Of a stretch of DNA of 64,000 nt, positions 1 to 64,000 are shown in pieces. Made by a program: the position numbers and the translations under genes. Below the pieces are notes generated by a model. That model saw only the letters and a list, made by a program, of their open reading frames with translations, was not told the origin of the DNA and did no database searches. The stretch is from Candidatus Saccharimonadota bacterium (GTDB lineage: Bacteria > Patescibacteriota > Saccharimonadia > Saccharimonadales > Saccharimonadaceae): the NCBI GenBank assembly GCA_905371715.1, contig CAJPLV010000002.1, positions 23,694 to 87,693 of the forward strand. Direction: 5' to 3'. The first letter of the stretch is position 1; each line of letters begins with the position of its first letter.

Positions 1-721
1 AAAATTTGTATTGCCACGGCTGACCCATGATCGGCTGAGATTGGAGTTTGGTTAGATTGACGCCGGCGCGAGCGAAAATCTGCAGTACCTCGACGAGCGC
101 ACCTGGCTGATGGCTTGTCGTAACGACGAGCGATGCGCGTGTTGCATCAACGGGCGGATCTGTTGCCTCTAACACTAAAAAGCGTGTAATGTTATCTTTG
201 TCGTCTTGGATTGATTCTGCGGCAATTGGTAGACCGTATAGTTCGGCTGCTGCTCGTCCTGCGATAGCTGCTCGATGTAGTGCATGTCCGCTCGCAATAA
301 ATTCAACTGCGCCCGCGGTATCGAAAAACTCAGTCAAGGTCGCGCGAGGCATGTGCTGTTTTAAAAACGATTGACATTGTGCGAGCGCTACAGGATGCGA
401 GTATACTTCGGTGATGCCGGTAAGCTTCGCGCCTGGGCGTGTTATCAGCATTTGGTCAATTGCCAGCTTCATTTCGCCGACAATCGGTGCGCCGCATGAT
501 TCTATCAGCTGGTACACTTCGTTGATACTGCCAAAAATCGTGTTTTCTACCGCCGTTACAATTGCATCGGCTGAGCCATCGGCATAAGCGTCAAATGCGT
601 CGCGAAATGTTACGCACGGCACAATTGTTGTTCGTGCGCCGTACCATTGGCGTGCCGCTTGCTCGTGAAATGAGCCGGCTTGTCCTTGAATTGCTACGGT
701 AATATTTTTTGATTGAGTCAC
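1..721 (-). CDS. pheA: Prephenate dehydratase, C-terminus cut by window edge
   Basis: Converts prephenate to phenylpyruvate, the committed step to phenylalanine. About 240 residues are present, starting at a GTG (721-719); the nearer ATG at 729 hits a stop after three codons. The N-terminal half begins VAIQGQAGSFHEQAA, typical of the family, with VENTIFGSINEVYQL further on. The catalytic Thr-Arg-Phe motif is seen as DNITRFLVL, followed by an ACT regulatory domain (GALVEVLQIFARAGVNLTK, then SQPIMGQPW) that senses Phe in relatives. The stop codon lies beyond base 1. No other shikimate-branch gene is in the window, so its role in an apparently nutrient-dependent organism is unclear. Confidence 0.9.
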   Translation of the reverse strand, partial: MTQSKNITVAIQGQAGSFHEQAARQWYGARTTIVPCVTFRDAFDAYADGSADAIVTAVENTIFGSINEVYQLIESCGAPIVGEMKLAIDQMLITRPGAKLTGITEVYSHPVALAQCQSFLKQHMPRATLTEFFDTAGAVEFIASGHALHRAAIAGRAAAELYGLPIAAESIQDDKDNITRFLVLEATDPPVDATRASLVVTTSHQPGALVEVLQIFARAGVNLTKLQSQPIMGQPWQYKF

Positions 722-794
722 TGAACCATTTTACCATTTTTAATGGCTTCATATATTGCGCACTAGCACCTGTAAATAGAATAAAAAGCTTCTG

Positions 795-823
795 TTGACA
801 TACGAAGTCGGCAGGATTACAAT
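795..823 (+). promoter_or_regulatory. Sigma-70 promoter of the TetR-ABC cassette
   Basis: TTGACA (795-800), a 17-base spacer and TACAAT (818-823) form a near-consensus promoter. The leader of about 35 bases carries a Shine-Dalgarno AGGAG at 854-858, seven-base spacing to the ATG at 865. This classic layout differs from the leaderless style of most single genes in the window. A short imperfect palindrome ACC-TAT-GGT at 831-839 could be part of a TetR operator, but that is a guess. Confidence 0.7.
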
Positions 824-864
824 AAACATACCTATGGTCGGTTTTTTATTAATAGGAGAGCATT

Positions 865-1521
865 ATGCCGCGGAAAAATGATCCGAAAGGAACGGTCGAA
901 AAAATTGTTGCTGTTTCTTCGGAATTGTTTGCTCAGAAGGGCTATGAAAAAACCAGCATGCAGGATATTGTTGATGCTCTGGGGATGTCAAAGGGGGCTA
1001 TTTTTCATCACTTCAAGTCCAAGGAAGAAATTTTCCGTGCTGTTATAGACAAGCAGTCTGAGTATATTAAACGACAGTTGCAAATATGGATTGAAGAGAT
1101 GGAAGGTTTTACGGCCCGGGAAAAGCTGATCGGTATTTTGAATCGAAACCTGCATGATTTTCAGGCACATGCCTTAGACAGTGTTCTTACGGCGCAGGCG
1201 CAAAGTTCGCAATTTGTGCTGTCGAGCATACAAGAGAGCATGAACAAAGCCGCTCCCGTAATCGCGGATATTATGCGGGAGGGACAAGCAGACGGGACGA
1301 TTACGACAGATTTCCCCGATGAATGCGCTGAGCTGCTCCTGCTTCTGATCAACATGTGGTGCGATCCAGCGGTATTTACCTGCGATATTTCACGGCTTAC
1401 AATGCGCTTTAGATGTTTGCAGCGGCTAATGGCGAATATGGGCGTGGACGTGATTAGCGATGAGCTCTTGTCGGAGTGCATCGAGCTAGTGCATAAGTTA
1501 TATAACAAAGGGGGTGAATAA
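865..1521 (+). CDS. TetR/AcrR family transcriptional regulator
   Basis: 218-residue repressor-type regulator. The N-terminal TetR helix-turn-helix is plain: AQKGYEKTSMQDIVDALG followed by MSKGAIFHHFKSKEEIF (residues about 24-58). The rest is the helical ligand-binding domain, which has no recognisable specificity. It heads a four-gene set (ABC ATPase, permease, tiny membrane protein), with its stop overlapping the next start by one base, so it most likely autoregulates and controls the exporter. Sequence style and signals look Firmicute-like, suggesting transfer. Confidence 0.92.
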   Translation: MPRKNDPKGTVEKIVAVSSELFAQKGYEKTSMQDIVDALGMSKGAIFHHFKSKEEIFRAVIDKQSEYIKRQLQIWIEEMEGFTAREKLIGILNRNLHDFQAHALDSVLTAQAQSSQFVLSSIQESMNKAAPVIADIMREGQADGTITTDFPDECAELLLLLINMWCDPAVFTCDISRLTMRFRCLQRLMANMGVDVISDELLSECIELVHKLYNKGGE

Positions 1522-2252
1522 TGAGTGGCAAATTGGCGGTAAACGCCGAGCGTCTCATCAAGACATTTTCGGGCAACGAAGTCATTAAAGGGTGTAATTT
1601 GTCTGTTCCGGCAGGTTGTATCTATGGACTAATCGGAGCGAACGGCGCGGGAAAAACGACGCTGTTTAAATTACTCATGGGGCTGTTAACGCCTACTGCT
1701 GGAACGGTGCAGATTTTCGGCATGGACGTTGGTGAGCGTAGAGATGAGATAATAAAGTGCATCGGTAGCATTATAGAGGCGCCGGCTTTCTACGATCACT
1801 TGTCGGCGCGCGAAAACTTAGAGATCCATTTGGAATATATGGGAACTAGCGGAGATGTTCCTGCGACCTTGGCAATGGTTGGTCTTGAATTGGCTAATAA
1901 TCAGCCCGTATCGAAGTTCTCGTTGGGTATGCGCCAAAGACTTGGCATCGCACGGGCGTTAATCCATAAACCCAAGCTGCTTATTCTCGACGAACCGATC
2001 AACGGTCTTGACCCAATGGGTATTCGCGAGATGCGAGAGCTGTTTTTAACGCTCAAAACAAAGCACAATATGACGATACTCGTATCAAGCCATATCCTCG
2101 GAGAGATTGAACTAACCGCAGATACTGTCGGCGTTTTGGTGAATGGGGTAATTGCTCAGGAAGTTGCGCCGTCTGCCGTCAAGAAACAATATCCGAATGG
2201 TCTGGAAGATTATTTTTTCAATATTATGACAGGGGGCAAACAAAATGCTTAG
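1521..2252 (+). CDS. ABC transporter ATPase, BcrA-like
   Basis: 243-residue ATPase that powers the permease encoded next. Walker A is GANGAGKTTLFKL, the signature is FSLGMRQRLGIARAL (LG instead of the usual SGGQ, common in bacitracin/lantibiotic-resistance type ATPases), and Walker B reads LLILDEPINGLDP. The switch histidine lies in ILVSSHILGEIE. A GGGGGTGA Shine-Dalgarno sits at the end of the TetR gene. Likely exports a peptide antibiotic or lipid; the substrate cannot be read from sequence. Confidence 0.92.
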   Translation: MSGKLAVNAERLIKTFSGNEVIKGCNLSVPAGCIYGLIGANGAGKTTLFKLLMGLLTPTAGTVQIFGMDVGERRDEIIKCIGSIIEAPAFYDHLSARENLEIHLEYMGTSGDVPATLAMVGLELANNQPVSKFSLGMRQRLGIARALIHKPKLLILDEPINGLDPMGIREMRELFLTLKTKHNMTILVSSHILGEIELTADTVGVLVNGVIAQEVAPSAVKKQYPNGLEDYFFNIMTGGKQNA

Positions 2253-2964
2253 ATTGATGAAGCTAGAATTTAGGCGCAACAAAATAAAAACATATATAAT
2301 CGCGAGTGCTGTTGCTGGCGTAATGATGACGGGATTTTTGTTTCTGCTTGCTTATGCACCGCGGATCGACCATGATGCTGATCTGCAAATGTTTGCGGGA
2401 TACAATAACCTAATTTCATTATTCTTTATGGTAAATATGGCTGTGTTTGCGACGCTTTCCGGTACGATGTACGCGCGGTTTATCATTGAAGAGTATAAGG
2501 AAAAACGTGCGATTCTATTGTTCTCGTATCCCGTCAAACGAGATAGGATTATGCTCGCGAAGCTAGTTGCTGTCTTTCTGTTCGTCGTTATTGCTATGAT
2601 GCTAAGCAGTTTGCTGGCGTTTGGAGTATTCGGCGTGTCGGAGACAATCGCACCACTGGTAGATGAACCATTGTCACTACACACGCTTTCACGAGCACTC
2701 AAAGTGGCTATAATTATGGCGATCATTGCTGCCGAGATTGGAATTATGGCGGTGGGAATTGGATTTATTAAAAAATCTGTTCCAACGACGATTTTGTCTG
2801 CCGTCGCGTTATCTTCGTTTTTCTGTAACATTATGTTTAATATGACGAGTGACGCGAATAAAAGCGATGCGGCTGCTATCATCTTTGTGCTGGTCACGAC
2901 ACTCGCAGGAGTGATCGCATCAGCGATACTTATGAAAACAGTAAATACTATGGAGGTTGAATAA
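2245..2964 (+). CDS. ABC-2 type permease subunit
   Basis: 239-residue integral membrane protein with about six hydrophobic helices, the first at residues 18-37 after a short basic N-terminus (LRLMKLEFRRNKIKTY). The layout fits ABC-2 permeases of BcrB/LanFEG type. It overlaps the ATPase gene by eight bases, indicating translational coupling, and is followed at once by a tiny membrane gene. Together they should form a small-molecule or peptide exporter. Confidence 0.85.
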   Translation: MLRLMKLEFRRNKIKTYIIASAVAGVMMTGFLFLLAYAPRIDHDADLQMFAGYNNLISLFFMVNMAVFATLSGTMYARFIIEEYKEKRAILLFSYPVKRDRIMLAKLVAVFLFVVIAMMLSSLLAFGVFGVSETIAPLVDEPLSLHTLSRALKVAIIMAIIAAEIGIMAVGIGFIKKSVPTTILSAVALSSFFCNIMFNMTSDANKSDAAAIIFVLVTTLAGVIASAILMKTVNTMEVE

Positions 2965-2965
2965 T

Positions 2966-3181
2966 ATGGAAAATCTTGTCGATAATTTGTTAGAAAAACT
3001 ATTTGGTAATATCGGTTTACAGATAAATATCATTGCAAGCATTGTACTGTTAGTGACTGGACTCGTTGTTCTCGTGTTTGGCAAGAAAAGCGGATCAAAA
3101 AGGCAGAAAACTATCGCCCTGATTGTGATAGGAATCGGCTGCGTGGGGCTCTTAAAGGGTGTTATTTGGTTGGTGTTGTAG
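2966..3181 (+). CDS. Small membrane protein of the TetR-ABC cassette
   Basis: 71 residues with two predicted membrane helices (about 16-38 and 48-70) separated by a basic loop (FGKKSGSKRQK). The ATG at 2966 is chosen because GGAGG (2952-2956) lies nine bases upstream; a TTG at 2957 would place the ribosome site inside the start. It begins two bases after the permease stop. Function unknown; tiny helical partners of this kind can be accessory subunits of BcrAB-type exporters. Confidence 0.7.
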   Translation: MENLVDNLLEKLFGNIGLQINIIASIVLLVTGLVVLVFGKKSGSKRQKTIALIVIGIGCVGLLKGVIWLVL

Positions 3182-3292
3182 AGGGCGTTTATTAGTAGCA
3201 AGAAAGAAGATTGTTCACATGGTCAACTGAGCAAGTACGCTAAGGCGGTAAGTGATTGGGTTAGCGCGGTTTTTATGGTATAAATAAAAACC

Positions 3293-3703
3293 ATGAACGC
3301 TGTGATAAACAAAATTCGCGTGGCGCTTATCGCATTTCGTGATGGTGATAAAATTTTGCTGAATCGCCGCGCCGATACGAACGGTACAATGTGGGAGTTT
3401 ATTGGTGGCGGCATTGAGGCGGGCGAGACGCCGCACGAAGCGATTCGGCGTGAAATTGCAGAAGAGGTAAATTATACACTGTCTACGGATGATAGTCTGC
3501 AGTTTGTTGATGAACTACGTATCACATACGGTGACGCGCAAGCGGCTGTTTATTGTTTCACTGCGCAATTGCCAGGGCTTGATAAGTTTTCAGACAGCGA
3601 CGAGGTGTTTGTGCGCGATCTTGCATTGTTTAGCCGCGACGAAGCGCTTGAACTGGAATTATTACCGATGACGCGTATGATTTTGGAAGACGGTATTGTG
3701 TAA
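3293..3703 (+). CDS. Nudix hydrolase
   Basis: 136-residue pyrophosphohydrolase. The Nudix box is complete: GGGIEAGETPHEAIRREI then AEEVN, giving G-x5-E-x7-REhxEEx. It should hydrolyse a nucleoside diphosphate linked to another group, with Mg2+ bound by the REAEE glutamates; substrate unknown. A TATAAA box (3279-3284) ends eight bases before the ATG with no clear Shine-Dalgarno, so the message is probably leaderless or nearly so. First of a run of nucleotide-cleaning and repair genes. Confidence 0.9.
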   Translation: MNAVINKIRVALIAFRDGDKILLNRRADTNGTMWEFIGGGIEAGETPHEAIRREIAEEVNYTLSTDDSLQFVDELRITYGDAQAAVYCFTAQLPGLDKFSDSDEVFVRDLALFSRDEALELELLPMTRMILEDGIV

Positions 3704-3727
3704 TTAAGGAAAAAGTGGGTATTGCGT

Positions 3728-4357
3728 ATGAAAACTGAAAATATTGACGGCGCTAGCAAAACAAAACTGCTCATCGCGACGAGTAACCAAGCAAAATTAG
3801 CTGATTTTAAGCTGTACCTGAATGATGATTATACTGTGCTTGGTATTGATGATATTGGTATAAAGCTGAAAATTCCTGAAGGAATTGACTCAATTGAAGA
3901 TAATGCGATCGCTAAAGCGAGGGCATATGCAGTAAAAACCGGATTGATGTGTTTGGGCGATGATACAGGATTTTTTATCGAAGAACTGAATGGCGAGCCG
4001 GGTGTGGCGCTGCGCCGTTGGGGCGGAGAACTGCCGGAAGAAACGACTGGCGAGGAATTCTGGGATTATTTGCAGCAGAAAACGAGGGGGCTGAAAAATC
4101 TTGATTGTTATTTCAAGCAGTGCATCGCGATTGCATCGCCGAGCGGCGAGATCAGGGTAGTGCATAATGTGAATAATGGCGTGCTGAATCGGGTAAAATT
4201 ACAACAGCCATATAATGGAACGGATTATCCGCTCGCGGCGGCGTTTGAGTCGCGCGATCGAAAAAAGACGTGGGATGAGATGACCGACGACGAAAAGCGT
4301 GCGTTTGACAAAGATTTTATTCGAAAGTTGAAGCAAACGATAGCAGCGTTATCATAA
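3728..4357 (+). CDS. Non-canonical purine NTP pyrophosphatase (RdgB/Ham1 family)
   Basis: About 209 residues. Motifs of the ITPase family are visible: LLIATSNQAKLADFK near the N-terminus (S/TxNxxK), then IEDNAIAKARAYAVKTG and LGDDTGFFIEELNGEPGV, which carries the metal-binding acidic residues. The usual task is removal of ITP, XTP and dITP from the pool. The C-terminus (PLAAAFESRDRKKTWDEM) is less typical than canonical RdgB (SHR motif), so substrate preference may differ. An upstream in-frame TTG at 3722 is an alternative start; ATG 3728 is preferred. Confidence 0.82.
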   Translation: MKTENIDGASKTKLLIATSNQAKLADFKLYLNDDYTVLGIDDIGIKLKIPEGIDSIEDNAIAKARAYAVKTGLMCLGDDTGFFIEELNGEPGVALRRWGGELPEETTGEEFWDYLQQKTRGLKNLDCYFKQCIAIASPSGEIRVVHNVNNGVLNRVKLQQPYNGTDYPLAAAFESRDRKKTWDEMTDDEKRAFDKDFIRKLKQTIAALS

Positions 4358-4408
4358 ATAATCTTGTGTGTTTGTGTGAAAGCTTAAAAAGCTGTAATAT
4401 GTAGTGAC

Positions 4409-4882
4409 ATGAGTGCTGTACACGGAATCATAACGCATCAAACGAATCGCCCGATAGACTATCTGTATAGGTTGTCGCTTAAGGCGCTGATTACGAATAC
4501 TAATGGTGATATTTTGGTCGTGAAGGAGACGGGGCGCCATTACTATGATTTACCGGGCGGCGGCATGGATCATGGCGAAGATTTTTACCAGGCGCTAGCG
4601 CGAGAATTGGCAGAAGAGGTAAGTCTAAGCGGCAAATTCTCGTACCAAATTATTGATATTGATCAGCCAGCATATCTGGCGGAACATAATTTTTGGCAAG
4701 TACGATTGGTTTTCGCTGTGTCGCAATCTGGCGGGCACTATGCACCAGGCATTGATGGCGACGAAATTGCATGGCTACCGCTTAATTATTTCGAACGGTC
4801 AAAACACGAGGTAGAGCGGCGGATTGTTAGGTATTGGCATGCGGCGTTCAAGAAACAAGTTGTTGTGCAAAGGCATAAATAA
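4409..4882 (+). CDS. Nudix hydrolase
   Basis: 157-residue second Nudix protein, not a close copy of the first. The box is PGGGMDHGEDFYQALAREL then AEEVS. An N-terminal segment of about 25 residues precedes the core beta strand (LSLKALITNTNGDILVVKE). TAATAT (4395-4400) lies eight bases upstream of the ATG. It may remove damaged nucleotides or trim nucleotide sugars; substrate not predictable. Confidence 0.88.
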   Translation: MSAVHGIITHQTNRPIDYLYRLSLKALITNTNGDILVVKETGRHYYDLPGGGMDHGEDFYQALARELAEEVSLSGKFSYQIIDIDQPAYLAEHNFWQVRLVFAVSQSGGHYAPGIDGDEIAWLPLNYFERSKHEVERRIVRYWHAAFKKQVVVQRHK

Positions 4883-4987
4883 GCAGTTTTTACAGCTTGC
4901 TTGTAAATAATAGTATCTTACGATTTATATTAAAATAATAGGTGTTTTTCACGGCGGTTATTGTGAGGAGGTATTTATCCATTCTGT

Positions 4988-4993
4988 TACAAT
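4988..4993 (+). promoter_or_regulatory. -10 box of a leaderless gene (5000)
   Basis: TACAAT with an upstream TG (extended -10), ending exactly six bases before the ATG at 5000. Transcription should start at the start codon itself. Confidence 0.6.
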
Positions 4994-4999
4994 AATCAT

Positions 5000-5746
5000 A
5001 TGGACATCGCTGCAGTTGACCAAACTTTGCGCCAGTTAGCGGTCGGCGACGAAAAATATGCGGCGTTTCAGCGACGAATCGTTAATACAAATAAGCGCGT
5101 GTACGGCGTGCGCACACCGGCGCTCCGGCATCTAGCAAAGCAGTTGGCACGCTATGGGATCGGTGCGGCTGGAGGTGATGGCAATAATGAAACGCCGCCG
5201 CTGAACGCTGCTGATATACGAATATTTTTACGCGAGCTTGACGAGACAGTTTACGAACAGGTGCTGCTGGGCGGCTTGCTTATCAATTATACGAAAATGA
5301 ATGACGAAACGATGATTGATTTGATACGCTGCTATTTGTCGCTGGTTGATAGCTGGGCAGGAATTGATACTTTTGTTGAGCGCCGCGCGCGGTTCCGGGC
5401 AGATGCTTGGTGGAATTTTGCATGCGAGAATCTTCATCAGGACGGCGAGTTTTTCGTCCGTTATGGCGTGATTATGCTGATGAGTAATTTTTTGGTGCCG
5501 GACAGTATGAGCCGCGTGTTTACTGAGTTGCGAACTATCACGCATGACGGTTATTATGTCAAAATGGCGATAGCATGGCTGTATGCTGAAGCGGCGCTGG
5601 TTAGTTTCGACCAGACAATGAACGAACTGTCTATTGCGCCAATCGACGTATGGATCAAAAAGAAAGCTATGCAAAAAATGAAAGAGTCGCGTCGGTTTAC
5701 ATCGGAGCAACAAGCAATAATTGCCAAAGAAAGGGGTGTGCTATGA
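5000..5746 (+). CDS. DNA alkylation repair protein, AlkD-like
   Basis: 248 residues with the HEAT-like helical repeats of the AlkD glycosylase family. Family features include VYGVRTPALRHLAKQLA near the N-terminus and a central block with YVKMAIAWLYAEA, WIKKKAMQKMKESRRF near the C-terminus. Relatives excise N3- and N7-alkylpurines. The DNA-facing aspartate and tryptophan-rich surface (RADAWWNFAC) look kept. Its stop overlaps the nitroreductase start (ATGA), so the two are co-expressed. Confidence 0.85.
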   Translation: MDIAAVDQTLRQLAVGDEKYAAFQRRIVNTNKRVYGVRTPALRHLAKQLARYGIGAAGGDGNNETPPLNAADIRIFLRELDETVYEQVLLGGLLINYTKMNDETMIDLIRCYLSLVDSWAGIDTFVERRARFRADAWWNFACENLHQDGEFFVRYGVIMLMSNFLVPDSMSRVFTELRTITHDGYYVKMAIAWLYAEAALVSFDQTMNELSIAPIDVWIKKKAMQKMKESRRFTSEQQAIIAKERGVL

Positions 5747-6408
5747 CAAAATCTATTACGGCGAAGCATATTAATGAGGCGCTGGAGTTTCGCCACGCCT
5801 GCAAGAAGTTTGATCTTAATAAAAAAATTTCAGAGGACGACATGGAATTGCTTTTGCAAGCAGCGCGCTTAGCGCCGAGTTCGTATGGCATGGAGCAATG
5901 GAATATCATCGTGGCGCAGGATGCCAAGCTGCGCGCTCAACTGAAAAAAGCGAGCAGTATTGTGAATGGTCCGCGCTTTGATGCGAGCCATATATTGGTT
6001 TTCACTGCGAAAACTGCGAGCGGGTTTGATAAACATATGACACACATGCTGCGCGACGTAAAAGGCGCGAATGTGGTAACGGCGGCAGCGATGAAGGCGG
6101 GCTGGAAACATTGGGCGAAAACTGATTTTAAGATATACGATACGCCGGATGGACTACACCAGTGGGCGGCACGCCAGGCATATATCGTACTCGGGTTTGT
6201 CATGCTAGCAGCGGCAGAGCGAGGAATTGATTCGTGTGCGATTGAGGGTTTTTCAATTGATAAAGTAGCTGCCGCGTTAGAAAGTTTCAAATTGATCAAC
6301 CGCGATAACGATTTACCGGTAGTAATGCTGGCGCTTGGTTACCGTGCCGACGAATCAACGCATCCGCGCATCCGCCGTGAAATGGACGAGATTGTAACGT
6401 GGTATTGA
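5743..6408 (+). CDS. Nitroreductase family FMN oxidoreductase
   Basis: 221-residue flavoprotein of NfsB type, reducing nitroaromatics or quinones with NAD(P)H. Seen: FRHACKKFDLNKKISEDD (R-x-S/C-x-R/K-x-F like FMN phosphate site), LLQAARLAPSSYGMEQWNII, and the C-terminal ALGYRADE with an FMN-binding basic patch. The ATG at 5743 is taken because AAAGGGG lies just upstream and it overlaps the AlkD stop; a longer in-frame reading from 5650 would run through the AlkD gene. Confidence 0.9.
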   Translation: MTKSITAKHINEALEFRHACKKFDLNKKISEDDMELLLQAARLAPSSYGMEQWNIIVAQDAKLRAQLKKASSIVNGPRFDASHILVFTAKTASGFDKHMTHMLRDVKGANVVTAAAMKAGWKHWAKTDFKIYDTPDGLHQWAARQAYIVLGFVMLAAAERGIDSCAIEGFSIDKVAAALESFKLINRDNDLPVVMLALGYRADESTHPRIRREMDEIVTWY

Positions 6409-6414
6409 TAGCTC

Positions 6415-7269
6415 TTAGAGAGTTGCCCATTTGCTGCGTTGCCGCCGTTTTTTTCGCTTTTCTACACCAACTAAATACCGTCCAAACGTCCAGCCGCGGC
6501 AAATTTTCGGTACAATCCACTCCCACGTTATCCACCAAAGTACCACAATAGCTTGCGGACTGGTTTGGTAAATCGCTGGGGCGTAGACGCGCAATATCAT
6601 GGCACTCATTGACGCTATGAGCATAATTGCTACTGCATCAATACACCCGGCAAGGAAGTGGTTGGCGAGATTATTTTTCACAGGTTCAGCATCGAGTGGC
6701 TGGCTTTTTAGATATTTCTTGAGGCGGAACGTCATGGCGTAGCCGAGTATTGTGCCAAGCGTATTCATTGCTAGATCGTCGACGTCAAACAGACGATAAC
6801 TGCATGGGTAGATATGGAACAATCCGGTCAGCTGTGCAATCTCGATCAAGAATGACAAACCTAAACCTGCCGCGATAGCGAAACGAATGTGTTTTCTAAA
6901 ATACAACGCAACAAATGTGCCGAGCGGCATAAAGAAGCAGATGTTAGCGATAATTTGCAGTGCAGCGGTTATGTGCTTGCTAGGTTGCGCAACATCAACA
7001 ATCCAATGAAGCGGGATAAGCTGCGGCGATAAAGACTGTTTCGCGCAAAACGACGCTGGGTTGTCGGGCATCGGATAGAGAGTGAATAATCCAAGCCCAA
7101 GCAAATACAGTACAAATGTATACGAAAAAATAACATATCCCCATGTTGCCCGCCGCCGTGCTATCAGCCGCGCAATGATGAACGGGATTGTCAGCAAAAT
7201 GCACATAAATGGCCAATACACCAGGCTCAATGCAAAAGACTCCGAAAACGGTTGAAGAAAATGACGCAT
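6415..7269 (-). CDS. VanZ-like / RDD domain fusion membrane protein
   Basis: 284 residues from ATG 7269 (an in-frame ATG at 7287 is possible, but TATCAT ends eight bases before 7269). Residues about 1-195 form a VanZ-like four-to-five helix domain: LFTLYPMPDNP, NICFFMPLGTFVALYF, FLIEIAQLTGLF and VDDLAMNTLGTILGY. Residues about 205-284 match an RDD domain: FLAGCIDAVAIMLIASM, then WGWT-like GWTFGRYLVGVE. VanZ proteins give low-level glycopeptide resistance or envelope functions; the fusion's job is unknown. Confidence 0.8.
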   Translation of the reverse strand: MRHFLQPFSESFALSLVYWPFMCILLTIPFIIARLIARRRATWGYVIFSYTFVLYLLGLGLFTLYPMPDNPASFCAKQSLSPQLIPLHWIVDVAQPSKHITAALQIIANICFFMPLGTFVALYFRKHIRFAIAAGLGLSFLIEIAQLTGLFHIYPCSYRLFDVDDLAMNTLGTILGYAMTFRLKKYLKSQPLDAEPVKNNLANHFLAGCIDAVAIMLIASMSAMILRVYAPAIYQTSPQAIVVLWWITWEWIVPKICRGWTFGRYLVGVEKRKKRRQRSKWATL

Positions 7270-7339
7270 ATATATGTATGATAGCATAATGTAGGATGCT
7301 TATTTTTGATACGGTTTTCTCAGGCTATAATGAAAATAT

Positions 7340-7564
7340 ATGAGAATTACCGTTTACCTAAAACCCGGCAGCAAACGCGGTGATATGGTAGTTGAAAACG
7401 CTGACGGCAGCCTAACGATTTTCACGAAAGAGCCGGCGGTTGACGGGCGGGCAAATGCGGCGGCAATTCGACTCGCCGCTGCGCATATGGGGGTCGCAAA
7501 AACGCGCGTAGTATTACTGCGCGGACGGACGGCGCGGCGGAAAGTATTTGAGATCAGTGATTAA
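7340..7564 (+). CDS. DUF167 (YggU) family protein
   Basis: 74 residues covering the whole DUF167 fold: VYLKPGSKRGDMV at the start, then VDGRANAAAIRLAAAHMG and VVLLRGRTARRKVFEI. Bacterial members are about 90-100 residues, so this is compact but complete. Function unknown in the family. TATAAT (7326-7331) ends eight bases before the ATG with no Shine-Dalgarno, again suggesting a leaderless message. Confidence 0.85.
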   Translation: MRITVYLKPGSKRGDMVVENADGSLTIFTKEPAVDGRANAAAIRLAAAHMGVAKTRVVLLRGRTARRKVFEISD

Positions 7565-7577
7565 TAACTAGAGTCAA

Positions 7578-8738
7578 CTACTTTTGAGTGCGGATTTTTA
7601 GAAATTTGAAAGCATCTTTTTCAGCTGCTGGGTATAATTCCAAGGTTTCCAGGTTTATCATAGACGCAGGAATAATTAACCGCGTATAGGAGTCTGGGCG
7701 AGATCCGTATCTAACAAAAGATACCTCTTGTACACTTGCGTAACATTTTAGGTCAAAATGCTGCGGTTGATTCTTTCGTCTATCGCATTCTGGATTAAGC
7801 TTAAAGTCAATCCCTTTGGCATCTTCCTCCGCTGATCCATGAATGTAGATATCACCTGCTGATTTGAATGCTTTTGCAATTGCGACCTCGCCAGCTATGC
7901 CGCGGACACATCCAGGTATTTCACGTTTGCTATATTCACGAGGAAGCAGAGAGTAAAACGTACCCTCCATAAAATCTTTGACGTCTGAAGCTGACATCTG
8001 TGTATCCCTGGTCAACACGAAATTCGTCATGTCGTGCATGAGGCGAGCCATCTCTACTGCTTCTTTTTTCTCTGTCTTGCTTGAATCTTCCAAACCTAGA
8101 TCTATTTGCCTATTTACGCGGTCTCGGTTATTGTTGCGCCATGCAGCGGGGATTGCCTCAAGAATCGCAACTGCCAAATTTCTTTCGGCTTCTATTTTCT
8201 CAAGTTCTGCTTTTGAATCTGGGTGGATAGTAGCTTTTTCTATGTTGCCGCCGTTAGAACCGCTTTTTATCGATTTTTTAAGGCGACTGATATCCTTGCC
8301 GAAAAACGAATACGCAACAGATTGAGCAATTGATGAACGCCTGTCGGGTGACAGTTGCTGTTCTTCAAAAAGTATGTGGCGATCTGGGCGGTCGATGGAC
8401 TCAATGTCTTTGCGCGATGCATGAGGATTCAGCGCTTTGTATACTCGTTTTTGATATGCGGTTAGTATATCGTTGAAGACGGGAACAGAAAGCTCTGAGG
8501 ATTCTCTCTCAATTGGTTGCGGACCAAATTCGCATGAATAGCATCCTATCTTGGTCGCGTCTTCTAATGATAGAAATTTAAGAATCGGACACAGCGGGCG
8601 TTTACCGGTGTGTTTATTGTCGCTCTCTTCAATGCTATCAATTTCCTCAAGCACTTGACTAAGCGCTTGGTCATCTAGCATCGTATCTTCTGTATTTTCC
8701 GCACAGCTTAGTATAGATTCTTCAAAATTCTTTTTCAC
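7578..8738 (-). CDS. Hypothetical protein with possible PD-(D/E)XK-like core
   Basis: 386 residues, not recognised by family. The N-terminus is acidic (EEIDSIEESDN) and precedes a possible metal site with two cysteines (LCPILKFLSLED, IGCYSCEFGPQP). The C-terminal third has GEVAIAKAFKSAG, then EEDAKGIDFKLN, then QHFDLKCYASVQEV: E...D...D-x-K order resembles the PD-(D/E)XK nuclease core seen in Holliday-junction resolvase and restriction folds, though DLK replaces the usual ExK. No membrane segment. The nuclease idea is inference from motif order only. Confidence 0.6.
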   Translation of the reverse strand: MKKNFEESILSCAENTEDTMLDDQALSQVLEEIDSIEESDNKHTGKRPLCPILKFLSLEDATKIGCYSCEFGPQPIERESSELSVPVFNDILTAYQKRVYKALNPHASRKDIESIDRPDRHILFEEQQLSPDRRSSIAQSVAYSFFGKDISRLKKSIKSGSNGGNIEKATIHPDSKAELEKIEAERNLAVAILEAIPAAWRNNNRDRVNRQIDLGLEDSSKTEKKEAVEMARLMHDMTNFVLTRDTQMSASDVKDFMEGTFYSLLPREYSKREIPGCVRGIAGEVAIAKAFKSAGDIYIHGSAEEDAKGIDFKLNPECDRRKNQPQHFDLKCYASVQEVSFVRYGSRPDSYTRLIIPASMINLETLELYPAAEKDAFKFLKIRTQK

Positions 8739-8792
8739 AGTTTAATAATATAGCATAATAATGCTTATTAGTCAATAATATTGAATGGGGTA

Positions 8793-8821
8793 TTGCTGCA
8801 AACTGTGGTACATGATATAAT
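8793..8821 (+). promoter_or_regulatory. Sigma-70 promoter for the 8873 gene
   Basis: TTGCTG (8793-8798), 17-base spacer, TATAAT (8816-8821) preceded by TGA as an extended -10. The predicted leader is about 45 bases and holds AAGGAG at 8857-8862, ten bases before the ATG. Confidence 0.6.
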
Positions 8822-8872
8822 ATGCAGTCGGTGGCTAAGAAAAAGTGTAAATAAAGAAGGAGTTTACGAGAT

Positions 8873-9136
8873 ATGGAAAAAAGCTATAATTTACCAGTTC
8901 ACCCTGATAATCAGTGCGAGGCTAAGGTTAAATCTGGACGGTGCCGCGAACAGGCTTCAACACGGTTGTTGGTTGAAGAAGGAGAGGAAGTAGTTTCAAT
9001 GCTAGCTTGTTATTTTCATACAAAAGCTACAATGGAGGGGTTGTCTTACCCGACCGCAGGCGGAAAAAAGCAAGTTGAGACGATTGATAATAAAACAAAC
9101 TTGCCGGCATCTAAGCACATTATTGAGCAGCTTTAA
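8873..9136 (+). CDS. Small zinc-ribbon-like protein
   Basis: 87 residues, unrecognised. The middle shows a likely metal site: HPDNQCEAKVKSGRC, then MLACYFHTKA, giving C-x8-C...C-x2-H spacing. Strong Shine-Dalgarno AAGGAG and a classic terminator right after the stop make it an independent single-gene transcript. Abundant expression is suggested by the good promoter and terminator. A role in nucleic-acid or ribosome binding would be a guess. Confidence 0.7.
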   Translation: MEKSYNLPVHPDNQCEAKVKSGRCREQASTRLLVEEGEEVVSMLACYFHTKATMEGLSYPTAGGKKQVETIDNKTNLPASKHIIEQL

Positions 9137-9158
9137 TTTTAATTGTTTGTTAATTTTA

Positions 9159-9192
9159 AAAACGCTAGGCAATAAGAAACCTAGCGTTTTTT
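9159..9192 (+). terminator. Rho-independent terminator
   Basis: Perfect stem AACGCTAGG / CCTAGCGTT with an 11-base loop, followed by T6, 22 bases after the stop at 9136. Confidence 0.9.
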
Positions 9193-9208
9193 ACGTTTGA
9201 ATTACACT

Positions 9209-9285
9209 TGGTCGGGGTGACTGGATTTGAACCAGCGACCTCACCGTCCCGAACGGTGCGCGCTACCAAGCTGCGCCACACCCCG
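9209..9285 (-). tRNA. tRNA-Pro (anticodon CGG)
   Basis: 77-base cloverleaf read on the minus strand. Acceptor CGGGGTG pairs with CACCCCG; D arm GCGCAGCTTGGTAGCGC; anticodon stem CACCG/CGGTG around loop TTCGGGA (anticodon CGG); T arm GGTTCAAATCC. A 3' CCA is encoded at 9211-9209. Confidence 0.95.
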
Positions 9286-9315
9286 ACGTCTTCCTTAGTA
9301 TACCCGACCAGCGAG

Positions 9316-9321
9316 TATAAT
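9316..9321 (+). promoter_or_regulatory. -10 box of a leaderless gene (9328)
   Basis: Consensus TATAAT, six bases before the ATG at 9328. Confidence 0.65.
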
Positions 9322-9327
9322 AAAAGC

Positions 9328-9942
9328 ATGAGTTTAGAGAGGTACCTTGCTACTGCTACATTGCTGTCCGAACAAATTACGCTTCGCGAGCTGGCGATTA
9401 TCCTGCGCGAGCTGGTACGTGTCCAGACAGTGCCGGGCGCAGTAGTTGAATTTGGCTGCTACGCGGGCACGGCGAGCATTCATATTGCGCGGTGGCTGGG
9501 CGGCAAGCAATTTCATGTTTACGATTCATTTGCTGGTTTGCCAGAGAAGATGACGCCTGATATTAGTCCTGTCGGTGAGCAATTTCGCCCGGGTGAGTTG
9601 CTGGCGACGAAAAAGCAATTTATGACGAATTTCAAAAAAGCTGGCGTACCATTGCCGCACATTCATAAGGGGTGGTTCCGTGATTTACATTCAAGTGATG
9701 TACCAGCATTAATCAGTTTTGTGTTTTTGGATGGTGATTATTATGAGTCGATTCTCACGCCGCTGCGGCTTATTGAGGATAAACTGGCGAACGGCGCAGT
9801 GATTGTCGTTGATGATTATGCAAACGAGGCGCTGCCAGGTGCTGCGCGGGCGGTTGACGAATGGCTGCGGACTCACCCGGCGCGTTTACGCGTCGAGCAA
9901 TCGCTTGTGGTGATATATCCGCAGTCTACTGCTATGGATTGA
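9328..9942 (+). CDS. TylF/MycF-like SAM-dependent O-methyltransferase
   Basis: 204 residues. The SAM-binding glycine loop is VVEFGCYAGTASIHIARWL; a family block HVYDSFAGLPEKMTPD and the metal-binding stretch FVFLDGDYYESILTPL with VIVVDDYANEALPG fit macrocin-type O-methyltransferases, which usually act on sugar hydroxyls. The start is set at 9328 by the TATAAT six bases upstream; a longer in-frame reading from 9208 translates the antisense of tRNA-Pro and is an artefact. Substrate unknown, perhaps a surface glycan. Confidence 0.85.
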   Translation: MSLERYLATATLLSEQITLRELAIILRELVRVQTVPGAVVEFGCYAGTASIHIARWLGGKQFHVYDSFAGLPEKMTPDISPVGEQFRPGELLATKKQFMTNFKKAGVPLPHIHKGWFRDLHSSDVPALISFVFLDGDYYESILTPLRLIEDKLANGAVIVVDDYANEALPGAARAVDEWLRTHPARLRVEQSLVVIYPQSTAMD

Positions 9943-10645
9943 CGCCGCCTGCCTTTAGAATCGTTTGCAGCCCGTTATATCCGCCGGCGAAACCGCTCGT
10001 CGTGTAGTTGTTGACTACTATGTATGGCAGACCCGACACGCCGAGCGCCAGCGCGCGTTTGGTGTTAGCCTCAATTTCGGACTTATGCTTTTCGTGCGTC
10101 ATACAATCGCTAAATGCGGCAACATCCAACTTAGCTGATTTTGCCGATTCGGCGAAGTAGCTGAGTGGTAACTTCGGAATTTCTTTCGGCACAGCAACAT
10201 TTTTCACACCGATACCTTTATCAAAGTAGTCGGATTTGATGCGCGGTACGATGTCGTGTGTATACTCCCAATACTTATTTTGGTCGGCGGCGCAGTAAGC
10301 GGCCTCAGCGCCTTGCTCGCTGTTGGGCACCATGCTTTTGAGTACAGTGATGACGCGGTGTTCATAGCGCAGCTTGCCAGGTTTGATATACGTATCGTTA
10401 AATTCGTACTGCGATGTTGCCGCTTCGACCTGGGCGCAGTACGAGCAAAAATAATCGGTATAGTCAATAAAAACGTTTTTCGTGTTCGCATTGCCGCGCG
10501 ACATATGTTGCACCCATGGCTTGCTGTCGCCGATATGCTGGTTGGGCGGCCGGTTCGCAATATTATAGACAAACAACGCGACAATGCCGGCGGCGACAAT
10601 GCTAAGAACGATGTTAACTGGTGCAATACCACGATTGTTACGCAT
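9932..10645 (-). CDS. DsbA-like thioredoxin-fold protein, membrane-anchored
   Basis: 237 residues. A signal anchor (APVNIVLSIVAAGIVALFVY, residues 8-27) precedes a thioredoxin fold with active site DYFCSYCAQVEA (CSYC) and the cis-proline region GVSGLPYIVVNN. A helical insert lies between, as in DsbA/DsbG-type oxidoreductases. It should form or shuffle disulfides outside the membrane. AAAGGAG precedes the ATG, which overlaps the end of the upstream membrane gene, so the pair is one operon. Tail-to-tail overlap of 11 bases with the methyltransferase gene. Confidence 0.85.
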   Translation of the reverse strand: MRNNRGIAPVNIVLSIVAAGIVALFVYNIANRPPNQHIGDSKPWVQHMSRGNANTKNVFIDYTDYFCSYCAQVEAATSQYEFNDTYIKPGKLRYEHRVITVLKSMVPNSEQGAEAAYCAADQNKYWEYTHDIVPRIKSDYFDKGIGVKNVAVPKEIPKLPLSYFAESAKSAKLDVAAFSDCMTHEKHKSEIEANTKRALALGVSGLPYIVVNNYTTSGFAGGYNGLQTILKAGGVNP

Positions 10646-11240
10646 GAGACTCCTTTTGCTGTGTTAATTCCGTATGAATATAAACGATATAACCCGACCT
10701 CGCAAGCGACCATATACTCAAACAAAGCGCAACGATCAGTACGAGGCTGTTGGCAATGTGCGCGGCAGTTGTGGCGGCGGCGCCAGAAAAGAATAAGGTC
10801 ACGATCGGTAAAATAAGCGATGTACCGCAGGGAACGCAGCCGAGTCCAAGCGCAGCGGCCACGGCAGCAATACCGCTCGTTGCGGTTTGGCGCGACGCAA
10901 GCTGTTTGTTGTTTGCGCGGTTGTGCTTGGCGTCGAACACGATGGCGGCAATGGCGACACCCTGCAAAAGCGAAATAAGAATAATGAGAAAACCAGCGCT
11001 TGTCGTAAATGCGTCGCGGGCTAATGCGGCAATAAGCTGGCCGATAAGTGTAAGCTTATCGGCAATTGGCAGCGAAGACAGAAAAAGCGAACCGTAGAAA
11101 TTGATATGAATTAGCCCGTAAATGACGATCGAAAATAAAAATGCAACAGCAATACTGAGCGCAACGTACCGCGGTTGCCGGATAAGGCGTTTTAGTCCGG
11201 TAAGCGATAACAATCCCCGCCGCCAATCAAAGCTTTTCAT
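10638..11240 (-). CDS. Membrane protein with CxxC pair, likely partner of the DsbA-like protein
   Basis: 200 residues with five hydrophobic stretches. A cysteine pair sits at the start of a helix in LGLGCVPCGTSLILPIV, the only cysteines in the protein, followed by two more helices. With a DsbA-like gene overlapping downstream, it may re-oxidise or reduce that protein, by analogy to DsbB, VKOR or CcdA, but it matches none of these clearly. ATG 11240 is preferred over 11264 because TATAAT is six bases upstream of it. Confidence 0.65.
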   Translation of the reverse strand: MKSFDWRRGLLSLTGLKRLIRQPRYVALSIAVAFLFSIVIYGLIHINFYGSLFLSSLPIADKLTLIGQLIAALARDAFTTSAGFLIILISLLQGVAIAAIVFDAKHNRANNKQLASRQTATSGIAAVAAALGLGCVPCGTSLILPIVTLFFSGAAATTAAHIANSLVLIVALCLSIWSLARSGYIVYIHTELTQQKESHA

Positions 11241-11246
11241 AATTAA

Positions 11247-11252
11247 ATTATA
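11247..11252 (-). promoter_or_regulatory. -10 box of a leaderless gene (11240)
   Basis: TATAAT on the minus strand, six bases before the ATG at 11240; it drives the membrane protein plus DsbA-like pair. Confidence 0.65.
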
Positions 11253-11361
11253 CCGCGATAGCATGCAGAAGGCTAGAAATGTCTATTGGTTGAGGTTCAT
11301 GTAAATCTTGATCTCACAAAAATAGTGTAAAATAGTAACTGGATTAACGGGAAGAACATCT

Positions 11362-13176
11362 ATGAAACCGATTTTGAAATTATGTAAACCGTACGTTGCG
11401 GCATTTGTTGCGCTGGTGGTATTCACGTATGTCGCAGTGATGATGTCGCTGCGTCTGCCGGACTATTCAGCGAGTATCGTCAACAAAGGAATTATTTTGC
11501 AAAATCTTGATTCGATTTGGACAGATGGTCGCATGATGATCGTCGTTGCGCTGATCGGCGGCGTTTGTACGATTGCAAGCGTATTTTTCGCGGCGCGGAT
11601 TGCTACAGGATTAGCGCGGGATGTGCGCCGGCGGGTATTCGCGCAGATTGAGAGTTTCGCGATTGCGGATTTTAATCAGTTTTCGACCGCATCGCTTATT
11701 ACGCGCTCAACGAACGATATCCAGCAAATTCAGATGACATTGATGATGTTGCTGCGTTTTGCGCTGATGGCGCCGCTGATGGCGGTTGGCGGTATTCAGA
11801 AAGCGTTAGAAAATGCGCCAAATTTGACGTGGATCATCGCATCGGCAGTGGCGGGGCTGTTGATTATAATTGTTGTACTCTTTGCTGTGGCGGTTCCGCG
11901 ATTCAAGAAATTACAGCAACTGGTTGATAAACTGAATTTAGTAACGCGCGAAAACTTAACGGGCCTGCGGGTTGTGCGGGCGTTCCACAATGAGAAAATC
12001 GAGCAAGCGAAATTTCAACGCGTAAATAGCGAGTTGAACGGACTAAACTTGTTCGTGAATCGTTTAATGATGGTGCTTGATCCGGTGATGATGCTAGTCA
12101 TGAACCTTACAAGTATTGCGATTGTTTGGTTTGGCGCGTGGCTGGTAGACGCTGGTACGCTAGAAATCGGCAATATGATGGCGTTTTTACAGTACGCGAT
12201 GCAGGTGATTATTTCGTTCTTGATGATTTCGATGGTATTTATTATGGTGCCGCGCGCGGCGGTGTCGGTGCGGCGCGTTGGCGAGATTTTGAATACGCAG
12301 CCGTCAATTACTGATCCGAAACAGCCGAATCATCTTCCGGCGGATGGCGTGGGAAAAATTGAATTTCGTGATGTAACGTTTAGTTACCCGGGCGCGGATT
12401 TACCAGTACTGTCGGGCATTAACTTTACTGCTGAGCCGGGGCAAACAACGGCGTTTATCGGTAGTACGGGCAGCGGTAAATCAACCCTTATTAATTTAAT
12501 CCCGCGGTTCTATGACGTGAGTGCTGGGCAGATTCTGCTTGATGGCGTTGATATTCGTAATGTCACGCTCAGTGAACTGACCTCTCGCATCGGCTACGTA
12601 CCGCAAAAAGGCGTACTGTTCAGCGGTACGGTCGCGAGTAACATTTCTTACGGTAATCAGAAAGCGTCGCGTAAGGAGCTTGAGAAAGCGGCGCAGATTG
12701 CCCAGGCGGCAGAATTTATTAATGAACTTGACAGCGCATACGATAGTAGTATTGCGCAGGGTGGTAGCAATGTATCGGGCGGACAGCGTCAGCGGTTATC
12801 AATTGCGCGCGCACTGGCAACGCAGGCACAGATTTATATTTTCGACGATTCGTTTTCGGCGCTAGACTTTAAGACTGACGCGAGGTTGCGGCGCGCGCTT
12901 GCTAAGGAGATGAAACATAAAACTATGCTGATTGTGGCGCAGCGTATCAATACGATTATAAATGCTGATAAAATCATCGTGCTTGACGAGGGTAAGATTG
13001 TCGGGCAAGGCACGCATGCTGAATTGATGCAATCGTGCTGCGTATACCAGGAGATTGCCGCATCGCAGTTGTCCGATAAAGAGTTGACGCAGCTAGCGGC
13101 TAATGCGGCTGTGTCATCAGCGTCGAAAAAATTGACTGCGCGGTCCACTCGGCAGCGGAAAGGAGCAGCGCGATGA
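11362..13176 (+). CDS. ABC exporter half-transporter with degenerate Walker B
   Basis: 604 residues: six-helix exporter domain (about 1-310) fused to an ATPase domain (about 325-560). Walker A is GSTGSGKSTLINL, Q-loop GYVPQKG, signature NVSGGQRQRLSIARAL. Walker B reads IYIFDDSFSALD, with aspartate in place of the catalytic glutamate, and the H-loop position is VAQRINT (glutamine, not histidine). This is the inactive-site half of a heterodimeric exporter of LmrCD/BmrCD/TM287-288 type. It overlaps its partner gene by four bases. TAAAAT at 11328 gives a short leader. Confidence 0.93.
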   Translation: MKPILKLCKPYVAAFVALVVFTYVAVMMSLRLPDYSASIVNKGIILQNLDSIWTDGRMMIVVALIGGVCTIASVFFAARIATGLARDVRRRVFAQIESFAIADFNQFSTASLITRSTNDIQQIQMTLMMLLRFALMAPLMAVGGIQKALENAPNLTWIIASAVAGLLIIIVVLFAVAVPRFKKLQQLVDKLNLVTRENLTGLRVVRAFHNEKIEQAKFQRVNSELNGLNLFVNRLMMVLDPVMMLVMNLTSIAIVWFGAWLVDAGTLEIGNMMAFLQYAMQVIISFLMISMVFIMVPRAAVSVRRVGEILNTQPSITDPKQPNHLPADGVGKIEFRDVTFSYPGADLPVLSGINFTAEPGQTTAFIGSTGSGKSTLINLIPRFYDVSAGQILLDGVDIRNVTLSELTSRIGYVPQKGVLFSGTVASNISYGNQKASRKELEKAAQIAQAAEFINELDSAYDSSIAQGGSNVSGGQRQRLSIARALATQAQIYIFDDSFSALDFKTDARLRRALAKEMKHKTMLIVAQRINTIINADKIIVLDEGKIVGQGTHAELMQSCCVYQEIAASQLSDKELTQLAANAAVSSASKKLTARSTRQRKGAAR

Positions 13177-15170
13177 GCAATAAGCAAGACTTCAAAAAAC
13201 GGCCGCGCGTGCGCCAGGGCGGACCGATGGGCGGCATGGGAGCGGGCGAAAAAGCTAAAAACTTTCGCGGTACGATGAAAAAGCTCGCACATTATTTGGC
13301 GGCGTTTCGCTGGCAATTGCTAGCGGTCGTGGTGCTTGCGGTTGGCAGCACGATTTTTGCGATTGTCAGCCCGAAAATCCTCGGCGAGGCAACTAACCAA
13401 ATTGTCAAAGATTATGTTAGCATCAAAGCATACGATACGATCACGAAAAAACTGCCGGCGGATACAAAGCTGCCAAGCGGCACAACAGGCGGCGATATAT
13501 TAAACAAGTTGCCAAACAGGTCGGAGATTGAAAACAAAATCCCAGCCGGTCAGCTTGACACGATCCGCGCGCTTGATATGACGAAAAAGCCTGCATTCCA
13601 CTTTGACGCAATTGGCCAAATCGTCCTATGGCTTGTTGGGCTATATCTGTTGAGTGCAACGCTCCGCTATCTTGAAAGCTGGATCATGACAAGCGTAACG
13701 CAAAAAGTCACATTTCAGATGCGACGTGATATTTCGTTGAAAATTAACCGTTTGCCGCTCAGCTACTTTGATAAGCAAACTTACGGTGAGGTGCTCAGTC
13801 GCGTCACGAACGATGTTGATACAATCAGCCAGACGCTAAATCAAAGTTTGTCGCAAATCGTGTCGGCGGTGGTAATGATTGCTGGTATCGTCGCAATGAT
13901 GCTATCAATTAGTTGGCAGATGACAGTAGTAGCACTTCTGGTGTTGCCAGTGAGCATGGGTTTTGTGCTGCTAATTGCGAAAAAATCGCAGGTACAATTT
14001 ACTCGTCAGCAAACTGAGCTCGGCGAACTGAACGGGCATATTGAGGAAATGTATGCCGGGCATCAAGTCATGCGCGTATTTAACGGGCAAGCGCGGTCGC
14101 TCGCAAAATTTACGGCAATTAATAATCAACTGCACGTAAGCGCTTGGAAATCGCAGTTTTTGTCGGGACTGATGTGGCCGATTATGAATTTTGTTGGAAA
14201 TTTAGGTTACGTCGGCGTGGCAGTGTTGGGCGGTTGGCTGGCGATCAATGGTCGCTTGCAGGTCGGTGATATTCAGGCATTTATTCAATATATGCGACAG
14301 TTTAATCAGCCGATTGAGCAGACGGCGAATATCGCTAACGTCTTGCAATCAACGGCTGCAGCGGCAGAGCGAGTATTCGAGTTCATCGACGAACCAGAAG
14401 AAGCGCGCGAGGGTAGGGATTTGGTAAAGCTAGAAAAAGTGAAGGGCGGCGTGGAATTTGATAACGTCACTTTCGGTTATAATCCAGACGAGCCGGTTAT
14501 CAAGGGTCTGTCGGCGCGCGTCAAGCCGGGACAGCGCGTGGCGATCGTTGGTCCGACCGGCGCCGGCAAGACGACGCTGGTAAATTTGCTGATGCGATTT
14601 TATGAGATTAACAGCGGCGCGATTAAAATTGACGGCGTTGATATCCGCCAGATGAAGCGCAGTGACGTGCGGCAGATGTTTGGTATGGTACTGCAGGATA
14701 CATGGCTATTTAGTGGCACGATTCGCGATAATTTGCGTTACGGTCGTTCGGATGCTAACGACGATGAACTGATCGCTACCGCCAAAGAAGCGCACGTTGA
14801 TCACTTTGTTCGCTCGCTGCCAGGCGGCTACGACATGGTGCTTGACGAAGAGGCAACGAACATTTCGCAGGGCGAAAAACAACTGCTGACTATCGCACGG
14901 GCGATGCTTGCTAAAACACCGATGTTGATTTTGGACGAAGCCACCAGCTCGGTTGACACCCGCACCGAAGTGCTTATCCAAAAAGCTATGGACAAATTGA
15001 TGCAGGGAAAAACCAGCTTCGTCATCGCCCATCGGCTGAGCACTATCCGCGACGCCGACCTAATCTTGGTCGTCCGCGACGGCAACATCATCGAGCAGGG
15101 CAAGCACGACGAACTGCTGCAGCAGAATGGCTTTTACGCCGAGCTTTATAATAGCCAGTTCGCAGATTAG
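13173..15170 (+). CDS. ABC exporter half-transporter, catalytically complete
   Basis: 665 residues. A basic, Gly/Met-rich tail (MGGMGAGEKAKNFRG) precedes a six-helix domain with a large outer loop after helix 1 (about 70-140, rich in Thr/Lys/Pro). The ATPase domain has GPTGAGKTTLVNL, signature NISQGEKQLLTIARAM (SQGE instead of SGGQ), Walker B LILDEATSSVDT and the H-loop FVIAHRLST. Complementary defects in the two genes (no Glu in one, altered signature in the other) are what is expected for one active and one degenerate ATP site. Likely a multidrug, lipid or peptide exporter. Confidence 0.93.
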   Translation: MSNKQDFKKRPRVRQGGPMGGMGAGEKAKNFRGTMKKLAHYLAAFRWQLLAVVVLAVGSTIFAIVSPKILGEATNQIVKDYVSIKAYDTITKKLPADTKLPSGTTGGDILNKLPNRSEIENKIPAGQLDTIRALDMTKKPAFHFDAIGQIVLWLVGLYLLSATLRYLESWIMTSVTQKVTFQMRRDISLKINRLPLSYFDKQTYGEVLSRVTNDVDTISQTLNQSLSQIVSAVVMIAGIVAMMLSISWQMTVVALLVLPVSMGFVLLIAKKSQVQFTRQQTELGELNGHIEEMYAGHQVMRVFNGQARSLAKFTAINNQLHVSAWKSQFLSGLMWPIMNFVGNLGYVGVAVLGGWLAINGRLQVGDIQAFIQYMRQFNQPIEQTANIANVLQSTAAAAERVFEFIDEPEEAREGRDLVKLEKVKGGVEFDNVTFGYNPDEPVIKGLSARVKPGQRVAIVGPTGAGKTTLVNLLMRFYEINSGAIKIDGVDIRQMKRSDVRQMFGMVLQDTWLFSGTIRDNLRYGRSDANDDELIATAKEAHVDHFVRSLPGGYDMVLDEEATNISQGEKQLLTIARAMLAKTPMLILDEATSSVDTRTEVLIQKAMDKLMQGKTSFVIAHRLSTIRDADLILVVRDGNIIEQGKHDELLQQNGFYAELYNSQFAD

Positions 15171-15172
15171 CG

Positions 15173-15178
15173 TATACT
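15173..15178 (+). promoter_or_regulatory. -10 box of a leaderless gene (15185)
   Basis: TATACT, six bases before the ATG at 15185, placed just after the ABC exporter stop codon. Confidence 0.6.
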
Positions 15179-15184
15179 AAAAGA

Positions 15185-16159
15185 ATGGATGTTGTTTTCT
15201 CAGTTGATAAGCAGGCAGCTTTTTATTATTGGCTGCAGATTGTTGCTGGGTGGGATGATTCGTCGGCAGTCGACGCAAAGTCGTTAGCGTATTATACAGG
15301 GCAAATTCACTCCATGTTGTCGCAAGAACAACGAAAAGCACTGCACGATGTAAAATGTATTTTGCAGCACAATGCCAACCCGCGGCAGCTGTTGGCAGAA
15401 TTATACGCTGGTAATATTCGCTCGCATGATGCGCAGATAATTGCAGAGCGGACGCTGTCGTGCATGCCGCTGTTTGAGGCGTTCGTTTGGCGTGATACGC
15501 AAAAAACCATGCTGAGGTGGCGCGATTTACTCCAGGCGTATGATTTCGCGCGTACTAATGAATTGCTTATGAATATTAAGGCCTTTCTCGCTTCGACATT
15601 TGATCTGCATACTACGCTTACAGTCTATATATTGCCGAATATCCCCGATACGGGAGTGATTGGGCATCGGATTAGCGGTACCAACTTTATCTTGCTGCGC
15701 CCGTATATTGAGTACCGCCGAAGCGCTATAGCAAATGTTGTTACCGTTGTGCTGCACGAGTATATTCACGCGATAGAATCATGCTCGACGCATAGCCGCG
15801 CATTGATGAAGCAATCGTACGAGACATGTATTGCTGCGAGCCATATCCGTCCGCCGCATGGATTTACTTGGAAAAATATGTACATTGAAGCGCTGGTGTA
15901 TTGTTTTGCGAACAATATAACCGGCGGATATGCTCGAACGGTTGTGTCTGGTAAACCGTTACCGAGGATTGAAGAGTTCCAACGCGGATTTCACAGATTG
16001 CGATCGAAAGGTACTGCCACGACAAACGATGTAATTGCATGGGCGGGCTTATGCATTACGGATATGGTGGCGCAGTATATTGACGAGGGGAAGGTGATTG
16101 ATGCAGAGATTGTTGACCATATTGGGGGCGTATATCAAGACATGTACAAGATGGCTTAA
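15185..16159 (+). CDS. Putative zinc-dependent metallopeptidase-like protein
   Basis: 324 residues, family not recognised. A helix VVTVVLHEYIHAIESC around residue 195 carries the HExxH zincin motif; a downstream NMYIEALVYCF could give the third zinc ligand, as in gluzincins. No signal peptide or membrane helix is seen, so it would act inside the cell unless exported another way. The rest is mostly helical. Peptidase activity is inferred from the motif alone. Confidence 0.6.
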   Translation: MDVVFSVDKQAAFYYWLQIVAGWDDSSAVDAKSLAYYTGQIHSMLSQEQRKALHDVKCILQHNANPRQLLAELYAGNIRSHDAQIIAERTLSCMPLFEAFVWRDTQKTMLRWRDLLQAYDFARTNELLMNIKAFLASTFDLHTTLTVYILPNIPDTGVIGHRISGTNFILLRPYIEYRRSAIANVVTVVLHEYIHAIESCSTHSRALMKQSYETCIAASHIRPPHGFTWKNMYIEALVYCFANNITGGYARTVVSGKPLPRIEEFQRGFHRLRSKGTATTNDVIAWAGLCITDMVAQYIDEGKVIDAEIVDHIGGVYQDMYKMA

Positions 16160-16166
16160 TCTAAAT

Positions 16167-16625
16167 CTACTTTCGAAAAGTGTCTAACGCACTGAACATT
16201 CCCGTCAATACCGCCTGGTCGACGATATGCAGTTGCATAGTAGCAGACAATGCTTGCGGCTTTGTAGCAGCTGGAATGTCGAGCATAGTGTTGAGTGCGT
16301 AAACAAAGAACTGGTATCGGTGTGTGCCGAACGGCGGTTGAGGACCGCCGTAGCCGGAACGACCCCAACTGGTTATGCCTTCAACCGCGCCATTTGGCAG
16401 GGTGTCGGCAGCGATTTCGGTTGTCTCGGGCGACAAATTCCAGACAGTCCAATGATAAAATCCATCGCGCCCGGGCGCATCGGGGTCGTGGCAAATGATC
16501 ACTAGGCTTTTGGCCTCTGCCGGCACGTCGCTGATTTCGAGCGGCGGGCGTTGATTACCGCCGAGCTTGGAGTAAATTTTTGGTATTTTAGCGTTTTCGG
16601 CGAACGCAGGACTAGATATCTTCAT
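16167..16625 (-). CDS. YbhB/YbcL-type PEBP (Raf-kinase-inhibitor-like) protein, copy 1
   Basis: 152 residues, whole family domain. Hallmarks are CHDPDAPGRDGFYHWTVWNL and GPQPPFGTHRYQFFVYAL, which form the ligand pocket. Bacterial members have no firm function. A close paralogue lies at 21508-21969 in the same orientation; the two differ mainly near residues 18-45 and in the last third. TAAAAT lies six bases before the ATG. Confidence 0.93.
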   Translation of the reverse strand: MKISSPAFAENAKIPKIYSKLGGNQRPPLEISDVPAEAKSLVIICHDPDAPGRDGFYHWTVWNLSPETTEIAADTLPNGAVEGITSWGRSGYGGPQPPFGTHRYQFFVYALNTMLDIPAATKPQALSATMQLHIVDQAVLTGMFSALDTFRK

Positions 16626-16631
16626 AATTTA

Positions 16632-16637
16632 ATTTTA
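16632..16637 (-). promoter_or_regulatory. -10 box of a leaderless gene (16625)
   Basis: TAAAAT on the minus strand, six bases before the ATG of PEBP copy 1. Confidence 0.55.
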
Positions 16638-16780
16638 CCATGCCAGTGTCGTCAGGTGTGAGACGCGGTGAAATATGGAACCGTAGAACACAGCAACTCG
16701 CTGTAGTAGATTAGTTTTTTTACAGATTATAGATACAACTATAAAAGAACAGCTTCTTATCTAAAATAAGTTGGCGACAA

Positions 16781-16811
16781 AAATAACCCTTCTGAATCAG
16801 AAGGGTTATCC
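16781..16811 (-). terminator. Rho-independent terminator of the DUF3800 gene
   Basis: Eleven-base stem ATAACCCTTCT / AGAAGGGTTAT with a five-base loop; on the minus strand it is followed by T5. About 115 bases past the DUF3800 stop. The rest of 16626-16923 shows no gene. Confidence 0.85.
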
Positions 16812-16923
16812 CAACCAGGCGACGTATTTACAATACGCTTAATCAATTTGATCGCTTATGGCTGTGCAACAGTACTTACGTCTGTAAAACTATACTACTA
16901 TACTAAGCACAATGGCGCAAGCA

Positions 16924-17640
16924 TTATGGCAATAAAATATCATTGTGATATGGGATATTAGTATAGAGCTTAGGATGATTGAAATTCCTGCCATACCATA
17001 AGCGATTAGCTAGAATATCGCTTGCCTGAACCAGATAATCTAGGGATGAATCGCAAAACTTTATGCTAATTTTGAAGTCGGCAAAGAGTATCGGAGGGTA
17101 AAACATGCCGTAATCAAAATTACGAATTCCATGTATTAGCTCCTCTCGAATGCTATCTGAGAGTTTATAGTATCCGTTGGTTGATGTGTGTTGCTGGTCA
17201 ATGTAGACTCGCAGAGAAACCGGCTTGTCTGCGTCAATTTTGCCAGACGCAATTAGCTTCTCTAGCTTAGACTTTATCATTCTCTTTAGGGCATAGTCTT
17301 TGTAGCGATGAATCGATAGTTTATTTGCCATAATAGATTCATTGACGTCAGGCAGCCTCACCGTAGCACTAAGGCTATTGAATGACTTGACACAATTATA
17401 CAGACTCCTCTTGTATTTAATTCCTAAGCCGGCTGCTTTTAACTCCGACCCCATCGATATACCGAGACTAGATTTTATCTCTCTAGACATCGTCTTGAAC
17501 CGCTCTCTTGCTGCGATACGCTCATGGTTATCCAAGAACAGATATCCAGCGTATATGAAATAATCATGCCCAGAATTAAGAGAGAAAACACCAGAATCAT
17601 CTAGGTATATCGATATTTCTTGATACTCTTTGTCACTCAT
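16924..17640 (-). CDS. DUF3800 domain protein
   Basis: 238 residues. N-terminal ISIYLDDSGVFS, central RVYIDQQHTS and C-terminal YLVQASDILANRLWYG match DUF3800, a family with an RNase-H-like fold and conserved aspartates, often near mobile or defence genes; its biochemistry is not established. TATAAT (17656-17651) precedes the ATG at 17640 by ten bases. Base composition is more AT-rich than flanking genes. Upstream, 67 codons stay open in the same frame (to 17841) and read like protein, but contain no ATG and only a late TTG at 17694; see findings. Confidence 0.8.
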   Translation of the reverse strand: MSDKEYQEISIYLDDSGVFSLNSGHDYFIYAGYLFLDNHERIAARERFKTMSREIKSSLGISMGSELKAAGLGIKYKRSLYNCVKSFNSLSATVRLPDVNESIMANKLSIHRYKDYALKRMIKSKLEKLIASGKIDADKPVSLRVYIDQQHTSTNGYYKLSDSIREELIHGIRNFDYGMFYPPILFADFKISIKFCDSSLDYLVQASDILANRLWYGRNFNHPKLYTNIPYHNDILLP

Positions 17641-17867
17641 ATTGGTAATAATTATAACATTTTTCGTAAAAACGCCTGAGCGTTCACTAACCAAATCCGA
17701 AAACTCCCTAGTTTTTAAGTAGCTACCTACCTTGTAAAATAAACCTGGATTATTGTAGTGGTTTTCGAACTCTCTAAGGGTTGATTCTAAGCCTTTTAAG
17801 TTAAGTGACAGATATCTATGTATACATCTTAGCAGGGGCGTTCACTAAACCCTCTATCGTAACAGTC

Positions 17868-17905
17868 TCTCCTCTAGATTAAATTTATTTTCACTACTTA
17901 TTTTA
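17868..17905 (-). repeat. Repeated promoter-leader element, copy 1
   Basis: On the minus strand: a TAAAAT box (17905-17900), five bases, then a six-codon reading frame from GTG 17894 (Met-Lys-Ile-Asn-Leu-Ile, stop at 17874), then AGAGGAG. The block AATAAGTAGTGAAAATAA is identical in the copy at 28499-28539. The interval 17695-17998 holds otherwise only the open frame described for the DUF3800 gene and two copies of GCGTTCACTAA (about 17678 and 17839). Confidence 0.5.
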
Positions 17906-17986
17906 AACTGCGGGAACTGTTATTTTTATTGCGGTATTTGACGAGCCTTTAACAAGTAATCCCTGGAGAGCCACTGGTCTATATGC

Positions 17987-17992
17987 TAAAAT
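17987..17992 (+). promoter_or_regulatory. -10 box of a leaderless GTG gene (17999)
   Basis: TAAAAT six bases before the GTG at 17999. An ATG two bases earlier is followed at once by TGA, so GTG must be the start. Confidence 0.55.
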
Positions 17993-17998
17993 AAACAT

Positions 17999-18151
17999 GT
18001 GAGATATGCTTTTGTTTTCGTGAGTATAGTGGCGATTTGGCTGGCTATGCTGCTGTTGGTAAATACGAGCATTGATCCCTTATTTTTGTATGTTTGCGTG
18101 TTAGTTTTGACGCTGGTGTTGTACTTCATTGGGTTCCGGAGGGCTAGGTAA
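17999..18151 (+). CDS. 50-residue membrane protein upstream of AarF-like kinase
   Basis: Starts with GTG and encodes two membrane helices joined by a short loop: AFVFVSIVAIWLAMLLLV and LFLYVCVLVLTLVLYFIGF, ending in FRRAR. Its stop (18149-18151) directly abuts the GTG of the kinase gene, and GGAGGG near its end serves as the kinase ribosome site. Length, hydrophobicity, promoter and coupling all support a real gene. Function unknown; a membrane tether or partner for the kinase is plausible. Confidence 0.65.
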   Translation: MRYAFVFVSIVAIWLAMLLLVNTSIDPLFLYVCVLVLTLVLYFIGFRRAR

Positions 18152-19603
18152 GTGCGCTTATTATTTGTGGTTCGGGCGTTGTTTCGGGTGTGGCGAGCTT
18201 GGCGCAGCGATCAAATATGGCTCAAAGTTTTATCAGACGAGTGTCAAAGATTAGGCGGCGTGTATGTCAAGTTTTTGCAGCATTTGGCGTCGACTGAACT
18301 GATGGCTCAGGTGTATGCCGCGTCTGGATATCGATTGGATGCTTTTGATGATGTGGCAGTTGAGCCAATTGACGTTGCCGAGGTTTTGCGGCAAGAGTTG
18401 GGTAGCAAAGCCAGCCAAATAGCCGTTGATGGAGACCAGCCGTTTGCTACGGGTTCATTCGCTCAGGTCTATCGCTGCCGCGTAGCTGACCGTCCAGGCA
18501 ACCAGTTTATTATCAAAATTCTTCGCCCTAGCGTGGTGCGCTATCTGAATTTCGACCTCGCAGTGCTGCGTTTTTGCTGTTGGGCGGGGCAATTTATGCT
18601 AAAGAATGATATTTTCCCACTGGGCAAGCTTGCTGATGAGTTTATCAAAACCACCAAGCGCGAAACTGATTATCAGCGCGAGCTAATTACAGCCCAGGCG
18701 ATTCGTGAATATTTTGCCAAGCGTACCGACAACGTTGTTGTGCCGGAGACGCTGGCTGATTACTCAACGCGGCTGATATTGGTTCAGGACTATATAGAAG
18801 GATTGCCGCTAACCGAGGTGGTGGAACAGGCACAAGCGGGAAACGACACCTACCAATTTGTCAAATACCAACTTGGCTCTGATATGCAGCAGCAATTAGT
18901 GACGGTCGGCAGCGAGTTTTTAATCGCAATTTTACAAGCAGATATCATTATGGCCGATCCGCATCCAGGTAATATTTATTTGCTGAGAGACAACAAAGTT
19001 GCGCTCATCGACTTTGGTTTGGCGGTGGCAGCGCCGCGGCATCGCGCCTCGTTTTATCACATGATCGTGCAGTATCGCGCGCTGTATGAAGATCGAGCTG
19101 ACATGGGTTTATTGGCACTGGCGATGCTGGCGTTTTATGATCATACCTTGTACCAAGCGCTGGATGTGATCGCCAAAGATCGCAGCTTGGCTTGCGGTAT
19201 TTATGAATATGCTCATACATTGATCCAGTCGACGACCAGCACATTCGCCGCTAATCGGCAAATAACTCAATTGTTCCTCAATGAGATTAACGCCGGCAAT
19301 CGTTTTGCTGTCAGATTAGACAGTGTTAATATTATGCTGCAGCGCGGTTTGTATCACTATTTGGCGTCGGCGCGGCTGGCCTGCGGCGATGAATATCGAA
19401 AGACGCGCTATTGGCGGATCGTTCATGATGCGTTGGAGTTAGCTGAGGTGCACGCTAATAGTCATGGCGTTAGCGAGGCAGTACGCTCGTCGCCGATGAG
19501 TATTGAGTCAGCGCAAGAAATTGTAATGGATTGGATGAGCAAAGTCGCGGAGCGCGATAGGGTCGCCTACGCCATGTTGTTACAAAAAGGAGAATTATCA
19601 TGA
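18152..19603 (+). CDS. AarF/ABC1/UbiB-family atypical kinase
   Basis: 483 residues. Family features: LGGVYVKFLQHLAST (KxGQ-type extension, here VKFLQ), the Ala-rich nucleotide loop FATGSFAQVYRCRV, catalytic IIMADPHPGNIYLL and metal-binding VALIDFGLAV. UbiB-type proteins support isoprenoid-lipid (quinone) metabolism by ATP-driven extraction; no quinone pathway is visible here, so another lipid is likely. The start is GTG with GGAGGG ahead. Unusual: classic C-terminal membrane helices are absent, while tiny membrane proteins are encoded on both sides. Confidence 0.88.
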   Translation: MRLLFVVRALFRVWRAWRSDQIWLKVLSDECQRLGGVYVKFLQHLASTELMAQVYAASGYRLDAFDDVAVEPIDVAEVLRQELGSKASQIAVDGDQPFATGSFAQVYRCRVADRPGNQFIIKILRPSVVRYLNFDLAVLRFCCWAGQFMLKNDIFPLGKLADEFIKTTKRETDYQRELITAQAIREYFAKRTDNVVVPETLADYSTRLILVQDYIEGLPLTEVVEQAQAGNDTYQFVKYQLGSDMQQQLVTVGSEFLIAILQADIIMADPHPGNIYLLRDNKVALIDFGLAVAAPRHRASFYHMIVQYRALYEDRADMGLLALAMLAFYDHTLYQALDVIAKDRSLACGIYEYAHTLIQSTTSTFAANRQITQLFLNEINAGNRFAVRLDSVNIMLQRGLYHYLASARLACGDEYRKTRYWRIVHDALELAEVHANSHGVSEAVRSSPMSIESAQEIVMDWMSKVAERDRVAYAMLLQKGELS

Positions 19604-19788
19604 AGCAATTACAACAATGGGTGATGCAAGTTCGCTATCCGTATGCCGCGGGAATCATCGCCGTGATGTGGATTGGCACGGCAATTTTTGCTTACCTGAA
19701 ACCCGACGTCCCGCTTGAATTCTTAGTTGGAAGCCTCGCTGTTAGTACCATCATCATTGCTATCACCGGACTGTCGGAAGCCCGCTAA
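19600..19788 (+). CDS. 62-residue membrane protein downstream of AarF-like kinase
   Basis: Two helices: YAAGIIAVMWIGTAIFAYL and LEFLVGSLAVSTIIIAITGL, with a short basic N-terminus. Its ATG overlaps the kinase stop (ATGA) and AAAGGAG lies just upstream, so it is translationally coupled. With the 50-residue gene upstream it makes a three-gene unit. Function unknown. Confidence 0.75.
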   Translation: MKQLQQWVMQVRYPYAAGIIAVMWIGTAIFAYLKPDVPLEFLVGSLAVSTIIIAITGLSEAR

Positions 19789-19855
19789 ATTTTACAGTGA
19801 AATAAGAAATTTTTATACGCTTTACTGACGTACATCATTTACAATAAGAATCCGT

Positions 19856-20584
19856 ATGAAGCCTAAAACCACTGCTCAAAAAATACTAGAATTTTACGAC
19901 AGTCTGAAAAGTGCTGGCATAAATTTGCCGGAAAAATATCGTCTAATCAATCCGCTTACTGGCGCTAATCAGCGGCAAATAGCGCAAATAACGCAAATAA
20001 CACATCGGTTTTATCACCGGTACTATCACGACAATAGGCGGCGGTTTATGATTTTGGGCAGCTCGCCGGCGCGACGCGGGACAGCGCTTACTGGCGTACC
20101 GTTTGAAGATGTCAATCATTTACAAGAGGATACAGGGATTTTCATAAATGCTTTTGGAGCGAATAAACGCTCGTCAAGCTTCTTGTATGAAGTGATGGAA
20201 GAATGCAGTGGGCGCCAGAAATTTTATAAACGATTTTACATGAGTTTTGTGTGTCCGCTAGGTATTGAGAAGATAAATTTGAAAGGTAATTGGGTAAATT
20301 GTAACTACTATGAAAATGCAGCTCTAAAAAAATGTTTACATCCTTTTATCGTAGATTCGCTGAGGTGCCAGATCGATTTTAATATTGATACAACCGTTTG
20401 CTTTTGCATCGGCAGCGGTGAGAATTTTAAGTTTTTGACCAATATAAATGATGAGTATCATTTCTTTGATACTATCGTGCCGTTGGAGCATCCGCGGTTT
20501 ATTATGCAGTATAATGCGGATCGCAAAGAAGAGTTTATTAAAAAGTATGTGAATGCTTTAAGTCACTATAAAGTAAAGGAGTAA
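19856..20584 (+). CDS. SMUG2-like (DUF4918) uracil-DNA glycosylase family protein
   Basis: 242 residues. Motif 1 region reads MILGSSPARRGTALTGVPFE, aligned with the SMUG-type G-M-N-P-G...TGVPF loop but with serine where the catalytic-loop asparagine normally sits. Motif 2 region is PLEHPRFIMQYN, the DUF4918-type histidine loop. Such enzymes remove uracil or oxidised pyrimidines. TACAAT (19840-19845) ends ten bases before the ATG. The next gene starts two bases after its stop, so they work together. AT-richer than the bulk of the window. Confidence 0.75.
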   Translation: MKPKTTAQKILEFYDSLKSAGINLPEKYRLINPLTGANQRQIAQITQITHRFYHRYYHDNRRRFMILGSSPARRGTALTGVPFEDVNHLQEDTGIFINAFGANKRSSSFLYEVMEECSGRQKFYKRFYMSFVCPLGIEKINLKGNWVNCNYYENAALKKCLHPFIVDSLRCQIDFNIDTTVCFCIGSGENFKFLTNINDEYHFFDTIVPLEHPRFIMQYNADRKEEFIKKYVNALSHYKVKE

Positions 20585-20586
20585 TC

Positions 20587-21360
20587 ATGTCGAAGGATAA
20601 AATTATTTTGGTACATCTTGATACTAACGAGGTAAATATTTTTAGGCTACAAACAGGTAGATTGAAGCTTTTAAAGAAAAAGCAGATATTTTTTAACGAA
20701 ACTTTAGTAACAGGAGAGTTGTTGCGGAAGCTAGATATGGTTGTAGATATGCTGGCGGAAGCTGGAAATTTGGATAACAAGAGTGTTAGGCTGTATGCGA
20801 CGGGAATATTTCAAGAGTTCTCAAAGGAAGAACAGCAGCAGTTGGCTATCTATGTATTTGTAAAGTTTGGTCTAGTGTTTAACATCATTGAGCCTAAGCT
20901 GGAAGAGTTTTACCTTAAAAAAAGTTATTTATATAATAAAACGGAGAATATTATCCAAGGGCTAGCTTTGCAAGAGTTTAGAAAAGTAGTTGTTTGCGGT
21001 AGCTTTCAGGAGCATTTAGCTGAGATTAGTGGAGTTATTAAGGTTTTGACTACGCGTAATATTCAAGTATTAAGTCCTTGGACAGACAAAGTAGTTCCTG
21101 AAACTCTGGGCACAGATTTTATCTTGTTAGAGGGGCAAGAATTGTATAATAAGAGAGATGCCTGGAGACATAAATACGATCACATGAATAAGTTTAAAAA
21201 AGCAGACGCAATCATAATATGCAATCCTGGAGGAGCAATAGGGAAAGGTACGATGTTTGAACTCGGTTTTATGATAGCATATTCAAAAAGGATTATTTTT
21301 AGTAATGAGCCTAAGAATTTATCTATACTTTTCCCATATGAAGTTGGCTTGATATTCTAA
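20587..21360 (+). CDS. Nucleoside 2-deoxyribosyltransferase-like domain protein with Ppx-like N-terminus
   Basis: 257 residues. The C-terminal half (about 135-257) reads like the nucleoside 2-deoxyribosyltransferase superfamily: VVVCGSFQEHLAEISGVI, then ADAIIICNPGGAIGKGTMFE and LGFMIAYSKRIIF, with the catalytic-type glutamate in FELG. The N-terminal half (about 5-115) resembles a degenerate exopolyphosphatase/actin-like fold (LDTNEVNIFRLQTG, VRLYATGIFQEF, NIIEPKLEEFYLKK). The pairing with a DNA glycosylase suggests a role in base or nucleotide damage or modified-base sensing; that link is inference. Confidence 0.6.
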   Translation: MSKDKIILVHLDTNEVNIFRLQTGRLKLLKKKQIFFNETLVTGELLRKLDMVVDMLAEAGNLDNKSVRLYATGIFQEFSKEEQQQLAIYVFVKFGLVFNIIEPKLEEFYLKKSYLYNKTENIIQGLALQEFRKVVVCGSFQEHLAEISGVIKVLTTRNIQVLSPWTDKVVPETLGTDFILLEGQELYNKRDAWRHKYDHMNKFKKADAIIICNPGGAIGKGTMFELGFMIAYSKRIIFSNEPKNLSILFPYEVGLIF

Positions 21361-21507
21361 GCCAGGTGTGATTAAGTTTTCGAGTTAGCTATTTACTGGG
21401 CAAATTTTTGTTGTTTTCTGTGCTAATCGTCAAGGATGTTTCGGTTGAAGTTAGGTTAAAGTGATACAGGTGGTACCGGATGGGTTGTTCGTATAAATAA
21501 GTAGTGT

Positions 21508-21969
21508 TTATTCTCGCCGAAAAATATCAAACACACCAAACTTTCCAGTCAACATGGACTGATCGATGATGTGCGGCGTGAGGGCGGCGATGAGTTCTTT
21601 TGGTTTGGTGTCGCTTGGTAAATCCAGTGTCGTGTCCAGCGCGTACACGTAAAATTGATAGCGGTGCGTGCCAAACGGTGGCTGCGGCCCGTTCCAGCCG
21701 GAACGACCCCAACTGGTAATCCCCTCGACGACGCCCATAGGCAGTGATTCGCCAGCTATTTCAGTGGTTTTGGCTGGTAAATTCCAAACCGTCCAATGGT
21801 AAAATCCATCACGCCCGGGCGCATCGGGATCATGGCAAATAACGGCGAGATTTTTTGCATTTGCTGGCACGCCGGCAATGCGCAGTGTTGGGCGCCGATT
21901 ACCGCCAAGCCGTGCGCAAGCTTTTGGGATTTTAGCGCCGTCAGCGAAGTCAGGACTCGAAATATTCAT
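21508..21969 (-). CDS. YbhB/YbcL-type PEBP protein, copy 2
   Basis: 153 residues from ATG 21969 (TACTAT ends seven bases upstream; the earlier ATG at 22005 is less likely). Same hallmark blocks as copy 1 (DPDAPGRDGFYHWTVWNL, GPQPPFGTHRYQFYVYAL) and alignable end to end with it, so the genes are paralogues about 5 kb apart in direct orientation. The C-terminus differs most (KFGVFDIFRRE versus MFSALDTFRK). Confidence 0.93.
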   Translation of the reverse strand: MNISSPDFADGAKIPKACARLGGNRRPTLRIAGVPANAKNLAVICHDPDAPGRDGFYHWTVWNLPAKTTEIAGESLPMGVVEGITSWGRSGWNGPQPPFGTHRYQFYVYALDTTLDLPSDTKPKELIAALTPHIIDQSMLTGKFGVFDIFRRE

Positions 21970-22032
21970 ACTGCATATAGTACGAATCAGCAGGCAGATC
22001 GTCAAGTTATTGTAAATACTTACGTTTTATGT

Positions 22033-22038
22033 TATAAT
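22033..22038 (+). promoter_or_regulatory. -10 box of a leaderless gene (22045)
   Basis: TATAAT with upstream TG, six bases before the ATG at 22045. Confidence 0.65.
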
Positions 22039-22044
22039 AAAAGG

Positions 22045-22692
22045 ATGCGCAAGGAGTTAGTAAAAAATAGAACAGGCGAGACGACAGAGGTATCGCACGC
22101 TCTTATGCACGAATTATCGCCCGAAGCGCGCGCTGAGGTTGGATCGGCGGTCGCGGCAATGATTACGCAAACAATTGAAGGCGGCGAAACAATGATTGCT
22201 GTGACGCCGGAAGAAATCGCTGAGCGCGGCGTGAATGATTCTTCGAAAGGCTTAGCGACGTTTATCGATGGCGAACTAGTCAGTTACGCAAGCGCAACAG
22301 CGCCACGTCCGCGGCGTATAGATAGCGTACCGATGTCGGAAATCGGTTCGGTTATCACAAAAGAGGCGTATCGCGGGCGCGGACTGGCACGGGCTGCTAT
22401 GGCGGCACTCGTGAACGAGCTAGCGGACGAAGGTGTTGCGTCGGTGGTGTTCGCTAACGGCAAGAGCGAACCTATTGCACGAAGCTTGGGCATGCGCGAT
22501 GCACAGTTATTTGAAGTGACGGCAGATATGGCGGAGCTATGCAAAGAATGCAATAATTATTGTCCGCTCAACGGCTTAAAGCATAAAGATGAAGAGCCGG
22601 CGAATCCGGCACGATGTTGTGATACAATTTTAACAAACATTGATGACATCGTGAAAGGCTCGCGCTATGGAAGAGGCTACAAAACTTGCTAA
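22045..22692 (+). CDS. GNAT acetyltransferase with Cys-rich tail
   Basis: 215 residues. The acetyl-CoA loop is seen as SVITKEAYRGRGLARAAMAA (R/Q-x-x-G-x-G/A) followed by VFANGKSEPIARSLGM. The last 50 residues carry a cysteine cluster, CKECNNYC then ARCCD, which may bind zinc or an Fe-S cluster. Start at 22045 is fixed by the promoter; the frame is open further upstream but runs through the PEBP gene antisense. It overlaps the M20 peptidase gene by 26 bases. Confidence 0.8.
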   Translation: MRKELVKNRTGETTEVSHALMHELSPEARAEVGSAVAAMITQTIEGGETMIAVTPEEIAERGVNDSSKGLATFIDGELVSYASATAPRPRRIDSVPMSEIGSVITKEAYRGRGLARAAMAALVNELADEGVASVVFANGKSEPIARSLGMRDAQLFEVTADMAELCKECNNYCPLNGLKHKDEEPANPARCCDTILTNIDDIVKGSRYGRGYKTC

Positions 22693-23779
22693 AGAACTTA
22701 TTGCTATTCCGTCGGTATCAGGCGGCGAGGCGGAGATTTTGAAATTTTGCGCTGATTGGTTTCGTGGTGCAGAATTTGATGACGTATTCACTGACGACAT
22801 GTTTACAGCTGGCGTCGTGCGTGCGGCAAGTGGTACGGCATCTCGGGCGCTTATTTTGTGCGGACATGTCGATACGGTGGCGCCGGGCGACAAATCGGCG
22901 TGGTCGCGCAGCCCATGGCAGGCGTACGTGCGGGACGGGCGGCTCTATGGATTAGGTTCGGGCGATATGAAAATGGGCGTAGCCTTGCAGATGGTTGCCG
23001 CGAAGGATTATATTGATGCGCGCCGTGATGACTTTGATGTGTGGTGCGTAGTAGTCGCAAACGAAGAAGTTGACGGTGCGGGTTCGGCGGCATTTACGAA
23101 TTTTTTTGCGCAGCGGACAAACTATGCGGAAACGAGCTGCTTAATTGCCGAGCCGACAGACGGCGATCGGATTGAGATTGGACACCGCGGTAATCGGTTC
23201 GTTGAGCTAGAATTTAGCGGCACGGCGGGGCATGCGTCGCAGGAAGATAATTACCAGGCGAGTGCGCTGCCGAAAATGGTACATTTTTTGATAGGATTGC
23301 CGGATATTCGCGAAACATTACACCAAACGTACCGCCACAATATGCTTGGAGAGCCGTCATTTACGCCGACGCGCGTATCGCCGAGCCAATCGTTTTCGGC
23401 AAATAAGACTGCTGATAAAACGTATGTGGCGCTTGATATTCGTACAACGCCAGGGCTTGACGAAGCTTTTGAGCGGCAAATGAATATATTTGCTAAGAAG
23501 TATGATTTTTCGTGGCGCTACACGGCAGAACCGGTGAGTTCAGCGCTCTGTGCGGACGATGCATCGATTTTGCGCGCGGTGCAAACATGTTTGCCGAAAG
23601 GCAAGGTTTCTGTAAGTTTAGGCGCAACTGATCAAGCGTTCTTTCAGAATATCGGCGTGCAAACGGTCGTGTATGGTCCGGGCGATTTTGCGCGAGCGCA
23701 CACAACCGATGAATCGGTATCGCTCGAAAAGGCTAAAACGGCGCTTGCGGTGTATCGGCGAGTAATAGCGTTGTTGTAG
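22667..23779 (+). CDS. M20 family metallopeptidase/deacylase
   Basis: 370 residues, ArgE/DapE/LysK-like. Zinc-site motifs are in order: LCGHVDTVAPGD, GLGSGDMKMGVALQMV, VVANEEVDGAGS (catalytic Glu) and IAEPTDGD. The dimerisation lid follows, then GATDQAFF and YGPGDFARAHTTDE with the last histidine. It removes an acyl or amino-acid group from a small amide; the exact substrate (acetyl-ornithine, succinyl-DAP or a dipeptide) cannot be told. Start lies inside the GNAT gene end, so the two are coupled. Confidence 0.88.
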   Translation: MEEATKLAKELIAIPSVSGGEAEILKFCADWFRGAEFDDVFTDDMFTAGVVRAASGTASRALILCGHVDTVAPGDKSAWSRSPWQAYVRDGRLYGLGSGDMKMGVALQMVAAKDYIDARRDDFDVWCVVVANEEVDGAGSAAFTNFFAQRTNYAETSCLIAEPTDGDRIEIGHRGNRFVELEFSGTAGHASQEDNYQASALPKMVHFLIGLPDIRETLHQTYRHNMLGEPSFTPTRVSPSQSFSANKTADKTYVALDIRTTPGLDEAFERQMNIFAKKYDFSWRYTAEPVSSALCADDASILRAVQTCLPKGKVSVSLGATDQAFFQNIGVQTVVYGPGDFARAHTTDESVSLEKAKTALAVYRRVIALL

Positions 23780-23807
23780 AAAAGTAATTTTACGGTAACT
23801 TTGCCTG

Positions 23808-24449
23808 CTACTCTGGCACACCATAACCAAGTAATCCTTCATAGCGCTTACCGGTGTTCGTCATGACGCGCACGCGGTTTGCTTCGTTGCCGCCAACGGT
23901 GACGAGCGCGCCTTTATTATAATCAAGCACGATATGCGTGTGGTCGCCAAATACAGGTGAATTGCGGTAGATCGCTACGTCACCCGCCTGCGGTACATAG
24001 CCGGAGTCCGCTGGCTTGAATCGTCCTGCCGCCTGATAATATTCGCGCAGCGTGAATGTGCCAGGAATACGCCAGCTACCCGTATGCGGATTTTTCAGCG
24101 GTACACCTGCTTGATTCATAACCCAACTGACAAAATCGGCGCACCACGGCTCATGGCTACCTTGGCTGTATTTTGTGCCGTCGGCTTGCGCGGTAAATTC
24201 ACTACGGGCAATCTGGATTATCCGCTGCCGTGCCGGACTAAGTTCGCTCGTATTAATGTTGGGAAACTGCATTTGCCCAGGCGAACGGTCAAGTGTCGTC
24301 ACAGTCATAATTGATTGTATGCGCTGCCGCGCCGGCGTCCATAGATAAATAATCACGCTAATAACTAGGAATACTATGAAACACGCATATATAGCGAAGC
24401 GCTTCGTTATTCGTTGCTTGTTCGCTGCTGCGTGCTGTAATTGCTGCAT
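23808..24449 (-). CDS. CHAP-domain peptidoglycan hydrolase, membrane-anchored
   Basis: 213 residues from ATG 24449, with TATACT eight bases upstream (an ATG at 24530 would lie before the promoter). A signal anchor (FAIYACFIVFLVISVIIYLW) precedes a CHAP amidase: PWCADFVSWVMNQAGVPL holds the catalytic Cys, AGDVAIYR and DHTHIVLDY the catalytic His. It cuts peptidoglycan peptide links, acting outside the membrane in wall remodelling or, in an epibiont, possibly on host wall. Confidence 0.85.
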   Translation of the reverse strand: MQQLQHAAANKQRITKRFAIYACFIVFLVISVIIYLWTPARQRIQSIMTVTTLDRSPGQMQFPNINTSELSPARQRIIQIARSEFTAQADGTKYSQGSHEPWCADFVSWVMNQAGVPLKNPHTGSWRIPGTFTLREYYQAAGRFKPADSGYVPQAGDVAIYRNSPVFGDHTHIVLDYNKGALVTVGGNEANRVRVMTNTGKRYEGLLGYGVPE

Positions 24450-24589
24450 AATTATTAAGTATAGCATATTTCGTGATGTTTTGCACTTTCGGTGAATATG
24501 GATTACTCTATGGTGATAGCGGCGTAACATATGCTATTTGAAAACCGCTATAATACATTACGCAAGTATATTTTGAAACGATTAGCTAT

Positions 24590-25003
24590 ATGAATATTAG
24601 AGAAGCTATATCGCAGTTATTACTCCCAGACGGTAGTTTCATGGTGGTAGGCAGTGGGTTGCTTGATACGCTTGGTATACGCGCGGCGGGTGATATTGAC
24701 CTGCTTGTATCGCACGATGTTTTTAACAATCTTAAGCACCAAAATTATAAGATACAACAGCACAAAGACGGTTCTGATTATATATCTATCGGTCGCTTTG
24801 AAATTATGGCGGACTGGTATGGTGATAATTTGGAAACGATGCGCGAAAGCGCGGTGTATATCGACGAAATACCTTATTGGAGTCTTGAGTCAATGCGCGA
24901 ATGGAAGTGCGATCACGCGAGAGAAAAGGACGTGCGCGACATCGATCTTATCGACGAGTATCGACAGCAGCATGCTGACATTAAGACAACTGCGAAACCG
25001 TAG
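24590..25003 (+). CDS. Small nucleotidyltransferase-fold protein
   Basis: 137 residues. VVGSGLLDTLGIRAAGDIDLLV matches the GS...DxD metal-binding signature of minimal nucleotidyltransferases, here as SGLL and DIDLL. A C-terminal WKCDHAREKDVRDIDLIDEY resembles the tail of aminoglycoside-type and AbiEii-like transferases. It could modify a small molecule, tRNA or protein; no antitoxin-like partner is adjacent. Start ATG 24590 with TATAAT about 40 bases upstream. Confidence 0.7.
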   Translation: MNIREAISQLLLPDGSFMVVGSGLLDTLGIRAAGDIDLLVSHDVFNNLKHQNYKIQQHKDGSDYISIGRFEIMADWYGDNLETMRESAVYIDEIPYWSLESMREWKCDHAREKDVRDIDLIDEYRQQHADIKTTAKP

Positions 25004-25093
25004 GTATAAACCGATATTGAAGTAACTGCTTGCTATGCTTTCGAGAAAGGAGTAATATACTAAAGTGAATAGAGGCAGAGCTATAGGAAGACC

Positions 25094-25858
25094 ATGACGC
25101 AGACGAAACAAATTGTCGAGGCAAACGAGCTAGTGAAAACGTATGGCGGCACAAACGTGGTAGACGGCGTGTCGTTTAGCGTGGGTGAGGGCGAGATTTT
25201 CGGTATTCTCGGACCGAATGGCGCCGGCAAAACGACGACGCTTGAGATGCTTGAGGCGCTTCGACCGATTGATGGCGGACAGGCGACTATTGACGGCATT
25301 GATGTTGCCAAACAACCAAAGAAAATTAAACATATCATCGGCATCCAGCTGCAGGCGACCAGCTTTTACGACAAGCTGAATTTGCGCGAACAACTGAAAA
25401 TGTTCGCAAGCCTATATGGTACGCGGGTGAACGCCGATAAATTGCTTGAAAAAGTTCAACTGATCGACAAAGCGAAAAGCTATGTTGAGCAGCTTTCCGG
25501 CGGGCAAAAGCAGCGGTTTGCTATTGCCTCAACACTAGTGAATACGCCAAAAGTATTGTTTCTTGATGAGCCGACGACCGGACTTGACCCGCAGGCGCGC
25601 CGCAACATGTGGGACTTGATCAAACAGATCCGCAGTGAAGGTATGACAATCATATTGACGACGCATTATATGGACGAAGCGGAAGTTTTGTGCGACCGGC
25701 TGGCGATCATGGACAACGGCAAGATTTTGACGACTGATACGCCGCATAATTTGATTGAGGCGCTCCTCGCGCGCGGTTTCAAGAAGAAACAGGTCGTCGA
25801 GCAGGCGAATTTAGAAGACGTGTTCATTGATTTAACAGGAAAGGCGATTCGAGACTGA
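25094..25858 (+). CDS. ABC-2 type exporter ATPase
   Basis: 254 residues. Walker A GPNGAGKTTTLEM, Q-loop IIGIQLQAT, signature [15 protein letters not shown], Walker B VLFLDEPTTGLDP and switch ILTTHYMDEAE are all intact. The C-terminal extension (RGFKKKQVVEQANLEDVF) is typical of drug-type (CcmA/DrrA) ATPases. AGGAAG precedes the ATG. Its stop overlaps the permease start (TGATG). Confidence 0.93.
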   Translation: MTQTKQIVEANELVKTYGGTNVVDGVSFSVGEGEIFGILGPNGAGKTTTLEMLEALRPIDGGQATIDGIDVAKQPKKIKHIIGIQLQATSFYDKLNLREQLKMFASLYGTRVNADKLLEKVQLIDKAKSYVEQLSGGQKQRFAIASTLVNTPKVLFLDEPTTGLDPQARRNMWDLIKQIRSEGMTIILTTHYMDEAEVLCDRLAIMDNGKILTTDTPHNLIEALLARGFKKKQVVEQANLEDVFIDLTGKAIRD

Positions 25859-26964
25859 TGAAAGCATACTGGACGGGCGTATTTGGTCAAGTAGTGGCGA
25901 TAGCGAAGCGCATTATGCGCGATAAAATGGCGCTGTTTTTTACCTTTTTGTTTCCGCTGATTTTTTTGCTGGTGTTCGGCACGATTTTCAATAACCAATC
26001 GGCGTCGCTAAAAGTCGCGATTATCAATCATTCTGATAGCCGGTTCGCCAAACAATTTGTCGAGAACGCCAAGAAGGGCGATGTTTCGGTGCTGAAAATC
26101 CAGGACGTCAGCGGTATGGATGAAGCAAAGGAAAAAATGAAGCGCTCGCAGCTGGACGGTATTATTGAGCTGCCGGCGGATTTTGGCAAGCCCGGCGCCG
26201 ACCATCGCCCGAGCGGTACGATTAATGTACTCTATGCAAAAGGTTCGGATCAAGCTGGTAGCACGCTGAGCGCTGTGATGACGCAGGTAGCAGACGGCAT
26301 CAACAAAGGTATGGGGCAGCCGGAAGCGCCGCTAAAGGTAGCGTCGCAGGCGGTGGGCGATAAAGCATTGAAAACATTTGATTATACGTTTACCGGACTA
26401 TTAGCATTCAGCTTGATGAGTATGGGGATTTTTGGTTTGGCAAACCAAATGCCGACAGAGAAGCAAAAGGGCGCATATCGGCGGCTGCGGGCGGCGCCGT
26501 TTACGTCAGGACAGTTAATCTTGGCGACGATGATCGTCTATACAATGATTTCCTTACTGAGCGCAGCATCGATGTTGCTGGTTGGGCACTTGATGTTCCA
26601 CTTTCAAATGCGCGGCGATTGGTTAACGTTTAGTTTGTTTCTCATGCTGGCGGCGGCGATGATGGTAAGCCTGGGGCTGCTCATGGGTTCGTGGGCGAAG
26701 AATGAAAATCAATCGTCAGCGCTCACGAATATCGTATCGTCCCCAATGATGTTTTTATCTGGCGCGTTCTTCCCGAGCTATCTGTTTCCAGAGTGGCTGC
26801 GGGGGATTTCGCAGTTCATTCCGATGACATCGGTAGTTGACGGTTTCCGGTTGATTATGGCAGAGAATGCTAGTTTATTTGCGGTGAGCGGGCAAGTGTT
26901 GGTGGTATTCAGCGTGACGGTCGTCGTGTATTTCATTTCGACGCGCGTGTTTCGCTGGGAATAA
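25858..26964 (+). CDS. ABC-2 type permease, DrrB/YhfI-like
   Basis: 368 residues: one N-terminal helix (MALFFTFLFPLIFLLVFG), an outer domain of about 140 residues (VAIINHSDSRFAKQ...), then five helices, the ABC2_membrane_3 layout. The loop FPSYLFPEWLRGISQFIPMT is a family block before the last helices. Works with the ATPase encoded just upstream; exports an unknown drug, lipid or peptide. Confidence 0.9.
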   Translation: MKAYWTGVFGQVVAIAKRIMRDKMALFFTFLFPLIFLLVFGTIFNNQSASLKVAIINHSDSRFAKQFVENAKKGDVSVLKIQDVSGMDEAKEKMKRSQLDGIIELPADFGKPGADHRPSGTINVLYAKGSDQAGSTLSAVMTQVADGINKGMGQPEAPLKVASQAVGDKALKTFDYTFTGLLAFSLMSMGIFGLANQMPTEKQKGAYRRLRAAPFTSGQLILATMIVYTMISLLSAASMLLVGHLMFHFQMRGDWLTFSLFLMLAAAMMVSLGLLMGSWAKNENQSSALTNIVSSPMMFLSGAFFPSYLFPEWLRGISQFIPMTSVVDGFRLIMAENASLFAVSGQVLVVFSVTVVVYFISTRVFRWE

Positions 26965-27026
26965 CTTAGCGATAGCCCCGGAGCCGATAGTATCAAAATT
27001 TATCCGCTGCGTAATGACAGTTCGTG

Positions 27027-28112
27027 TTATCTTCCAATCAAGCGCGTTTTGATTTTTTGAGCGATTGAGCGTTTTTTACGGTGGTCGGCATAAGTCTTTT
27101 CGAGTACACTTGAACCAATTGCAGTGGCAATAAAGACGAGTCCGATTGAGCCGACGAACCACTCTGGTGGATCAACACGATAGAGTTTTACGAGCATAAC
27201 AACGCCGAGTGCTAAAATTGCCCAGTGCGCGCCGTGTTCTAGATAGCGATACTTGGCAAGCTTGTTTGTTCGCGTCAGGTACACCGTTAGCGACCGCACC
27301 CATAATGCGCCAGCGCCTAGTCCTGCGATGATTAAAATCACGTCGTTGGTAATCGCAAAGGCGCCGATTACACCGTCAAGCGAAAATGAAGCGTCGAGAA
27401 TGTCGAGATAAACGAACGAAGCAAATGCCGCCATGCCGGTTAATACTTTGGCGTGCGATTGCCGCGCTGAGAAATAATCGCCAAACAGCTCAAGCGCTAA
27501 ATGCACGAGTGTGCCGAGCACCGATGCCGCCAAAATTGCTTCGCGATGCGCTGGGTCGGCAGTGGCGTACAGTCCCATTGCGACGAGCAACATTACGAAC
27601 ACCTTAAACACTTCGTAGCGTCCGAACCGCGACATCATCTTTTCGATTCGCTCAAGCCAGTAGAGATCTTTATTGCGGTCCATAAAATAACTGATGCCAA
27701 TCATCAAAAGAAACGTACCGCCGAATGCATTAATAATTGGCGCGGCGCTATGCAGCGTGGCGCTATAGGCTGCCGGCTGATGAAGTGCCATATGGAGCAC
27801 GCTCATAAAGTCATGTTGGCTTGACAGCATAACGATGACGATCGGTAAGATGAATCGTACTACAAACACCGCAGTGACAATCCCAACTGTTAAAAACATC
27901 GTTTGCCAGAACTTTGACATGCGCGCCAGAATACGGCTATTGATAACAGCGTTATCAAAACTGAATGTCACCTCAAGGAGAACGAGCACGACGAACAGCC
28001 AGAGGGCTTCAAGCCCTTTATTGTGCGCCGTCCATGCGCCCAACCCGATTGTTAATAGGGCGGAGACGAGGAAAATACGAAATGGATGATGAGCGTGCAG
28101 TAATTTTTTCAT
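27027..28112 (-). CDS. DUF475 (TerC-like) integral membrane protein
   Basis: 361 residues from ATG 28112 (TATGAT ends seven bases upstream; ATG 28124 also in frame). About nine helices. The TerC-superfamily signature is plain in LLEVTFSFDNAVINSRILAR and repeated as DILDASFSLDGVIGAFAIT; the paired acidic residues probably bind a metal ion. DUF475 members are linked to tellurite/metal stress or Mn2+ export by analogy to TerC; function here unproven. Confidence 0.88.
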   Translation of the reverse strand: MKKLLHAHHPFRIFLVSALLTIGLGAWTAHNKGLEALWLFVVLVLLEVTFSFDNAVINSRILARMSKFWQTMFLTVGIVTAVFVVRFILPIVIVMLSSQHDFMSVLHMALHQPAAYSATLHSAAPIINAFGGTFLLMIGISYFMDRNKDLYWLERIEKMMSRFGRYEVFKVFVMLLVAMGLYATADPAHREAILAASVLGTLVHLALELFGDYFSARQSHAKVLTGMAAFASFVYLDILDASFSLDGVIGAFAITNDVILIIAGLGAGALWVRSLTVYLTRTNKLAKYRYLEHGAHWAILALGVVMLVKLYRVDPPEWFVGSIGLVFIATAIGSSVLEKTYADHRKKRSIAQKIKTRLIGR

Positions 28113-28217
28113 ACGGGCTATCATACGGCTTTTTACAAGAAAAATCTAGAGCCGGCAAGCGGCGTGTTTGAGTTTATCTGGGATGAGTACGTCAATTGCA
28201 CTAGCACGCAATACATT

Positions 28218-28451
28218 CTATGAATTCTGTAGTTGTCGTATCTTTAGATTGACGATTTCTTTGGGATCTTTATTTTCTTCCAAAGCGGCGCATGCTTCGT
28301 CAATGTATTCATTTAGTTCAATCAGACTTAGTTTTTCAACTTCAAACCCAGACGAGTATAGCTCCAGGATAATATGACGTAAACGAACTAAGTCGTCAAC
28401 GTCTTTTTGCAAGATAAGAGAATCGGTGAGCGTTAATAAATCATGTTTCAT
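28218..28451 (-). CDS. Small helical protein under a repeated leader element
   Basis: 77 residues, unrecognised, no membrane segment. Highly helical and acidic (LRHIILELYSSGFEVEKLSL, YIDEACAALEENKDPKEIV). TAGGAGG lies eight bases before the ATG, an unusually strong ribosome site for this window. The transcript probably begins at the element at 28499-28539, giving a leader of about 75 bases with a six-codon upstream frame. Low G+C like other probable newcomers. Confidence 0.65.
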   Translation of the reverse strand: MKHDLLTLTDSLILQKDVDDLVRLRHIILELYSSGFEVEKLSLIELNEYIDEACAALEENKDPKEIVNLKIRQLQNS

Positions 28452-28498
28452 ATATGTGGCCTCCTAGGAAAGTGAATATCTGCTAAATCATTCGGGGC

Positions 28499-28539
28499 AG
28501 CTCCTTCCTAAATTAAGCTTATTTTCACTACTTATTCTA
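28499..28539 (-). repeat. Repeated promoter-leader element, copy 2
   Basis: On the minus strand: TAGAAT (28539-28534), five bases, then GTG 28528 opening Met-Lys-Ile-Ser-Leu-Ile and stop at 28508, then GAAGGAG. Matches copy 1 (17868-17905) over the promoter and coding part, with changes that keep five of six residues. The true gene start (28451) follows 57 bases later. Confidence 0.5.
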
Positions 28540-28639
28540 GCTTAGCGGGTTGCTCTTTTTGTTGATTTAAGTTAATTCTTCTTTCTGGACTCGTTGAGTG
28601 AACCGAGTTTTGGTGATAAAAATTAATTGCTTGCGCCTG

Positions 28640-28677
28640 TGGTATAATCTGCTACAATATAAGCATTAACAAGTTAA
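28640..28677 (+). promoter_or_regulatory. arc operon promoter region
   Basis: Two candidate -10 boxes: TATAAT (28643-28648) with extended TGG, and TACAAT (28653-28658) with TTGCGC (28631-28636) 16 bases ahead. A perfect inverted repeat TTAAC-AA-GTTAA (28666-28677) lies at or just after the start point and is a candidate operator. AGGGGGT at 28691-28697 is the ribosome site for the GTG at 28702. The rest of 28452-28701 holds the repeat element only. Confidence 0.55.
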
Positions 28678-28701
28678 CATACACAACCGCAGGGGGTTAG
28701 G

Positions 28702-31053
28702 GTGGACGAACCTATTTATATTACATCGGAAATTGGACGACTTCGCACGGTGCTGCTGCATCGCCCGGGCGAAGAATTAGAAAATCTGACGCCGGAAACA
28801 TTGCATGATTTGTTATTCGACGATATTCCGCACCTGAAAGTGGCGCAGGAAGAGCACGATCGGTTCGCGGACGTGTTGCGCGAGCGCGGCATTGAGGTGC
28901 TGTATCTCGACGAGCTGGCAGCAGAATCATTGGCGGATGACGCGGTGCGGCGGCGGTTTGTCGATGAAATGCTTGCGGCGAGCAAACAGGGCGAACGTCG
29001 CGTTACGAGGGCATTGGCAGAATACTTGCTCGGTATGGAGCCGCGCCAAATGGTACGCAAGCTCATGGCGGGCGTACGTAAAGACGAAATCAACTTACCA
29101 GCCGAGCATAGCGAGCAACTGCATGACATGGTTGAGCAGGATCATTATCCATTCTATCTTGATCCGATGCCGAATTTGTACTTTACGCGCGATCCAGCGG
29201 CGGCAATTGGGCGCGGGCTGACGATTAACCGTATGCACTGGCCGGCGCGGCGCCGCGAATCGCTATTTATGCGTTACATCATTGATCATCATCCGCGGTT
29301 TGCCGGCAAAAATATTCCGGTGTGGTACAATCGCGATGAGAAGTTCTCGATGGAGGGCGGCGATGAGCTTATCTTGAATCGCACAACAATGGCAATCGGT
29401 ATTAGCGAGCGTACGACACCGGAAGCGATCGAAACGATGGCGGCAAATTTGTTTGCCGGCTCGGAATTTAAGAAAATTATCGCTCTGCAAATTCCAAAGA
29501 GCCATGCATTCATGCACCTTGATACGGTGTTTACGATGATTGACTATGACAAGTTCACAATTCATCCGGAAATCCGCGACGCTGAAGGACACTTGAATCT
29601 GTTTATTCTGGAAAAAGTCGAAGGACAAAAATACCCGAAGATTACGCGCGAAAATGACTTAGAGCATGCGTTGCGCGTAGCGCTTAGCCTTCCGAAAATT
29701 ACACTGATTGAGTGCGGCGGCGGCGACGAAATCGCGGCAGCCCGCGAGCAATGGAACGACGGAAGCAACACGCTTGCGATCGCGCCAGGCGTGGTGGTGA
29801 CATATGATCGTAATTATGTGACGAACCAAAAACTGCGCGATGCTGGCGTTGAAGTGATTGAAATTTCTGGCTCGGAGCTTGGCCGCGGCCGCGGCGGTCC
29901 GCGCTGTATGAGTATGCCGCTGGTGCGCGAAGAGTTGAAGCACCGCATTGAAGTAAATGATAATCGCGGAGTTAGCGTTCCGGTCGCAAACATGCCAAGC
30001 GCGGTCGCGCCGCGATTTATTGAAAAAGCAGAGCCAAATACCGTGCCATCCGGCAAGTGGGCGCTTTCGCGCGAGTTGCGCGGGCGGTCATTTCTAACGC
30101 TGAAAGATTTCACGCCGAGCGAAATCCGCTTGATGCTTGATACGGCGCACGAATTAAAGCGTCAAAAGAAAAATGGTCAAGCGCACCGTTTGCACGAAGG
30201 TAAGCAGGTCGCGCTACTGTTTGAAAAGACCTCAACGCGGACGCGCTGCGCATTCACGGTTGCCGCAAACGACCTCGGTGTTGCGCCGGAGTTCTTGGGT
30301 AAAGATGATATTCAGCTCGGCAAGAAAGAATCGGTTGAAGATACGGCAAAGGTACTTGGCCGCATGTTTGATGGTATTGAATTCCGCGGCTTCAAGCACT
30401 CGACGGTTGAAGGCTTGGCAGAATTTGCAAATGTGCCGGTGTGGAACGGTTTGACCGACACATTCCACCCGACGCAGATTTTGGCGGACTTCATGACGAT
30501 TGAAGAACATGTCGGCAAGCTGAAAGGCGCGAAGCTGGTGTTTGTCGGTGACGGGCGCAATAATATGGCGAACAGCTTGTTGATTGGTTCGGCGAAAATG
30601 GGCGTTGATTTCCGAATCCTGGCGCCGCGCGAATTGCACCCGGTCGGCGAAATCCTCGAAACGGCGCGCGCGATCGCTGCAGAAACCGGCGCGAAGATTA
30701 TGGTTACTGATAATCACGGCGAGGCGCTTGCGGGCGCAGACGCAATTTACACCGATGTGTGGGCGTCGATGGGCGAAGAAGATCAATTCGCTGAGCGCAT
30801 CGCTCTCCTTAAGCCGTACCAAGTCAACCGCGCAATGCTTGAACAGACGCGCAATCTAAACGTGAAGTTCTTGCACTGCTTGCCGTCCTTCCACGACACG
30901 AATACGACGATCGGCCAGCAGATCCACGATCAATACGGTCTGGATTGCATGGAAGTGACTGACGAGGTCTTCCGCAGCAAACATAGCGTCGTATTCGACG
31001 AAGCTGAAAATCGCATGCATACCATCAAGGCCGTCATGGCGTTGACGCTGTAA
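28702..31053 (+). CDS. arcAB: Arginine deiminase / ornithine carbamoyltransferase fusion
   Basis: 783 residues joining two enzymes. Residues 1-about 415 are arginine deiminase: FTRDP (Asp164), MEGGD (Glu218), MHLDT (His272) and the nucleophile Cys402 in [11 protein letters not shown], all catalytic positions kept; it makes citrulline and ammonia. A Pro/Val-rich linker (about 416-448) leads to a full ornithine carbamoyltransferase (451-783): STRTR (511-515), HPTQ (589-592), [17 protein letters not shown] (725-732). This converts citrulline and phosphate to ornithine and carbamoyl phosphate. Each half has full normal length. GTG start with strong Shine-Dalgarno. First gene of the operon with carrier and carbamate kinase. 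Confidence 0.95.
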
Positions 31054-31079
31054 AATAACGGAGTGAAGGAGGCTCCAAC

Positions 31080-32645
31080 ATGGTAGAAAAAATTAAAAAA
31101 GTTAAGAAGAAGCTGCGATCGCCATCGGCGTTTACCGTATTGTTCGTCGTGATTGCGCTAATGGCAGCGCTGACGTGGGTTATCTCGTCTGGTCAATATA
31201 AACTTGATAAAGACGGCAATCGCGAATCAGGCACGTATTCGAAAGTCGATAAGCAGAAAATCGTCGATCTCGACGATAGCGGCGAGCCGAAAAAAGACGA
31301 TGACGGCAACACTGTCACGCATGATGGTCGCCAAGGGCTGTGGGACGCCTTTATCGCGCCGATCAAAGGTATGTCTGAGAAGCTTGATGTTATCGTGTTC
31401 GTTCTCATTCTCGGCGGCTTCTTGGGCGTAACGATGAAAACCGGCGCGCTTGATGCGACGCTTGGCGCGCTGCTACGCAAAATGAAGGGCAAAGAGAAGT
31501 GGCTTATTCCGATCTTGATGGTATTCTTCTCGATCGGCGGTACGACGTACGGTATGCAAGAAGAAACGGTGGCGTTTTATGCGCTTGTCGTGCCGATCAT
31601 GATGGCCGCCGGCTACAATGCGATGACCGCAGTGATGGTGATTGTGCTTGGCGCTGGCTCGGGTGTGCTTGGCTCGACGCTGAATCCATTTTCAACAGGC
31701 ATCGCAGCGAAATCTGCCGGCGTTGAGCTGGACAAAGTGCTTGGCGTTCAGGCGATTATTTGGCTGTTGTGTTTGGCTGCGGCGATCGTATTTACAATGC
31801 GCTATGCTGCGAAAGTGAAAAAAGGCAGCTACAAAGACGATGTACGTTATAAGCCGGCGACGACAGCGCTTGATATGACAAACGTGCCGAAGTTTACGCG
31901 TTCGCGTATTGCAGTGATGATTGTATTCGCGCTGACATTTGTCTGCATGACAATTTCGCTTATGCCGTGGGAGAAGTGGGGCGTGACGCTTTTCAAAGAC
32001 TTGTATACTGCGGCAAGCGACGTGCCGGTAGTTGGCGCATTGTTCGGTGTCGGGCATTCGCTTCCGTTTGGCGACTGGTATTTCAATGAAATTTCGGCGC
32101 TATTCCTGATTTCAACAATCGTGATTGCAACGATTTACTACCGCCAATTCAAAAAAGAGGAAGTGTTTGTCGTTGATGCGTTCCTGAAAGGTTCGGCTGA
32201 CCTGCTAAGCGTCGCCCTTATTATTGCGGTAGCAGCGGGCGTCGGCGTTGTCATGCAGAGCGGCGGCATTCAAGACACGATTATCAGCTGGGGTGAAAAT
32301 TCGCTGAAACATGTCGGGCAAGGATTTGTCGGCGTGTTGGCGTACATCTTCTTCCTGCCAATGTCATTCATCATCCCGTCATCATCCGGTTTGGCGGCAG
32401 CAACGATGCCTGTTATTGCGCCAGTGGCCGAGCTGGTTGGCGTCGGTAAAGAAGTTGTTGTGGCGGCTTTCGCGACAGCGTCCGGCGTGCTTAACATGAT
32501 GGCGCCAACTATCGCGTCGCTGATGGGCGGGCTAGCACTCGCTGGCGTATCGTACCGCACCTGGTTGAAACGTACGTTGCCGATTATGATAATCTTTGCC
32601 GCGATTAGCCTCGTTGTGATCGCGTTGTTCGGGATGATTCATTGA
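31080..32645 (+). CDS. YfcC/ArcD-type basic amino-acid carrier
   Basis: 521 residues, about 12-13 helices, of the YfcC/C4-dicarboxylate-type carrier superfamily. An outer loop (YKLDKDGNRESGTYSKVDKQ) follows helix 1; family blocks include IGGTTYGMQEETVAFYALVV and GAGSGVLGSTLNPFSTGIA, and near the end MSFIIPSSSGLAAATMPVIA. Lying between the deiminase fusion and carbamate kinase, it most likely exchanges arginine for ornithine across the cell membrane. GGAGG sits eight bases before the ATG. Confidence 0.88.
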   Translation: MVEKIKKVKKKLRSPSAFTVLFVVIALMAALTWVISSGQYKLDKDGNRESGTYSKVDKQKIVDLDDSGEPKKDDDGNTVTHDGRQGLWDAFIAPIKGMSEKLDVIVFVLILGGFLGVTMKTGALDATLGALLRKMKGKEKWLIPILMVFFSIGGTTYGMQEETVAFYALVVPIMMAAGYNAMTAVMVIVLGAGSGVLGSTLNPFSTGIAAKSAGVELDKVLGVQAIIWLLCLAAAIVFTMRYAAKVKKGSYKDDVRYKPATTALDMTNVPKFTRSRIAVMIVFALTFVCMTISLMPWEKWGVTLFKDLYTAASDVPVVGALFGVGHSLPFGDWYFNEISALFLISTIVIATIYYRQFKKEEVFVVDAFLKGSADLLSVALIIAVAAGVGVVMQSGGIQDTIISWGENSLKHVGQGFVGVLAYIFFLPMSFIIPSSSGLAAATMPVIAPVAELVGVGKEVVVAAFATASGVLNMMAPTIASLMGGLALAGVSYRTWLKRTLPIMIIFAAISLVVIALFGMIH

Positions 32646-33592
32646 TGAACCGGAAAACAGTTGTCGTTGCACTGGGCGGCAATGCCCTGCAAAAACAAGG
32701 CGAAGCGTCGGCGCACGCGCAGCAGCGTGTTGCCGATGCGACGGCGCGCCATCTGGTGCCGTTGATTTTGAGCGGGTATCGATTGGTAATCGTGCACGGT
32801 AATGGTCCGCAAGTCGGTAATATTGTTCTGCACGAGGAATCAATTAACACGGCGGAAGTGCCGACGTTTCCGCTTGATACGTGCGTTGCGATGAGCCAGG
32901 GCGCGATCGGATTTTGGCTGCAGCAGGCGCTGATTGATGAGTTTAGCCGCCGCCATATGCATAGTGTTGCGTCGACAGTTGTGACGCAGGTTGTTGTCGA
33001 CAAAGATGATCCAGCATTTAAAGACCCGACGAAACCGATCGGCGTATTCTACAAAACGAAAGACGACGCTAGCGCTGCGGCAAACGGCAGGGGCTTCGTA
33101 TTCAAGGAAGACGCTGGGCGCGGGTGGCGCCGCGTTGTACCGTCGCCGAAGCCGCTGCGGATTGTTGAAGAATATACGGTGAAGGCGATGCTTGACGCTG
33201 GCGTGACAGTTATTACGGGCGGCGGTGGTGGCGTGCCGGTTGTTGAAACTACAGATGAAGGACTTGAGGGTGTTGAGGCAGTTGTCGATAAAGACTTCAC
33301 CGCGGCAGTTGTTGCTGATGCGGTTGATGCGGAAGCGCTAGTGATTTTGACGGCAGTCGATAACGCGATGGTTGATTACGGCAAACCGACGGCGCGTGCG
33401 ATCGGGCGCACAACAGTGCAGGAAATGCAAAGGTACGTGGACGCTGGCCAGTTTGCGCCGGGCAGTATGTTGCCGAAAGTGCAAGCAGCAATGAAATTCG
33501 CGCAAAAACCAGGCCGCCGCGCTATTATTGCGAGCCTTGAGCATGCAAGCGACGCGCTTGACGGGCAAGTCGGTACAATTATCGAAAGCTAG
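32645..33592 (+). CDS. arcC: Carbamate kinase
   Basis: 315 residues, normal length. It uses carbamoyl phosphate and ADP to make ATP, CO2 and ammonia, closing the pathway. Seen: VVVALGGNALQKQGE at the N-terminus, IVHGNGPQVGNI, VITGGGGGVPVVE and DKDFTAAVVADAVDAEALVI for nucleotide and substrate binding, LPKVQAAMKFA near the end. Its ATG overlaps the carrier's stop (TGATG). A strong terminator follows. Confidence 0.96.
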   Translation: MNRKTVVVALGGNALQKQGEASAHAQQRVADATARHLVPLILSGYRLVIVHGNGPQVGNIVLHEESINTAEVPTFPLDTCVAMSQGAIGFWLQQALIDEFSRRHMHSVASTVVTQVVVDKDDPAFKDPTKPIGVFYKTKDDASAAANGRGFVFKEDAGRGWRRVVPSPKPLRIVEEYTVKAMLDAGVTVITGGGGGVPVVETTDEGLEGVEAVVDKDFTAAVVADAVDAEALVILTAVDNAMVDYGKPTARAIGRTTVQEMQRYVDAGQFAPGSMLPKVQAAMKFAQKPGRRAIIASLEHASDALDGQVGTIIES

Positions 33593-33615
33593 GCGAAGCA
33601 AAATCGAAAGTTTCT

Positions 33616-33644
33616 AAAATAGCGGCCGAGTTAGCCGCTATTTT
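33616..33644 (+). terminator. Rho-independent terminator of the arc operon
   Basis: Eleven-base stem AAAATAGCGGC / GCCGCTATTTT, seven-base loop, U-rich end; 24 bases after the arcC stop. Confidence 0.9.
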
Positions 33645-33718
33645 GGTTGATTGTTAGATCCTAGGTACGCTAGATATAGCGTGTGAAAGGCGAAATTTAG
33701 GTAAAACGGCAAATACAG

Positions 33719-33985
33719 CTAAAACCAGCTGCCTGCGTTTGCTTTCATCTTCTCAATGATTTCTGCGGAATTGCTATATTTACCCTCGGGGCATTCGGCG
33801 TCATCGTGCAAGTGGCACTCTTTCAGATTGTTTAAGCGTGCTGTCGTTAAGTTGATCTGCAGCTGCTTAAACTCTTGGTCTTTGTGCAGCCAGTGGATGT
33901 GCCACGCCATAGCCGCAATCGCGGCGACTATCACGGCGCGATACATGATATGTGTTAATCGTTTCAGGGTAGCTGCCGTGCTCAT
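33719..33985 (-). CDS. Small membrane-anchored hypothetical protein
   Basis: 88 residues from the ATG at 33985, set by TATACT six bases upstream. One membrane helix (MYRAVIVAAIAAMAWHIHWL) then an outer tail of about 55 residues with two cysteines (LKECHLHDDAECPEGKYS) that could form a disulfide outside, fitting the two DsbA-like proteins in the window. Not recognised as a family. Confidence 0.65.
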   Translation of the reverse strand: MSTAATLKRLTHIMYRAVIVAAIAAMAWHIHWLHKDQEFKQLQINLTTARLNNLKECHLHDDAECPEGKYSNSAEIIEKMKANAGSWF

Positions 33986-33991
33986 ACTTAT

Positions 33992-33997
33992 AGTATA
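33992..33997 (-). promoter_or_regulatory. -10 box of a leaderless gene (33985)
   Basis: TATACT on the minus strand, six bases before the ATG at 33985. Confidence 0.55.
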
Positions 33998-34031
33998 CAC
34001 TAGGAACTCGAAATTATTTTCATAAAACCTC

Positions 34032-34060
34032 TTGCACATTTTCTAGCACTCGTATATACT
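34032..34060 (+). promoter_or_regulatory. groESL promoter
   Basis: TTGCAC (34032-34037), 17-base spacer, TATACT (34055-34060). The -10 box lies inside the spacer of the first CIRCE, so repressor binding there would block RNA polymerase. Leader about 53 bases with AAAGGGG at 34107-34113. Confidence 0.8.
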
Positions 34061-34069
34061 GAGTGCTAG
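34043..34069 (+). promoter_or_regulatory. CIRCE operator 1 (HrcA site) of groESL
   Basis: CTAGCACTC - nine bases - GAGTGCTAG, a fully symmetric nine-base-arm match to the CIRCE consensus. Confidence 0.92.
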
Positions 34070-34071
34070 AA

Positions 34072-34098
34072 ATAGCACTCTTACACAGAGAGTGCCAG
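34072..34098 (+). promoter_or_regulatory. CIRCE-like operator 2 of groESL
   Basis: ATAGCACTC - nine bases - GAGTGCCAG; six inner pairs (GCACTC/GAGTGC) match. Two bases after operator 1, in the transcribed leader, so it could add repression or a leader hairpin. Confidence 0.75.
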
Positions 34099-34119
34099 TT
34101 AACACGAAAGGGGTAATTA

Positions 34120-34389
34120 ATGAGTTCACCGATCAAGCCGATGGCGCACTTCGTTGTCGCCGTCAAGGAGAAGAAACCGAGTAAAACTGCGAGTGGGATT
34201 CTGCTCCCTGAATCGGCTCAAGAAAAGTCAGAGGCGGCGAAAGTTATAGCCGTCGGGTCGGACGTTAAGGACGTGAAGAATGGTCAAAATGTTGTGTATA
34301 AAAATTACGCAGCGACAACGATCAAACTTGACAAGGAAGAATATTTGATTATCAAAGACGAGGATATCCTCGCAACGGTAGAGGAGTAA
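34120..34389 (+). CDS. groES: GroES co-chaperonin
   Basis: 89 residues, slightly shorter than the usual 94-97. Core blocks are KPSKTASGILLPESAQEKSE (mobile loop region), AKVIAVGSDVKDVKNGQNVV and LDKEEYLIIKDEDILATVE. Caps the GroEL ring during protein folding. First gene of groESL, under heat-shock-type CIRCE control, four bases before groEL. Confidence 0.95.
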   Translation: MSSPIKPMAHFVVAVKEKKPSKTASGILLPESAQEKSEAAKVIAVGSDVKDVKNGQNVVYKNYAATTIKLDKEEYLIIKDEDILATVEE

Positions 34390-34393
34390 ATAT

Positions 34394-36028
34394 ATGGCGA
34401 AGAAAGTTTTTTACGATGAAGATGCGCGCCGCCGCGTGTTAGGCGGAGCGGAAGTACTATATAACGCAGTCAAGACTACGATGGGCCCGAAAGGACGCAA
34501 CGTTGTAGTCGGGAAAAGTTATGGTGGTCCAAGTGTGACGCACGACGGTGTAACGGTGGCGAAGAGTATTGACATCGCTGATGTCGATGATGAAACGCTT
34601 GGTTTTAAGGTTGGTGCTGAGCTGATTAAACAAGCCGCCAACAAGATGAATGACGTCGCGGGCGACGGTACGACAACGGTGACAGTATTGACCTATCATA
34701 TTCTGCACGAAGCGAACAAATTGATTGCCGCCGGACACAATCCGATGCTGCTGCGCAAAGGATTGGAGCGCGCTGCGGTTGAAATTACTAAAGAATTGAC
34801 TAAATTATCGGAAGACATTAAAGGCGATAAAAAGCGCGTAGCGGAAGTTGCGACGATTTCGGCGGGCGACGAAGCGATTGGCGCGCTGATCGCCGATGTG
34901 ATGGACAAGATCGGCCCAAATGGTATCGTGACAGTTGAAGAAGGGCGCGGTCTGGAATTGGAAAGCGAAGTCGTTGAAGGCTTTACGGTGCAGCGCGGGT
35001 TCATCAGTCCATACATGGTGACTGATCCAAAGCGTATGGAAGCAGTGTATGACAAGCCGGCGGTCGTGGTGACTGACAAGAAAGTTTCGTCAGCGCAAGA
35101 ATTTGTGCCGTTGCTTGAGATGATTGCGCAAAGCGGCAAGAAAGATTTGGTACTGATCGCTGACGATGTAGACGGCGAAGCGCTTAGTTTGCTGGTGCTG
35201 AACCGTTTGAAAGGTTCGTTTAACACGCTCGCGATCAAAGCGCCGAGCGACAAAGACGTGCTGTATGACATCGCGGCATTGGTTGGCGCAAAAGTTATCA
35301 CTGACGACACAGGCATGGCGTTTGACAACGTTGGCAGCGACGTGATCGGTTCAGCGCGCAAGGTTATCGCTACAAAAGACGTGACGACGATCGTTGAGGG
35401 CGCAGGCAGCAAGAGTGAAGTGCAGGCGCGCGTCGACCAAATTGATGTACAGGTTGAAGAGGCGTCAAGCGATTACACGCGCAATAACCTGCTGAAGCGC
35501 CAAGCAGCGTTGACGGGCGAAGTTGCAGTGATTAAAGTCGGTGGTGCGACTGAGACGGAGATTGAAGAGAAGAAGTATCGTGTCGACGACGCAGTTGCAG
35601 CAGTTAAGGCAGCGCTTGCCGAGGGAATCGTGCCGGGCGGCGGCGTGACGCTGGTTGATCTGGCTGGCAACTACAAATATGCAGGCAGTAAAGACGCGTC
35701 GGTCGCGGCGGGTGAGAAATTGCTTGTAAATGCGCTGGAGCAGCCGTTCCGTATTCTGCTTGCAAACTCCGGTTTGAACGCTGACGAATGGTTGCCGCAA
35801 GTGCGTAAGGCTAAGGCGGGGCAGGGTATTGATGTGAATCACCCGACCGAGCTAATTGACCTAAAGAAGAGCGGTGTCGTTGATCCGGTGCGCGTCACGA
35901 AAGAGGCATTGCAGAATGCCGCCTCAATCGCCGGTACGGCAATGACAATGGGCGCATTAGTGGTTGATGTGCCGGAGAAAGAAGCTCCAAGTACGCCGGA
36001 TATGAGCGGTATGGGCGGGTACATGTAG
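34394..36028 (+). CDS. groEL: GroEL chaperonin
   Basis: 544 residues, full length. Seen: TMGPKGRNVVVGKSYG and VAGDGTTTVTVLTYHI (ATP site, Asp of GDGTT), VVEGFTVQRGFISPYMVT (apical domain), AALAEGIVPGGGVTLVD (C-terminal equatorial block). It ends in MSGMGGYM rather than a long GGM tail. AGGAG precedes the ATG. Essential foldase; likely repressed by HrcA together with dnaJ at 52495. Confidence 0.97.
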   Translation: MAKKVFYDEDARRRVLGGAEVLYNAVKTTMGPKGRNVVVGKSYGGPSVTHDGVTVAKSIDIADVDDETLGFKVGAELIKQAANKMNDVAGDGTTTVTVLTYHILHEANKLIAAGHNPMLLRKGLERAAVEITKELTKLSEDIKGDKKRVAEVATISAGDEAIGALIADVMDKIGPNGIVTVEEGRGLELESEVVEGFTVQRGFISPYMVTDPKRMEAVYDKPAVVVTDKKVSSAQEFVPLLEMIAQSGKKDLVLIADDVDGEALSLLVLNRLKGSFNTLAIKAPSDKDVLYDIAALVGAKVITDDTGMAFDNVGSDVIGSARKVIATKDVTTIVEGAGSKSEVQARVDQIDVQVEEASSDYTRNNLLKRQAALTGEVAVIKVGGATETEIEEKKYRVDDAVAAVKAALAEGIVPGGGVTLVDLAGNYKYAGSKDASVAAGEKLLVNALEQPFRILLANSGLNADEWLPQVRKAKAGQGIDVNHPTELIDLKKSGVVDPVRVTKEALQNAASIAGTAMTMGALVVDVPEKEAPSTPDMSGMGGYM

Positions 36029-36077
36029 AAAACGCTCCTCTCTGGGCGCGGAAAAAGCTACTAGCTCAAAAATAGTA

Positions 36078-36112
36078 AGAAAGTTCCCTAGTGAAGCAGG
36101 GGGCTTTCTTTA
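36078..36112 (+). terminator. Rho-independent terminator of groESL
   Basis: AGAAAG-tt-CCCT paired with AGGG-gg-CTTTCT, then TTTAT. The remainder of 36029-36226 shows no gene. Confidence 0.7.
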
Positions 36113-36226
36113 TGGCGCATGAATTTATCTACGGGCGCGAAATGATAAATAGGCGGTTGACTTTTTTCGTAAATTGCGTATCATGGATTATGGATATAAC
36201 TTATCGATGATTGGAGTATTATCCCT

Positions 36227-36667
36227 GTGAAACTGTCGACAGCGACTGAACAAGCGTGTTGTATTTTGGCGCTTATTGCGTCGCGCAACCTATCCCCTAT
36301 TACTAACGCCGAATTGAGCGAGCGCATGGCGGTATCGCCGTCGTATTTGGCGAAAATTACGCGGCGGTTGGTCGTTGCGGAGCTAATTTTGTCCGAGCCT
36401 GGCGCAAAAGGCGGATTTGTATTGGCGCGACCGATGCGACTAATTACGCTGTTGATGGTTGTTGAGGCGATTGAAGGCGATGAGCCGTTTTTCCAGCCGG
36501 CGGGCATTGTTGAGCGCGTGTTTAAGAACCGCCGTCGCGCTGTTGAAAAAGGCATGTCTGTGGTGCAGGAAAAAATGCACGAAGCGGAATTGGCGTGGCG
36601 GCGCAGTTTGTCTAGTGTGACGATGCAAGAGATTATCGACGACGCGCTCAAAGGAGAGATGCTATGA
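36227..36667 (+). CDS. Rrf2-family transcriptional regulator without Fe-S cysteines
   Basis: 146 residues, GTG start; TATTAT ends four bases upstream, and TTGGAG may also help. Winged helix: PITNAELSERMAVSPSYLAK then ITRRLVVAELILSEPGAKGG. Many Rrf2 proteins carry three cysteines for an Fe-S cluster around residue 90-105; none is here, so another signal is expected. Its stop overlaps the YhgE/Pip-like gene start, so it should control that exporter-like protein. Confidence 0.85.
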   Translation: MKLSTATEQACCILALIASRNLSPITNAELSERMAVSPSYLAKITRRLVVAELILSEPGAKGGFVLARPMRLITLLMVVEAIEGDEPFFQPAGIVERVFKNRRRAVEKGMSVVQEKMHEAELAWRRSLSSVTMQEIIDDALKGEML

Positions 36668-38841
36668 CTGAAAAAATAAGAGCAAAATTGCGCGATCGGC
36701 GTGATGCAGTTCGTGCCGAATGGGCGAATTTGCGGCACAACCGTATGCTGCTAATTTCGTGCATCGCATTGTCGATCATTCCGATTTTGTATGGCGGATT
36801 TTTTCTCGGCAGCGTGTGGGACCCGTACGGCAACACTGAGCATTTGCCGGTCGCCGTCGTGAATGAAGATCGGGGCGCGGTGCTAAATGGCAACTTTGTA
36901 CAAATCGGGCAGCAAACGGTTGATAATCTAAAGCGTAATCATAGCATGAAGTGGGAGTTTGTATCGGCAGATGAAGCAGCGAAAGGTTTGAATAACGGCG
37001 CTTACTACATGCGTATTACCATTCCGCGCGATTTTTCGGAAAAAGCAGCAACGGTTGCAACATCATCGCCGCAACAGAGCGTTGTTGAGTACACGACAAC
37101 GCCATCGCGTAATTTTGTAGGCTCGGTGATTAGTAATCAGGCAGCGCAGCAGGTTGTGCGATCTGTTTCTACTAAAGTTAGTACCGCATATGTGAGCGCG
37201 GTAATGGCGCAGGTTGGCGAACTTGGCACGGGATTGTCGCAGGCGTCGGCAGGTGCGGCTGCACTGCATGGCGGTAGCGATCAGCTGGCAGGCGGATTGG
37301 CGGCGTATACGCGCGGCGTCGGGCAATTATCGGCGGGGGCGGATTCGCTTCAGAACGGTTTGTCGCAGCTGCATACTGGTTCAGCGGCGCTTACAGATGG
37401 CTTATTACAGCTACAAAAACGTTTGCCGGCAAAAAACCAAATCGACCAGCTGATAGCCGGCACGAAACAGGTGCAGAATGGCGTAAATACACTGGCGGCG
37501 CAGGTTAGCGCGGATAATCCGGAAGCGGCAAGGCTGGCAGCAGAAATTACAAAAGAATCTCAGGCGCTTACAAGTAATCTGATGCAGCTTAGCGTTACGC
37601 TTGCGCCGCTAAATCCAGCGCAGTGTCCGGCTTATATTGCTAACGCTGCACCGTCGTTTTCAAAAGTTGAATGCAAGCTAGCGGCATTAAAGCAGCGCGT
37701 GGCGGCAGTAGGCGCGGGTGCAGCTACTGATGTTGATAGCGTGATGGCTGACGTTGTAGCACTGCAGTCGCGCCAAGGGGAGTTGGTAAAAAGTGCTGCA
37801 GAATCCGGCGCAAGACTAAAAACTCATTTAGAGAACTTACAGTTTACTATCGCCAAGCAGCAACAAGCCTTACGTGCTGGCGTTAGCACACTAAGTACCG
37901 GTGTTAATACCCTTTCACCTAATCTAGTGTCGGCACTCAATGGCTACACGGCAGTATCCCGCGGATCAGAACAGCTGTTAAATGGCGCGGCGGCGCTGAC
38001 GCGAGGGCTGGCTGATGTGCAATCTGGTAGTGGTCGGCTATCGTCTGGCGCAAAGCAGTTAGCGGCAAATTCTGGTACGCTCATGAATGGTTCAGTGCAG
38101 CTATCGTCTGGCGCAAACGAATTGTCCGGCAAATTAGCAAAAGCAGCAAACCAGCTTGCATTGCAGCCGACAGGCGATCCGACGGTGCAGCACATTGTGT
38201 CGCCTGTCGCTGCCGACCATCACGTGCAGGGCGACGTGCCTAATTATGGCAACGCCTTATCGCCGTACGTGTTGTCGCTTGGGCTATTTGTCGGTGCGCT
38301 GGCATTTTGCGTAATTTATCCAATTCGCGGATTTTATAGTACGCCGAAAAATGCACGATCGTGGTGGTTGGCGAAAATATCAGTGTTGGCGCTTGAGAGT
38401 GTGGCGCAAGCACTAGTGCTTGACGCAGTGATGGTGTTTGGATTGGGGCTTCATCCGGTGCATCCGGCACAATTTGTCGGATTGTCAATTGTAACATCGC
38501 TAACCTTTATGTCAATCGTGGCGCTACTCGCGATTGCGCTTGATAACGTTGGGCGCTTTTTGGCAATGCTGCTGCTCGTGCTGCAGCTTGGCTCTGCTGA
38601 AGGCGTTTTTCCGATCAACCTGTCGCCCGCTCTGTTTCAGGCGATCAATCCGTTCGTGCCGATGACGTACTCAATCCGCGCCTTTCGCGAAGCAATCTCT
38701 GGCGGTTTGGGGCAGGATATGTTTTGGCAAAGTGAAGCAGTGCTGATGATGTTCCTAGCAGCGGCAAATATATTGTTGATTATATTCTTGTACTGCCACG
38801 GTATGAAGCATTTTAAGCACGAAGCAACGCAGGCATCGTGA
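36664..38841 (+). CDS. YhgE/Pip-like ABC-2 superfamily membrane protein
   Basis: 725 residues. One N-terminal helix (MLLISCIALSIIPILYGGFF) with family block SVWDPYGNTEHLPVAVVNED, a long outer domain, and five or six C-terminal helices from about residue 535. The outer domain has repeated Gly-Ser-Leu heptad-like units, such as GGSDQLAGGLAAYTRG and SGRLSSGAKQLAANSGT, forming a long coiled rod. Relatives act in phage reception (Pip), type VII-like secretion or lipid export. Role unknown; coupled to the Rrf2 regulator. Confidence 0.87.
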   Translation: MTEKIRAKLRDRRDAVRAEWANLRHNRMLLISCIALSIIPILYGGFFLGSVWDPYGNTEHLPVAVVNEDRGAVLNGNFVQIGQQTVDNLKRNHSMKWEFVSADEAAKGLNNGAYYMRITIPRDFSEKAATVATSSPQQSVVEYTTTPSRNFVGSVISNQAAQQVVRSVSTKVSTAYVSAVMAQVGELGTGLSQASAGAAALHGGSDQLAGGLAAYTRGVGQLSAGADSLQNGLSQLHTGSAALTDGLLQLQKRLPAKNQIDQLIAGTKQVQNGVNTLAAQVSADNPEAARLAAEITKESQALTSNLMQLSVTLAPLNPAQCPAYIANAAPSFSKVECKLAALKQRVAAVGAGAATDVDSVMADVVALQSRQGELVKSAAESGARLKTHLENLQFTIAKQQQALRAGVSTLSTGVNTLSPNLVSALNGYTAVSRGSEQLLNGAAALTRGLADVQSGSGRLSSGAKQLAANSGTLMNGSVQLSSGANELSGKLAKAANQLALQPTGDPTVQHIVSPVAADHHVQGDVPNYGNALSPYVLSLGLFVGALAFCVIYPIRGFYSTPKNARSWWLAKISVLALESVAQALVLDAVMVFGLGLHPVHPAQFVGLSIVTSLTFMSIVALLAIALDNVGRFLAMLLLVLQLGSAEGVFPINLSPALFQAINPFVPMTYSIRAFREAISGGLGQDMFWQSEAVLMMFLAAANILLIIFLYCHGMKHFKHEATQAS

Positions 38842-38913
38842 TATTCCTGCTTGACGAATTATAGTACCTTGTATAATATATTACCTATAGCAGCAATAAG
38901 CGAAAGGTATTTC

Positions 38914-40284
38914 ATGAGACGAATTGATATCATCAAGCGCGCCGGTCGAAATCTGCGGCATGCGCGTATGCGCACCATCCTCACTGTTCTTGCGATCAGC
39001 GTCGGCGGTTTCGCGATTACGGCGAGTTTGATGGCTGGCGAAGGCGCGCGGCAATATATTGACCGCATCATCGCTAACAACATCAACCCGAAAGGTTTGA
39101 TTATTGTGAAAGATAAAAAGCTTGTGCAGGCGGCGGCAACGACGGGCGCCGCATCGGGTTTGCGCGAGTATAACCCAAATGCAACCTCGTACTACGGACA
39201 AGATTACGAGTCGGTGACGCAGGCGGATATCGATAAATTACGCCAAAATAAGCAGATTAAGAATGTCGAACCGTTGTATCAATTACAGCCGAAGTACATC
39301 GATTTCAGCAATGTGAAAGATAAAAAATACATCGGTAATGTGATGATGCGCGATAATTCAATCCGCACCGAAACTGCGGCCGGCAAATCGCTTGACGCTG
39401 GTGTCGAGCTCAAAGCTAACGAAGCGGTGCTCCCAGAATCGTATCTGAAGACGCTTGGAGTGAAACATCCGTACGATATCATCGGGCAGAAACTAACGGT
39501 TGTAGCGGCGCAAACGCCGCAAAAAGTCGACAATCAAGCGATAGCTAAAGCATACGCCGAAGGCGGCGAAGCGGCGGTTAGGGCGCTCGTCGAGCCAAAA
39601 GAGTTGCGCAAGGAATTTACGATTGTTGCGGTGACAAAAAAGTCGCCGGACCAGATGGCGAGCCAATCAAGTATTTCTATTGCTCCAAGCGCGGCAAAAG
39701 AAATTAGCGAATTTAGCACGGTCGGCACTGATGCGTATCAGAAATATTTGACAGTTACTGCGACAACGGCTGATGGTATATCGCCAAATACCGCCAAAGA
39801 GTCGCTTGAAAAATCTGGTTTTCATGCAATGACGGCGAGAGATGCGCAGCAGATGCTGTTCCAATTTGTTAACATTCTTCAGACAATTGTTTTAAGCTTC
39901 GGCGTGCTTGCTCTGATTGTGAGCGTGTTTGGAATTGTGAATACGCAGTATATTTCGGTACTGGAACGCACGCAGCAAATCGGGCTGATGAAAGCGCTCG
40001 GCGCGAGCCGCCGCGATATCGGCAAATTGTTCCGCTACGAATCGGCGTGGATCGGCTTCTTCGGTGGCGCTGTTGGTATTTTGCTTGCGTGGATAACGGG
40101 CGCGGCGCTTAATCCGGCTATCAGCAATGCTATTGGTCTTGGTAAAAATCACCTGCTTATTTTCACGCCGAGCGCTGGCATTATAGTGCTGGTGCTGTTG
40201 GTCGTAGTGGCGATGCTTGCTGGATTTTTCCCGAGCCGCAAAGCAGCGAAACTTGACCCGATAGAAGCACTGAGGACAGAGTAG
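38914..40284 (+). CDS. MacB/FtsX-type ABC permease
   Basis: 456 residues from ATG 38914 with GCGAAAGG upstream; a frame start at 38851 lies before the TATAAT at about 38875. One N-terminal helix (RTILTVLAISVGGFAITASL), a 300-residue outer domain, then three helices at the C-terminus with the FtsX block ISVLERTQQIGLMKALGASR. Ends with the usual SRKAAKLDPIEALRTE. Works with the ATPase 11 bases downstream, probably in lipid, peptide or envelope-stress transport. Confidence 0.92.
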   Translation: MRRIDIIKRAGRNLRHARMRTILTVLAISVGGFAITASLMAGEGARQYIDRIIANNINPKGLIIVKDKKLVQAAATTGAASGLREYNPNATSYYGQDYESVTQADIDKLRQNKQIKNVEPLYQLQPKYIDFSNVKDKKYIGNVMMRDNSIRTETAAGKSLDAGVELKANEAVLPESYLKTLGVKHPYDIIGQKLTVVAAQTPQKVDNQAIAKAYAEGGEAAVRALVEPKELRKEFTIVAVTKKSPDQMASQSSISIAPSAAKEISEFSTVGTDAYQKYLTVTATTADGISPNTAKESLEKSGFHAMTARDAQQMLFQFVNILQTIVLSFGVLALIVSVFGIVNTQYISVLERTQQIGLMKALGASRRDIGKLFRYESAWIGFFGGAVGILLAWITGAALNPAISNAIGLGKNHLLIFTPSAGIIVLVLLVVVAMLAGFFPSRKAAKLDPIEALRTE

Positions 40285-40294
40285 GAGGAAAGCG

Positions 40295-41026
40295 ATGATT
40301 GAATTACAACAGGTTACGAAAACATATGGCAAAAAGCACAATGTATTCACGGCGCTGCATGATATTACGCTAGCGATTCCTGATGGCGCGAGTGTAGCGA
40401 TTCTCGGTAAATCCGGCAGCGGCAAGTCGACGCTGATGCACGCCATGAGCGGGCTTGATCGTCCGCAAAAAGGTCGCGTGTTTGTCGGTGGGCGTAATAT
40501 TTTGAAGCTAAAACCACGGCAGGTTGATCAATTCCGTGCAAACGAAATCGGTTTTATCTTTCAGAGCTTCTTTGTAGAGGGTAATGAGAGTGTATTTGAT
40601 AACGTGAGCCTGCCGCTCGAAATCGCGCATGTGCCGTATGGCGAACGGGCGGGTAAAATTGATGCGGCGCTGCGGGCGGTTGATTTGTATGAAAAACGAA
40701 AGAGCCGCGCCCGTGATTTGTCGGGTGGGCAAAAGCAGCGATTGGCGATTGCGCGTGCGATTGTGAATGAGCCGCAGATTATTTTTGCCGACGAGCCGAC
40801 GGGAAATCTGGACAGCGAAACCGGCGCGCGCGTTGAGAAGCTGCTATTTGGCTACAATAAAACGAAAGGCGTTACGCTTGTGATTGTTACGCATGATAAT
40901 GATTTGGCGAACAAATGCGATTATCAGATTAGCATCAAAGACGGTCGCATTCAGCATTCAACGGTGCCGGCGGGCGGAGTAGAAGAGGTTAGGCCTGCGC
41001 CAAAAAGGTTGCGCGCAGCACGATAA
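40295..41026 (+). CDS. MacB/LolD-type ABC ATPase
   Basis: 243 residues. Walker [20 protein letters not shown]-loop IGFIFQSFF, signature [16 protein letters not shown], Walker [16 protein letters not shown]-loop [16 protein letters not shown] stands six bases ahead of the ATG. Partner of the FtsX-type permease just upstream. Confidence 0.95.
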
Positions 41027-41060
41027 ACTACGCTTATTATTAGCAGCTAATTTATACATA

Positions 41061-41097
41061 AGCAGCGAACAAGGGTTTTTCTTGCGCGCTGCTTTTT
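41061..41097 (+). terminator. Rho-independent terminator
   Basis: AGCAGCG / CGCTGCT stem with a U-rich tail of five T, 35 bases after the ATPase stop. Confidence 0.8.
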
Positions 41098-41155
41098 GCG
41101 TGACAGTATTCCTTTTTTAAGGCTCCTTTCATGATGCGTTCGTATAGTAACGTGC

Positions 41156-43747
41156 ATGAAAGCTACCGCTATCAATCACACGGCCGCGCTTGCGGCGCAA
41201 TCAAAATATAGCACAACGCCGCTTCGCGCGCTTAACCCGCGTACGCTAACGGTTGATATTGTCCTGCCCGTACTTAACGAGGCGTATATTCTGGAAGAAT
41301 CGGTGCGTACGCTATGTATGTATATGGAAGATAATTTGCCGTATCATTATCAAATTATTATCGCCGATAATGGCAGTACGGACGGTACACGCCGGGTGGC
41401 GGCGATGCTCGCCGAGCACTTCCCTGCTGTCCGCGCCGTCTGCTTGCCAGAGAAAGGCCGCGGGCGGGCGCTTAAACAGGCGTGGCTGCAAAGCCGCGCT
41501 GACATTGTTAGCTATATGGATATCGATTTGTCAACGAATTTAGATGCATTCGTGCCGATGATCACGCCGCTCGTGACTGGCGATGCAGCGATTGCAGTAG
41601 GAAGCCGGCTGATGGAAGAATCGCAGACAACGCGCGGGTTAAAACGCGATATTATTTCGCGTTGCTACAATCGGCTGATCCGCTGGACGATGCGTACAAA
41701 ATTTGTCGACGCGCAGTGCGGGTTCAAGGCGATGCGCCGTGATGTTGCGCAACAATTGCTGCCGCACGTGAAAGATACAGCGTGGTTTTTTGACACCGAG
41801 TTGCTCGTAAAAGCAGAGTATGAAGGCTACACAATTCATGAGGAACCGGTGGAATGGATTGAGGATACTGATTCGCGTGTTCACATCGTGAAAACGGCGA
41901 CTGAAGACATCAAAGGTTTGTCGCGCGTGCGCGGCGAGTATGGCCGCGCGACGCTGTTTGAAGCGGCGGGCTTTGGCGGTTTGCTGCTCATGGCGTCAAT
42001 GCTGTACCTATGGAATATAACGATCAACGGCATGGCGAATAGCTATTATGCTGCCGCTGCACAAGCGGCGAGTGTGAATTGGACGGCGTGGCTGTTTGGT
42101 AGCCTGGACGCAGCGAATTTCATGAGCGTTGACAAGCCGCCCGTCAGCACGATGATTATGGGATTGTTCGGCCGCGCATTTGGTTTTTCGTCGTGGAGCA
42201 TGCTGTTGCCACATGCGTTGGCGGGTGTAGCAACGGTAGTGCTGGTGTATATGGCGGTGCGGCGCTGGTATGGCGTGAAATCGGCGTTGATCGCTGGTGC
42301 GGTGATGGCGCTTACGCCGGCGGCTGCGCTGATGTTTCGATTTAATAACCCCGATAGTTTCTTGACGTTGTTTTTGACGGCGAGCGCATATGCATTTTTG
42401 CGTGCGTTTGATAGTAAAAAATCGGCGCTGTGGCTGAGCGTAGCCGGGTTGCTTGCGGGGTTTGCTTTTAACACGAAAATGCTTCAGGGCTTGCTGGTCT
42501 TGCCTGTTATGGTGGTGCTGTATATGGCGTGTGCGAAGCCGACAGCTATGACGCGCGTGTGGCATTTGAGTGTTGCTAGTATCGCGACGGTGGCGTCAAC
42601 ATTTTGGTGGAGCGTGCTCGTGTGGTTGATGCCGGCAGCACACCGTCCATGGATAGGCAGTACGAATAACAACAATATCTGGAGTTTAATATTTGGCTAT
42701 AACGGCTTTGGGCGTTTGTTCGGCGGACGCGGAGGCGTGCCTGGCGGTGCAGGCGGCGGACCAGGTGGTGTTGGTTTTGGCGGCGAGACGGGCGTGCTGC
42801 GCATCTTCAATGAGAGCTTTGGTCCTAATATCGCGTGGCTGGTTCCAACGGCGTTGATTGGCGGCGGATTGGTTATCTGGTTATTACGCCATGCACCGCG
42901 TGACAACAAAGAGCGTGCCGGTGTGCTCTTGTGGCTAGGGTGGCTGTTTATTCACATTGTAGTGTTTAGCATGACAAGCGGCACAATTCACCCGTACTAT
43001 GTCGTGGCGATGGCGCCGGCGGTAGCAGCCCTTGTTGGAATTGGCGTGCCGTATATCTGGAAAGCCTATACGCGCCGTACGCATGTTTGGTGGATCGTGC
43101 CGCTAACAATCGCGACAACAACAATCACGAGCGTCATTATGCTTGGCTACCGCAACGATTGGTTGATACTTACGTGGCTTGTCGGTGTAGCAGGCGTTAT
43201 TGCTATGGGTATAGCAGTTATATCGCCTACGTATATTTCAATGTGGCTGCGGCGAATGATGCTCGCCTGCGCAGTAATTTCGGCGTGTGTTGCTCCAATT
43301 GCGTATAGTGTTTCAACGGTTATGGCGGCACATAGCGGTAGTATTCCAACGGTTGGACCAAACGCAAGCGCGATGAATAATACAAACAACGAAACTGCCT
43401 CTGCCGAGGCGGCGCTCGTAAAATTTCTGCTTGCGAATCAGCGGGGTGCAACGTGGATTGCGGCAGTTGATAGTGCAAATACGTCGGCGCCGATTCAGTT
43501 GTCAACCAAGCAGCCGGTTATGGCAATTGGCGGATTTAATGGCAGCGATTCGACGCTCACGCTTCAGTCGTTCAAGCAACTCGTCGCTACCGGCAAAGTA
43601 CGCTACTACGTTGTGGATAACAGTAGCCGCGGCGGTGGACCAGGCGGAAATTCTGACATCGCGCAGTGGGCAACATCGTCGGGCGTAAAAATTGAGTATG
43701 GTGGCACGCAGTACGCAGTATATGATCTAAAAAACGCGGCGTTATAG
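41156..43747 (+). CDS. GT2 - GT39/ArnT-like fusion glycosyltransferase
   Basis: 863 residues, two enzymes in one chain. Residues about 33-260 are a GT2 dolichol-phosphate-mannose-synthase-like domain: DIVLPVLNEAYILEESV, IIADNGSTDGTRR, SYMDIDLSTN (DxD) and FVDAQCGFKAMRRDV. From about 275 a polytopic GT-C part (PMT/ArnT type) starts: LDAANFMSVDKPPVSTMIMG carries the catalytic-type Asp and FNNPDSFLTLF follows. A Gly-rich loop (GRGGVPGGAGGGPGG, near 525) and an outer C-terminal domain complete it. One protein could make the lipid-linked sugar and then transfer it. TATAGT ends seven bases before the ATG. Confidence 0.88.
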   Translation: MKATAINHTAALAAQSKYSTTPLRALNPRTLTVDIVLPVLNEAYILEESVRTLCMYMEDNLPYHYQIIIADNGSTDGTRRVAAMLAEHFPAVRAVCLPEKGRGRALKQAWLQSRADIVSYMDIDLSTNLDAFVPMITPLVTGDAAIAVGSRLMEESQTTRGLKRDIISRCYNRLIRWTMRTKFVDAQCGFKAMRRDVAQQLLPHVKDTAWFFDTELLVKAEYEGYTIHEEPVEWIEDTDSRVHIVKTATEDIKGLSRVRGEYGRATLFEAAGFGGLLLMASMLYLWNITINGMANSYYAAAAQAASVNWTAWLFGSLDAANFMSVDKPPVSTMIMGLFGRAFGFSSWSMLLPHALAGVATVVLVYMAVRRWYGVKSALIAGAVMALTPAAALMFRFNNPDSFLTLFLTASAYAFLRAFDSKKSALWLSVAGLLAGFAFNTKMLQGLLVLPVMVVLYMACAKPTAMTRVWHLSVASIATVASTFWWSVLVWLMPAAHRPWIGSTNNNNIWSLIFGYNGFGRLFGGRGGVPGGAGGGPGGVGFGGETGVLRIFNESFGPNIAWLVPTALIGGGLVIWLLRHAPRDNKERAGVLLWLGWLFIHIVVFSMTSGTIHPYYVVAMAPAVAALVGIGVPYIWKAYTRRTHVWWIVPLTIATTTITSVIMLGYRNDWLILTWLVGVAGVIAMGIAVISPTYISMWLRRMMLACAVISACVAPIAYSVSTVMAAHSGSIPTVGPNASAMNNTNNETASAEAALVKFLLANQRGATWIAAVDSANTSAPIQLSTKQPVMAIGGFNGSDSTLTLQSFKQLVATGKVRYYVVDNSSRGGGPGGNSDIAQWATSSGVKIEYGGTQYAVYDLKNAAL

Positions 43748-43902
43748 CAAATGAGCTTGCTTAAAAAATAAAACACGATGCTTCTATTGCACAAAAATAT
43801 CGCGTAAGTCAAATATAATAGAGACGGATTAGCGTAGGCATTGTTTAAGCTTTATCCAAGTAACCTGCGCCATACTGTTACCCATAACGAAAGGAGACGT
43901 AT

Positions 43903-44166
43903 ATGAAACAAATCCAACCAATTGCCCTAACGAACGACGAGGCGCTTGTACTGCAGCAAATCACTGAAAACGGCGAAGACGACGTGATCGGCTTGTCGCG
44001 CGGGTTGCGTATGAGCCGTTCGCGCGTGGCGCAGCAGCTGGAGCGGCTGCGTGCGAAAAAACTCGTAACGATCAAGTCAACCTGCGGTGATTTGTGGGTG
44101 CGAGCCAGCAAACGCGGTCGCCAACTCGTTCGGTATATGTGGCCGGAGATGGCGCCAGCCTACTAA
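43903..44166 (+). CDS. Small winged-helix DNA-binding protein
   Basis: 87 residues, MarR-like winged helix without a dimerisation arm: NDEALVLQQITENGEDDVIG, then LSRGLRMSRSRVAQQLERLR (recognition helix) and VTIKSTCGDLWVRAS (wing). Strong AAGGAG, and TATAAT at 43814-43819 gives a leader of about 77 bases. Lies just before the two-component genes, but its own promoter suggests separate control. Confidence 0.75.
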   Translation: MKQIQPIALTNDEALVLQQITENGEDDVIGLSRGLRMSRSRVAQQLERLRAKKLVTIKSTCGDLWVRASKRGRQLVRYMWPEMAPAY

Positions 44167-44197
44167 ATTTTTACCGAGAAAGGTATACTGTAGAATA

Positions 44198-44878
44198 ATG
44201 AAGATTTTAGTCGTAGACGATGAGGTGCGAATCGCCGAGGCAATCAAACAAGGGCTTGAGCTTGACGGCTATGCGGTTGACGTTGAGCACGACGGCGAGG
44301 ACGGTTACAATGCGGCGCGCGCCGATGAATACGATGCGATCGTACTTGATGTGATGATGCCGGTAATGAATGGCTATGAAGTGGCGAAAAAGCTGCGTGC
44401 TGCCGGCGACACAACGCCGATTATTTTACTCACTGCGAAAGACCAAAATCGCGACATCGTGCAAGGGCTTGATAGCGGCGCCGATGACTATCTCGCGAAG
44501 CCGTTTAGCTTTGACGTGCTGGGAGCGCGTATCCGCGCACTGCTGCGCCGCCCGCAGGAGGTACTTGATAATGTACTAGCCGCCAAGGATGTCAGGCTTG
44601 ATACAGTGAATCGGACGGTAACGCGTGCTGGCAAGCCGGTGAAATTATCAAGCAAGGAGTTTGCGATTTTGGAATATTTAATGCGCAATAAAAACCAAAT
44701 CATGAGCAAGCAAAATATCATGACGCACGTGTGGGATTTCGACGCTGATATCTTGCCGAATAACGTTGAGGTGTTTATCAATTATTTACGCGGTAAAATA
44801 GATAAACCATTCAAACAATCCGAGCCGCTCATTCAAACAGTGCGCGGTTTCGGCTATGTGATCAAGGACGGCGCATGA
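44198..44878 (+). CDS. OmpR-family response regulator
   Basis: 226 residues. Receiver domain with acidic pocket DDE (7-9), phospho-acceptor Asp51 in IVLDVMMPV, Thr/Lys switch in ILLTAKDQNRD and DDYLAKPF. C-terminal winged helix: LSSKEFAILEYLMRNKNQIM and TVRGFGYVIK. TATACT (44184-44189) ends eight bases before the ATG at 44198. The histidine kinase gene begins two bases after its stop codon. Confidence 0.95.
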   Translation: MKILVVDDEVRIAEAIKQGLELDGYAVDVEHDGEDGYNAARADEYDAIVLDVMMPVMNGYEVAKKLRAAGDTTPIILLTAKDQNRDIVQGLDSGADDYLAKPFSFDVLGARIRALLRRPQEVLDNVLAAKDVRLDTVNRTVTRAGKPVKLSSKEFAILEYLMRNKNQIMSKQNIMTHVWDFDADILPNNVEVFINYLRGKIDKPFKQSEPLIQTVRGFGYVIKDGA

Positions 44879-44879
44879 G

Positions 44880-45890
44880 ATGAAGCATGTGCGCCGCCGC
44901 GATGTGCTGCGTCTAGCGGGTACATATCTCGCTATTATTATGGTGATGAGCATCGTGTTTAGTTTTGTGCTGTATAATTTTTCGGCGCAGGAATTTCATC
45001 GCCGTCCAGAGCAGCGGCATACTGATTCAAAACTCTCGCCGATTGTGATTGACGACGAGTCGCTGAGCGTGAGCGACTACTTGTCGAAGCGCGAAGATTT
45101 CGCAACGGCGTCGCTACGGATCAATTTGGTGATAGTTAACCTAGTAATGTTTGTCGTGGCGTCGCTATTGAGTTATTTGCTGGCGCAGCACACGTTGCAG
45201 CCGATTGAGGAAAATATGGCGGCGCAGTCGCGCTTTGTGAGCGATGCCAGCCACGAATTGCGCACGCCACTGACGGCGCTACTGGCGGCAAATGAAGTGG
45301 CGGCGCGCAATACGAAGCTTACGCTTGCGCAGGCGAAACGCGTCATTGCTGATAATGTTAGCGATGTGACACGTTTGCAAACATTAGCAAATTCTATGCT
45401 TGGGTTATTGAAAGATGACGATGCGGCTATAGCGAAAGCACCGGTGTCGCTTCAGGCGGTCGTGAACCGCGCGATGAATTTGGTGGTAGCGCAAGCGGTC
45501 GAAAAAAATATTGCTGTTGAGGACGAGACGGTAGAATTGACGCTACTCGGCGACCGCCAGAAACTAGAACAGCTCGTGACGATTTTGCTTGATAATGCAA
45601 TCAAATACAGCGGCAACGACACGACGGTTCATATATCAAGCACGCGCAAAGGTCGCCAGGCAGTGATCGCGGTGTGCGATGAGGGAATTGGTATGGACAG
45701 TAAAACGGTTGAGCAGATTTTTACGCGGTTTTATCGCGCTGAGGAATCGCGCACAACTAGCGGGTACGGACTGGGTTTGCCGATTGCGCAGCGGATTGTG
45801 CAAGCGCACGGCGGTAAGATTTCCGTACGAAGCGCTAAGGGTAAGGGAACGACGTTTACGATTTCCCTGCCGCTTGCCGCAAAGCCGTAG
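44880..45890 (+). CDS. Two-component sensor histidine kinase
   Basis: 336 residues. Helices at about 13-33 and 81-101 flank a short outer loop of about 45 residues, too small for a typical sensor domain. Phospho-acceptor His125 in SDASHELRTPLTALLAANEV; N box LLDNAIKYSGND; G1 DEGIGM; G2 GYGLGLPIAQRIVQAHGGK. No HAMP is obvious. Pairs with the regulator encoded just upstream; the signal may be envelope or membrane state. Confidence 0.95.
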   Translation: MKHVRRRDVLRLAGTYLAIIMVMSIVFSFVLYNFSAQEFHRRPEQRHTDSKLSPIVIDDESLSVSDYLSKREDFATASLRINLVIVNLVMFVVASLLSYLLAQHTLQPIEENMAAQSRFVSDASHELRTPLTALLAANEVAARNTKLTLAQAKRVIADNVSDVTRLQTLANSMLGLLKDDDAAIAKAPVSLQAVVNRAMNLVVAQAVEKNIAVEDETVELTLLGDRQKLEQLVTILLDNAIKYSGNDTTVHISSTRKGRQAVIAVCDEGIGMDSKTVEQIFTRFYRAEESRTTSGYGLGLPIAQRIVQAHGGKISVRSAKGKGTTFTISLPLAAKP

Positions 45891-45964
45891 GTTTTTTTAA
45901 GCTGGATTTAACACGCCATCGTTACAATTCCTCTCGTCATTAACTAAGAATAAGAGGAGGATAA

Positions 45965-46345
45965 ATGAAAATAGAAGATGGATTTAATGTTTCATCGAAA
46001 ACACCGGCTGTAACGCGGCAATCGGCGGTGAATACGGGGCTGGTAGTTGCAGCGGTATCAATGGCGCTTCTGACTGGCGTGATTGGGTATATGCTTGGTA
46101 TGCAGTCAAGTGGCAGCCGTTCTCTAGCGGGTTCGCAAGGTGTAGCGCCCGGCGGATCGTCGCAGCAAGGCGGTGCGCCAGGAGGCTCTGGCTCGGCGCC
46201 ACCGCAGACTGGTTCGTCAGCGCAACAACCGCCAAATCAGACGAGTCAGCCGACAAGCAACACGCCGGCTCAAAATCAAGGCGCAAACCAGACGGCGTCA
46301 AAAACGAATCCTCAACCATCCGCGAACAGCACATCAAATACATAA
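45965..46345 (+). CDS. Single-helix membrane protein with low-complexity outer tail
   Basis: 126 residues. One helix (TGLVVAAVSMALLTGVIGYMLG), then about 75 residues made almost only of Gly, Ser, Gln, Pro, Thr, Asn and Ala, without charge apart from one Lys. It resembles disordered or glycosylated stalks. AGAGGAGG ahead of the ATG is a very strong ribosome site. Coming directly after the sensor kinase, it may be a target or partner of that system, or an acceptor for the glycosyltransferase encoded at 41156; both are guesses. Confidence 0.65.
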   Translation: MKIEDGFNVSSKTPAVTRQSAVNTGLVVAAVSMALLTGVIGYMLGMQSSGSRSLAGSQGVAPGGSSQQGGAPGGSGSAPPQTGSSAQQPPNQTSQPTSNTPAQNQGANQTASKTNPQPSANSTSNT

Positions 46346-46372
46346 TTTTCGCGTTATCGTCCGTAAACGCGG

Positions 46373-46378
46373 TACAAT
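46373..46378 (+). promoter_or_regulatory. -10 box of a leaderless gene (46385)
   Basis: TACAAT, six bases before the ATG of the CorA-like gene. Confidence 0.6.
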
Positions 46379-46384
46379 AAACGT

Positions 46385-47299
46385 ATGCTCACCTACTACC
46401 AGTTTACGGACGGCGCTTTAGAGCGCTGCGACGACGTTAAGCGCGCTGCTTGGACGCGGTGCGAAAATCCGTCGGCGGACGATTTGTTCCATTTGCATCA
46501 GCTTGGGTTGGATGATGATTTAGTAAACGACGCGCTTGACCCGCATGAAATACCGCGGATTGAGCAGGGCGACGGCTGGGTGTATTTCATCACGCGGTTG
46601 CCAGGCGTCGATGATAATTTCAATGATTTTACGACGCCGATAATGTTTGCGCTTGGCGAGCATGTCGTGACGCTTAGCCGTGAACGTATGGGGCGCGTGT
46701 GGCAGCCATTTGTTGACCGCACGCGGATTCAAGCACCGTCGCAAACACAATTATTCTTGGTAATGGTTGAAGCGATGCTGCGATCGTACCAGTCGCGCGT
46801 GGCGCTGATTAACCGCCAGACGCGCGCTGTTACGGGCGATGTGACGACTTTGCGTTCGCGCGATATCGCTACGTTGGTAGAGTTTGAGCGTAAACTGAAC
46901 GACTATTTAGACGCGTTGATTCCGACGAATGTTGCACTGGAGCGCACGCTAAATACGCGCTATAAACTCATTAAACTCGGCGAAGAGGACCAGGGGATCG
47001 TCGAAGATTTGTCGGTTGATATTGAGCAGTTAATCGCGCGGTGCAAGTCGCTCTTGCGCACGATTCAAAACGTACGCGATAGCTTCCGCGCCGTCATGGA
47101 TACGCGCCTGAACGAAACGATGCGGATTTTGACGGTCGCGACGCTCGCGCTAACGATTCCGACGATGCTTGCCGGGCTATTTGGCATGAATGTCGACTTC
47201 CCGTTTGATACGCACGGCGTGATGGCATTCTGGATTATTGTCGCCGCGAGTATCATCACGGCGATTGCGACGGGGTATTATTTCTTGAAAAAACGCTAG
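46385..47299 (+). CDS. CorA-like magnesium/divalent cation transporter
   Basis: 304 residues. A cytoplasmic alpha/beta domain (about 1-240) with long helices is followed by two C-terminal helices; the pore-mouth signature is GMN in LFGMNVDFPFDTHG. A Lys/Arg-rich end (YYFLKKR) matches the family. Imports Mg2+ or another divalent ion as a pentamer. Confidence 0.92.
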   Translation: MLTYYQFTDGALERCDDVKRAAWTRCENPSADDLFHLHQLGLDDDLVNDALDPHEIPRIEQGDGWVYFITRLPGVDDNFNDFTTPIMFALGEHVVTLSRERMGRVWQPFVDRTRIQAPSQTQLFLVMVEAMLRSYQSRVALINRQTRAVTGDVTTLRSRDIATLVEFERKLNDYLDALIPTNVALERTLNTRYKLIKLGEEDQGIVEDLSVDIEQLIARCKSLLRTIQNVRDSFRAVMDTRLNETMRILTVATLALTIPTMLAGLFGMNVDFPFDTHGVMAFWIIVAASIITAIATGYYFLKKR

Positions 47300-47341
47300 C
47301 GCGTAATCCGTTTATGCTTGCATGCCGGCAGGCAATGCGTT

Positions 47342-47443
47342 ATGATGGCTCGAGTTCGCGAGCTGCGCGTGATATGTAATGATAGCCAAAAGGTCGAGCG
47401 CGCAAAATCATGGCGAGCCGAATCGTGCAAATGCACGCACTAA
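47342..47443 (+). other. Doubtful 33-codon frame in a 313-base intergenic region
   Basis: ATG 47342 opens a basic, cysteine-containing frame ending at TAA 47441-47443, right before an AGGAG that serves the next tiny frame. No clear ribosome site of its own. May be chance or part of an RNA. Listed because 47300-47612 is otherwise unexplained. Confidence 0.2.
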
Positions 47444-47454
47444 TAGGAGAAAAT

Positions 47455-47547
47455 ATGTCAATAGCTGTATCGTTTGCGCCTAGCCGCAGCAGGCGAATTG
47501 CGGTGGATATATTGCCCGCGGTGTGGCAGCGGTATATTGTATACTGA
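47455..47547 (+). CDS. Possible 30-residue small protein
   Basis: ATG 47455 preceded by TAGGAG at the ideal six-base spacing; reads MSIAVSFAPSRSRRIAVDIL and ten further residues, ending IVY. Basic and non-membrane. No obvious -10 box nearby upstream, so it would depend on CorA read-through or an unseen promoter. A bidirectional hairpin terminator follows 18 bases later. Could be a real small gene, a leader, or chance. Confidence 0.3.
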   Translation: MSIAVSFAPSRSRRIAVDILPAVWQRYIVY

Positions 47548-47564
47548 TTGCGGTAGCGGTATGA

Positions 47565-47590
47565 AAAACACCCTGGTTGCAGGGTGTTTT
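47565..47590. terminator. Bidirectional terminator between convergent genes
   Basis: Perfect stem AAAACACCCTG / CAGGGTGTTTT with GTTG loop; T-runs on both strands. Serves the minus-strand DsbA-like gene and anything transcribed from the CorA side. Confidence 0.85.
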
Positions 47591-47612
47591 CGCATACATG
47601 ATTCTTCGGCGG

Positions 47613-48371
47613 CTAGTTTTCGCGTGGTAGTGCAATACCGTGTTCTTTGAGCGCAGGAACGATGACGTATTTTTCGAAGTCGTCGGCGTTCGCCCAGACG
47701 TATGTTGCGTTTGAGTCGGTCTTGCTTGTCGAGATGATTTTACCGTTTGAAACTTTTTGATTGCCGACGTCTTTTTTGCCGATAAAGAGCGCTGGCGTCC
47801 CGCCGACACCGGCTTTCGCGCCGACAGCGAGGTCGTAGTCGATTTTTTTGCGGATTGAAGCGCTATCAAGATGCTCAGAAAACTTATCTTTGTTAATGCC
47901 AAGCTCTGCTGCGAGCGACACGAAATAATTCGTGCGCGCTGCGCCCGTTAATTCGACCCAGTTGCTGCGCTGCTCAAATAATTTATCGTGCATTTCCCAA
48001 TATTTGCCTTCTACGCCGGCTGATTCGGCAGCAGCAGCGGCAGCAAGCGCATTCGGATGCGCATTTGTTAGCGGATAATTACGGAAGACGTAGCCGATTT
48101 GCCCTTTATATTTTTCGACGACTTTTTTGATGATCGGATGCGCTGAATTACAGCCCGGGCATTGGAAATCGGCGTACTCAAACAAAATCACTTTGCTTTT
48201 CATATTGCCGTAGGTGTGGTCGGCGATATTACCGTTATCGGCAGCAGCGGTTTGTATAGCGGTAGGGTCGACATTTGCCACGTTTACTTTGTTGTTGCGC
48301 GACAAATAAATCAATCCGCCGATAATCGCCACGCAGATTGCGGCAAAAATAATCCAGGCTCGCTTTGTCAT
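47613..48371 (-). CDS. DsbA-family thioredoxin-fold protein, membrane-anchored
   Basis: 252 residues from ATG 48371 (AGGAGG just upstream; an ATG at 48425 is spurious). Signal anchor AWIIFAAICVAIIGGLIYLS, then a thioredoxin fold with active site FQCPGCNSAH (CPGC) and cis-proline loop GVGGTPALFIGKKD. This is the Thioredoxin_4/DsbA layout with a helical insert. Probably catalyses disulfide formation in surface proteins; the second such enzyme in the window. Confidence 0.9.
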   Translation of the reverse strand: MTKRAWIIFAAICVAIIGGLIYLSRNNKVNVANVDPTAIQTAAADNGNIADHTYGNMKSKVILFEYADFQCPGCNSAHPIIKKVVEKYKGQIGYVFRNYPLTNAHPNALAAAAAAESAGVEGKYWEMHDKLFEQRSNWVELTGAARTNYFVSLAAELGINKDKFSEHLDSASIRKKIDYDLAVGAKAGVGGTPALFIGKKDVGNQKVSNGKIISTSKTDSNATYVWANADDFEKYVIVPALKEHGIALPREN

Positions 48372-48437
48372 AATCCTCCTTCGTTTCTCTTTGTAAAGTA
48401 TAGCGCGCCGAGCCTCGCCAAGCAAGCGATACTGCGG

Positions 48438-48443
48438 TACAAT
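48438..48443 (+). promoter_or_regulatory. -10 box of a leaderless gene (48450)
   Basis: TACAAT, six bases before the ATG at 48450. Confidence 0.6.
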
Positions 48444-48449
48444 GAAAGC

Positions 48450-49463
48450 ATGCAGACGCTTTGGGTTTTGATTTTCGCCGCGCTGTTTCTCGCGCTCGTT
48501 GCGGTAGCAAGTATATCGCCGCGGCGTACCGTATTATCGTCGTATGAATTGCAGCGCCGGCGGGCGACGGGCGACGTGTCGGCGGCAGAAGAACTGCGGC
48601 GCAGCTTGCTCATCAATGATATACTATCACTGCAGAAAGCGGTTGAAGCACTGTTGCTGGTTTGCGCGGTGCCGTGTGCAATTATGGCATTCGGCTGGCT
48701 GGCTGGCGTGCTGATTGCGGTATTTGTAGCGCTCGGATACGGTCGTATTGCGCATAATGGTATGCTAGCAGCTGTCGCTGACCGATATTATATGATGCTT
48801 GAGCCGAAGTTACTGCAGTTCGTCGAACGTTATCCGAGCGTCGGTAAACTATTGCGGAGTGTCGCGACGCCGCCCGAAGCGAGTCTGCTCAGTTCGCGCC
48901 AGGAATTAGAGCATTTGGTAAAAGAATCGGGTGCGATTTTGACCGCTGACGAAAAACGCCTTATCAAAAGCACGCTCCATTTCGGCGATAAAACGGTTGA
49001 AGAAGTCATGACGCCGCGCGGCGTGATTGATGCGGTGAAGAAAGACCAGCTAATTGGACCGCTTTTACTTGACGAGCTGCACAAGACCGGGCACAGCCGC
49101 TTTCCGGTCATGGATGGCGATATTGATCATATTATCGGCGTGCTCTATATCCGCGATTTGCTGACGCTTACGGACAAGCGCTCGCACCGCGCAGAGACGG
49201 CGATGGAGCGAAAAGTTTATTGCATCAATCAAAATCAAGAACTTGAAAAAGCTCTGTCGGCGTTTATCAAGACGCGCCATCATTTGTTCATTGTCGTGAA
49301 TGATTACCGCGAAACAGCAGGTGTCGTTACGATTGAAGATGTCATTGAAGCTCTGCTCGGGCGTAAAATTGTCGATGAAGATGATGTCGTTGTCGATTTG
49401 CGCGCCTTTGCAGCAAAAAATCCGCGCCACAACAATAAAAGTTCGGCAGCGACCGACGTTTGA
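48450..49463 (+). CDS. CBS-domain membrane protein (HlyC/CorC-like)
   Basis: 337 residues. N-terminal helix (LWVLIFAALFLALVAVASI), a hydrophobic hairpin (about 68-105), then a CBS pair: VEEVMTPRGVIDAV, SRFPVMDGDIDHIIGVLYIR and HHLFIVVNDYRETAGVVTIE with DVIEALLG. The full DUF21 (CNNM) membrane domain is not clear. CBS pairs bind adenine nucleotides and gate ion transport. The next gene is a CNNM protein 22 bases away, so the two may form a hetero-oligomer. Confidence 0.85.
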   Translation: MQTLWVLIFAALFLALVAVASISPRRTVLSSYELQRRRATGDVSAAEELRRSLLINDILSLQKAVEALLLVCAVPCAIMAFGWLAGVLIAVFVALGYGRIAHNGMLAAVADRYYMMLEPKLLQFVERYPSVGKLLRSVATPPEASLLSSRQELEHLVKESGAILTADEKRLIKSTLHFGDKTVEEVMTPRGVIDAVKKDQLIGPLLLDELHKTGHSRFPVMDGDIDHIIGVLYIRDLLTLTDKRSHRAETAMERKVYCINQNQELEKALSAFIKTRHHLFIVVNDYRETAGVVTIEDVIEALLGRKIVDEDDVVVDLRAFAAKNPRHNNKSSAATDV

Positions 49464-49485
49464 TGGTATACTAAAGGCGTAATAC

Positions 49486-50466
49486 ATGCAGTATGTTTCT
49501 GTTTTTATTCAAGTTGCAGTACTCGTGATGTTGGCGGCGATTTGCTCCGGGCTGAATATCAGCCTGATGTCGTTGCCGCTCGGCGATCTGCGGCGCAAGG
49601 CAAAGCTTGGCAATCGTGCGGCGCAAAAAGTGTTGCCTCTGCGACGCGACGCTCATTTGTCGCTTGCGGCAATCTTGTTTTCAAATATGGCAGTGGTGTC
49701 GGGCAGTTCGCTATTGTTGGAGCATCATTTTAACGGCTGGATTGCCGGCATTGCGACAACGTTGCTCATGGTGGTATTCGGTGAAGTGCTTCCGCAAGCG
49801 ATTTTTATCAAATCTGCACTGAAAACCTGCGCATTCTTTGCGCCGCTGATCCGCGTGATGATTATCGTCGTTTATCCGGTGGCGAAACCGTTGGCGTTGC
49901 TGCTCGACCATCTGGTTGGCGTCGAACACCGGCGATTGCTGACGCGTGCTGAGCTTGGTCTGCTGATCAGCGAGCATAAAATCGGCAGCAAAAGCGAACT
50001 TGATGGCGGCGAAGTCGAAATCATCCAAAGTACGCTGCAATTAAGCGAAAAAACCGTGAAAGAGATCATGACGCCGATCAAGGCGGTGCAGTGGCTGACG
50101 CTTGATACGATTCTCGACGAGCGCATGGTGAACGAAATCATCGCGCGCGGCTATAGCCGCATTCCGGTATTCGACGATAAGCTGACAATGTGCCATGGCG
50201 TGCTGCTCGCAAAAGACATGATTAATATTGACTTTGATGACAATCCGGTGCCGCTTTGGTGTTTTCCGCTCCATAAGACGCGTATGGTCGGGGCGCGGAC
50301 AGCACTTGACACAATGTTTCATAAATTCCGGCGGATTGGGTCGCACTTGGTGCCGGTTGAGCAGAACGACCGAATTATTGGTATCGTGACAGTGGAAGAT
50401 CTGCTTGAAGAGACGATTGGACACGAGATTGCCGATGAAATTGATCACGATTTGCATCGAAATTAG
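49486..50466 (+). CDS. CNNM/CorC-type transporter with CBS pair
   Basis: 326 residues. A DUF21 membrane domain (about 1-140, AAICSGLNISLMSLPLGDLR, FGEVLPQAIF) leads into CBS motifs VKEIMTPIKAVQWL, SRIPVFDDKLTMCHGVLLAK and IIGIVTVEDLLEETIG. Typical bacterial CNNM proteins export Mg2+ or Co2+ and lie near CorA-like genes, as here. The C-terminal CorC_HlyC domain is missing. TATACT about 12 bases upstream of the ATG. Confidence 0.9.
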   Translation: MQYVSVFIQVAVLVMLAAICSGLNISLMSLPLGDLRRKAKLGNRAAQKVLPLRRDAHLSLAAILFSNMAVVSGSSLLLEHHFNGWIAGIATTLLMVVFGEVLPQAIFIKSALKTCAFFAPLIRVMIIVVYPVAKPLALLLDHLVGVEHRRLLTRAELGLLISEHKIGSKSELDGGEVEIIQSTLQLSEKTVKEIMTPIKAVQWLTLDTILDERMVNEIIARGYSRIPVFDDKLTMCHGVLLAKDMINIDFDDNPVPLWCFPLHKTRMVGARTALDTMFHKFRRIGSHLVPVEQNDRIIGIVTVEDLLEETIGHEIADEIDHDLHRN

Positions 50467-50552
50467 CATAAATACCGTACCACTCCTTGGAATCTAGTGA
50501 ATTTACCCAGCAAATAATATGCGTAAACTAGGATGAAAAGAATAAGAATAAG

Positions 50553-51254
50553 TTATTTCTTGTATTTGTGTTCAAAATCCTGGAGACACCGGATATATTC
50601 ATCGATCAGTGGTTTGTCGTCAGCTAACCATCGACTAAAGGTGGGAAGACTAACTCGTCCATTAAAATACTCTTTTACACCACTAAACACACCCTTTGAT
50701 ATAACAGGTTGGTCGTATCCAATATTCAAAGAATCAAGTTCAAGGAATAAAGGCTTTTCATGCAACGGTGTGTTGTCAGGGGTCTTTATCTCCATATTAT
50801 GATTCCTGAGAATATTTATAGTTTCATCTAAAGATGTAGATAATAGTTCTCTGCTAAATTTACATTTATACCCATACATGGCACCCTCGAAATACTCTTT
50901 GTGTACAACAGGGGCTGTGATAATTGATAATTCCTTTAGTCTCTCTGAAAAATAGCGCAATGACTGACCTCTCTTTTCTATTAGATCAAATATTTTACCG
51001 CTCGATAGTAGCGAATATGCCATTACTGCAGAATATGGATGCATACGGTAGTTTTCTCCAAAGCCTGTACAAAAGTCCTTGTATTTAGTGTATATACCAC
51101 CAAATCCATCAGAATTTACTCGCTCCATAGATTCACTAGCCCTTACCTCAAAATGTCCCAATAGAGTAGATCGGGAATACACTTCTGGGTCGTTGGTCAT
51201 CATGAAGCCACCCTCTCCAGATGTGAGAGTTTTTTCGCACCAATACTGAAACAT
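50553..51254 (-). pseudogene. DegT/DnrJ/EryC1 aminotransferase, C-terminal part after frameshift
   Basis: About 230 residues of the C-terminal half: EKTLTSGEGGFMMTNDPEVY, then GFGENYRMHPYSAVMAYSLL and KTPDNTPLHEKPLFLEL, a normal end for sugar-modifying PLP enzymes. The reading frame differs by one from the N-terminal part; the join lies in the A6 run at about 51231-51236, exactly where the PLP-binding lysine is expected. Adding one A would restore a continuous protein. AT-rich compared with neighbours. Confidence 0.75.
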
Positions 51255-51874
51255 GCAACATCGCCAAAAGTCCCTAGGAGCTTTTGGTTATATTTTGTAA
51301 AATGAGCATGAGAACAGTCTTCTAATACTCTTAGGTTATTTTTTTGTGCAATATACATTATAGACTCCATGTCACATGCGACGCCCCACATATGAGTTAC
51401 AGCAATTGCCTTTGTCTTTGGAGTGATTTTTTCTTCAATATCTTTAGGAGAGATTCCTCCTGTTACTGGATCTGCATCTGCAAATACTGGAATTGCCCCA
51501 AGTCGTAGTAGCGGAGTGACGGTTGCGAGAAAGGTATAGGTTGGCACTATTACTTCATCTCCTCTTGCAATACCTAGACCTACATACCCGGAATTAAGTG
51601 AACTGGTTCCTGTGTTTGTTAAGATTACATATTTTTGTTTATAGTAGTCTGTAAGCCAAGACTCTAACTTCTCATAAATGCCAGTATCGCCATAGATAGA
51701 CATGTCGCCGTCTTTGTCTATGTATTTTTTTAAAGCGCTCTTCTGTATTGACGTTGGCTTACCCCATTTGAAATGGGGTTTTTGGCTTTTATACTGAATA
51801 TTGTCATTTATTGATAATCTGGATGTATAATAATTGGATAAAAGGAAAGAGTAGACTATATGAACACACCCCAA
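51200..51874 (-). pseudogene. DegT/DnrJ/EryC1 aminotransferase, N-terminal part before frameshift
   Basis: Covers the PLP-enzyme N-terminal half: VILTNTGTSSLNSGYVGLGI, GDEVIVPTYTFLATVTPLLR, IPVFADADPVTGG, AVTHMWGVACDME and LEDCSHAHFTKY. After GDVACFSIGAKK it leaves frame. The start is also doubtful: the only ATG (51874) lies within the start of the divergent Nudix gene, and its first 25 residues do not look like family sequence. A frameshifted, possibly 5'-damaged gene for a nucleotide-sugar aminotransferase. Confidence 0.75.
51762..51783 (+). terminator. Terminator-like hairpin inside the DegT remnant
   Basis: CCCCATTT / AAATGGGG followed by T5 on the plus strand, upstream of the Nudix promoter. 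No plus-strand gene ends here now, so it may be a relic of a rearrangement. Confidence 0.5.
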
Positions 51875-52342
51875 GACAGCGCCACCCTAGCTGAAGGACA
51901 GCAAGTTATAACCGCGTGTGCTGCTATATACCGAAAAGGTAGCAACGGGCATGAGATTATGGTTGCACGGCGGGCGCTAACGAAGAAATTTCTACCAGGT
52001 AAGTTTGAACTTCCAGGCGGACATATAGACTTTGGTGAGACATTAACCGACGGATTACGTAGAGAGTTGAAAGAAGAGCTTGGTATTGATGTCGTAGTCG
52101 GAGATACTGTTGGAGCCTTTACGTATGTGAATGAGGTGAAGCGTTCACATTCAGTTGAGATTGTCTATTTTGCACAACTAGCCGGCGGTTGTTCGCCAAA
52201 AATAAATCCAGAGGACCATTCTGAGATAATTTGGATAAGTCAAGATAACCTATATATTGTTGAAGACGAGAATGGTTCTGGCGATCAAGAATTTCCATTT
52301 CTTGTTCGAGCACTTGAGTTGTTGAACAAAGGAAACTCTTAA
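51860..52342 (+). CDS. Nudix hydrolase
   Basis: 160 residues, third Nudix protein of the window. Box: GGHIDFGETLTDGLRRELK then EELGID. The core starts at VITACAAIYRKGSNGHEI. TATAAT (51826-51831) gives a 22-base leader with AAAGGAAAGAG. Substrate unknown; belongs with MutT-like or ADP-ribose/ nucleotide-sugar type hydrolases. Confidence 0.88.
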   Translation: MNTPQDSATLAEGQQVITACAAIYRKGSNGHEIMVARRALTKKFLPGKFELPGGHIDFGETLTDGLRRELKEELGIDVVVGDTVGAFTYVNEVKRSHSVEIVYFAQLAGGCSPKINPEDHSEIIWISQDNLYIVEDENGSGDQEFPFLVRALELLNKGNS

Positions 52343-52442
52343 ACTGTTTTTAAAAGCTGTTTATGCAGAGTTTTGGCAGAAAACAGGGTTGATAGCCAAT
52401 GTCGATTATTGCAAATTTTCTGTTGATCATTGACATATCAAG

Positions 52443-52469
52443 TTAGCACTCTACTTGTATGAGTGCTAG
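52443..52469 (+). promoter_or_regulatory. CIRCE operator of dnaJ
   Basis: TTAGCACTC - nine bases - GAGTGCTAG, one mismatch to perfect symmetry. Covers the -35 TTGTAT (52455-52460) that goes with TATAAT at 52478-52483 (17-base spacer). Confidence 0.93.
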
Positions 52470-52494
52470 CAGTGCGCTATAATAGCGAAAGGCT

Positions 52495-53607
52495 ATGGCA
52501 AAACGAGATTATTATGAAGTGCTTGGCGTTAGTAAAGGCGCGAGCGAAGATGAAATCAAAAAGGCTTTCCGTAAGCTGGCAGTTAAATATCATCCAGACA
52601 AGGCGGGTGGTGATGAAGCGAAATTTAAAGAAATCAATGAAGCCTACGAAGTACTGAAAGATAAGCAAAAACGCCAGCGCTACGATCAATTTGGACATGC
52701 AGGCGTTGGCGGCGCTGCTGGCGGTAGCGCAGGCGGTGGCAATCCATTTGAAGGCTTTAATTTCAACGGGCAAGATATTCATTTTGACTTTGGCGGCGGC
52801 GGTGCATTCGGCGATATTTTCAGCCAGTTCTTTGGCGGCGCAGGCGGTAGCCGGACAGCAGGCGAGGCGCGCGGGCGCGATGTCGAAACACGCGTGACAT
52901 TGAGCTTTGAAGAGGCAATTTTCGGTAAAGACGTAACGCTATCGCTAACACTTAATGATGTATGCAGCCACTGCCACGGCACGACGGTTGAGCCTGGTTT
53001 TGAGCTAAAAGAATGTCCGACGTGCAAGGGTGCGGGGCAGCAAGTCCGCGTGATGAACACGATGTTTGGCCCGATCCAGCAAGCAGTGACCTGCGAAACC
53101 TGCCATGGGCGCGGCAAGGTCCCGGAAAAAGAGTGTACGCGCTGCCGCGGCACGGGTGTTGAACGGCGCGAGCAAGACATTACGGTGAAGATTCCGGCTG
53201 GGATTGACGACGGCGCGACGATTCGTTTGCGCGAGCACGGCGAGGCTGTTGCCGGCGGCGTGCGCGGCGATTTGTATGTGCACGTACGCGTGCGGGCGCA
53301 TAAAAAATTCACGCGCGAAGGCGATCTAATTTTAAGCGAAGAGCATATTTCGATGGTTGATGCTGCGCTCGGAACAGAGATCGACGTTGAGACCGTCGAC
53401 GGTATTATCACGATGAAGGTGCCAGCTGGTACGCAGTCGGGTACGGATTTCAAGCTGTCCGGCCACGGCGTGCCGCATTTGCGGAGCGATCGCCGCGGAC
53501 CGCACATCGTCAGCGTTATCGTTGACACGCCGACAAAATTGACGAAAAAACAACGCGAGCTGCTTGAAGAATTCGATGCCGCAAAGCGCCGCGGGATATT
53601 TTCGTAG
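52495..53607 (+). CDS. dnaJ: DnaJ chaperone
   Basis: 370 residues, full type-I layout. J domain with [13 protein letters not shown] (HPD), Gly/Phe-rich stretch (about 65-125), four zinc-finger repeats ([32 protein letters not shown]), then the client-binding domain ending [15 protein letters not shown]. Stimulates DnaK ATPase; dnaK and grpE are not in this window. GAAAGG precedes the ATG, and the CIRCE puts it in the same regulon as groESL. Confidence 0.96.
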
Positions 53608-53668
53608 GGTTACAAACAACTATTATTTTATGGATGAGAAATAAGACTATTTACGACTCGTGAAGTGA

Positions 53669-53674
53669 TATAAT
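53669..53674 (+). promoter_or_regulatory. -10 box of a leaderless gene (53681)
   Basis: TATAAT with TGA ahead (extended -10), six bases before the ATG at 53681. Confidence 0.65.
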
Positions 53675-53680
53675 GACGTC

Positions 53681-54289
53681 ATGAATACGCAGCGAGAGAA
53701 AGAATTGGGCAGCCGCTATGGCGAAGCCCTTAGGCAAGCCCGCCAAATAAAAGATAAAGCCGAGAGAAAAGCGGCAATCAAGGCGGCGAAAGAAATATAC
53801 AAGCGGGACAATCCTGTCCAGATTGATGGTGAGTACTTTGGTAGCCACAAAGCAATCCCAGAACACATTAAATATTTCACGATGCTCGCCCACGCTGATG
53901 GTATCGACCTTTTCAGAGGAGGACCTTTCAATAAGAGAAAAGAATTGCTGACTACCGCCCCGTGGACATCTATTAAGGATTTTTCATATACAGAAAACCA
54001 GCAGTCTAACGAATCGGGGCGCGTCACACTAACGCGCGCAGCAGCGTTTGGTATATTCGCGCTCGGTATGAAGAAAAAGAAAGTCGACAGTAAGCTTGAG
54101 CTAATATCAACCCTCAAAACAAAGAGCGGTGATATAGTGCTTGAATATAAATCGCACATCGACAATACAAAGTCGACGTCTGGTTCGATAATAAACGCCG
54201 CCGATAACTCGCTCATCAAGGCGAACAAGAAGTTCAGAATATCTGTTATTGCTCATACGAATGAGAAGTCGGAGAAGATAGAGATTTAG
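53681..54289 (+). CDS. Hypothetical protein, possible PH-like domain
   Basis: 202 residues, not recognised. The first 45 residues form a charged helix (REKELGSRYGEALRQARQIK). The rest looks beta-rich, with PWTSIKDFSYTENQ, a central hydrophobic strand (RAAAFGIFALGMKKKK) and a LELISTLKTKSGDIVLEYKS strand pair, which is reminiscent of bacterial PH (bPH) domains. Soluble, single-gene transcript. Confidence 0.6.
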   Translation: MNTQREKELGSRYGEALRQARQIKDKAERKAAIKAAKEIYKRDNPVQIDGEYFGSHKAIPEHIKYFTMLAHADGIDLFRGGPFNKRKELLTTAPWTSIKDFSYTENQQSNESGRVTLTRAAAFGIFALGMKKKKVDSKLELISTLKTKSGDIVLEYKSHIDNTKSTSGSIINAADNSLIKANKKFRISVIAHTNEKSEKIEI

Positions 54290-54387
54290 TTTAAGTATCA
54301 TGTAGGTATTACTAGCAGATAGCGGAGGAAAATTGTAGGGAATGGGTTTAGCGCTATACTAAAAACATAACCGAGTAAGGAGGCAGC

Positions 54388-54747
54388 ATGGGATTTATAT
54401 TTTTTGTCGCAACAGTTGTTCTCGCTATTTTGTTGTCGCAAAAGAGCAGCCAGGCGAAGCGTACGGTTGACCCGATGAGCGCGTCGTACCGCCAGGGCTA
54501 TTGGGACGGCGTGCGCGCGGCAGAGCAAGGTGCGGCGCATTCGCCCGAAATGCCTAGCGTTGCCGTATTGCCTGTTACACCCGAACCAGCCGAAACATTT
54601 GCGGCGGCAGATGAGAGTGGCAATAGCACGCCTGTGGACGAATCAGATTCAGCTGCTCCATCCCGAAACAAGCCTGCTCCAGCGAAAGGGTATACTGTAC
54701 CCGCGCCGGTGTTCAGTAGGTTATGTTGCCCCACCGCCGCACAGTAG
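54388..54747 (+). pseudogene. DUF2339-like giant membrane protein, N-terminal part before frameshift
   Basis: 119 codons from ATG 54388, preceded by AAGGAGG. One helix (GFIFFVATVVLAILLSQ), a short basic/charged stretch, and a Pro/Ala/Glu/Ser-rich linker ending VPAPVFS; the last residues (RLCCPTAAQ) are out of frame. Proper reading should pass to the +1 frame near 54709-54724, where VGYVAPPPHSSAPLLQ continues the linker. Confidence 0.65.
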
Positions 54748-57538
54748 CGCTCCGTTGCTGCAACCGTCATCGCATGTAACGATTAATATTGCGCTGTATG
54801 TTGCTGTTTTGTTGCTCGTATCTGGTATTATTTTGTTGGCGCAGACATTTGCACTTGCACCGTGGCTGCGTATGGTGCTTGTGTGGCTGCTGATCATTGC
54901 ATCGTACGCAGCGGGTTTTGTGTTACAAAAGCATATTCCGATGATTCGCCCAGCGGCGCTGGCACTTGTCGGTACGGCGCTTGCAAGTATTCCAGTGGCG
55001 GGTATTACAATGTACGCGCTCGTGCTGCATGATGCCGCCCTGTGCTGGTTTATTACATCGCTTATTGGCGTGGTAATGTATATGTTCGCTGCCATTACGT
55101 TCAAAAATCAATTCTTGTCATATATTTCTATCTTGTCGCTCTTTACAATATCAATGTCGCTGCCGGCGCTGGTTGATGCGCAATTGGCGTGGTATTACGT
55201 CGTGATGATTGCATTTGGTGGCGCGATGACGCTCTTGAGTTACGCAAAGATTCCAGGCGTTCCGAAATTGTTTGTGCAGCCAATTTATACGTCAAGCTTG
55301 GTGGCGGTGCCGTTAGCGCTTTTCGCGGCGACCGTTTCGGCGGCAGCACTAAGCGTTTCGGAATATACGGTGGTGCTTGTTGCCGGGCTGCTCTACTATA
55401 TTGCACAAGCGCTAGCAGCGTCGGATAAATCGGTACGCAATTATGCGGAATTTTCAGCACGATTGCTCACGCTGGTGGCGGCGGGTACTGCTGCGGCGTG
55501 GGCAAGCGGCACGTCATATATCGCGATCAGCTTGTCGGTGGTGCTTGCGGCGCTGCTTAATGTGATTGTGTCGCTCCGCTACTTGCCTATCGGCAGCGTA
55601 CGAGCGTCAATTCACGAAGCAATGCTATGGATTGGATTTTTCACGGCGGTGTTCGTCGCGCCGTTGCTTGCATCGATTCCATCTTTATCGAGGAGCGACG
55701 CCGCACTGGCGCACCCAGAAGCGATACTGCAGCTAGCGGAATTAGTGCTTGCTATGGTGTTGTCTTTGTTCGCGGCGGCGCGGTTACGCCGCTACGGACT
55801 GTTGTGGCCGGCGGTATATATTATTACGGTGCCGCTATTGATTGTTGTGAATAATATCGTACATATATCGTACGATGTATACATCACGATCTACATGGCG
55901 TGTGTTATAGCGGTACTCGCGCTGCGCTTATTAATGAAACGGCTTACGCCAAGCGCTGGTGCGCTTGTCTACGTGTCGATGAGCGTATGGTTGCTGTTTG
56001 CGGTATTCTACATAGCTATGTATGAGCTCGCACTGGGGCATGATGTCTCATGGTGGTATGTCGGCTGGTGGGTGCTCCTTGCGGCGGCGTTTTATTATGT
56101 TGCCGCGGTTGAAAAACTGCGCTGGATGGTATTGTGTGCGCATGGCGCGGCGTTGGCGGCGGGGTGGTTGCTTTGCGCTAAGTGCGGCTTTAGCGCTGCG
56201 CAAACTGTCGTAACGCTTGGCGGCGGACATAGCGCTACGGCGATTGCGTTAGCGGAGTATTTCCGCTGGCGCAACCATGTTTCGCGCACCGCGGCGATGT
56301 ATCGATGCGCCGCGATTGGATATGGCGCAGTTATCGGTCTCGCGGTGCTCGCGATGAGTATGGCGAATGAATGGCGCCTGCTAGCGTGGCTGCCGATCGT
56401 AGCGATAGGCGCGCATGCGGCATACCGCCAAAAGGAAGTCGCGATGATGTATGTACTCCATATCGTGCTTGCCGTGCAAATACTGCTTGCCAGTATCGCG
56501 TGCAATTTATCGTATGTAGAGATTTTCGCGCTAGCGGCATGGCTGCCGTTTGTAGGGTTTGGAGCGGTAAGCGTGCTGGTGCGCGCAGTAAATCGGGCTA
56601 CCGCCAAGACAAAAACCTGGTGGCGGTCTGGCGCGGCCTGCGCATTAACATTTGGCAGTCTTGCGCTTTTGTCGGATCAGAATTATCCGATGCGCTCGGC
56701 GGGATGGTTGGCGGCGGTAGCAGCGATGTATGTGCTCGTGTATGTTGCGCGCCGCGCCGCGTTATTGTATGCCGGCAATATGATGAGCGTTGTGTTGGCG
56801 GCATTGTTGTGCGCATGGTGCGGCGTATCGTTTAACGGGACGCTTGTAGCTATTGCGGCGTTTGGATTGATTGGATTCTACGGCGCAGGGTGGTTGTACC
56901 GTTTGTGGCGCGGTACCGGGCGAGTGTGGAATGCAATGCTCGTGTCAAGCTTGACGGCGGCTGGTTCGGCTGGGCTATTGGCATTGCTGTCGTCGGATAT
57001 AGCTATCGTAGCGGGTGCGGCAGCGATTTTGGTTGGCGCCGGAGTCGTGTTTGGCATACAAAGCTATGAGATGAAGCAGCTGGGATTTGCGGAATGCGGC
57101 GTTGTTATAGCGATGCTTGGTGCGCAGCGTTTGCTATGCGTAGCGCTTCCCGATACGCACGCGCTCGTGTATACGCATCTTTGGGCGCTTGTTGCGGCGG
57201 CATTGTATGCTGGATATTACGCGTGCAAACGTCCAATAGAGAGCATGTGCCATCTCGTAACGCTATTATGTCTCGTGACGATTCCAGGCTTGGCTGCCGC
57301 GTTTATTGATGGCGGCTGGTATCAATTACTATTTCTCGTTGAACATGCGGCGGTCGTTATTATGGGCGTAGCGACTGCGCGCAAGCTCACATCAATCTGG
57401 GGCGCGGTCGGTGTAGCAGTGGCGATTCTCTACATGCTGCGCGAGTTTCAGGCGCTCTTAAACATTACGATCGGGCTGCTCGTGCTAGCGGCTGTGATTT
57501 TTGCGATCGTGCGTGCGAATCATAAAAAACGCATATAG
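54716..57538 (+). pseudogene. DUF2339-like giant membrane protein, main part after frameshift
   Basis: About 940 residues with 25 or more hydrophobic helices in near-continuous series, from HVTINIALYVAVLLLVSGII to VLAAVIFAIVRANHKKRI. This matches the DUF2339-type layout (N-terminal linker, then very many helices). The same frame is open back to 54530, but there it translates the linker in the wrong frame. A 1-2 base indel near 54715 (true mutation or sequence error) breaks a protein of about 1050 residues. Function unknown. Confidence 0.65.
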
Positions 57539-57595
57539 ACGAAACGGCACGGTAAATGAATTGACACAGAACGAATATAATTATAAAGTAGCACT

Positions 57596-58108
57596 ATGAA
57601 TGGCGAAAAAGTCATCATCGGGCGGACGGCGCATATTGTCATTCCGAGCGAAAGTGCGCGCAGTATCCGCGTGAAAATTGATACGGGTGCGGACCGGTCG
57701 TCAATTTGGGCGTCAAATATTGCCATGAGCAGCGACGGCGAGCTTTCATTTACGCTTTTTGCGCCGGAATCAAAATTTTATAGCGGTACGGTGTACCGGA
57801 CGAAAAACTTTGAGGCGAGCAGGGTGCGCAGCGCGCATGGCGACTTGCAAGTGAGATTTCGTGTGTACCTGACGATAATTTTAGGCGGTAAGAAAATTCG
57901 CGGCACGTTTACACTTGCTGACCGGTCGAAGAATAAATATCCGGCGCTGATTGGCTGTAAGATATTGAACAAGAAATTTCTGGTAGACGTGTCAAAGGGA
58001 TTTATTCGGGAAAATAGATCAGACGACCTCGCTCAAGAATTGAAACGCGATCCGAAAGCCTTTTTTGAAAAATATTATCATAATAATCCGAGAGGAGATA
58101 TTATCTGA
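57596..58108 (+). CDS. RimB-like retropepsin-fold protease (ATP-dependent zinc protease family)
   Basis: 170 residues. IVIPSESARSIRVKIDTGAD carries the aspartyl-protease-type DTGAD, followed by SSIWASNI; LIGCKILNKKFLVDVSKG is the second family block. In Pseudomonas the related RimB acts with RimK in trimming poly-glutamate tails on ribosomal protein S6. Its stop overlaps the rimK start (TGATG), supporting that pairing here. TATAAT 14 bases, or TATAAA 8 bases, before the ATG. Confidence 0.85.
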   Translation: MNGEKVIIGRTAHIVIPSESARSIRVKIDTGADRSSIWASNIAMSSDGELSFTLFAPESKFYSGTVYRTKNFEASRVRSAHGDLQVRFRVYLTIILGGKKIRGTFTLADRSKNKYPALIGCKILNKKFLVDVSKGFIRENRSDDLAQELKRDPKAFFEKYYHNNPRGDII

Positions 58109-58422
58109 TGAAAATCGCTATCTTATCTAATGGCCCCGGAAACTATTCGACGAAACGGCTCAGAGAAGTTGCGAAGGCGCGCGGACATACGGTGCGTATC
58201 ATAAAGTACAAAGAATGCTACGCTTCAATTGAACAAAATAATCCGGTCGTGAGTTACCGCGGCGAAGACTTGAGCGGTTACGACGCAATGGTTCCGCGCA
58301 TCGCCAGCTATATGACGCGTTACGGCACAGCGATTGTTCGCCAGATGGAAATGCAAGGCGTATGGACGATTTCCAGCTCCATCGCGATTACGCGTAGCCG
58401 CGACAAACTACGCTCGACGTAG
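58108..58422 (+). pseudogene. rimK: RimK ATP-grasp ligase, N-terminal part ending at in-frame UAG
   Basis: 104 codons: MKIAILSNGPGNYSTKRLRE, DAMVPRIASYMTRYGTAIVR and ITRSRDKLRST, the RimK N-terminal and central blocks. Codon 105 is TAG (58420-58422) where relatives have the conserved glutamine of RDKLRSxQLLA, so one C-to-T change (CAG to TAG) explains it. Frame continues unbroken after the stop. Either a nonsense mutation, read-through, or a sequence error. Confidence 0.85.
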
Positions 58423-59019
58423 TTGCTTGCTCGAGCAGGTGTAGGAATCCCGAAAACGGTGTTTAGCCGCAACTCAACCGATATTGACGATTTGCTTGAG
58501 AAGCTTGGCGGTACGCCGGTGATTATCAAATTAGCGCGCGGCACGCATGGCAACGGCGTCGTGCTTGCGGAGAGTAAGAAGGCGGCGAAATCGGTGCTGC
58601 AGGCGTTTTATCTTACGAATGAAGACGGCACAAACGTATTGCTGCAAGAGTTCGTGAAGGAATCGGCGGGAACGGATATTCGCGCGTTTGTCGTTGGCAG
58701 CCGCGTCGTGGCAAGTATGCGGCGCCAGAGTTTGGATGACGATTTCCGCAGCAACTTGCACAAGGGCGGCGCCGGTACAGCAATTAAATTAACCGATGAG
58801 GAGCGTAAAATGTGCGTGAAAGCGGCACGGGCGATGAACCTGACTGTTGCCGGCGTTGATTTCATGCGTTCGGCGCGCGGACCGCTGGTGCTGGAGGTAA
58901 ATGCTAGCCCAGGCTTCGGCATTGAAAAAATTACAGGGCGCGACGTGGCGACACCGATCATTGAATACATTGAGCGTAACGCCAAGCGGCGGCCGAGGAA
59001 AGACAAGGTCGGAGCGTAA
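58423..59019 (+). pseudogene. rimK: RimK ATP-grasp ligase, C-terminal part after in-frame UAG
   Basis: 198 codons in the same frame as the upstream part: LLARAGVGIPKTVFSRN, VIIKLARGTHGNGVVLAES (ATP loop), VLLQEFVKESAGTDIRAFVV, DFRSNLHKGGAG and LVLEVNASPGFGIEKITG with metal-binding Glu and Asn. Total with the first part is 303 codons, the normal RimK length. All catalytic blocks are kept, so decay is recent if real. A TTG directly follows the TAG and could restart translation. Confidence 0.85.
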
Positions 59020-59152
59020 CGGCTGGCGCAATGCGCATGCTGCGGAAAAGAATGGACGGGAATTTATAAAACAACGCAGCAGTCTTTTAATGCTAATACG
59101 ACAGTTTGGTCTTGTGATGATTGATTTGCCTGAAGCATGGCATTGCTCATGC

Positions 59153-59158
59153 TAAAAT
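59153..59158 (+). promoter_or_regulatory. -10 box of a leaderless gene (59165)
   Basis: TAAAAT, six bases before the ATG at 59165. Confidence 0.55.
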
Positions 59159-59164
59159 AGCAAT

Positions 59165-59653
59165 ATGACCTATCTCATCATTCTGGGAATCTATCTTGCG
59201 ATTTTATTTGCGGCGGCATGGCTGAGCCATCGAAATTTAGGCGTGCCGACATTAGCGCTCGCGGCAGGTGCATTGCTTGCGGATGCGTGGGCGAGCAGTT
59301 TGGCGCCAGTCGTGGCGCAAGCGGGGCTTGTTTTGACGAAGCCGCCGCTGACAAGCGTGGTGGCGGCGGTGTTGACGCTGTTGCCGGCGCTCATCGTGAT
59401 GGTGCGGGCGGGGCGCGCGTCGTCTCGGTGGCATAGCGTTACGGGAGCGTTTGTCTTTGCAGTTTTTGCAGTCATGCTGACGTACGGCGCATTTCGCGCT
59501 GCGGTCGAGATGGACGACGCAAGCCGGCAGTACGCGACGTATATTATGCAGTATCGCCACACGATTATCACAGCGTGCATTGTTTGTGCGGTTATGGAAA
59601 TTAGTTTTCGCCGCCAACCGCATGCGAGTGCGGCGGATAAAAAGAAGAAATAG
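59165..59653 (+). CDS. Four-helix membrane protein, CvpA-like layout
   Basis: 162 residues with about five hydrophobic stretches (YLIILGIYLAILFAAAWL, TLALAAGALLADAWAS, VVAAVLTLLPALIVMV, VTGAFVFAVFAVMLTYGAF, TIITACIVCAVMEI) and a Lys-rich tail. No family block is recognised; the layout recalls colicin-V-production-type membrane proteins but this is weak. Stands alone. Confidence 0.6.
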   Translation: MTYLIILGIYLAILFAAAWLSHRNLGVPTLALAAGALLADAWASSLAPVVAQAGLVLTKPPLTSVVAAVLTLLPALIVMVRAGRASSRWHSVTGAFVFAVFAVMLTYGAFRAAVEMDDASRQYATYIMQYRHTIITACIVCAVMEISFRRQPHASAADKKKK

Positions 59654-59712
59654 AGCGAAGCAACGAACGCAGACGCTGCGATTTCGCAGAATTTTATTGC
59701 GTGATAATAAAA

Positions 59713-59732
59713 ACCCACTCCTACGGAGTGGA
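59713..59732 (-). terminator. Rho-independent terminator of tRNA-Lys
   Basis: CCACTCC / GGAGTGG stem with a three-base loop; on the minus strand it is followed by GTTTTTATT. Lies 17 bases past the tRNA 3' end. Confidence 0.8.
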
Positions 59733-59748
59733 TAGGTTTCAAAAAGTA

Positions 59749-59825
59749 TGGAGGGTCCAGTGAGGCTTGAACTCACGACACCCTGCTTAAAAGGCAGGTG
59801 CTCTAACCAGCTGAGCTATGGACCC
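59749..59825 (-). tRNA. tRNA-Lys (anticodon TTT)
   Basis: 77 bases. Acceptor GGGTCCA/TGGACCC, D arm AGCTCAGCTGGTTAGAGC, anticodon stem CCTGC/GCAGG around CTTTTAA (anticodon TTT), T arm GAGTTCAAGCCTC, encoded CCA at 59751-59749. The discriminator base is U, unusual because A is the common Lys identity base. Confidence 0.93.
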
Positions 59826-59872
59826 GAACGATTCGTATTATACCGCTTGTCGGCGGGTGAGTCAAGCTGTGG

Positions 59873-59878
59873 TACTAT
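59873..59878 (+). promoter_or_regulatory. -10 box of a leaderless gene (59885)
   Basis: TACTAT, six bases before the ATG of the ComEC-like gene. Confidence 0.55.
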
Positions 59879-59884
59879 CGGGGT

Positions 59885-61333
59885 ATGAATTGGCTGCGCG
59901 AGCGGATTCATTTGATGTGGCATGTCGCGGCGCTGTGCTACGGTGCGGTTATTGGCGTCGCGGCGGCTCAGTGGATTCGGGCAGATATTCCCGGGTGGAT
60001 CGCTGGGCTGGCGGCGCTCGCCATTTTCGCAGTTATTATCAAAACGCCGCAGCGGTATATGATTGTGCTAGCGGTAGCGGCAGGCGCGTGCGTAGGACTG
60101 GTGCGCGGGTCGGGCGATCAAGCATGGCTCGCGGTATACGAGCCGCTGATTGGTCGCCAAGTAGTGTTGTCTGGCATAGTGAAAGACGACGCCGACGTAG
60201 CGGCAGGCGGCGGTTTGCGCTTGCAAATTATTGATGTAGCGTTGGGTGAGCGGTCGCTGCCCGGGCAGATTTGGGTGACAATCGCGAAGCCGGGCAATAT
60301 CAAGCGCGGCGATCGGCTGAGGCTTAGCGGTACGCTGCGCGCTGGGTTCGGTAACTATGCAGCGTCGCTGGCGCGGGCGTCAGTGCTCAAAATTAAGCGC
60401 GTGCCGGGCGGCGATCCGGCGCTAGAATTGCGCGATGGTTTTGCGGCGCAGGTGCGGCGGGCAATTCGCGAGCCGGAAGCGAGCCTCGGTATCGGCTTTT
60501 TGCTGGGCAAAAAGAGTGAACTGCCGCCACAGTTGTTAGAAGCGCTGAAAATCGCCGGACTGACGCATATCATCGTGGCGAGCGGCTATAATTTAACAAT
60601 TTTAGTGCGCTTAGCGCGGCGTTTGTTTGCGAAAGTGTCGAAGTTTTTGGCAATGTTTGCAAGCGCGGGGTTAATTGGCGGATTTATGGCGGTGACCGGT
60701 CTCAGCCCGAGCATGACGCGCGCCGGCCTCGTGACGGGGTTAAGTTTGTGGGCGTGGTATTACGGTCGTAAATTTCATCCGGTCGTACTGCTCGGCATAG
60801 CGCTTGCAATAACAACGCTATGGAATCCGAGCTACGCATGGGGAGATGTCGGCTGGCAATTGAGTTTTGCGGCGTTTGCGGGCGTTATCATCGTTGCGCC
60901 GATTATGACGGCGTACTTTTTCGGTCGGCAGACTGCGCCGGCGATCGGGCAAATTTTACTGGAAACGTTGGCGGCGCAATTAGTAACCGCGCCTGTTTTG
61001 CTGGTGGCATTCGGGCAAATTAGCGTGATTTCGCTTCTTGCAAATTTACTCATCGTGCCGTTTATCCCATTCACAATGGTGCTGGCGGCGGGCGCGGGCG
61101 TTGGCGCGATGATTGCACCCGGCTTGGTGGCAGTGCTAGGGTATCCGGCGCAATTCGTACTGTCGTGTATGATAGCGGCGACCTACTGGTGTGCCGAACA
61201 GCCGTGGGCACAAATCACACAGCAGGTTGGCTGGGTTGGCGCTGCGGCGTGGTATGTGGTGTTGCTCGCGGCAGTGGGGTATATGAAACGCGCGAGCGGC
61301 TACAGATTGCGCGACGCGTCGGTAGTAGAATAG
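59885..61333 (+). CDS. comEC: ComEC/Rec2 competence domain protein without MBL domain
   Basis: 482 residues. N-terminal helices and OB-like domain (about 1-150), then the competence membrane domain: GFLLGKKSELPPQLLEALKI, GLTHIIVASGYNLTILVRLA (HxxASGxN block) and GFMAVTGLSPSMTRAGLVTG. It forms the DNA channel in natural transformation. The C-terminal metallo-beta-lactamase domain present in the Bacillus protein (about 770 residues) is absent, so strand degradation must be done by another protein or not at all. Confidence 0.9.
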   Translation: MNWLRERIHLMWHVAALCYGAVIGVAAAQWIRADIPGWIAGLAALAIFAVIIKTPQRYMIVLAVAAGACVGLVRGSGDQAWLAVYEPLIGRQVVLSGIVKDDADVAAGGGLRLQIIDVALGERSLPGQIWVTIAKPGNIKRGDRLRLSGTLRAGFGNYAASLARASVLKIKRVPGGDPALELRDGFAAQVRRAIREPEASLGIGFLLGKKSELPPQLLEALKIAGLTHIIVASGYNLTILVRLARRLFAKVSKFLAMFASAGLIGGFMAVTGLSPSMTRAGLVTGLSLWAWYYGRKFHPVVLLGIALAITTLWNPSYAWGDVGWQLSFAAFAGVIIVAPIMTAYFFGRQTAPAIGQILLETLAAQLVTAPVLLVAFGQISVISLLANLLIVPFIPFTMVLAAGAGVGAMIAPGLVAVLGYPAQFVLSCMIAATYWCAEQPWAQITQQVGWVGAAAWYVVLLAAVGYMKRASGYRLRDASVVE

Positions 61334-61393
61334 TGCGCTGCTATCTGTTATAATCGTAATAAATTGTGATGTAATTAAAACAAAGGAGTCGGT

Positions 61394-62119
61394 ATGTCAG
61401 GACACAGCAAATGGGCGACGACGCATCGCCAGAAAGCGATTGTTGATGCTAAGCGCGGCGCTATTTTCACGAAAATCGGTAACCAGATCGCGATTGCGGC
61501 GCGCGGCGGTACTGATCCGGCGACGAACTCAGCGTTAGCGATGGCGATCGAAAAAGCAAAAGCCGCTAATATGCCAAATGCCAATATCCAGCGTGCGATT
61601 GATCGTGTGAACGATAAAAATGCGGCAGCACTTGAAGAAGTGACGTATGAGGCGTACGGTCCGGGTGGTGTCGGTATTATCGTTGAAGCAGCGACTGACA
61701 ATAAAAATCGCACGTATCCGGAAATCCGTACCGCATTGACCAAAAACGGCGGCACGATGGCAGATGCAGGCAGTGTGATGTTTCAGTTTACACGCAAAGG
61801 TGTGATTCGCGTAGCGGCTACTGGGGAGGACGCGCTATTGCAAGTGCTTGATGCCGGCGCGGAAGACGCGGTTGAAGAAGGCGGCGGGCTGACTGTTTAC
61901 ACCGACATGAAAGATCTAGCAAAAGTCCGCGCAGCGCTCGTACAGGCCGGGCTGAACGTTGAAGATGCTGAATTGCAATATGTCGCTAATAACGACGTGC
62001 CGGTTGATGATACTGAGACTGCGCGAAAATTAATGAAGGTGCTAGACGCAGTCGAAGAGCTGGACGACGTCACGAACGTCCATACAAACGCAGACATTAC
62101 AGTTGACATTGACGAGTAG
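61394..62119 (+). CDS. yebC: YebC/PmpR family regulator
   Basis: 241 residues. Starts MSGHSKWATTHRQKAIVDAK, then GGTDPATNSALAMAIEKAKA, MPNANIQRAIDR and VTYEAYGPGGVGIIVEAATD, NKNRTYPEIRTALTKNGG: the full family. Members act as transcription regulators or relieve ribosome stalling at proline runs. AAAGGAG ahead of the ATG, TATAAT at 61349-61354. Confidence 0.95.
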   Translation: MSGHSKWATTHRQKAIVDAKRGAIFTKIGNQIAIAARGGTDPATNSALAMAIEKAKAANMPNANIQRAIDRVNDKNAAALEEVTYEAYGPGGVGIIVEAATDNKNRTYPEIRTALTKNGGTMADAGSVMFQFTRKGVIRVAATGEDALLQVLDAGAEDAVEEGGGLTVYTDMKDLAKVRAALVQAGLNVEDAELQYVANNDVPVDDTETARKLMKVLDAVEELDDVTNVHTNADITVDIDE

Positions 62120-62180
62120 TTTGCGCGCCGTAATACGCTTTGGTATACTTTACGTATTAAGCGTAAGTAAGGAGATGAGC

Positions 62181-64000
62181 ATGAATGTAATGCGACGCGG
62201 ACTACTTATGATACTGATTGCTGGATTGGTGTTTCCTGCGCCAGCAGCACTGGCGGTTAACGCGCCGCCTGACAATACGGAAAGTTCGGCAGCCGAACAC
62301 GCAGCGGGGCAGCCGGAAACAGCCGCCGAATCTGCGGTTGTGAAGCCTGATGCAACTTCGGTAGCGCAAGCTCAACCTGTTGCGGCAGCTGAATCTGAGC
62401 AGCCAACAACGCCGCCAGTTGCGTCATCTGCGCCGGAAACTTCTCCTGTGCCCGCAGCTCCTGCGTCTGTAGCGCAAACTGCCGCACCGCAAGCAGATGC
62501 GTTGACGCCGCCATCGGCTCAAGCTGCTGCCGCTGATTCATCTACAATCTCGCCGCCAAAGGTTCTCGTCTCGAAAGTAAAAATTGGTCCTGGCGCGGAA
62601 GAGTTTGTTGAATTGTATAATGCGGGCAACGAGGCGGTAAATCTGAAAGGTTGGCGGCTGCAATTCCTGAAAGAAGGTTTTACGGGCGGCGCGCGCGAAC
62701 AGACGCGGATTTTGAAAGACTTTGGCGATGCAGTACTGAAGCCTGGAGAATTTTATGCGGTGCGACACAGTAAAAATGAAGCACTCTCTGAAATCCGCGA
62801 AGTATTTGACGACAGCTATAAAAGCGGCTCGCTTGCTGCAAATGGTTCAGTGCGGCTCGTGACGGCAGCGGGCGGAGCGGCGGACTTGATCGGATGGAAT
62901 AAAGCGGCAGCGTTTGAAAAATTTGCCGCAAAGATTGATTCAAAAAAGCAAAATGTTTTGCAGCGCTGCATAGGCGCTAATGTCGTGCGCGATAGTGATA
63001 ATAACGCGGATGATTTCACTGCCGGAAATGAATTTTCACTTGGACAATTTATCAACTGTGCAGCGCCGGAGCCGCCTAATCCGCCGCAGCCGAACCAGCC
63101 TAGCGATCCATCGCCACCCGATAATCCGCACGAACCGGCAGTGCCGCCTAACGCTTGCGCTAACATAAAACTAACCGAAATCGGCGCTAATCTCGACGAT
63201 CAATTTATTGAAATCTATAACGCGGGCGATACAGTAGCTAATCTAAACGGCTGCAAGCTAACGACAAGCAGCAATAAAAAGCAATATGGATTTGGCGACA
63301 GCGAGCTTGTGGCGCATGATTTTTTGACAGTAAACGTAAAAGAAGCCGGCTTAAAGCTTGCCAAAACGACCGGCACAGTGCGAATATTGAATAGCAGCGG
63401 CGAAACGGTCGACGAAATCTACTACGAAAAATTACCAAAAAATACGTCGTGGAGTTTGGTTGATGATGATTGGATGGCGACGTATGTACTCACGCCCGAG
63501 CGCGGCAATGTCGCGGAATTGTGGCTGCCGTGTCCTATCGGAAAAATTCGCAACGAGCTGACGGGAAAATGCGTTAAAGAAAAACAGACGCCAGTTGAGC
63601 GCGAGTTGCAGCCTTGTCAGCCGTGGCAATATCGCAATCCTGAAACTGGTCGTTGTAAAAATTACGCGAAAGTTGCAACGGTAAAGCCGTGTAAAGACGG
63701 GCAATACCGCAGCGAAGAAACGGGTCGTTGCCGTTCAATCGCGGCAGCAGCGGCAAAAGTACTTAAGCCATGCCGCGACGATCAGTTCCGCGACCCGAAA
63801 ACTGGGCGTTGCAAAAAAATCGCGAGCGCCGATAAAACGCCGAAACCGTGCAAAGACGGCTGGGAGCGCAATCCTGAGACAAACCGCTGCCGCAAGAAGA
63901 AATCAGAAAGCGTAAAGTTAACATCGTACCCTGTTGAGTCAGACACGGCAGCTGCGTCAAGTTATGCGATGTGGTGGGCGGTCGGCGGCATCACGGCGGC
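62181..64000 (+). CDS. Secreted lamin-tail-domain surface protein with Cys repeats, 3' end beyond window
   Basis: At least 606 codons, open to the window edge. Signal peptide (GLLMILIAGLVFPAPAALAV), a Pro/Ala/Ser/Glu-rich stalk (about 28-125), a first lamin-tail domain (KVKIGPGAEEFVELYNAGNE to about 295), a Pro-rich hinge, a second (IKLTEIGANLDDQFIEIYNA, about 330-440) and then five Cys-pair repeats of about 25 residues of the form C-x5-R-N/S/D-P/E-E-T-G-R-C-K. A hydrophobic stretch (YAMWWAVGGITA) begins as the window ends, probably a C-terminal anchor. AAGGAG stands six bases before ATG 62181. Likely an exposed adhesion or envelope protein. Confidence 0.85.
   Translation, partial: MNVMRRGLLMILIAGLVFPAPAALAVNAPPDNTESSAAEHAAGQPETAAESAVVKPDATSVAQAQPVAAAESEQPTTPPVASSAPETSPVPAAPASVAQTAAPQADALTPPSAQAAAADSSTISPPKVLVSKVKIGPGAEEFVELYNAGNEAVNLKGWRLQFLKEGFTGGAREQTRILKDFGDAVLKPGEFYAVRHSKNEALSEIREVFDDSYKSGSLAANGSVRLVTAAGGAADLIGWNKAAAFEKFAAKIDSKKQNVLQRCIGANVVRDSDNNADDFTAGNEFSLGQFINCAAPEPPNPPQPNQPSDPSPPDNPHEPAVPPNACANIKLTEIGANLDDQFIEIYNAGDTVANLNGCKLTTSSNKKQYGFGDSELVAHDFLTVNVKEAGLKLAKTTGTVRILNSSGETVDEIYYEKLPKNTSWSLVDDDWMATYVLTPERGNVAELWLPCPIGKIRNELTGKCVKEKQTPVERELQPCQPWQYRNPETGRCKNYAKVATVKPCKDGQYRSEETGRCRSIAAAAAKVLKPCRDDQFRDPKTGRCKKIASADKTPKPCKDGWERNPETNRCRKKKSESVKLTSYPVESDTAAASSYAMWWAVGGITA

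Follow-up and report, generated by a model that had tools for sequence, protein, structure and literature searches.

The window, meaning the whole 64,000-nucleotide stretch of DNA analysed here, belongs to a Saccharibacterium, a member of a group whose genomes are very small and which has been studied little. A preliminary description had placed a -10 hexamer exactly six bases before the start codon of thirteen genes, and all 13 sites read as such, with a TANNNT hexamer ending six bases before 12 ATG codons and one GTG. Ten looser sites had been placed 7-10 bases from their starts, and nine of these hold a TANNNT hexamer, while the tenth, at 3293, holds TATAAA at 8 bases. Since the listed starts were chosen with the promoter in view, thirteen is higher than an unbiased count. 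The sites are given below with the number of bases between hexamer and start (spacing) and, where recorded, their state in G001, the nearest relative genome compared with the window, and in G011.

4988..4993, forward strand: TACAAT directly preceded by TGT, spacing 6, ATG 5000, DNA alkylation repair-like protein; identical in G001 and G011
9316..9321, forward strand: TATAAT, spacing 6, ATG 9328, TylF-like methyltransferase; identical in G001 and G011
11247..11252, reverse strand: TATAAT, spacing 6, ATG 11240, protein without Pfam match; kept in G001 and G011, with two spacer bases differing
15173..15178, forward strand: TATACT, spacing 6, ATG 15185, previous same-strand gene 17 nt away; kept in G001 and G011
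16632..16637, reverse strand: TAAAAT with TGg, spacing 6, ATG 16625, PBP family; kept in G001
17987..17992, forward strand: TAAAAT with TGc, spacing 6, GTG 17999, 50-codon frame
22033..22038, forward strand: TATAAT with TGt, spacing 6, ATG 22045, GNAT acetyltransferase; kept in G001, whereas in G011 both the start and the -10 are changed
33992..33997, reverse strand: TATACT, spacing 6, ATG 33985, 88-aa protein; AATACT in G011
46373..46378, forward strand: TACAAT, spacing 6, ATG 46385, CorA-like transporter; kept in G001 and G011
48438..48443, forward strand: TACAAT, spacing 6, ATG 48450, CBS-domain protein; kept in G001 and G011
53669..53674, forward strand: TATAAT with TGa, spacing 6, ATG 53681, protein without Pfam match; unmatched in the compared G001 and G011 stretches
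59153..59158, forward strand: TAAAAT with TGc, spacing 6, ATG 59165, protein without Pfam match; kept in G001 and G011
59873..59878, forward strand: TACTAT with TGg, spacing 6, ATG 59885, ComEC-like protein; kept in G001
3279..3284, forward strand: TATAAA (weak, not TANNNT), spacing 8, ATG 3293, NUDIX protein
7278..7283, reverse strand: TATCAT with TGc, spacing 8, ATG 7269, VanZ-like protein, divergent to 7340; spacing 10 in G011
7326..7331, forward strand: TATAAT, spacing 8, ATG 7340, DUF167; kept in G001 and G011
17651..17656, reverse strand: TATAAT with TGt, spacing 10, ATG 17640, DUF3800
19840..19845, forward strand: TACAAT, spacing 10, ATG 19856, UDG superfamily
21977..21982, reverse strand: TACTAT, spacing 7, ATG 21969, second PBP family gene
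24458..24463, reverse strand: TATACT with TGc, spacing 8, ATG 24449, CHAP domain
28120..28125, reverse strand: TATGAT, spacing 7, ATG 28112, DUF475/TerC; TATCAT in G011
41143..41148, forward strand: TATAGT, spacing 7, ATG 41156, glycosyltransferase-like protein; start GTG in G011
44184..44189, forward strand: TATACT, spacing 8, ATG 44198, response regulator

The start at 44198 is supported by the receiver domain, which begins at residue 3. The 50-codon frame at 17999, which had been offered as a small gene revealed by the spacing rule, found no support: compared with G001 it carries three substitutions in 153 bases, one per codon position, and its upstream DNA is identical, so that it is without coding signal, and it starts with GTG, a codon that shows no hexamer peak (below). 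The -10 at 17987..17992 may belong to the gene at 18152 instead.

Counting independently of gene calls covered all ATG codons of the window on both strands and six common -10 hexamers, with spacings 15-40 as background. In the window, spacing 6 yielded 17 occurrences of the six hexamers, compared with 5.2 (sd 2.0) for the average background spacing; in G001 (480 kb), spacings 6, 7, and 8 yielded 71, 62, and 46, compared with 31.2 (sd 5.5). The hexamer peak 6-8 bases before ATG was shared by the window and most sampled relatives; the idea of a spacing fixed at exactly six found no support in the window's genus, which taken as a whole shows 6-8. Most of the family peaks at 6, most sharply in G014, G022, G023, and G024, while G030 has a broad peak at 6-10 and G038 only a weak one. 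G008, from the same genus as the window, showed no clear peak for the six hexamers over 100 kb (7, 8, and 6 against 5.8), and its whole genome held 30 copies of the strict pattern TATAAT-N6-ATG against 6 of the reversed pattern. The strict pattern outnumbered its reversal in 40 of 40 relatives. Neither GTG nor TTG showed a hexamer peak in the window, G001, G014, G022, or G024; at spacings 6, 7, and 8, GTG counts were 41, 45, and 32 against 37.0 in G001, and 11, 14, and 11 against 16.7 in G022. De novo expectation-maximisation (EM) on first genes recovered TATAAT at 6-8 from the 183 sequences of G001 and mostly at 6 from the 95 of G022 and the 68 of G024, but recovered it neither from the 30 of the window alone nor from the 71 of G014, which gave AGGAGG; the method was underpowered on small sets (window, G014, and G022 in one run; window and G014 in another).

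The enriched word has the character of a promoter element. At spacing 6, TATAAT was the only strongly enriched member among its 20 anagrams (121 against 22.2, or 5.5-fold), the other 19 lying at 0.4-2.3-fold. TGn preceded the hexamer at 60% of 336 sites compared with 21% of 841 controls, and a -35 match at the right spacing was found at 25% of sites compared with 17% of controls, which bears out the earlier impression of weak -35 boxes and common extended motifs. The spacer and the second codon are A-rich, and such biases around start codons have been described (PMC5397173), so the A/U-rich zone usual there could in principle yield TATAAT-like words devoid of promoter function. This is extremely improbable given the anagram specificity, the TGn, the peak in spacing, its absence at GTG and TTG, and the small excess at operon-inner genes reported below.

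The base before the start codon suggests where transcription begins. A pyrimidine occupied position -1 at 87% of 203 sites with spacing 6, which is what a transcript with the A of ATG as +1 should show; the share was 49% among 842 controls and 59% among 336 ATG codons led by a Shine-Dalgarno (SD) sequence. With the -10 box only 6-8 bases before the start, the start codon itself is the probable 5' end of the mRNAs. Alternatively, the -10 boxes could be real and transcription could start a little ahead of ATG, by 1-5 bases, so that strictly leaderless genes would be a subset and the leaders of the others would have no room for an SD. The window's spacings of 7-10, the broad peak of G030, and the lower pyrimidine share at spacings 7 (63% of 97) and 8 (76% of 37) would fit such short leaders, but the peak at 6 in most of the family and the pyrimidine at -1 there make them unlikely as the general case, and favour a start at the A of ATG.

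Substitutions were counted at 22 of the 23 sites (3293 omitted), of which 21 were aligned in G001 and 13 in G011. Between the window and G001, hexamers differed at 1 of 126 bases and spacers at 9 of 145; in G011, hexamers (4 of 78) were not clearly better conserved than upstream DNA (25 of 382). Among 434 between-genera pairs of orthologues that are both first genes, 81 had the signal in both members (odds ratio 3.1, p 1e-7). In other-genus pairs with the signal in both, the ATG was exactly aligned in just 41 of 97, and some calls are therefore chance hits or mis-set starts. Promoter alignments were impracticable where relatives are rare, as for the VanZ-like (4 of 24 genomes) and UbiB-like (2 of 24) genes.

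The signal follows operon position. Its excess was 13-35% in first and mid genes across nine samples, compared with 1-10% in inner genes of eight relatives and -6% among the window's 18 inner genes; G014 (10%) was the least clean of the nine, and 3-17% of inner genes also scored with the signal. That SD sites are retained inside operons proved broadly right and incomplete: in G001, an SD at least five bases long precedes 37 of 113 inner genes and also 36 of 183 first genes, and many first genes are SD-led. SD-like 4-mers occurred in 3.6% of 336 spacers. In five samples, no start had the -10 together with an SD at least five bases long (0 of 358 genes in G001), an exclusion that is partly geometric and does not count as strong evidence. 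This matters for the possibility that the -10 beside the ATG is active while the main transcript, with an ordinary leader, originates farther upstream: the gene at 15185, 17 nt behind a same-strand gene, could receive such read-through, but as -10 and SD did not occur together in these samples, longer leaders would have no SD, and secondary promoters are a very unlikely general explanation.

The presumed groES and groEL form a leadered contrast class, headed by the following feature:

34044..34097, forward strand: two tandem inverted repeats, CIRCE-like, upstream of the gene at 34120 and groEL (34394)

The gene at 34120 is presumably groES from its position before groEL. The expectation that heat-shock genes keep SD sites was right for groEL (AGGAG) and the gene at 34120 (AAAGGGG); dnaJ (52495) has TATAAT 11 bases before its ATG and only a weak AAGG.

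The anti-SD is retained. A search with an Rfam model gave a 16S match in 17 of 40 genomes, and 12 loci were read; the 3' ends located in this way read GGATTACC, with CCTCC intact in 12 of 12 and no altered or missing CCUCC, hence no lost anti-SD among them. The pattern GGATCACCTC was discarded as a marker of the 16S end after landing on non-rRNA sites in both places read.

Across 117 genomes of the phylum, a test based on one hexamer counted 6544 sites at spacings 6-8 against 3839 expected, with a significant excess after correction in 56 genomes; the other 61 did not reach significance. The estimated share of called genes with the arrangement was 12-22% in five samples of the family. Outside the phylum, the AT-rich matrix used here showed no ATG peak in the intended positive controls, 50 kb of a Deinococcus plasmid and 33 loci from actinobacteria, and TATAAT-N6-ATG was absent across the whole Deinococcus plasmid; at GTG, the actinobacterial loci gave 13 and 19 sites at spacings 6 and 7 against 7.5. 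In the E. coli negative control (40 kb), 0 of 19 first genes had the signal at 5-7 or 8-10, and 1 and 1 of 14 inner genes did, respectively. G161 (12 against 12.4), whose label is uncertain, was the sole outside negative of appreciable size.

Other bacteria are known to have this arrangement, which looks common in the present group. Zheng et al. (2011) described TA-led genes, in which a TANNNT/TATAAT some 10-12 bp ahead of the start is read as the -10 and the gene hence as leaderless; in Actinobacteria and Deinococcus-Thermus their share exceeded 20% of genes, and some low-GC genomes showed a strong TG before the box (PMC3160421). The -10 near the start is the same here, while the Patescibacteria lineage, the -1 context test, and the restriction to ATG differ, and the term 'candidate division' is absent from the available text on those 953 bacterial genomes (PMC3160421). 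In Deinococcus-Thermus, about 30% of ORFs adjoin a -10 motif and yield leaderless mRNA, with promoter function proven by reporters (Zhong et al., 2025; PMC12340547); a -10 motif adjoining the ORF is seen here too. Zhong et al. (2025) mention a domain-wide survey, and the available main text contains neither Patescibacteria nor 'Candidat-' (PMC12340547). Almost a quarter of mycobacterial transcripts are leaderless with the start codon at the 5' end, ATG or GTG (Shell et al., 2015; PMC4633059), whereas enrichment in this Saccharibacterium is at ATG only. SD-scarce organisms with an altered anti-SD include, among the candidate phyla listed, Absconditabacteria, Campbellbacteria, Wolfebacteria, and a Peribacter; these lack CCUCC, which the 16S loci read here retain, and Saccharibacteria are unnamed in the available main text (PMC10783764). 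No report of leaderless promoters in Saccharibacteria or Patescibacteria was found in the searched open-licence literature, which does not prove that none exists; in three papers returned by these searches, 'leaderless' appeared only in cited titles or a remark on YchF.

Taken together, the peak position, the restriction to ATG, the extended -10, the pyrimidine at -1, the operon-first bias, and the sharing between orthologues lend good statistical support to the initial proposal of widespread leaderless promoters, and this Saccharibacterium and its relatives are predicted, with a high degree of confidence, to make leaderless, AUG-restricted mRNAs alongside SD-led genes. A sizeable minority of transcription units would be led by promoters of the sigma-70 type in which an extended -10 (T-R-T-G-n-TATAAT) is the dominant element and ends 6-8 bases ahead of ATG. 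There, RNA polymerase would start at or beside the A of ATG and produce a leaderless mRNA, whose 5'-terminal AUG would be recognised by ribosomes independently of an SD; the same ribosomes would use SD initiation for genes inside operons and for another group of first genes.

It is reasonably probable that Patescibacteria in general, beyond this one genus, have long relied on extended -10 promoters for leaderless, AUG-restricted expression as one of their major modes. It would account for an estimated 12-22% of called genes in the five samples of the family, and about half of the sampled genomes of the phylum show a significant excess; individual lineages would have gained or lost it, while the order Saccharimonadales keeps the anti-SD, a short S1-like protein, and IF3. 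Patescibacteria are mostly uncultured, and their start sites are usually set with the SD in mind. A -10-to-ATG rule would mend many N-termini in Patescibacteria, predict promoters directly from sequence, and help in designing expression constructs for the few members in culture. A large radiation of reduced genomes would also join the known range of leaderless initiation, which is relevant to the way in which the SD and leaderless modes replace one another.

Inspection of the bases upstream of all 23 start codons cited in the preliminary description showed TANNNT six bases before each of the 13 genes listed with that spacing, and at 7-10 bases in nine of the ten looser cases, the exception being 3293 with TATAAA. 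At 19 of the 22 TANNNT sites, a T or C immediately precedes the start codon. Two PBP family genes ~5 kb apart, 16625 and 21969, each have a leaderless-type promoter.

Counting -10 hexamers k bases before any ATG required no gene calls and, for six common hexamers in the window, returned 17 at k=6 vs 5.2 per spacing at 15-40. The count also showed a k=6 excess in the nearest genome, G001 (480 kb; 71, 62, and 46 at k=6, 7, and 8 vs a background of 31.2), and in the relatives G011 (18 vs 8.8), G014 (41 vs 14.3), G022 (49 vs 12.3), G023 (48 vs 16.8), and G024 (31 vs 8.9). G005 had its maximum at k=7 (17 vs 4.2), and a clear peak was not seen in the six-hexamer count for G008. A strict six-base rule should be dropped; across the window's genus the spacing is 6-8. 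Outside the family, G030 showed a broad peak (18-23 at k=6-10 vs 11.4), G029 a maximum at k=7 (29 vs 12.8), and G038 a weak peak. Strict TATAAT at spacing 6 exceeded the reversed-pattern control in 40/40 relatives searched. GTG and TTG had no spacing peak in the window, G001, G014, G022, or G024; this ATG-only enrichment is unlike mycobacteria, which use ATG or GTG (PMC4633059).

The small GTG-start gene proposed at 17999 should likewise be dropped, given that GTG lacks a spacing peak and the frame lacks a coding signature. Window 17850-18151, comprising upstream DNA and the 50-codon frame, is 98-100% identical to G001 (next gene 90%) and is conserved at the DNA level. Nearby, a DUF3800-I RNA (RF02969, 77.7 bits) lies at 16773-16892 (-), directly downstream of the DUF3800 gene 17640 (-).

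The signal has the character of a promoter. In 1.56 Mb of pooled sequence (nine samples), TATAAT stood out among its 20 anagrams with a 5.5-fold enrichment at k=6, ahead of TTAAAT at 2.3-fold and all others at ≤1.5. Both the TG extensions and the weak -35 boxes described earlier held up in 336 sites with spacing 6-8 and an ATG opening at least 60 codons: TGn occurred in 60% vs 21% of 841 control sites, and at least four matches to TTGACA were found at the right spacing in 25% and at wrong spacings in 11% (controls: 17% and 11-12%). The base table at spacing 6, T-G/A-T-G-n-TATAAT, reads as an extended -10. Bacterial RNA polymerase favours a purine start preceded by a pyrimidine, and a pyrimidine directly precedes ATG in 87% of 203 spacing-6 sites, compared with 49% in 842 controls and 59% in 336 Shine-Dalgarno (SD)-led ATGs, an independent pointer to +1 lying at the A of ATG.

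Using a purpose-written gene caller, the excess of genes with a strong -10 at 5-10 bases before a candidate ATG was scored by operon place. It was 22% for the window's 48 first and mid genes and, for those of the other samples, 32% in G001 (245), 21% in G014 (95), 35% in G022 (108), 26% in G023 (125), 23% in G024 (84), 24% in G030 (149), 23% in G029 (127), and 13% in G038 (136), and for inner genes -6 to 10% across samples; multiplied out, this corresponds to ~12-22% of all called genes in five same-family relatives. De novo EM on first genes recovered TATAAT in G001, G022, and G024, AGGAGG instead in G014, and nothing useful from the window. SD sites of at least 5 bases preceded 36/183 first, 13/62 mid, and 37/113 inner genes of G001, so that the proposed SD use inside operons broadly holds, though not for all inner genes. 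Heat-shock genes had also been said to keep SD sites, which applies to groEL (AGGAG) and the preceding gene (AAAGGGG); dnaJ has TATAAT 11 bases before its ATG and a weak AAGG. These genes are preceded by CIRCE-like inverted repeats of the form TAGCACTC-N9-GAGTGCTA (the second groE copy ends GAGTGCCA):

Window 34044-34097: two tandem CIRCE-like inverted repeats, upstream of the groE genes (groEL and the gene before it)
Window 52444-52468: one CIRCE-like inverted repeat, upstream of dnaJ

At 28702-31053, a single 783-aa frame spans two enzymes, with arginine deiminase at residues 5-411 and ornithine carbamoyltransferase at residues 457-783. Next come genes for a YfcC-like antiporter (31080) and a member of the amino acid kinase family (32645), so that the region from 28702 onward reads as an arginine deiminase pathway in which the enzymes of the first two steps are fused.

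The window (GC 49%, two tRNAs in 64 kb) is identified by its sequence as Candidatus Saccharibacteria DNA, the closest named relatives of its DUF475 protein being Saccharibacteria MAGs (top identity 76%). Of the window's sampled 31-letter words, 56% also occur in G001 (genome ~0.9 Mb, with one contig of 864 kb), and large window parts align to the 720-800 kb region of G001 at 95-97% DNA identity. Across 21 sites compared with G001, differing bases numbered 1/126 in hexamers, 9/145 in spacers, 20/611 in upstream DNA, and 32/399 at third codon positions; across 13 sites compared with G011, they numbered 4/78, 9/86, 25/382, and 29/244, respectively. In G011, start and -10 have both changed at the counterpart of 22045, and the counterpart of 41156 has a GTG start. 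Among 434 reciprocal-best pairs of first genes across genera, 81 carried the signal in both, 151 in one only, and 202 in neither (odds ratio 3.1, p 1e-7, with pairs non-independent). In 97 other-genus pairs of all gene classes with both signals, ATG fell at the identical aligned residue in 41 and ≤2 residues apart in 58.

An evenly drawn survey of 117 genomes of the phylum, using exact TATAAT and expectations from spacings 16-35, found 2680 sites vs 1280 expected at spacing 6 (48 genomes with a ratio of at least 2 and p<1e-3; 38 with p>0.05), and 6544 vs 3839 at 6-8 (56/117 with a ratio of at least 1.5 and Bonferroni p<0.05; nine with a ratio <1). Ratios were 1.67-4.09 in eight sampled members of the window's class, with G069 below the corrected threshold, and 3.5-4.1 in its family. 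The survey is probably conservative, because it misses weaker hexamers and its background includes real leadered promoters; it nevertheless tests a single hexamer in each genome. Spacing-6 counts in assemblies labelled Patescibacteria and Parcubacteria were 25 vs 2.6 (G163) and 13 vs 1.25 (G164); G161, labelled Desulfobacteraceae, showed no excess (12 vs 12.4). In two genomes labelled Gastranaerophilales, TATAAT-N6-ATG occurred 211 times where 64.5 were expected (G159, locus L071) and 81 times where 42 were expected (G160, locus L110), and leaderless promoters are possible there too.

The architecture itself is already known elsewhere, as PMC3160421, PMC12340547, and PMC4633059 describe; the open-licence papers searched yielded no report of how far it extends in Saccharibacteria and their phylum. 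The spacing peak, TGn, pyrimidine at -1, and first-gene excess make the predicted leaderless promoters, claimed from the start to be widespread, well supported as an inference from sequence in the window and its relatives.

A 16S match was present in 17/40 genomes, and the 3' end is GGATTACCTCCTTT in 12/12 loci compared, with the anti-SD core intact; all 12 (L130-L141) read GGATTACCTCC, which differs from the usual GGATCACCTCC at a single base immediately 5' of the anti-SD. An S1-like protein, covering approximately the first 350 of 516 rpsA positions, occurs in G001 and relatives (29/30 searched) and would be a shortened S1; none of the relatives' matches exceeded the curated rpsA cut-off, which only 2/14 control genomes pass. 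IF3 was found in 28/30 relatives, 27 above its cut-off. The intact anti-SD, S1-like protein, and IF3 together suggest that SD initiation can be retained and coexist with the leaderless mode.
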